64,000 bases of DNA. It comes from Halisarca cf. caerulea. Taxonomy: Eukaryota > Porifera > Demospongiae > Chondrillida > Halisarcidae. Of this stretch, positions 1 to 64,000 are shown piece after piece (within the stretch, counting starts at the first letter, position 1; every line of letters begins with the position of its first letter). Both the position numbers and the translations under genes were made by a program. The notes under the pieces were generated by a model, which did no database searches, was not told the DNA's origin, and was given only the letters and a program-made list of their open reading frames with translations. The DNA lies in assembly GCA_963170055.1 (NCBI GenBank), contig CAUJGJ010000012.1, forward strand, positions 335,839-399,838. Direction: 5' to 3'.

Positions 1-28327
<28,327 letters not shown>

Positions 28328-28600
28328 TCATCCTAGAGCACTCTGTGTGTGTCTTAAAGTGCTGTAGTCAGACATTATTGCCTTCACATCAGAACATGTA
28401 CATTGCACAGCACATGGTAGATTTGTTATGAACACCACAATTTCTTGTTGTGATTAAGAATACATAATTATATTCATTTGGTAGAATTATAACATTCAAC
28501 AATACTTTGCAGAGTAGCCTCTGGTATTATGGTAGCACAATGTCATGTGCACATGGTGGTTCTAGTATCTTTGGTTGTAGTTGATATATGTACAACACAT

Positions 28601-28637
<37 letters not shown>

Positions 28638-30895
28638 CGTGCACGTATACAGAATTACACATAATTATTCATTGCTACCAACATGATCGATGTACTGATT
28701 GATGAGCATGAGAAATTGCATTATGCCATGCAGACTTACATATATTGTGTGATTATGTACAAAACAGATCACATGTACATGTGGTACATACAAGTTGGTG
28801 GTAACTATAGCTTTGTTAAATTAGAATATAGTACAACCTATATAATTATTAGTAATAATAACCATCATTCCTAGCTTGCATGGAAGCAGGGCATGCAAGA
28901 TCGATCCTTGTTAAATTTGGGATGCCACTTGCCCGACACCTTAGCTCCATCTCACCATGCAGCTGTATGCCTTAGCTTGCAATCATGCAGTGAAGGTGGA
29001 TCTGTACGTAGCTAGCCATCAATGCAGAAAACAGGAAGCATGCATGCTAAGTACACTTCCATCTGGAATCAACCCACATCTTCATGCCTGTGGCAGTTCA
29101 GACCTTATAGGAGCTTTATAGGGAGACCAAAGCCTTTGTTTAAGACCTCGACCATGCAGCGCGGCTCATCACCACAACCCCAGACCCCATGTCCCAAGCA
29201 TTTTACTTCATGCAGAGGATCGCTTTACCATGCAGCGTGGAAACGCTGTCTCTGATCTTGGGTCCTGTAATGCTTGTGCATGATCTATGCGTTTATGATT
29301 AGAGTATACTTTTTGTTTGCTTGTATATAACTTTTGTTTGTGCTTATATTCCATGGATGTTTAGTAGTTTTTGTTTGTGCTTGTGATTAGTAACTTTTTT
29401 TATCATATGATATTATTTATAATATTATTATAGTAACATTGAATATTCATAATATTATTATGATCAATAATGGATATCTACTGCAAAATAGAATGATCAC
29501 ATGCACACAGTTGTGATGCACTAAGTATATATCATTATATTACATTAATTACGCACCATATATTCCTGGTTACATATTCATGCATGTACATATATTATAT
29601 TTAAATATAGCTGGAGCTACATCTAGCACTGCATACATATACATTAAATAATGTATTTATTGAGTAAAGATCATGTACATACAGTAAAACCTGTCTTAAA
29701 GACCACCTACTGTACTACTGTATAGGCTGGCTCATTGTCCACTTCAATTATCCCCAAACACCTCCACACAAGGACCACCTGTCTACAGAGACCACGATTA
29801 CTTGGTCCCTTGAATGGTCATTATAGACAGGTTTCACTGTATATGCAGGATATATATTATGTTTTTTTCTATATATACAGCAGAAAATGCTTATAATATG
29901 CATGTTATAATTGTATTTGTCTTACATAATTAATTTTGATAGGCCAGCTGGCGTATGTTATCCATGGAATGTGGTATAATTATTATAGTAATAATTCTAC
30001 AATGATAATATGCATGAGTTTGTTTGCCAGTGTGGTATAATATTAAGGGGTTTGGCATACTTAAGCATATTGATGCATGGTATATATTAACCCATTTGGC
30101 ACTGTGTTATGCTAATGTGATTCTACATATTATAGTGTTTTTAGAAGGCCCATCCAGCCCGAGCTGTCCATGGTCCTGCATGGGTAACATGCCTGCCTTC
30201 CCCCAGCAGGAAGACCTAAATAGAGCACATGCATGTCATTGCAAACTGCCGTTGTTTTGTCCATATCTGACAGCAAATGGTGCATGTACATGCATGTATG
30301 TACTCAAAGCATGCAAGTGGTCTATCAAACTTCGAATGTACGTAAAAAGTGAAGAAAGTGCAGGCCTATTGATTTTGGTGCCTTGTCCCTCCCTTGAACT
30401 CTCAACCTAGTCTTGTACCACTCCTCAAGAAATACACAATCCCTTAACTGGCATCGATCTGAACGTGTACCCGGCCATACACGCAGACCACCCAAGGGAT
30501 CGAGTAATTGTGTTCTTTGTAGACAGGTGGTCCTTATGTAGAAGTACAATAGTATTGCTTTAGTGGTTTATGGACCAAGCCTACGGTGGTCTCTACAGAG
30601 GGGTGGTCCTTGTATACAAGGTTTACTGTACACTCGTACCCCTCCTCATGAAATACATGATCCCTCGGTTATGACCACGCCCCTTTATTCATGGCATGGT
30701 ATCTTGTAATCATAGACACTCTATACGTAGTATCGAGTTCAGCTAGGGACTGCATGTATACCTTCGTGACTGCATAGGTTTGTAGTATCTGTGCTGACAG
30801 CATCCTCGACCTACAATGAGGTCTATTGTCATTAGCTTGGAGCGCGGGTAACGCTACACCGTAAAATCCCTAGCTAAGAAGACATTGGAGTAACA
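28328..30895. other. SMARCA4 3' UTR and intergenic space
   Basis: I see no supportable gene here. Just after the stop the sequence is unremarkable UTR. A short (CA)n lies at 28602-28636, and AT-rich sequence follows from about 29280. A TA-flanked MITE copy sits at 29682-29839, and a related fragment ends near 30629 in the opposite orientation. I did not find a clear AATAAA close to the stop, so the end of the mRNA is not placed. Confidence 0.5.
29682..29839. mobile_element. TA-type MITE with CAGTAAAACCTG termini
   Basis: Termini CAGTAAAACCTGTCTTAAAG and ATAGACAGGTTTCACTG, flanked by TA. Contains GGACCACCTGTCTACAGAGA, shared with fragments near 30520-30629 and 41590-41675. Confidence 0.78.
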
Positions 30896-31491
30896 ATGGC
30901 GGTTAGTGAATCACGGATGTAAAATTATGTAGGATAGTTGTTCCTGTACTCCCTGGCTGTTGCGAGGTCTATTTTCGAACGTACTGTATGAGTGCCATGT
31001 AGTCTACGTAGCCAGTCGACCGTAACTACTCTCGTGGTTGTTGGATGGTGGCCTGCCAGCGGAGTATCTATGGTTTGCACGAGGGTTTGCATGCCGAAGA
31101 AGTCAGAGAAAAATGGCGTTTAGTAGGTGAACTGGGTATGGTTATTTCAGTCTCTACGAAGGATTTGTCCGAAATTGCTGCGCTTGACGACAATACAAGT
31201 CATGACATAGTCCATGTCTGTGTTTGGTAGATATGCGATATCTAGCTACTTGTCGTTTTGGCGTCGAATTTGGTCTCTTTTAAGAAGTCAGCCATTCTTG
31301 GACCAAATCCATTGTAATGGCGTCTGTATTCTACGTACATTTGTTTTATGGGTATGTGATGCCTGTTTAAATATGAGGGCCCCTCATATGCCAGATGTTC
31401 ATCTGTCTAGGTAGATCTGTAATATGGACGATAGTGTAGGTACGAAGACACTCTACCCAACCCTGAATATCTATGGTATGTAGTAGCAGCT

Positions 31492-31526
<35 letters not shown>

Positions 31527-34447
31527 AGGTAGGGAATGAGGGTGGAAGGTCTAGGGAGTAAAAGATTATTGCCTGCTGTACACAGACCTGCTCTAGCAAT
31601 GTACATTTGCGCATCTCAGACTGTCCCAGATGATAGTGGTTGTAAGGTCACATGTTGAGTGTGTCAGGGAGTTTCTGTTCAGTCCTACACACTGACTTGC
31701 CACAAGGTGTTAATCCCCAGTTCTTGGTCAACTTGGGTGCTTAAGTGTGCCATAGCAGTTGCGTATATATTCAGGTTTAGGTTTAAATGTAGTCTTACTT
31801 AAAACTGGGGGTACATGGCTCAACACCATTCAACGTACAAGGGATGAATACAAACTTTGAATCAATCATATCAAAGGGATAGCCATGCATGGAAAATCTA
31901 CCAAAAGTGAAGGAAAGATATAGGTATAAAAGTTGGAGATAACGCATGCACGATTTTGGGATCATGCAGACAGTTTATCAAGTTTTGTTAAGAAAGAGGA
32001 AGCAAGAGTAATAAAATTTCTAAGGGACAAACTTGATTTGCAACTTTTGGGAGACTGTTCCAGAGATTTGGTCCACAGTAGGCGAAAGCATTTTGACAAG
32101 CTCAGCATTAGGATGTAGGAGGTGCAGTTTCCCAGTCCCACAGGTTGAGTGAGGGTTTCTGGAGTTGCGGAATTTCTTGCAATTGGGCGAGGTAGTTGTA
32201 TAATAGGCAATGTGCAAATTTCTTCTGGCTTCTAAAGTGGACTATCGCAGTTGGTTACACATCCAAGTGGCAGGGGTGGGTTTGGTGGCAGGGGATTATT
32301 ATTTATTTGTTATTAATTTATTTCTCCTTTTCTGTACTATTTGTTGTGTGATCCCGGGTTATAGTAGCCTCTGGCTATTGGTTCCCCAGATTAATAAAGC
32401 TTTCCTATCCTATCCAATCCTAACAATTAAACCAAGGCTTTAAGCTCATTTGCTATGGGAATTACACTATTTCACAATATTTCAGTAAAATTGGTAAAGT
32501 TATTTACAAAAGTACATGTTGGCTTATTCCCAGTTGTTGTGGTAAGGCAGGAATATGCATGGATGTACAGGAAGTGTACGAGTTATATGTGTGCAAAACC
32601 AAGAAACCACATTTACCAGTATTCTAGATCTAACTAGTTACTAGTACTGTCAACTATAAACCTAGACTGAGAGCTGCAGAAGTACTATGTGTGTATTTGG
32701 AGTACTATAACTTTATTTATGTTGCCTAACCTTTTACCTTTACAGAAGCACCTGAAAGAGGGTAACATTGTACGTATAATCTGTAACTCTAACAAAAGAG
32801 CATTGAGGATCCTGAATGGGAACGTTGATGGAAATGGTGGTCTTGGAGAGTATGGTGAGGACAGTGTGTAGACCACTGTACTGTGTGGTGAGAACTATGG
32901 GTAGACCACTGTACTGTGTGGTGAGGACAGTAGGTAGACCACTTTACTGTGTGGTGAAGACAGTGGGTAGACCACTGTACTGTGTGTTGAGGACAGTGGG
33001 TAGACCACTGTACTGTGTGGTGAGGACAGTGGGTAGACCACTGTACTGTGTGGTGAAGACAGTGGGTAGACCACTGTACTGTGTGTTGAGGACAGTGGGT
33101 AGACCACTGTACTGTGTGGTGAGGACAGTGGGTAGACCACTGTACTGTGTGGTGAGGACAGTGGGTAGACCACTGTACTGTGTGGTGAGGACAGTGGGTA
33201 GACCACTGTACTGTGTGGTGAGGACAGTGTGTAGACCACTGTACTGTGTGGTGAGGACAGTGGGTAGACCACTTTACTGTGTGGTGAAGACAGTGGGTAG
33301 ACCACTGTACTGTGTGGTGAGAACTATGGGTAGACCACTTTACTGTGTGGTAAAGACAGTGTGTAGACCATTGTACTGTGTGGTGAGGGCAGTGGGTAGA
33401 CCATTGTACTGTGTGGTGAGGGCAGTGGGTAGACCATTGTACTGTGTGGTGAGGGCAGTGGGTAGACCATTGTACTGTGTGGTGAGGGCAGTGGGTAGAC
33501 CATTGTACTGTGTGGTGAGGACAGTGGGTAGACCACTGTACCGTGTGGTGAAGACAGTGGGTAGGCCATTGTAATTGTATTTCAATTGTAACTGGATTGT
33601 ATTTGGCATTGTAGCATATTGTGATTAGATCGTACTATGATTATGTGTGAAACTTTTTATGACACATACCATACGTACATATGCATAGTGTATACATAAA
33701 TGTATGTTTTTACTAAAGATTGATTGCATGTACAGTGTGTGGATATTGGCATTAGTGTGTTTAATGCACATTTGTCCACAGCTCGATTTATTGTCCATGT
33801 GCGGTCATCTGGTGCGATAGTGCTGCAGAACTACAAAGAACGTGGAAACTATTTGGCCATCAACAAAGGAAAGCTGATCGGCACTGTAAGCAGCTACATG
33901 CGTACTGGTGTACTGGATGTATGTGTATGCGTAGCTGTTTGTTTTGTCAGCTGAAGCAATGTTATCTCCTATAGTGCGAATTGTTACGTGGACCCTGTTC
34001 ACATGGAAACCTCACTTATCTGTATATGATGAACACACACATCCATTGTATATTGTTCTATGCTAATCCCTTTGTACAGTGCATGGAACCTCTCTAATCC
34101 AACACTCAATGGGACCTGAGAATAATGTTGGATTAGGATGTTATCGGATTATGAAAGGGCCTCTTACCATACTTTACATTCTCTGTATGCTTACACTCCC
34201 ACATTGCCCCCCCCCCCCTAAAGATTTTAGGACTCAGTTTGCCCCAGTTCTAATTCCTGTATGCAACCCTGTAGAGTAGTTTAGGTCTGGAATCTCATTT
34301 CTGCAGACATTCTTGGGACTAATGAGTTCCACTGAATCAGGTCCTATTGTACTATGTCAAGCACACATATAAACCACAAGGGTATAAAATCTTATATTGC
34401 ATGCTCTTACGATATTAATGCTTACGGTGTACACACATGTATGAAGT

Positions 34448-34496
<49 letters not shown>

Positions 34497-37400
34497 TGTG
34501 TGTGTGTGCGTGCGTGTGTGTGTGTGTGTGTGCGCGTGTGTGTGTGTGTGCGTGCGTGTGCGTGTGTGTGTGTGTGTGTATGTGTGTTTGTGTGTATGTG
34601 TGTGTGTGTGTGTTTAGTTATATTTATTGCCTGCAGGGCCGAGGAGGTGCATTTTGTGAACTCAGAATACACAACTCAAATTTGGGTCAGTACTACCATT
34701 GTATGAGACATGCTGTGTGTATTATCATCTGCAAACAGTCAGTGTTTGAAGATTTGGTGTGAGACTACTGCATTGTGAAGGGCAGTTGTGTGTATTTTAC
34801 AAGACTTCATGTAGGAGGGTGGGGGTGGGGGCAGTTGCCGTAGCTGTCAGACAGTATTTTGTATTCTGTGTTTTCTCTACACACATGGTAGCATCACCTC
34901 CATTGCTCTTTACGAGAATGCTTTTCACCCCCACTGAGACACTTTCAATTTGAAGGCCCGTTATATACACTATTCAGCTAGCATTTCTGATACATTTTAA
35001 ACTTGTAAGAATACCAGGTAGAAAGAATTGCAAGTTTAATTCAGTCCAAATTTATAAGTTAGTCGAAACGTTTGAGGTACGTACGTATACCTGAACTGGC
35101 AGTGTATAGTGATGTGTGTTCGTAAGTGTATAAATGTGTTGTGTAGTAACTATCTACATGCTGATCCACTGAGTCTTCTTTAGGTTACATATAGACTGCA
35201 GCTAATGCAGCCCATACTTGTACCTTATTTATGGTCCCTTTTGTTGTTGTTTTCTGTGTGGATTAGGTAATGGGATGATCTCTTTGGAGTCAGTTCATTG
35301 TCCTTCTCAGTTTGTTGGCATCCTCCCCAATGGAAGTACAAAGCTACCCAATAACACCAAAAAGGGACCTCACGGAAGCTTTTCAGTGGAACTGGTTCAG
35401 TCGGTGAGTATTTTCAGCTGTTGGTAACACAGAACAGAAGTTTTTAATTCAGGAGGTTGTGGGTGTGTTGGATGTGCATTTACCACATGCACTTACCTGT
35501 AGTAAGGGAAAAACATGTTTGAGATAGTTTCTACCTGAAGTTTAAGACTCGGTTATTTACTGCACATGAACATGTTACATGTGGTATTCATTATGGGAAC
35601 ATATAACTTGCACACATGAACCATGAACATGTAACTTATATACATGAACATGTAACTTGTATGCATGAACATGTAACATGCATTTCGTGAGTCTTACACG
35701 AAGAAATAACCTAAGACTTAGTGATGCTGAGATACTGCCAATTATATGTAAGAAACGTTAATTGGTGTGAATGGTTTGTGTGACATGCTTTTCATATAGG
35801 AAACTGTCATTTTTATGTGTTGTGTTCACATTGACTCACTAACTGATCGGAAATCTTTCTGTTTTAGCCGATACTCTGGCTTGAATGTTACATGGAAGTT
35901 TTGTGTTGCTACTTCATGTGATTTACGATATTGCATCATCTTAGCTGAGTTGTGTGACAGAAGTAGCAACTGCCTATTGTCTTTTCATCCGTTCTACAGG
36001 CTGCCCCTGCACCATCTCCTCATGGCTGCCCACCACCTCAGCCACATCAGCCACCTCAGCCTCAGTGCACTCAACAACCACCTCACCCGCCGCAGCCTGC
36101 TTACCCTCCCCAGCAACCACCTCACCCGCCGCAGCCTGCTTACCCTCCCCAACAACCACCGCAGCCTGCTTACCCTCCCCAACAACCACCGCAGCCTGCT
36201 GACCCTCCCCAACAACCACTGCAGCCTGCTTACCCTCCCCAACAACCTCACCCTCACCAGCAGCTTGCGTACCCTCCACAACCACTGCAACCATCTCAGC
36301 AACCACCCTACACATACCAGCCTGATTTCTCCACACAGCCAGCATACCCACCTCCTGTGGCAGTTGTTCAGCCCCCACTAGGAACATTTCAAGCACCTCA
36401 GCAACCAGACTATGATCCTCCTCCCGCATATGTCCCACCCGAGCAGGATTTCCCTCCAGAGGAAGTTTCAGATTCCAAGCCACCTCTGCCACCACAGTCC
36501 TCTGGAGGGTATGAAGCACCAACCTACCCCAGCCAGCCATCAGCTCCTCCTGCTCCTACAATGGTAAGTGTACAATACCACTGTGCCACTCTATAGTTCT
36601 CTAACACACTTGCACACTTACTGCAGGGTGAATATCGAGGACCACGCAAGGGGAGGTCCCAAGCTGCAGTGAGTTTGATAATGATAATCATTGATTGTAT
36701 ACAGATCATTTCAGGACTCAGGCCATTCGTATAACTCACTATTCCGCTAGCTGCATCTAACTTACACAGCAGAGCAACTGTTGTTGTCTGAGTCTTAGAG
36801 TTGCTATGATGAGATGCATTTAATTTTCCAGTATTTTGCGTGCTGGAGTGTAGCTGTCGAAAGTATATACAGTTAACTCCTGATATGAAGAACCACAAAA
36901 TCCACAAGAAGTGCATGTTAGTGCATTTCAGAGTATGAATATTGCAGCATTATTATGTATTTATACAGGAAATATGCCATAATTCACAATGATGGTCATA
37001 GTGAAGCTCAAATTTTAGTTTCTTGTATGTTTTTTGACTAGCCTGTGTACTTCCATGTCTTTAAGAACACAAGGTCCACTTCTAACCTAATTTGAAAGTC
37101 GATGGCAGCAGTGACAAGTTCTTTATACTAGGAGTTTGATTGTTTTAACAGAAAATAAGATCTATGCACACAAACTTCGACTTGGCAAATTGTTCTTTAT
37201 AAGCAGATCTAAAAGTTCTTGTAACAGGGTTCTTGTAACAGGGTTCTTGTAACAGGGTTCTTTATAAGTGGAGTCCACTATAGCTCTCAAGTTTGTTGCA
37301 TGTGGACAGAAGCATTGCATGAATGCCAGGTTTCTATATCCAGTGGGGGGGGGGGAAGCTTCCACCCCAAAACTATTCCAACTGTAGTGCAAATTTCTAC

Positions 37401-40400
37401 AGAGAAGGCCCTACTTGAGTGTTTAAGTCAACCTTAAATGGTTTAAAATGGCCCAAAACACCACCTTGTACAACCTAAAAACCCAAATTTTCCCTGGGGG
37501 AGCATACCCCCAGACCTCCTACAATACCACATACATCACTGTACTGCATGTGTGTATGAGGCATCTCAGGTACCACGTACAGTATGTGCATATCTGCCCC
37601 CTTCCATTTTTTTGTCTAATGTATGTCATTGCCCACATGATTAATTATCCTGAAAGCAAACCTACTGCATAGATGCAATATAACGTTAAGCACTATAATA
37701 CTGAACCCCCCCCCCCCCCTCCCAAAAAAGAAGTCATGCTGGATAGAACCCTCAATGGTAATGTGTTGTACACACTAATTGTCTTTGGCAGCCAATATTT
37801 TCCTTTGATGTTATAAGTCAGGGTTCTATCCAGTGGGTGGGGAGTAAGCTTCCACTCCCAAACAATTCCAACTGTAGTGCAGATTACTATAGAGAAGGCC
37901 CTACTCGAATGTCAAAATCAACCTTGAATGGCCTAAAATGGCCTGAGATACCACCTTATGAACCTAAAAACACTCAAATTTCCCTGGGGGACCATACTTT
38001 TTCTGTGCCTCCTCACATCACTGTGTTTTATAGACATCTAGAATACCACATGTGTGCGTATACGTATAGCTCCCTTCCATTACTACACTTTTTTTATTGG
38101 CCCACCCCCTTGATCATTATCCTGAAAGAAACCTACATAGATACATATAATGGACATTATACATATGTACATCGATAACACAATCATGCATGTTTAGCAC
38201 ATTAGGCTTGCCCTGTAATAGTAAATCTCCCCTCCCCCTCCCCCCCCCGACACACACACATGCAAAATTTTAATCCTAGATAAAACCCTGCCATTCAGTA
38301 TAGGCATTCTTACTCACTTCATTATTGCACATCGTGAATTTCTATTATTCCATATTCTCTCAGCTCAGCCTGCAACATGGATTTATTGTTTGTCTTCAAA
38401 ACGCTTGTACTGGTCACTTTCTTTGTATCGAGGATAACGGAACGGTCTGTGGCACTGGAGCAGATGACGATTTGAGTGAGGCAGCACCTAAACCGAACAA
38501 CTATATAATATAGACAAAAGCATGCTGTACACACTTTATGTTCACCATCTGCAGCACAATCCCTACTTCACCATTGGTACTCCAAGTTACTGGATGTGAC
38601 ACACACAGTGGAACCTGCCTAAACCAGCCAGGATTCTCTGGCACTGACCATTATTTCTTGTCATACAAATTGCTGTCTATAATTCAATAACCTGCTAATC
38701 TATAATCCAATAACCTGCTAATCCAGCACTGTTTTTCATTCCCCAATGGGGGGCCAGATTATACAGGTTCCATCCATGTACATGAATGGTAAACTGAGTG
38801 TTCCTTAGGTTTTATCCCAATGATAATCCATGTTGAGAATACAATGTAATAAGACATAACCACATACTGCACTTACTGTAGAGATGCACAAAGAAAACCT
38901 TTTCATGTAGTTGAAGAACTGTGCATCAAAACCCAGCAGCTATAGTCAAAAGCATGTCGTACACACTTCGTGCTCACCACTTGTGACACAATCTCTGTCC
39001 CACCCTGGTACTCTAAGGTGCTGAGGTATTTGATGTAGACATGTATAACATGCAAGTGGATTCATGGACAGTTTTGAATTATGTTTCATAAATTCAAATG
39101 GGTCATAAACTAAAATAATTACATATTAGATTTCAAGTGAAAATTAAAACTTTATATTTCATTTCTATTTGCAGCAGACTTTGTTGTTGTCACACGTGGA
39201 CTAGGCGTGGTCAGTTTCCAGTTGGCAAATGATCAAGAACGCTGGCTTGGAATATATAATGGTGTATTGACCCGTGTGAGTTTGCTAATTTACCTTTCCT
39301 GTGGAGCACTCTTTGACATTCATGCTGAATAAAAGTTTCTGTGATTGAACAAAAATTAAGAAAGTAAATCTTTGACCATCACCACAAGCAGTAAGGTTGG
39401 CACTGTATAGTCTGGAGATGCTGTAGTCCAGAAACACAGTGTTCTTTGGGGACATTTACCACCTGGTGCAGTTTCTTTTATACAAATAGAATCTCACTAT
39501 GTAGCATTCTTATTTGTTGTCAGATTTCTGTACAGTCATCTATAGCAATGTTTTGCAGGTAGTGAAAGAATGCTATAATTGTTAAGATATACAACTCTTG
39601 GGCTGTATGGTGCAAATGCTCCTGTTTTTGGATACTTTACGTTTACAGTGGAACCCCTCTAATCCAGCCCCCTGAATTGGGGACACCCCTCAAATGTGGA
39701 CACATGCCCCTGGAGCCAAATCTTCCACTATAATAAACCACAGTTCATCTCCAACCCCTGAAATGAGGACACCTCGATAATCAGGACAGTGCTTTCAGGT
39801 CCCAAGGTGTCCGGATTAGAGGGGTTCCACTGTAATGGGTCTTGGGTGAATTATATACCATACAGTCCTCACACCTACAGTGCATCTTAAATCCTGTCCC
39901 CTAAATGGGAAATATTAGCGAACAATGCATGAATTTCGCGAATTGGCGTCAAAACTGGTAGGCAGAAAAATGCGCAACTAAAAATTTTGCAAGCCTCACC
40001 ATAGATTGTTTATATCTATACTTTGGACCGAATGCAGAAATATTTGCAACCAAAAAATTTGTGAGTGGAGTCAATTCACAAAAAACACGAATATTATTGG
40101 TCACGAAAATTTCCCAATTCAGGGTACTATATCTATTATTATATTATATTCCAGGGTGGCGGCCATTTTCCACAATGTGCATTTAATGTGGTGGATTCCA
40201 ATCAAGGTGACAATTATGTCAGCTTTGAGTCAGTGGCACATCCAGGACAACACATTGGTGTCCGTCCTGGTGGAGATCCCAAACCTCCAGCCAACACTGG
40301 AAGAGGGCCTGAGGGGTCTTTCTGCCCTGTCTATGTTGATGAGGTGTGTATAGTCATTTGCAGTCTACTTTACCTCAAACTGTGTAAGGTTTACGTAATG

Positions 40401-41953
40401 CTTTGGGTGGTTCTATAGAGACCCATGTTTTCTAACCTTGGACTGAAGAGTAAGGCTTATGTGAGTTCTTTTCTTTCATATTTGTGTATCTGAAGAACAG
40501 TTTACACTAAAATACTGTTTTCTTGATTTGCAATGTACGTATGTGCTAGTGTTGTGCAATTAAATCGATTATTAGATTAATCGATCTGTGACAAGTTGTA
40601 ATAGTTGCAATCGATTGCCATGAGAAATCGACAATTACTTGAACAAATTGTAACAACAGCACAGGACATGGATAATAATGTAGAACAACTGACAGTGAGC
40701 ATGTGCAGTTAGATAGTGCTGAGATCGAGTGTTGAAAATGTCTGAAGAACCTGAGGACCTGCTAGCAACAGCTAATTTAAAGCCTCTCAAGAACAACACC
40801 AGTGACATTATCACTGCTAAGAGAACATGTCTAGACACCGAAAATGCATCCATCTTATTCAACATATCTTAATTTGATACTTCGTTTTTAGGTTTTTAGC
40901 TTCTCTTTTTAGTTTGATCACCTGCAGCTTTGGGCTGATTAATCGAAGCATCGTGATTACTTTCAATGTTGATTAGTAGTAATCGGCTGTGCTGATTTTT
41001 TCATTAATTGCACAACACTAGTATGTGCCAATGCTTGTAAGTCAATGTTATCTTTCTATTTCATCTGCCTTCCCCATAGTGGCGTCTGAATCATGGAAGT
41101 GTGGTTGTCCTAACCTCTCGTGCACACAACAAAAACCTCAGAATTCATTTAGATGGCCGAGTGGACTGTGAGGGTGGATGGGGAGAGTGGAGTAAGTCTT
41201 ACACTGTGTGTTTAGGATGGACTTGAGTGTGTGAAATGATATATCGTGAAGATTGTAAATATTTCATTTCTCTTTCCCTGTAGCCAAGTTTATTGTCGAA
41301 ACACGTGGAAATGGAGTGGTAGCACTCAGAAGCTGGAAGACACAAAAATGGTACCTTAACATCTCCAATGACAGGGTTGGATCAGGAGTGAGTGCGATGT
41401 ACACAAACTAAATGAGATCTAACCAGACCACAGGTTGTGTTAGATTTTAGTACATGTCTACACAACGCACAGCGTTATATTGTGTTTTTGTATACAGAGT
41501 ATATGGATGAGCTAAACTCTGTGTCCTGTAAACTAATACATCTATGCCATGATATGTACCCTGTTCTTCTATGGACCTGAGACATTTACAGTGAACCTGT
41601 ATAGACTGACCACCTGTCCATAGTGACCACAATTGCTCGTTCCCTGAAGTGGTCTTTATATACAGGTTTTACTGTGTGTGTAAAAGAACCGAGTTCCTTC
41701 TTCATGTCTGTAATCTTGCATACATTGTCCCATTCCTTCCACACAGACTGGAGGTGAATGGTGCAACTTCATACCAGAGGACCCAAGTGACTACCCGCAA
41801 GGAGGACAAGATTCCATTTGCTTTTCATTTGCCTGTCACAGAAGTCAGCACATCGGTGTGCTACCAAATGGAGACCTCAAGAGTGCCTCTCACACCCACA
41901 CTGGACCACACGGGCAGTTCATTGTTGTACCTTGTGACATAGTTCCTTATTAG
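30896..41953 (+). CDS. Three-trefoil (FGF/fascin-like) protein with PQY-rich linker, gene A of the cluster
   Basis: Exons: 30896-30901 (ATG GCG, inferred), 32746-32854, 33782-33885, 34637-34685, 35267-35403, 36000-36563, 36627-36668, 38364-38475, 39175-39275, 40155-40343, 40419-40460, 41080-41191, 41284-41387, 41747-41953 (TAG). These join in frame to 625 aa. Residues 3-135 are trefoil A ([41 protein letters not shown]). Residues 136-323 are a Pro/Gln/Tyr-rich linker (AYPPQQ repeats), and 324-337 a basic linker ([14 protein letters not shown]). Residues 338-471 are trefoil B, with Cys in place of several common residues. Residues 472-485 are a second linker, and 486-625 trefoil C. No signal peptide or membrane helix is visible, so it is cytosolic or secreted unconventionally. 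The fold and exon pattern resemble FGFs, but fascin-type trefoils are also possible. Function unknown. The start exon is chosen because gene C begins with an analogous two-codon exon; it is the weakest part. Confidence 0.82.
31493..31525. repeat. 33-nt G homopolymer
   Basis: An uninterrupted run of G (sense strand) in the presumed first intron of gene A. Homopolymer length may be affected by sequencing. Confidence 0.9.
32852..33573. repeat. 33-bp minisatellite starting at the exon 2 donor of gene A
   Basis: About 22 units of GTGGTGAGGACAGTGGGTAG plus ACCACTGTACTGT. The authentic donor at 32855 (TATG|GTGAGGACAG) is the first unit. Because 33 is a multiple of three, the array is open in several frames on both strands; those frames are artefacts. 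Confidence 0.93.
34449..34614. repeat. (GT)n microsatellite before exon 34637-34685
   Basis: GT tract with GC interruptions, ending 23 nt before the 49-nt exon of gene A. Confidence 0.93.
35560..35683. repeat. Short tandem CATGAACATGTAAC repeats
   Basis: Four to five imperfect units of about 22 bp in the gene A intron between 35404 and 35999. Confidence 0.65.
36000..36563 (+). other. PQY-rich linker exon of gene A
   Basis: One 564-nt exon (188 codons, phase 0 at both ends) encodes the low-complexity linker between trefoils A and B. It has several copies of a 30-nt unit giving [10 protein letters not shown], then a less regular Pro-rich part ending PPAPTM. Its last codon is ATG, directly before the donor GTAAGT. 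Long open frames on the other strand of this exon are artefacts of the repeat. Confidence 0.85.
37327..38290. mobile_element. Two tandem copies of a CAGGGTTCTATCCAG-type MITE
   Basis: Units at about 37327-37752 and 37820-38290 share most of their sequence (ATTCCAACTGTAGTGCA, GAGAAGGCCCTACT, TTTCCCTGGGGGA, ATTATCCTGAAAG). Each begins near a GGTTCTATCCAGTGG end and finishes with the inverted form. They lie head to tail in the gene A intron between 36669 and 38363, each with poly-C near its 3' end. Confidence 0.7.
39646..39832. mobile_element. TA-type MITE with CAGTGGAACCCCTC termini
   Basis: Perfect-looking inverted ends CAGTGGAACCCCTCTAATCC and GGATTAGAGGGGTTCCACTG, flanked by TA. 187 bp, in an intron of gene A. 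It appears young because the ends match over 20 bases. Confidence 0.87.
40547..41020. mobile_element. hAT-like MITE with 8-bp target duplication
   Basis: Terminal inverted repeats TAGTGTTGTGCAATTAA and TTAATTGCACAACACTA bound 474 bp. GTATGTGC is duplicated exactly on each side (40539-40546 and 41021-41028). It lies in the intron of gene A between exons 40419-40460 and 41080-41191. A 44-codon open frame inside (40738-40872, + strand, [20 protein letters not shown]...) may be a transposase remnant or captured sequence. Confidence 0.88.
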
Positions 41954-42401
41954 TATGACACATCCCTGCCGCCATTTTATGAGTTTACTATATTTAAGAG
42001 TTAGTATGTATTACTACTGTGTTGTCCCCTCATATATGATCCACCTATGCATCAGATTAGACTTGCATTGTGTTTGGTGCTGTGTACACATGTGTGCTGT
42101 AGACTGTCCGTAATACAGATCAATGCTGGCATTAGGTTATAATGCAGCGTACAATGGAGCCTCTATAATCCCACACTTTGCAGTGGTTGTTGGATTCTGG
42201 AGTTCGTTGTATACTTTATTATGATTTCTGTGTCTCAAAAGATGGTCAAGTTAGAGAGAATGTTTGATTACAAAGGTGCTGTATTACAGAGGCTTCACTG
42301 GATTAATATTATTCAAGTACGTATGTAAAGACACCTAATATGCACCAGCCTGTATAATGAGCACATGTATGTGACCCAGTTGTTTTAGATTTGACTGTGT
42401 T

Positions 42402-42402
<1 letters not shown>

Positions 42403-42472
<70 letters not shown>

Positions 42473-42516
42473 ATGCGTGTGTGCATGTGTGTGCGTGCTT
42501 GCGCGCATGTGTGTGT
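42403..42516. repeat. (GT)n microsatellite downstream of gene A
   Basis: GT tract about 450 nt after the gene A stop codon, possibly in the 3' UTR. Confidence 0.92.
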
Positions 42517-43305
42517 GGGTATAGGTGAGTGGGTGGATGGATGGATGTACGGCATACATGCATGCTTATGTGTGTTTGTTTGCTTGTATTATGGTTGTTG
42601 CAATCGAGGCACATGCAATAATGGACATGTGTGGTAATGCTTAACATGCATTATCATATTGGTAAGTAACAATATTTTCAACAACAGACAAATATGAAAT
42701 AAATGTTTCTATAGCATCCAAGGGAGTGGAGGGAGCGACTATATGTATGGTTGTATGTAATTTGGAGTGCCCCAATATTCCATGATCGTTTGCCGTTACA
42801 TGAATGTGACTTCCTCAATGACATCAAAACTTCCATCTTAATCTTCCAATATCCCTGAAATTGTTTGTGCAGAGCTACTTAGGTGACTCGTACACATGAT
42901 GACCTTAAGGGATGGTTTGTGGAAGGAGCCTCACTGTCTCAAATGCAGTGATTAGCTAATTTTGGTAGCCATTTGAGTCACTAAGTATATAAATCAATCA
43001 CTACTGCCGTGTTGCACAGTGTTGTACAGTGTGTTGTCATGGATTCCCGAATGATTGAAAGGTTACTCACTGACAGCTGTAGACTGTATGTAGTGCATGT
43101 GCAACTTCCACAGAGATCATGCTAACAGGTCATACATATGCTTGATGTGGTTCAACTTCCCTACACAGAGCTCATGCATGCTATGCACGTGCAGGTATAG
43201 AGTTAAAGAATAGTCTTGCATGTTGTATACACTGATCAGGGATATTACATATTATGATAATATTGCAACTAGTCTTGTACACGAGTCAGCACATTGCATA
43301 CAAAT

Positions 43306-43337
<32 letters not shown>

Positions 43338-45400
43338 TATACACATACATACAGTATATACCTGCATATGGTTAAGTACATATATACTCCTGGATATAGC
43401 TATATACGTACTAAGTCTACTCATGCATGCATTCTAGATCTGTACGTCCCTGTACATATGATTAATATATAACAGGTTATTTTTTTTAACTGTCCAATTA
43501 TTTTTGAAGGATTCCAATTAAAACCATAGCTAATTTGAACAGTAAACAAGGTAAGCTCAGCTTCTAGTAAGCTGGCCCTTAATTCCTATTCAAGGCTCCA
43601 ATAAATTTGTTACCACTAATTCTGTAACAACAATAATTAGCTATACCATTTCACGCACTTTAATCCCGGTAATTGTCATTCACGCATCTATGGACAAGTA
43701 TGGCTGAAATAGGTTGAATTGGGTATATCAATACTACATGCTTTGGTTCTCTGGAGATTTAATTAGGCAATATTGCAACTTTGGTTCAAATTTTGGTGAG
43801 GATTGGCATCAATACACGCATGCATTATTAATACAAATTTGGCTGAAATGTTAAACAGTTGCATGTATATGGAGTTAATCCAGACTTGGTGGCATGTGAC
43901 CATATAGATAATAACTGGATGGTTAATTTGGAAAATAACCTGTTACATATATAAATCATTAATTTTACACATCATGCACATGGCCGGACCATGGACAATT
44001 ACCCTGATATAGTATGCAAGCACCTCTGACATATACTTTTTAAGTACAGATTTTGTGTCCCTTTATAGAGGTACCTGTATACGTAATGAGCAAGTTTCAC
44101 TGTATCTAGATCAGCAGCACATATAGGAATTTATATGCATGCCTGAATTTCATGACAAAGATGGTCATACAGCGTACATGCATGCAGGCCCCTGCATAGT
44201 GTAATGACTGCAGGTGCAGAATTTGGCAACCATGTATGATCATGTATGCAAGATCAACGATCAGCTGTCAATATAATATGATGCATGCAGCCTGCATGGC
44301 ACTGGTCCTAGGCCTATTCCCTTTGTTATAATTGCATGAATGTGATTGCGTGTTATTGAGGTCACATTTAAATTTCAAAATTACAAAGATGCATGCATGA
44401 GCTAAAAACTCAACAAATTCTGAGATCAAATTGATCAAATGATTGACAGCGCTGCGCCGGCCTGCAGCTGCATGGTGTGCACATGAGAGCTTGTGGATGC
44501 TTTCACCAGCTACAAGTATAATAATATTATTATGTACTTTTGTAGATCATGCACGCATATATACAGCCATATATATGCATGCATAGCCATGCAGCTGACA
44601 ATGCATTATAAACTGTAATATATACCATATCCATGCAGCTATATATTATATTGTAGGGAAATAATATACTGTAAATGTATAGGGACTTGTTGTGAAGAGA
44701 TAAAATTTGCATTTTGCAAGTTTCAGACCGTCAGTGCTAGCTGTTGACACATTATTAGTGAACTTTCATTAGTCAACCGCAATTCGTTTTGAAAAAAATC
44801 TGGACAGATATATATGAGTTTGGCGGATTACCCAAATCAACGTGCAACCTTGTGACAGTAATAATTTTGTACAAAAATGATTACAGATAAAAGGGTTTGG
44901 CAGATAATTATAAAGTGATGGCAGATTAATGAGAATTCACTATATTAAAAAGCCAGTGCACGTGGTACAGGACAAGCAATGATCATGATACAAAGTAAGC
45001 CTCAGAGTCCGGCAGGGTTATAGCCCAAGTGGTTGGACTGCTGCACGGGTATATAAGTACCTGGTAAGACAAAAAGAAAAGAAATCCATTGACTGCATGG
45101 GCTGAGTAAGTTATTGTATGCACTGAGCATACAGTCATCAATACTCATGATCAGTGTAGAAGAGCTTGACAATGTTGTCTTATCAGCATGTTCTACCATG
45201 ATTATGACTGCTGGTAAACAGTAGCCTTACTAGCATTCGGCTTCTAATGATTCAGTTGAAACAGTTCCGTGCACCCATATAGATCGAATCTATGGTGCAT
45301 CAGGTTTCGCCAGTTGCATCAGTGTTGCACGTGGACCCATGCATATATTTTCAGCGTGAAACATCCGGGTTAACGCCCACTGCACTCGATCGGAGTATTA

Positions 45401-45406
45401 TATAAA
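45401..45406 (+). promoter_or_regulatory. TATA box candidate for trefoil gene B
   Basis: TATAAA lies about 100 bases before the ATG of the one-codon first exon at 45507. Transcription would then start near 45430, leaving a 5' UTR of about 75 nt. This is inferred from position and motif only. Confidence 0.4.
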
Positions 45407-45506
45407 CTCCACCTTCGCTGCTCATATCCGGTCACCAGATTCAGCCTTCTTGGTAAAGAAGTTCTCCGAAGTGTGTTTCTGAAGCGATCGAACTCGAACA
45501 AGTGCA

Positions 45507-48500
45507 ATGGTACGTAGTATCTGGAGCACACACTCAGTCGAATTCCACGCGTACTACTAGTTAAGTTCAGTAAACAGCTGTCCCCATCGGCAACTTGCTT
45601 GATATCGCGCAGGCTACACTTCCACCGCAGTCTCCAAGCTCCATGCATTCTCACCCTATATGATCTCCTTTCTATTCGTTTCTTCGTCAACAGGCAAGTA
45701 TTTCAGGACCGCGCAAGGGAAAATCCCATGCTACTGTGAGTTCGAGTATGTGGAGTTGTAGGCATTATACCATAGATGTCTATGATTATATCACGCGTGA
45801 AGGGTATCTATAGACTCTCTATACTAGTCAATCACTCAACTTCTTGCTGTATGCATGCCTTGTATCTCTGGTTGCTACTTGTCCAAACTATTATTAGTAT
45901 CATTTCTCAGTGTGTCAAACTGTTTGTTGTGTCAAAGGAAGGCTTAGCATGAGACCAGGCATACGTCTACTCAGATTCACCATTCAGAACTCGTATTGTT
46001 GATTATGCAGTTGTGCTGACTTTACAGACTCTGAGGAAATTGAGTATTGTGTGGTAAAAATGTTGATCAGTTATGTTATAGACTTTCTTCTGTGGCTTTC
46101 CACCTTCAGCTCAGCTTGCATCATGGATTCATTGTGCGACTCAGGTGCATGAGTACTGGACGCTACCTCCGAATCATGGATGATGGAAGCATCAATGGCG
46201 AAGGAGGAGAAGGGGAGCTGAGTGAGTCACCATAGTTAGTGTGTGTAGTCCAGGATGATACTAGTCTTGCATAGCCCAGACCACCTTTCTGCTCCTGACG
46301 TCATTGTGTAAAAAGGTGTGGAAAGGTGATCTGGGCTGTTCAAGACTAGCATTTTGCTATCAAAAGGGCAGCTCGTGTTCATGTTTGTGAATATCCCATA
46401 ATGACCTTTCAGTGAAGGTACATAAGCAGTTTATTCATTATGCAAGTGCTAATAACTTCGCAGATTATATAGGTCAATCATTTCGTGCTTGTTTGTCAGT
46501 TGGTTTTTTGGACTGTATAAGTTGCTGTTGTGCACCACAGTCTTAGATGCTAGCCCACCTGTGTATGATGTCTCTTATTGCTATCTGTTTCTTTCATCAA
46601 GTGCATGATCTGTTATTTTAATTGCATAAGTGACGTGTGTTGCTAGCTGTGGAGTGGCAAGATTGTATAGTAATCGTTTGTACCTTCAAACCCCTTACCC
46701 AGTGTTTCACTCCAACATGAAATGTGTGTGTAACATGCAGTTTGATTCCAAGTATAGTTTGGAGCTCACCTTGCTGACCACCTAGCATGGTATGAAGTAC
46801 TGCATGGTAGTTAGTAGAGAGGTTTAGCACTACGTAAAGCGTTATGTAATAAGCTTACTGCGTTTTGCACAGAAAATTAGAACATTCTTAGTAACGGTTT
46901 CAATGTATCAAAGTATCTTAGTACGTTCTTGCTCTATGTTATAAGCCTCATGGTGACGCTCTCTCCATTGCTCCTCTAACTGCTGCTCTTCAGCCTGGCG
47001 TTCCATTTCTGATAGTAAAAGAACATCTTCATGGCCTGAATCTTCCTCCAAACTGCCAAAAACTCACAAAGAATCTTTGTCGTCATTTTGTATCAACATA
47101 ACGCTACGTATTAGCATCAACATTGCTAAAATTAATAATGGTAATTTCATGCATCCTTGCAGCAAAGTTTGTAGTTGTCAGTCGCGGAGCAGGTGTGGTC
47201 AGTCTCCAGTGGGCAAGGGATCAGAGACGCTACCTTGGAATCTATGACTCCAAGCTAACCTTTGTGAGTCCCCAGTGATTGTTCATGGTGCTGTGCAGTG
47301 GAACCCACTTCTGCAAAAAGTTTCACTGTTTTCTGAGATCTGGGCAATGTATTCTTGGATTCTTATATATTCCAGTTTGGCCTTCGGCTGATGTATCTAA
47401 TACTACAAGCAAATTTTACTTCACTTTAATGTTCAAAATTACTCAGTCCTCTAAACAATTCTGATAAGACCAATATCTGTTTGTCTCAAGGGGGTTCCAC
47501 TGTGTCGTGAAGTACCCATTATGATAAGTACGTTTGCATATGTATGCAGTTTCCTGTGTGTTTATCAAAACCTCCAATCTGACAGGTTTCCAAGTAGCTA
47601 CGTAATGCGTTTATTTAATGAACTTGTCTCACTGGAGTTTTGAGTACACATGCTAGAAGTGTATGCATGCTTGCATGGGAGCACGCTTTGTATGATTATG
47701 ACTACCCGACTAAGTTTTTGTCCAACATTTCCTTCCTAGGGTGGCGGCCATTTTCCACAATGTGCTTTCCATGTAGTGGAGTCAGGGCATGCCGGAGACC
47801 ACGTTAGCTTTGAGTCATTGGCACATCCAGGACAGCACATTGGGATCCTTCCCAGTGGAGAACCCCAACCTCCAGCCGTCACTGGAAGAGGACCCCAAGG
47901 ATCGTTCTATCCTGTCTATGTTGACGAAGTAGGTCTTTGGATTGTCCCTAATTGCAGTGTAAAAATTACACAAATAATGTAATGTTCCCTGTGGTTCTGT
48001 AGAAACCCATGTTGCCTAACCTAGGACTGAAGAGCAAGGCTTATGTAAGTTACCTTTATTGATTGTGTTCAGATGTTTTCTATGAAATACGATGTTTGTG
48101 TGTGTACATGAATATGAGCTGTCATTCTCATGTAGGATAGGATGGACTGGTGTATCCCCATTCGTATGTGTGTATGTGCATGCACAGTACACACATACAG
48201 GTGTACATGAGCATGCTTCGTACGCATGTCTATGTTTGCACTAATATCATAAATGTGTACATCGATACATGGTATTTTGTGAACTAACCCAGTATGTAAT
48301 AGTTACCTTCCAGCTACATGATGTGCTATTTCCTTCTTAGTGGAATCTTGAACATGGAAATGTCGTTGTCCTGACTTCTTGCGCTTACGGGAAGAATCTC
48401 AGGATCCATCCTGATGGCCGAGTGGACTGCCAAGGAGGATGGGGGGATTTGAGTAAGTTGTAGTATTATGTTAACAGCATGACTTAACTTGATTGAACGT

Positions 48501-48986
48501 GATTGATCATTGTTATATTCGTTCTGTGTTGTAGCAAAGTTCATTATAGAAACTCGCGGGAATGGAGTCATTGCTATTCGAAGTTGGAAATCGCCTCAAT
48601 TCTACCTCAACATCACTCCAGACAACCTTGCAGCTGGAGTGAGTATCAAACCGAGTGTATCTTGAAATGCAGAGCATGTTTTTGTTGGTTCTTTGTTTTC
48701 GAAATTTGATGACATGATTTTTTGATTAGCTTTTCAGGTACTAGGGAGAATTTACATGGGTCTTTGTCCTTTTGCTTAGGCTGGTGGTGATCTTTGTGAC
48801 TTTGTACCTGAAGACCCAAGGGACTACCCTGATGGTGGAGTAGACTCTATCACCTTTGCGTTTGCCGGGAACAGGGGTATCCACATTGGTGTGAGGCCAA
48901 ATGGAGAGCTCAAACCACCCAAGGACACTGCAACTGGAACACATGGACAGTTCCGTGTGACACCTTGTGACAAGCTCATCTCTTAA
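45507..48986 (+). CDS. Two-trefoil (FGF/fascin-like) protein, gene B of the cluster
   Basis: Exons: 45507-45509 (only the ATG), 45694-45735, 46110-46221, 47163-47263, 47740-47928, 48003-48044, 48341-48452, 48535-48638, 48780-48986 (TAA). They give a continuous 303-aa frame. Residues 2-15 are a basic linker (ASISGPRKGKSHAT). Residues 16-149 are trefoil B ([52 protein letters not shown]). Residues 150-163 are a second linker ([14 protein letters not shown]), and 164-303 trefoil C (NLRIHPDGRVDCQGGWGDL, GIHIGVRPNGELKPP, GTHGQFRVTPCD). It matches the C-terminal half of gene A exon for exon, with identical exon lengths (42, 112, 101, 189, 42, 112, 104, 207). No signal peptide. Length of two trefoils (about 2 x 135) fits. 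Role unknown; FGF-like ligand, actin bundler (fascin-like) or lectin-like protein are all open. Confidence 0.9.
46261..46349. mobile_element. Foldback element with CTAGTCTTG termini
   Basis: Arms of about 29 nt (CTAGTCTTGCATAGCCCAGA on the left; CTGGGCTGTTCAAGACTAG on the right). The loop contains TGACGTCA. In an intron of gene B. Confidence 0.8.
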
Positions 48987-49999
48987 ATGATGACATTTGA
49001 CTAAGCCTGAAGTGATTTACTGTAGACAAACTAGACCCTGAAATCTGAGTCTGTAGTTTGTAGGTTTTGTAATCAATTGTAGAGATACATTCTTGGATAA
49101 ATTGTATTGTAAGGCTAACATTATTATTATAGTGTGTTTATTCAAAATTGCCAGAGAAGTGTTGTTATAATGCATTTCTGGTATCTTTGCATGCACATAA
49201 TACAGTATAACTTGGATTATCTGGGCAGCTAGGACCGAGGGGTGCCTGTAATTAACTGTGAAAGCTGGGCTACATGCTAGTCTGGCTTGCTAGACCGTCC
49301 CAATAAGTGCCGTGAAGCGGAGCTTATTGGGACGGTCTAGTGAGCCAGACTAGGCTGCATGCATGCATGGAGTATAGTAGAGACTACAATGTATGCGTAT
49401 AGAGATGCATGCAATTCAGTTGCATGCATCAGCACTAGTCTTTTGTATCACAGAACACCCTACTACTGCATACACTGTTCAAGAGGTGCACGCATGCGGA
49501 GTTTCCAAATTTAATTATTTCTTGCACATGATTGACCATAATGCAATAATAATAGTATTAGTCAAGCATACACTGCAAACATATGGTGTATGTGCGTTTG
49601 TACTGTACATGTCAACGACTCATGCATATATGGGTTATAGTCTATCGAAGACAAGCTGAGTTTTGGTAATAATTGAATCAGTGACAAAAGAACATTGCCT
49701 ACACAACTCTCAGTTCCCTTTAAATCATGGATATTCCATGCTGCGGGCGCCTGCACAGCTTGGTTGGGTAGAATATGACTCAGATCGAGACACAAGTTCT
49801 GTGTAACATATAAGGAGCTCGAGTATACTGATTTTCGACTCCTAATCGATCACGTGGGTACACGTGCTCTACACCCCTTGCCCCTTAGGTTCCGGTTGTT
49901 GGGAACCGAGTTCTTCTCCGCGCTTCATCCCCCCCAAGCTGACGTCTGAGACTCAAGACTAGCTGCGAACATCCCATTTCTCTTCTAACGCAATCTGAA
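48987..49999. other. Intergenic region between trefoil genes B and C
   Basis: No gene supported. It contains the 3' UTR of gene B, a foldback element at 49278-49354, and the presumed promoter and leader of gene C. The last 140 bases before 50000 are GC-richer and pyrimidine-rich. I see no TATA box there. Confidence 0.5.
49278..49354. mobile_element. Foldback element with TAGTCTGGC termini
   Basis: Arms TAGTCTGGCTTGCTAGACCG and CGGTCTAGTGAGCCAGACTA pair, continuing into TCCCAATAAG/CTTATTGGGA around a short loop. The terminal bases match the elements at 46261 and 63647. Confidence 0.82.
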
Positions 50000-52900
50000 A
50001 TGTCGGTAAGTAAAATTCGCGTCATTGCAATGTGTTTGTTTTCTATGGATACAGAGCACGGTTAGCACTAGAGGGATTCATCGAGGCTAACTGGGTTGTC
50101 CTGGTCATACATATTCGGCTGTGCCTTGGTGTAGGCGGGAAAAGCAACTGTAAGAGTTTGCCTGTAATACTGACAGCTAACCACTCGAAATTATGCGGCT
50201 AAAGTGCTTATATTTGGCCTCGAACGCAGGAATAGCCCAATGGTGTATGGCTTTGCATTGCCAATGTGCACGGTAGGGTCTTGACCACTAAGGGGAGATG
50301 AAACACTGGTGACTGACCCTAGGACACAGTGTTGATGAGTAAGAACCAATGCATTGGTGTGGAGTACTCTCCTGGCAAGGCCAGAGGGAGTACCATTTCC
50401 CTAAACAAGCTGTTGAAGCAATTGAAACAATAAGGCAGCAGTGGTCCAAATTGCAGTCGGGTTTTCCAAATTACCACTTTCATCCTCCTTGTTCCTTGCT
50501 GGTTTGAAATGTTGCCCCAACTCCTGGTCGCCACTCCTCATCTTCCTCCTCAGTGACTGTGGCAGTTTTCTTAATCATCCTCCCCCCCCCCCCCCATCTT
50601 TGCACTCACTTGCCTGGTGGTGGTAGCCATTATTATCACATTGTCCCATTGCTGTAGAATGAAAATGATTTTTCATTACGACAAGTAGGGAAATTGAAAG
50701 GGGCTCATTTTCACCCTTTTTCACTGGTTGCCACCACATGAAGTCCACAGAGTGAAGCAACAATGGAGATTTAATGAATTAATATGCATGCATGGATATT
50801 ATGTCATTGTCTCTTATCCATGAAATTTGAACCAAGTGGCAAAAATTTATGTATATTTGGAATGAAATGCACTCACACTTTGTTGTAGGGTCTATGCTCA
50901 CACTGAAGTACTGGTAATATCAGTTAATGCACGTACCTCTCATCATACTATTGCCTTGCATGCATCTCACAGCATACATCCAAAATGTATAGTTGAATTC
51001 TATATAATTCTACCGAGATACCATATAGACACTGATTTTCGTGGGGTGTATATTTTGCAAATCAAGAACTTGGCTTTGTAATTTATGATTTATTTTCATG
51101 AATGGACCAGTCCCTACTATATATTAGATAAACAGACTACTGAGTATGTCTTTAACCAAATATTGATTTTGCAATTGAATTTCGTGAATGCAGGCTCATT
51201 CACGAAGTTCGCGAAAATAAAGCCCTGTGAAAGTCAGCACCCATACAGTACTGGTACCACTATTGTACCAGTGCACTCTGTAGTTTGGCTGTGCTTGAGG
51301 CTGTGCAGTGTTGTATCAGCAATCAAACATACGGACATGTCAGTCTACACTACAGTAGCTCGGCAGATAGTGTTACTATGGTTTACTAAGTATAGATTAA
51401 CATATTGCTAGTTACTCCAATATATCATGTCAGGGTTCTAACTGCACATCCTGGATCTATTCTATGACGCACGTATAATTTACTGTATATAAGGTGATGG
51501 TGTGAGTGTCTTCTGTATAAATCATGTTTTATATAAAACAATGTTGGGGGGGGGGGTCACAGATAAGATTTGCACATCTGCACATAAGACAAGATGGCGT
51601 CCACAGAAGTGTGCTCATGATCACATCCCCATTTTCCCGTCTGTTCAGTAGACCAACAAAGTGAGGGTGTAGGCTTAAGTATGTTGTTTGAACTTTTTAC
51701 GGAATGTTTGTCTAATTTCTTCATTTGTAACGTATCCAAATATTATGGGAGACCTAGTGTGTTAGGTAACTGCAATCCACTCCATTTTCTACAGCAATTA
51801 CATAAAACGTCCTGCATTGGTGGTAATTGTAGTGGTACCCTAGCTAGGAGTCTGATGGTTCTCCTTGAGAGAAACAATCCAACATTGCTTTCTCAGGGCT
51901 TTTGGGACCACATTAGTAGGTTGCGTCTTCAATAATTGCAGTATTATCCATTGCTGTGAAAAGTGGTGTAGTGTGGGTAGGTACCATGCACGCATGTGTG
52001 CTGCATTCTTTGTCTAATCTACGTATGTCTGAAAAGTTTCCTTTTTATTACAGGAACATCTTCAAGAGGGTAACATTGTACGTATAATCTGTAACTCCAA
52101 CAAAAAAGCTTTGAGGATCCTGAATGGGAGCGTTGATGGAAATGGTGGTCTTGGAGAGTATGGTGAGAAGAAAGGGTGGACTAGAATAGCTGCAATATTG
52201 TTAAACCTGCATGTACGTACCTGCTGCTAGTCTAAGACCTGAAAATGAATGTTTTTGGGGGGATATTGATAAGCAAGCTGTCTGGTTGTAATTTCAGTAT
52301 AATTTAGTGTATTCTGAATAGAGTGTTTACAGGCATAGTATGCATGTTATTGTGGTATTTATTTGCCCATTGCAACATGTGAAAATTTGATTGTTGGCTC
52401 TGGTAAGATGCCATTTTTATCTACCCTAATACCGAAATCTGTAAAAATATTTTGGATGTGTTTTATCTTTGGACAGGTAGCACATGTCACATTTTTCATC
52501 AAACAATTATTAAATTGTACAACGTTTCACCCACTTGAGCTTCTTCAGGTTAACACAACTAAAACTAAAAGCTAAACCTCTGATTGATATGAATAATTGT
52601 TTGATGAAAGTTGTGACATGCGCTATCGAGAAAAAACACATCCAAATTGATCTACGTATCATGTTGAAGAATTAATACAAGCACATGCTGTCATATTATA
52701 AGTGTGTTTGAGTTGAAGCGTAATACACCTATACTTCTCCATTGATGTCCACAGCTCGATTCATTGTCCATGTGCGGTCATCTGGTGCGATAGTGCTGCA
52801 GAACTACAAAGAACCTGGAAACCATTTGGCCATCTACCAAGGAAGGCTGATTGGCACTGTAAGCAGCTATGGTTGTGGTTGTTTGTGGTTGTGATGGTTC

Positions 52901-55466
52901 TTGTGCACTTTCCTGTTTCATGCTCACTGTTGACTGACCCTGATGCACACCAATGCACAAACACAAGTTAGCGGAAAATTGTACATGTATGTGCACATGC
53001 ATATGCATTGTGTATGTGTGTACACACATACTGTATGTCCATGCACACGCGCATGTAACACATGCACACATAATATTGTACAACTTTGGAACAAATAAAG
53101 TTCTTTACAGCTGATGAAGGCCTACGCGGCCGAAATGTTCTGTGCATTGATTTTGTACAATTGATCTGTTACGTTAGAATTTGTTCGAAAGTTATATTTT
53201 ATCATAAATCATTGTAGCAATGAGTCTGTATCATATCATGCACACATATTTAGGTTTGAGACCACAGCTGGCCTGACCTGTATACTACTCTCTACTCTTA
53301 TAACTTCCTGCCTCAATGGGTGTCTCATTACCCTAGTGTCTGTACATGTGTGCACGTTAATAATGATTGATTGATTGATTGATTGATTGATATGCACTTA
53401 TTATGGAGAGTTTAAATGTACTTTTGCCAATGGTAGGGACTTAATAGGCCAATCAATGGTGTCCTGCTGGAGTATTTGGCTGTATTTCAGAGGTGTCTTT
53501 CAACATCTCTGAATGGTGTCCTTATAGAAGTATCACTGTGCATAGTACAGTGAAGAAGCTCTGTAGAGCACTAGTCTTGTAAACCCCGTGAAGAACCTCT
53601 GTAATGCACTAGTTTTGTGAACAAGACCCCTCCCCACCCAGTGGAAGGGGTCTGGCTCACAAGACTTGTTGTGCATAACCTCTCCATCCTACTTCCGAGC
53701 TAATCTGGTTGTCTTCCGAGGTGCTATCACTGTTTTGAAGTGTAGTAGGAGTCACTGAATAGCCTGAAAGCCCCTAATCCACACACCCAGTTCTCTAGCC
53801 ATTGAGTGTTGGATTGTACAGCCTCCACTGTGTGCTGGTTGTACAGCCTCCACTGTGTGCTGGTTGTGCAGCCTCCACTGTGTGCTGGTTGTACAGCCTC
53901 CACTGTGTGCTGGTTGTACAGCCTCCACTGTGTGCTGGTTGTACAGCCTCCACCGTGTGCTGGTTGTACAGCCTCCACTGTGTGCTGGTTGTACAGCCTC
54001 CACTGTGTGCTGATTGTACAGCCTCCACTGTGTGCTGGTTGTACAGCCACAACTGTGTGCTGGTTGTACAGCCTCCACTGTGTGCTGGTTGTGCAGCCTC
54101 CACTGTGTGCTGATTGTACAGCCTCCACTGTGTGCTGGTTGTACAGCCTCCACTGTGTGCTGGTTGTACAGCCACAACTGTGTGCTGGTTGTACAGCCTC
54201 CACTGTGTGCTGGTTGTGCAGCCTCCACTGTGTGCTGGTTGTGCAGCCTCCACTGTGTGCTGGTTGTGCAGCCTCCACTGTGTGCTGGTTGTGCAGCCTC
54301 CACTGTGTGCTGATTGTACAGCCTCCACTGTGTGCTGATTGTACAGCCTCCACTGTGTGCTGGTTGTACAGCCTCCACTGTGTGCTAGTTGTACAGCCTC
54401 CACTGTGTGCTAGTTGTACAGGCTCCACTGTGTGCTGATTGTACAGCCTCCACTGTGTGCTGATTGTACAGCCTCCAATATATACGTACGTATATGCTGA
54501 TTTATGTATGTACGTGGCCTTCCATTTCACCAGGGTCAAGGAGGACCGTTCTGTGAATTTAGAGTTTGTACATCCAATTTGGGTAAGTATCATTCATGGC
54601 ATAGAGATGGGTTGTTTAGTACAAGACTTGCATTATCGAAAATTGTACATTAACTTTTCCTACTGGTCGCAATGCTGTAGGATTGCAGCATGTAGAGTGT
54701 TCAGTAGTAGGGAGATCATATTGTAGCACTTTGTCTAAGTAGTATGCTTTGCAGCGATGTACAGTTATACATGAGCGAGGAGGGAGCTTAGCAAAGGCAG
54801 TGAATATTGGTCTATGTATGTTCTGTATTGTCCCCTTTGCCGTTGTCTTCTGTGTGGATTAGGTAATGGGATGATCTCTTTGGAGTCAGTTCATTGTCCT
54901 TCTCAGTTTGTTGGCATCATGCCCAATGGAAGTACAAAGCTACCCAATAACACCAAAACAGGACCTCATGGAAGTTTTTCGGTGGAACTGGTTCAGTCGG
55001 TGAGTTTTTATTTGTCGAATGATTACAAGCAAAATCTTTAGTATGGTATGTTGTGGTGTTGGGCACCTTCTAGCATGGTCATTGTAGGTGCTACGCTTTT
55101 GATCTTATATGTAATATGCCCATCGTAGGAGGTGGAGGGAGTGGAGGGGGTGCTGGCTAGCTCAGTAGGTCAGCACTGGAAGCTAAGCTGTGAAGCCAGG
55201 TGCCATCCCAGATACCTGTGTGCCATTTGACTTTTTCCCTGCACAAACAAGTTGCACAGTAGGAATGTCTACTTTCATATTTCAATACTCTTCTCACACA
55301 GCAGGTGCATGGGGTTTAGAATTGTGATAATTTATTATTTCCGTGACTTTTTAGGACTGTATTATGTATTAAATCAAAGATTTTGTATTTGTTTATATTC
55401 ATAGTATATTTGTGTAGTATTATATATTAAGCATAAACAGTATTTAATGTTTGAGTATGCTGAGAC

Positions 55467-55528
<62 letters not shown>

Positions 55529-56012
55529 CTATTTATAATTCACTAGTAGAGTTTTTAGAGCCTTATCCTGTTCTACAGGCTGCTCCTGTACCGTCTCCTT
55601 ATGGCCACCCACCACCTCAGCCACAGTACACTCCGCAGCCTGCTTACCCCCCTCAGCAGGCTTATCCACCACCTCAGCAGGCTTATCCACCACCTCAGCA
55701 GACTTATCCACCACCTCCGCAACAAGGCTACCAACCACAGCCTCCACCCTACCAGCCACCCCAGCAACCTGCCTACCAGCCACCCCAGCAACCTGCCTAC
55801 CAGCCACCCCAGCAACCTGCCTACCAGCTGCCCCAGCAACCTGCCTACCAGCCGCCCCAGCAACCTGCCTACCAACCACCACAGAAACCTGCTTATCCAC
55901 CATCTCAGCCAGGCTACCAACCACCACCACAGCAATCGCATGGAGGGTATACCACACCAACCTACCCTACTCAGCCAGCACCTTCTAGCTCCTCAATGGT
56001 GTGTGTGTGTGT

Positions 56013-56073
<61 letters not shown>

Positions 56074-56152
56074 TGTGTGTGTGCATTTGTGTGCTTGTTT
56101 GTTGTGCATGTGTGTGTGTGTATGTGTGTGTGTGTTGTGTATGTGTGCATGA

Positions 56153-56195
<43 letters not shown>

Positions 56196-57141
56196 TGTGT
56201 GTGTGCATTTGTGTGCGTGTTTGTTGTGCATGTGTGTGTGTGTATGTGTGTGTGTGTTGTGTATGTGTGCATGTATGTGTGTGTATGTGTGTGTGTGTGT
56301 GCGTGCATGCGCGCACGCGTGTGTGTGTGTATGTGCATGTGTGCATGTGTGCATGTGTGTGGTTGCATATTATGTACTGTATATACATGTGTGTATACAT
56401 AGTTTTGACTCCACCAGCTGCATCATAGTACATGAAACTGTTGCAGTATCTTGCTTGCATATTCTGTGAGCACTGAAAGCAGAACAGTTTCATTCCAATG
56501 TGTCTGTGTGATTGAGTCAGTGTACTGCCCATGGACATTATGACATAGGCATACTTAGTACTATGTGTATAGGCACATATGTATGTATATTTAGATGTAA
56601 TAGTGCACGTAGTCCCTTGGTTTCTGTTCCGAACGAAAGAGGGTGCTGCAAACGTATGTTGCTTCTGCTGTGTACATTATACAGGGTCATTGTGGGAACC
56701 TTTCATCAACGCCACACACACTTGGGTTAAATCGTAATAGTAATTATAATAATTATTATTATATGTACGTATGTGTACACATTTGAAGTGTTTGCTACTG
56801 TCAGTGATTGGGAGACCAATATTTAATAACATGTGCACACATTGTCTGGTTGATCAAATTCAAACTACTCGTATATTTTCCAGGCCTTGTTTAAGCATGG
56901 ATACATGATTCGATTGAGGTGTGCTAGTACGGGAAGGTACCTTAGAATCATGCCTAACGAGAGTACCATCAACGGAGAGGGAGGAGAAGGAGAGTTGAGT
57001 GAGTGTTTTGTATCTCTGCTATGTTATACAACAGTGAGAACTGCTTATGTGTACTCACGTGTGTGTGTGTGTGTGCGTGTGCGCGTGTGTGTGTGTGTGT
57101 GTGTGTGTGAGAGTGTGTGTGTGAGTGAGTGAGTGTGTGTG

Positions 57142-57195
<54 letters not shown>

Positions 57196-60100
57196 TGCGC
57201 ATGTGTGTGTGTGTGCGCGCATGTGTGTGTGTGTGTGCATGTGTGAATGTGTGCATGCATGTTCATATGTACGTACTAATGTATATCACTACGCACATCT
57301 CACTTAGAATTTGTTTGACAGTTAGTCATAGTAGTGTGCTAAAGTGAGCTGTTTGATGAAGTTGTAGTAATACAATGGTCATTCTGTGAACAGACATATA
57401 CCCCCCGGATGCATGATGTTTGTGACTAGGTTTGTTCAGTATCTTGAATCCTGTACTTTTCCTTCCATGTGCACTTTGTCCGCTGCCTTACAGCCAAGTT
57501 CATTGTGGTGACTCGAGGACCAGGAGTTGTCTCTCTACAGTGGGCACAGAACCCTCGGCACTACATTGGTGTATACAACAACATCCTCAAAGTGGTCAGT
57601 TGACTCCACGGCACTGTACAGTTTAACCACTTGCAGTCTTTATACTGTATTGTGCTACCAAGCCTCACTGCACTGTGCTACTGTGTCTCACTGCACTGTG
57701 CTACCAAGCCTCACTGCACTGTGCTACTGTGCCTCACTACACTGTGCTACCGTACCTCACTGCACTGTGCTACTGTGTCTCACTGCACTGTGCTACCAAG
57801 CCTCACTGCACTGTGCTACCGTGCCTCACTGCACTGTGCTAGTGTGTCTCACTGCACTGTGCTACCAAGCCTCGCTGTACTGTGCTACCGTGCCTCACTG
57901 CACTGTGCTACCAAGCCTCACTGCACTGTGCTACCAAGCCTCACTGCACTGTTCTACTATGCCTCACTGCACTGTACTGCCATGCCTCACTCTGCTACTT
58001 TTGCACTCTACCAATCCATTAATCTTCCCAAGGGCAATTGAGCCTGGTTGTAAATCCTCATGTAAGAAAATTAAGAGTTAGTCTTCAAATTTCCATAATT
58101 GTGGAGTGTATGTTACTTGGTAAGTCCAAGATGTACCTATGTCAATACATCAACGATGACATTGTGATTTTGGGAGGTGAGGATAGAGATCACTGTTGTT
58201 GCCATTGACTTCCTCTAGGGACCTGGCCATCTCTATTGTGCTTTTCGCATTCACAATTCTGATCATAATCCCAATGATGTCAGTTTTGAGTGTGTTGATG
58301 CTCCTGGACGCTCCTACCTTGGTATCCTTCCTAGTGGAGAGCCTAAAACGCCCAGTGGAACTGCAAGAGGGCTGCACGGAACCTTCACTCCGGTCTTCAT
58401 TCAGGAGGTAAGGCTTGTATCTGGGTAGCATGTAGAGGTGGTTGGAGGTTTCTGGACGGATGCAGTGAGACCTCTATTAAAGGACACCTCCGAAATGCAG
58501 AAACCTCCTTAAACAGGACACCATTGTGTCCCATTTGAAGTCCCTCACATTGGCATGTGCACATTTGAAACCTCTGAAATATGGACACCTCCATGTACAG
58601 GACAGCTTATGTACTGTGGTCCCAGTGGTGTCCTTATTACAGAGGTTTCACTGTACAGGACAGCTTACTGTGGTCCCAGTGGTGTCCTTATTACAGAGGT
58701 TTCACTGTACAGGACAGCTTACTGTGGTCCCAGTGGTGTCCTTATTTCAGAGGTTTCACTGTACAGGATAGCTTACTGTGGTCCAAGTGGTGTCCTTATT
58801 ACAGAGGTTTCACTGTACAGGACAGCTTACTGTGGTCCCAATGGTGTCCTTATTACAGAAGTTTCACTGTACAGGACAGCTTACTGTGGTCCCAATGGTG
58901 TCCTTATTACAGAGGTTTCACTTTAGTTCCACTTTACCGCTGTCATGACTGTTGTGTTGCATCAACATTCCTTTAGGCAACGGTTACCGTTAGTACGTAT
59001 AAGTAAATTTCTTATTCTCTTTATTTATTCAGTCTAGAAGTCCATTCTGCTAGGTTGTTTTGTGTGGTGGCCTCATGTTTTGCTACAAGGATGTCACTGC
59101 TTTTGATTCTGAAACACTATTAATACAGTAAATCCCCCACTGTTAAGGATGACAGTGTTAAAGTAGTAATTGTAGACGGCGTTGTGTAGTATTGTTCTGT
59201 CCCTACTCCACATGTGCATATTGTTCAGCCCCTACTCCTCATGTGCATATTGTTCAGCCCCTGTTCCTCATGTACATGTTGTTCAGCCCCTACTCCGCAT
59301 GTACGTAGTGTTCTGTCCCTACTCCACATGTACGTATTGTTCTGTCGCTGCTCCTCATGTACATATTGTTCTGCCCCTGCTCCACATGTATGTATTGTTC
59401 AGCCCCTGCTCCACATATATGTATTGTTCAGCCCCTGTTTCTCATGTTGAATGTTCTGTATTTTGCTTAATGTGTAGTTGTGTTATCGTGTGTTGTATAT
59501 TCTTAAATTCTCTTAGGTCAACATGCATGCCAACATCGGTCTGCGTAGCAATGCCTATGTGAGTATTGATGTAGTAGCACTGGTGGTGCAGTAGCACTGG
59601 TGGTGCAGTAGCACTGGTGGTGTAGTAGCACTGGGGATGTAGTAGCACTGGTGATGTAGTAGCACTGGTGATGTAGTAGCACTGGTGGTGCAGTAGCACT
59701 GGTGGTGCAGTAGCACTGGTGGTGTAGTAGCACTGGGGATGTAGTAGCACTGGTGGTGTAGTAGCACTGGTGATGTAGTAGCACTGGTGATGTAGTAGCA
59801 CTGGTGGTGTAGTAGCACTGGTGGTGTAGTAGCACTGGTGATGTAGTAGCACTGGTGGTGTAGTAGCACTGGTGATGTAGTAGCACTGGTGGTGTAGTAG
59901 CACTGGTGGTGTAGTAGCACTGGTGATGTAGTAGCACTGGTGATGTAGTAGCACTGGTGGTGTAGTAGCACTGGTGGTGTAGTAGCACTGGTGGTGCAGT
60001 AGTAGCACTGGTGGTGTAGTAGCACTGGTGGTGCAGTAGTAGCACTGGTGGTGTAGTAGCACTGGTGGTGCAGTTGTAGCACTGGTGGTGTAGTAGCACT

Positions 60101-61333
60101 GGTGATGTAGTAGCACTGGTGGTGCAGTAGTAGCACTGGTGGTGCAGTTTGGCACATTTATGTTCCAAAATGCCGTTCTAACTTTTACTTGTAACTGGCA
60201 AAAATTGTGTTTATTTGTTTTCATTTAGTTCTAGTGTATGTTATCTGAAGTTTGTATGTGAATATGTACCATACATACATGCAATATTGTGTTGTGTGCC
60301 TCTTGCACTTTTGCTGATTACTGATGATTTATCTGATGGTGTGTTTCTTCCCCTGCATTGATGTGTGCACTGCCAGTGGCGTCTGGCTCATGGCAATGTA
60401 GTGCACCTAACAGCTCGAGTTAATGGCAAGAATCTGAGGATGCATGCAAACGGTGCATTCGACTGTAAGGGTGGACGAGACAACCAGTGTAAGTGTCTCG
60501 AGTAGTTTAAGTAGTTTTACCAAGACATCTTGAGGCCCCTTCAGAATCTGTACTTGGTTCCATTAGCTCTATGCGTGCTTTGTGAAATGTACTTATTTTA
60601 TGTCTACAAACTGCCTTCTCTCTCCTTCATTTTATCCTTTCTTCACAGTCGATCTGTTCTCACTTTAATTTTTGATTACATGCATGCCAGTGATCCTTAT
60701 AGTTTTATGTATATTTTCTTCTGTAGCAAAGTGGATAGTCGAGAACAGAGGTAATGGGGCTGTTACTCTGAGGTCGTACAACGATCAGAAGAAGTACATC
60801 AACATGGAACAATCAAAGCTTGGCGTTGGGGTACGTAGAACATTGTAGTACTTGTTTATTACCTTTGATTTACAGATGATTTTGGCATGTTTTATGGAGT
60901 ATTTTGGTGTATATGTAAGTGCAATTCTGTACATGCTAACCTCTCCACACTTATCTAACTTGGAACTTTTATTCTAAATAGACTCGAAATTAACAGTAAC
61001 AGCATAATATGTACATAGTAATAAACTAAATTTTTCTATACAGTACGTACATATTAATTGTCAAATAACATTGGGATGCTGGATCGAGGTCCACTTAGGT
61101 CAATTTTACTCTTTTTATTTTTCTTCCTCCTCAAGACTGGCGGAGACCTGTGTGTGTTCAATGTGGAAGACCCCAATGATAATATGACAGAGTACATCTG
61201 CTTCTCCTTGATGTCTAATCGTGGTCTTCACTTGGGAGTGGAGAAAAGTGGTCTGATTAGGGCCCCCATTCAGACTGGCAATGGTGTGCATGGACAGTTC
61301 TTGGTCACAGTAGCAGATCACATAAACTACTAA
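50000..61333 (+). CDS. Three-trefoil (FGF/fascin-like) protein with PQY-rich linker, gene C of the cluster
   Basis: Exons: 50000-50005 (ATG TCG), 52054-52162, 52755-52858, 54534-54582, 54863-54999, 55579-55998, 56884-56998, 57494-57594, 58219-58407, 59517-59558, 60377-60488, 60727-60830, 61136-61333 (TAA). The frame is continuous for 561 aa. Residues 3-135 are trefoil A, almost identical to gene A. Residues 136-275 are a Pro/Gln/Tyr linker (AYPPPQQ and PAYQPPQQ repeats). Residues 276-410 are trefoil B, 411-424 a linker ([14 protein letters not shown]), and 425-561 trefoil C, the most divergent of the three. The 42-nt linker exon present before trefoil B in genes A and B is absent. No signal peptide is visible. 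The first exon is supported by a good GTAAGT donor, matching phase, and a short pyrimidine-rich leader. Introns are swollen by five minisatellites and several GT tracts. Function unknown. Confidence 0.86.
52450..52648. repeat. Inverted repeat with a hammerhead-like core motif between the arms
   Basis: Left arm 52450-52512 and right arm 52593-52648 are inverted copies (GGATGTGTTTT... and ...AAAACACATCC; CATCAAACAATTATT and AATAATTGTTTGATG). Between them, on the minus strand at 52525-52548, is CTGAAGA-N13-GAAA. A related motif is at 53111-53135 on the plus strand. Confidence 0.55.
53609..53667. mobile_element. Small foldback element in gene C intron
   Basis: CTAGTTTTGTGAACAAGACC pairs with GGTCTGGCTCACAAGACT around the loop ACCCAGTG. 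The terminal CTAG resembles the other foldback elements. Confidence 0.6.
53813..54475. repeat. 25-bp minisatellite in gene C intron
   Basis: About 26 units of CTCCACTGTGTGCTGGTTGT plus ACAGC, ending some 60 bp before exon 54534-54582. Open frames of 200-290 codons across it on both strands are repeat artefacts. Confidence 0.94.
55471..55527. repeat. (GT)n microsatellite before the gene C linker exon
   Basis: GT tract ending about 50 nt before exon 55579-55998. Confidence 0.92.
55579..55998 (+). other. PQY-rich linker exon of gene C
   Basis: A 420-nt exon (140 codons, phase 0 both ends), homologous to the linker exon of gene A: both open with AAP-PSP and end in an ATG codon. The repeat units differ: here three QQAYPPP-like units and then about five 24-nt units giving PPQQPAYQ. 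The donor GTGTGT at 55999 is the first unit of a GT microsatellite about 350 nt long. Confidence 0.85.
55999..56360. repeat. (GT)n microsatellite that contains the gene C linker-exon donor
   Basis: The donor of exon 55579-55998 is the first GT of this tract. Two internal blocks of about 125 bp repeat each other (GCATTTGTGTGC... TTGTTGTGCATG), so the tract itself has been tandemly duplicated. Confidence 0.94.
57058..57250. repeat. (GT)n microsatellite in gene C intron
   Basis: GT tract with GA and GC interruptions starting about 60 nt after the donor of exon 56884-56998. Confidence 0.92.
57648..57990. repeat. 23-bp minisatellite in gene C intron
   Basis: About 14 units of TGCTACCAAGCCTCACTGCA plus CTG, with variants CGTG and TGTG, starting about 50 nt after the donor of exon 57494-57594. 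Confidence 0.9.
58606..58922. repeat. 54-bp minisatellite in gene C intron
   Basis: Six units containing ACAGAGGTTTCACTGTACAG and TTACTGTGGTCCCAGTGGTG. The AGGTTTCACTGTA part is a MITE-type terminus. The preceding 58467-58600 looks like the left half of such a MITE. Confidence 0.9.
59209..59452. repeat. 29-bp minisatellite in gene C intron
   Basis: About eight units of GTTCAGCCCCTGCTCCACAT plus GTATGTATT, with variants. Confidence 0.85.
59571..60147. repeat. 17-bp minisatellite in gene C intron
   Basis: Over 30 units of GTAGTAGCACTGGTGGT, starting only 12 nt after the donor of the 42-nt exon 59517-59558. A long minus-strand open frame (59442-60224) is a repeat artefact. Confidence 0.94.
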
Positions 61334-61715
61334 CAATTATGAGCGTAGTTATGTTGTTTTGTTGTCTTGGAATACAACAAGGTGTACTTTGTGTTAGGTA
61401 TATTATTTTGTCTATCACTGTGTAGTTCTCAAGTAGCATTTGTAGTACATTTGAGATTGATGTAGTATTATGTACAATAGTCTATATACTCACTTTTTGT
61501 ATACCTGGACTGAATCAAATTAGATACAGTGGAACGTGTGAAAGAGCCGCTGATCCTGTCTATAATTAAAGGCCACTATAATTTGGCTCATGGATGCACC
61601 TCAATGGTACTAGTGCACCTCCTTACAAGGACCACAGAGACCGCTTTTGATTGCTCCCTTGCAAGTGGTATTAATTACCAGGTTTTACCATAGATTTGGT
61701 TTGTGTGTGTGTGCA

Positions 61716-61787
<72 letters not shown>

Positions 61788-62445
61788 TGTGCGTGTGTGT
61801 GTGTGCGTGCGCGTGTGGATGTGTGCATACGTGTGTGTGCATGTGCACATGCATTATAGGGAGTGTAACACCATAACTTCAAGCCACCATACATGCAGAA
61901 CTATGAATTAATTTTAAGTATGCATGGCCATATATGACACCCTACAAATTTACAAATGACCTAATAAAGAGTCAAAATTCCAAAAAATCAAGATTTTGCA
62001 ATATATAACCCTAACCCTATATTCCAAGGCAAGCTTATGAATGTGTATGCCTGCATGGTCCCAGTATACAATTCCTCCCTACATTTTGAACTGCAAGCTC
62101 GCAAAGAGGAAAACCTTACAGAGATCAATAGAACAAATCAGCTGAATGCATGTTGTCCCAAGCGTGCATGTCCTTATTTGGAGGTATGTACCAAATATAC
62201 CGCATGTACGTACTGTCAAATCTCTTTTCAAAGTCACTGGATACATTACACTCTCTACACTAGTCTCTGTAAAAAACGTACTGGCTGTACAACAACAACT
62301 TGGTTTTAAAAGCACAAAACAGTGGAACCGATGGTGTCAATGTAAACACTTCATAGCTTGCATGTCCGCATTTTATAGTATGCATGGCCCGTATACTATA
62401 GTATAGGGTGCTTGGTGGAGACGAAGTTCAAAGGTCAACAACAAG
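61334..62445. other. Intergenic region between trefoil gene C and COX6A
   Basis: No gene supported. It holds the 3' UTR of gene C, a degenerate TIR-bounded MITE at about 61528-61690, a (GT)n at 61699-61850, and AT-rich sequence with AATAAA near 61963. The 60 bases before the COX6A ATG presumably include its short leader. Confidence 0.45.
61699..61850. repeat. (GT)n microsatellite
   Basis: GT tract between gene C and COX6A. Confidence 0.92.
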
Positions 62446-62772
62446 ATGGCGCAGTTTATTAGAGTGGCAACTAGGACAAACCTTCGCCGTTTTTCGGCAT
62501 TCAAGCAGGCAGTTCAGGAGGAAGAAGCTCATGCTTTGGGAACAATGAAGACGTGGAAGAATATTTCTATGTTTGTGGCCGTACCTGCTTTGGTTTATTG
62601 TGTCTACAGCGCAGTTCAGAAAGAAGCTGAACATGCTAAACATGGGAGACCCGAATTCATTCCATACGCTCATCTGCGCATCAGAAACAAACCTTTTCCT
62701 TGGGGAGACGGAAACCATACCCTCATTCATAATGGCCACACAAATCCTTTACCAGAAGGATACGAAGAATAG
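62446..62772 (+). CDS. COX6A: Cytochrome c oxidase subunit 6A, mitochondrial
   Basis: Small nuclear-encoded subunit of respiratory complex IV in the inner mitochondrial membrane. It stabilises the dimer and tunes activity. The 108-residue protein has an N-terminus rich in Arg and hydroxylated residues that fits a mitochondrial presequence (MAQFIRVATRTNLRRFSAF). It then has one membrane helix (about residues 40-58, ISMFVAVPALVYCVYSAV). The family signature follows: RPEFIPYAHLRIRNKPFPWG, DGNHTLIHNGHTNPLPEGYE. Length matches the family. The gene has no intron, unlike everything else in the window, and ATG sits in an AAGATGG context. It looks intact, so either intron loss or an old retrocopy that replaced the parent is possible. 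Confidence 0.95.
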   Translation: MAQFIRVATRTNLRRFSAFKQAVQEEEAHALGTMKTWKNISMFVAVPALVYCVYSAVQKEAEHAKHGRPEFIPYAHLRIRNKPFPWGDGNHTLIHNGHTNPLPEGYEE

Positions 62773-62911
62773 CTTCTCCGAACGGTCTCAGACTCTGTAT
62801 GCCTTATTACTGTGTTGTATGGTAACTGTAAGCTTTACATAGGAGTAGCGTAGTCAGGTGGTCTGTTATTGTATTGTATTGTTGTACTAATTTAAAAACA
62901 TATGACTTTGA

Positions 62912-62913
<2 letters not shown>

Positions 62914-62956
<43 letters not shown>

Positions 62957-63482
62957 ATGCGCGCGTGTGCGTGTGCACATATGCATGCTGTCATGAAGTA
63001 GTGAATAGCTACTGGTAAACAAGTTGTACTATGGTAGTAACCACCCATTGTTATTCTTTGAATCTTCGTAAATCTCTTAAGAATTAAAAGTCTCGCACAC
63101 TATGCATGTTACCTAGCTTGGACCCCTTGGACTGCTCAAAGGATCTAGCCATAGTTGGAAGTGTGTAGCTCATGTGCATATGTATATGTAAAGTGTAGAT
63201 TGAAGTATACTCTCAGAAGTTGGTAACAGACCCCTTGCTCAATTGATTGAGTGGTAGTTTGACCTAACTTCCAAACACTACATAGTGGATACTATGGCCA
63301 AGTTGCTAATGTGCAGCAATGCCATTGTACCCAGCAGCTCCCCACTTAGGTACTTTGTGGTGGAATGGGCATGTCTACCCTGGGATAAGGAGCATGATTA
63401 GTTTGTATGTAGGGCCCACTTGCAAAGATGGGCTAACCTGTCAGGCCATACTGACATGCTAACATATGTATGTTGCGGCTTA

Positions 63483-63539
<57 letters not shown>
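62914..63539. repeat. Two (GT)n tracts downstream of COX6A
   Basis: GT tracts at 62914-62978 and 63485-63539, separated by about 500 nt of sequence in which I see no gene. Confidence 0.9.
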
Positions 63540-63540
<1 letters not shown>

Positions 63541-63646
63541 CATGTTTGTATGATTTGTGTTACATATGTATGTGGTCTACTTGCGTGTTGGTTGGATGTG
63601 TGGGACCAGTAGGTAACAATCAACATATTCTACCTCTTGCAGTGAC

Positions 63647-63760
63647 CTAGTCTGGCGTAGCCAACCCAATCTCGCTTGGCCATTTTCGGGGACTGACGTC
63701 ACCGGTGACATCAGTCCCCGAAAATGGCCGAGCGAGATTGGGTTGGCTATGCCAGGCTAG
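63647..63760. mobile_element. Near-perfect hairpin element with CTAGTCTGGC terminus
   Basis: Almost the whole 114 bp is one palindrome: CTAGTCTGGCGTAGCCAACC pairs with GGTTGGCTATGCCAGGCTAG, and CCATTTTCGGGGACTGA pairs with TCAGTCCCCGAAAATGG. The centre reads TGACGTCACCGGTGACATCA. Mismatches are few, so insertion looks recent. Confidence 0.87.
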
Positions 63761-64000
63761 CAGTGACTTATGTTAAATGGGAATCTTTCATGGGTTTTTA
63801 TTTTGCAAACACAATGTGCAACATTGATGACTATATATTGGGAATCTTGCGATTGACACTAGAAAGCTTGGAGGTGGAATATTCTGTGTAAGGATACAGT
63901 ATATGTTGGGTACTTGCCGTACAGGTGCATGGTGAGTGAACCCTGTAAACCCTATGCAAGTTCAGTGGAACATGTATAATGCGAACACCTGCGGGACCAC

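Follow-up and report, generated by a model that had tools for sequence, protein, structure and literature searches.

Do the beta-trefoil modules encoded by this sponge gene cluster belong with the fibroblast growth factors (FGFs), and was the exon plan that they have in common with FGF genes inherited or acquired separately? The window, by which we mean the whole stretch of 64,000 nucleotides analyzed, holds three genes on the + strand, A (30896?-41953), B (45507-48986) and C (52054-61333), that encode eight such modules. Rebuilding each gene exon by exon from splice sites and reading frames yielded proteins of 625 (A), 303 (B) and at least 559 (C) amino acids, with 14 exons in gene A, nine in gene B and twelve found in gene C. 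The initial annotation had described three paralogous multi-module genes, and the rebuild and the splice ends bear this out; its lengths of 625 and 303 residues hold for A and B, while its figure of 561 for C gives way to a lower bound, as a scan for the first exon of gene C yielded no convincing candidate. A GPRKG exon was likewise searched for in gene C and was not found.

The rebuilt modules measure 133-140 amino acids, in agreement with the ~135 residues proposed earlier. Each begins with an exon of 109-115 nt ending in phase 1, followed by a middle exon of 104 nt (A1, A3, B2, C1 and C3) or 101 nt (A2, B1 and C2) ending in phase 0, and a third block of 186-207 nt starting in phase 0. This pattern of lengths and phases, as originally described, holds in 8 of 8 modules, and the five 104-nt exons that had been listed are confirmed, all with flanking AG and GT ends (Table 1). 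The third exon had been taken to be undivided, which is correct for six modules; that of A1 and C1 is interrupted by an additional phase-1 intron and consists of 49 + 137 nt. In each gene, a conserved 42-nt exon lies between the final two modules (A2/A3, B1/B2 and C2/C3). The PQY-rich linker said to join modules corresponds to PQAY-rich linker exons in genes A and C, and gene B has no low-complexity arm.

Table 1. Genes, modules and linker exons of the cluster and its dispersed relative. Positions are window coordinates unless noted; exon lengths (nt) follow exon positions, and exon boundaries are from the rebuild.
Feature	Position	Strand	Exons	Evidence or remark
Gene A, possible first exon (ATGGCG, 6 nt)	30896..30901	+		guess; without transcript coverage
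Module A1	32746..35403	+	32746-32854 (109), 33782-33885 (104), 34637-34685 (49) + 35267-35403 (137)	Pfam FGF 31.7 bits (cut-off 24)
Gene A, PQAY-rich linker exon (564 nt, 188 aa)	36000..36563	+		rebuild
Gene A, 42-nt exon (14 aa)	36627..36668	+		spliced in P0002
Module A2	38364..40343	+	38364-38475 (112), 39175-39275 (101), 40155-40343 (189)	Pfam FGF 26.5 bits; spliced in P0002
Gene A, 42-nt inter-module exon (14 aa)	40419..40460	+		spliced in P0002
Module A3 + stop	41080..41953	+	41080-41191 (112), 41284-41387 (104), 41747-41953 (207)	Pfam FGF 17.4 bits, below cut-off; spliced in P0002
Gene B, putative first exon (ATG)	45507..45509	+		rebuild
Gene B, 42-nt exon ASISGPRKGKSHAT	45694..45735	+		rebuild
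Module B1	46110..47928	+	46110-46221 (112), 47163-47263 (101), 47740-47928 (189)	Pfam FGF 42.7 bits for whole B
Gene B, 42-nt inter-module exon (14 aa)	48003..48044	+		spliced in P0001
Module B2 + stop	48341..48986	+	48341-48452 (112), 48535-48638 (104), 48780-48986 (207)	spliced in P0001
Module C1	52054..54999	+	52054-52162 (109), 52755-52858 (104), 54534-54582 (49) + 54863-54999 (137)	Pfam FGF 24.9 bits; 87% identity with A1
Gene C, PQAY-rich linker exon (420 nt, 140 aa)	55579..55998	+		rebuild
Module C2	56884..58407	+	56884-56998 (115), 57494-57594 (101), 58219-58407 (189)	scanned jointly with C3; FGF match falls in C3
Gene C, 42-nt inter-module exon (14 aa)	59517..59558	+		rebuild
Module C3 + stop	60377..61333	+	60377-60488 (112), 60727-60830 (104), 61136-61333 (198)	C2C3 Pfam FGF 30.8 bits, best stretch in C3
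Gene D, fourth cluster member	L045 3220-7359 (C12; window coordinate 64000 + position), 3.2-7.4 kb downstream of window			module HMM
Gene E, dispersed	L042, C358:211256-213676	-		module HMM; Pfam FGF 25.7 bits (E1)

Splicing of genes A and B is supported by two contigs. P0002 (303 aa, 1564-nt contig) matches spliced gene A at 300 of 303 residues. The match starts with the final codon of exon 6, ends at the stop and covers eight junctions, of which junction 6/7 is supported by a single Met. P0001 (1276-nt contig) corresponds to spliced gene B from exon 4 onward at 248 of 250 residues and spans five junctions, its start being a retained intron. The modules are under purifying selection: dN/dS was below 1 in 9 of 10 module pairs, that is, in all pairs with a defined dS, with values of 0.065/0.249 (about 0.26) for A1/C1 and 0.275/1.25 (about 0.22) for A3/B2, and with dS saturated between distant modules.

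Six proteins of genes A-C were scanned against the Pfam FGF profile (PF00167; curated cut-off 24 bits). Five passed (A1, A2, B, C1 and C2C3; scores in Table 1) and A3, scanned alone, did not, B having been scanned as a whole and C2 only together with C3, such that B1, B2 and C2 carry no individual scores. A PDB profile search with ten modules as the query matched 142 sequences, the best 60 of which were FGF1 and designed trefoils, the latter presumably derived from human FGF1. Aligned by hhalign with FGF1, FGF2 and FGF10, the modules reached a probability of 96; the score in a second run was 49.8, and 0 of 60 column shuffles exceeded 19.0. Circularly permuted FGF profiles scored as well (28.3 and 37.1), as expected from the internal symmetry of the trefoil. 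As single sequences, FGF1 and FGF2 gave scores of 48.9 and 48.7 (probabilities 94.7 and 94.5), while FGF10 scored a poor 20.5 (4.2). Thus, FGF1/2 are the FGFs that the modules resemble, and a comparison with FGF10 alone would miss the resemblance. The invariant FGF cysteine column near the start of exon 3 holds a C in all eight window modules, and identity to FGF in structure alignments is about 20-23%. Cut-offs of the IL-1 family were missed by IL33_bt (14.6 and 15.1 vs 27) and, for module E1 of the dispersed gene, by IL1 (11.9 vs 25). A six-frame genome search with the FGF family returned nothing above its cut-off because the exons are short, and one with FGF10, which is uninformative, gave no match.

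The modules have an FGF-type beta-trefoil fold in their predicted models. The FGF likeness might be one of fold only, the proteins being fascin-like or generic tandem trefoils that bundle actin. Like the sponge proteins, fascin carries several trefoils in a single cytosolic chain. By Foldseek E-value, two-trefoil chains (fascin, HA33 and others) stood above FGF for both models, with fascin-1 at the top; the superposition was poor, however, with an rmsd of 7.7-15.5 and a TM of at most 0.43. FHF1b was present among the Foldseek matches listed (TMt 0.83). In both VIA lists the matches listed (50 rows) were FGF1 or FGF2, mostly over the second module, and such lists of FGF1 and FGF2 alone leave other families possible. 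Among the 50 matches listed against a viral library were, by name only, viral FGFs and fascin-like and lectin-like proteins. Pfam Fascin (PF06268) gave weak scores for B (16.6), E1 (17.5) and P0013 (19.7), and 13.7 for P0002, all under its cut-off of 23.1. The fascin alignment from contig C448 was too poor to serve as a profile, and single fascin modules were compared instead: the first reached an hhalign probability of 60.8, and the three scored 31.5, 10.0 and 14.4 vs 48.9 and 48.7 for FGF1 and FGF2. A comparison with fascin introns is impossible in this assembly because the three fascin matches sit in one open frame. A firm placement of the modules in fascin or another trefoil family, with introns out of line with those of FGF genes, was the outcome that the initial annotation had named as fatal to FGF relatedness; the profiles instead favor FGF over fascin, and the introns line up with those of FGF10. 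Together with the intron pair and the cysteine common to the modules and FGF, these results make fold likeness alone an improbable account.

The proteins might alternatively be R-type (ricin-B-like) lectins, with the trefoils as their glycan-binding domains. C2C3, alone among the six proteins scanned, was listed for RicinB_lectin_2 (PF14200), barely over the cut-off (25.8 vs 25.6), P0012 exceeded it at 28.2, and 5 of 13 family members showed a RicinB match at E <= 0.1. The FGF profile nevertheless matched 10 of the 13, its E-value for C2C3 was 3.1e-7 vs 1.8e-5 for the lectin profile, P0002 reached just 13.9 bits as a lectin, and no signal peptide was seen. We regard the lectin reading as unlikely.

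Introns at equal sites and in equal phases provide a marker of descent that is independent of weak sequence similarity. In FGF10, exon 2 starts GCATCCTGGA and exon 3 starts AAAGAATTTA at c.430, after residue 143, according to the part of PMC2626586 available. Placed on the FGF10 protein, which was identical to 1nun across the typed core, intron 1 interrupts the Ser codon of SILE in phase 1, and intron 2, in phase 0, follows after 104 nt by count. The coding bases given for FGF5 in the accessible part of PMC2754481 are 364, 104 and 348, from which intron phases 1 and 0 follow. The comparison rests on these FGF10 positions and FGF5 exon lengths rather than on FGF1/FGF2, FGF10 being the gene used for placement despite its poor single-sequence hhalign result. 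All eight modules, two modules of P0003 and three FGFs were aligned in three MAFFT modes. In all eight window modules, intron 1 shares a column with intron 1 of FGF10. Intron 2 matches that of FGF10 exactly in A1 and C1, and in each of the remaining six modules it is displaced by one column. The FGF exon plan claimed at the outset is thereby upheld to within one column.

Could these introns have been inserted independently near the boundaries of the trefoil units? By residue count, both sites lie roughly at the joints of the trefoil repeats, where insertion may be tolerated. Two positions and two phases nonetheless agree with FGF10 within one column, and the unequal phases (1 and 0) are not given by repeat symmetry alone. 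With two introns placed at random, the probability of both matching exactly was 1.3e-5; in 400,000 simulated draws the value was 5e-6 for an exact match, and 9e-5 (two introns) or 3.4e-4 (three introns) when one codon of difference in the same phase was allowed. These estimates count the modules as one independent case, simplify intron placement as uniform, and were made after the intron match and the 104-nt pattern had been noticed by eye. Convergent insertion is very improbable. It is very likely that the modules are homologous to FGF and share the intron pair by descent. They may descend from a pre-FGF gene, form a sister branch or derive from a secreted FGF.

The family extends beyond the window. 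A genome search with gene B gave 22 matches, 20 of them within the cluster on contig C12 and the rest on C358 and C448; the FGF family gave one sub-threshold match, on C448, within the open frame that holds the fascin modules. These modules (C448:670160-671203, L043) lie in a frame reported as 3781 aa, on a 2.85-Mb contig with a GC content of 0.27 (in a 9.9-kb stretch) vs 0.41 in the window, and C448 is perhaps from another organism. Gene D, the fourth member of the cluster, encodes two divergent modules, D1 and D2, together with a linker rich in PQY, and the dispersed gene E encodes one module and a PPPYQPPP tail. D1, D2 and E1 have middle exons of 113, 104 and 122 nt. All 11 modules are cut first by an intron in phase 1 and next by one in phase 0, the FGF columns having been placed for the eight window modules and D1, D2 and E1 compared by phase and length only. 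D1 and D2 did not reach the Pfam FGF cut-off, and by eye the invariant cysteine was not seen in D1, D2 or E1. Taken together, the cluster A-D and the dispersed gene E encode proteins of one to three FGF-like trefoil modules.

A single-module alignment search returned three proteins, fragments from the same or near species. In the last protein search, 7992 candidates were scored and 12 proteins returned, 11 excluding P0001. These 11 come from short JGI/Logan contigs and are 27-37% identical to P0002; P0003 and P0007-P0015 have two modules and P0016 has one. Pfam FGF was applied to ten of them (P0010 was omitted): five pass, two fall slightly under the cut-off and three show no match. Like genes A and C they combine tandem modules with, in several cases, low-complexity ends (a Q-rich head in P0013, GYGGQQ repeats in P0014 and P0015, a Q-rich tail in P0016); unlike the window modules, those of P0003 lack the FGF cysteine, both having T in that column. 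No relative emerged from 6 pattern matches in viral contigs or 126 in prokaryote contigs.

The proteins might also be secreted or non-classically exported FGF ligands that act on an FGFR-type kinase. They match the FGF profile, and FGF1, FGF2 and FGF11-14 also lack a signal peptide. A hydropathy scan detected no hydrophobic leader or membrane span in the available N termini, the first exons of A and C being putative, in keeping with the absence of a visible signal peptide noted initially. The HBGF/FGF signature (PROSITE PS00247) and YNTY were found in 0 of 11 modules vs 3 of 3 FGFs, and the last 28% of each module holds 1-6 K/R residues, as a count of composition, vs 8-9 in FGF1, FGF2 and FGF10. 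Moreover, A, B and C are chains of two or three modules. Fgf receptors are annotated in Spongilla in the part of PMC10176882 available, and the available text of PMC8224027 reports FGFR-type kinases in sponges but describes them as lacking FGF-binding Ig domains. Judged by their sequences, the A-C proteins are not ordinary FGF ligands, and a ligand role is quite improbable.

Compared with vertebrate FGF genes (FGF5, FGF10 and FGF1/2), the sponge genes share the trefoil fold, the Pfam FGF profile, the invariant cysteine, and phase-1 and phase-0 introns ~34 codons apart around a 104-nt middle exon (FGF5, and FGF10 by count); they differ in that each A-C chain carries two or three modules and A and C have PQY linkers, and in lacking the FGF signature, YNTY and the basic heparin cluster. 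The FGF homologous factors (FHFs; FGF11-14), which are intracellular, combine an FGF fold with the absence of a signal peptide, as the sponge proteins appear to do, and FHF1b appears in the Foldseek list, but each FHF is a single module. By analogy with these factors, the A-C proteins probably reside inside the cell. More tentatively, they may be cytoplasmic multivalent scaffolds, in which several trefoils per chain would offer binding faces and Pro/Gln/Tyr-rich linkers would tether the trefoils and promote assembly, as in the low-complexity arms of galectin-3 and annexins A7 and A11. The main hint is that low-complexity arms turn up repeatedly, in genes A, C, D and E and in P0013-P0016. As a whole, the explanation we favor with some confidence is that these genes encode intracellular FGF-family scaffolds that keep the ancestral FGF exon plan.

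The initial annotation placed the cluster in a lineage usually said to lack clear FGFs. Taken strictly this is too strong, and in hedged form it stands. A Spongilla FGF candidate found by structure was published in 2023, with residues 61-230 as its superposed part and a stated identity to chicken FGF4 of 11.8% (PMC10176882, as far as its available text goes); like the present proteins it is a sponge protein with an FGF fold, but from this description the superposed part amounts to about one trefoil. The accessible portion of PMC8224027 (2021), which cites Bertrand 2014 on the origin of FGF signaling, states that choanoflagellates, sponges and ctenophores have FGF or FGF-like domains, terms the sponge and choanoflagellate matches FGF-like at most, confirms canonical FGFs in cnidarians and bilaterians only, and places the canonical secreted pathway in the cnidarian-bilaterian ancestor; FGFRs are placed in the eumetazoan ancestor in the portion available of PMC7260276. 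The FGF intron pair is unreported for sponges in the titles and abstracts found, which leave subscription journals mostly uncovered, and a partial earlier report is possible; the words "intron" and "exon" do not occur in the main text of PMC3420111.

If the intron pair is shared by descent, the common ancestor of the modules and the FGF ligands would already have carried both introns, the FGF gene layout would be no younger than the divergence of sponges from other animals, and gene structures could be used to trace where the ligands came from. The cluster itself would have grown through duplication of modules and, in tandem, of whole genes. These findings suggest that the two-intron layout may have existed before the secreted FGF hormones did. 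A bolder and rather doubtful extension is that the FGF domain and its two introns predate FGF signaling altogether. The ancestor would then have been a trefoil protein located inside the cell and made of tandem modules and low-complexity arms, which sponges, and perhaps unicellular eukaryotes, would have kept. Secreted FGFs would represent one module with its introns that gained a leader and a receptor.

The assembly comprises 194 Mb in 454 contigs. Contig C454 (19,152 bp) is a mitochondrial genome, in which atp9 was recognized by eye, cox1 contains seven internal TGA codons that are opened under table 4, and 25 ARAGORN tRNA genes all lie on one strand. We take the combination of atp9, table-4 TGA and a one-strand tRNA set to be typical of demosponges, and a demosponge is the most likely source of this contig on these features. 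A Ser-type (silicatein) active site, sought as a marker for sponges, was found in 0 of 8 readable loci, all of which read CGSC (12 of 31 cathepsin matches fetched, with some overlap); many cathepsin-L-like exons lie on one contig (C78:29353-561294), probably as a tandem array.

Upstream of the cluster, at 1357-17847 of the window, open frames carry HSA, SNF2 and Helicase_C domains, presumably a SMARCA/BRG1-type remodeler, and a COX6A open frame lies between genes C and D at 62407-62769. Introns of gene C hold minisatellites at 53799-54477 (25 bp x 27), 57644-57991 (23 bp x 15), 58594-58922 (54 bp x 6) and 59570-60148 (17 bp x 33). In gene A, a 33-bp minisatellite of 21.8 copies (32853-33573) begins at the donor site of exon 2, and for this reason the donor-like TGGTGAGGACAG recurs in each 33-bp unit.
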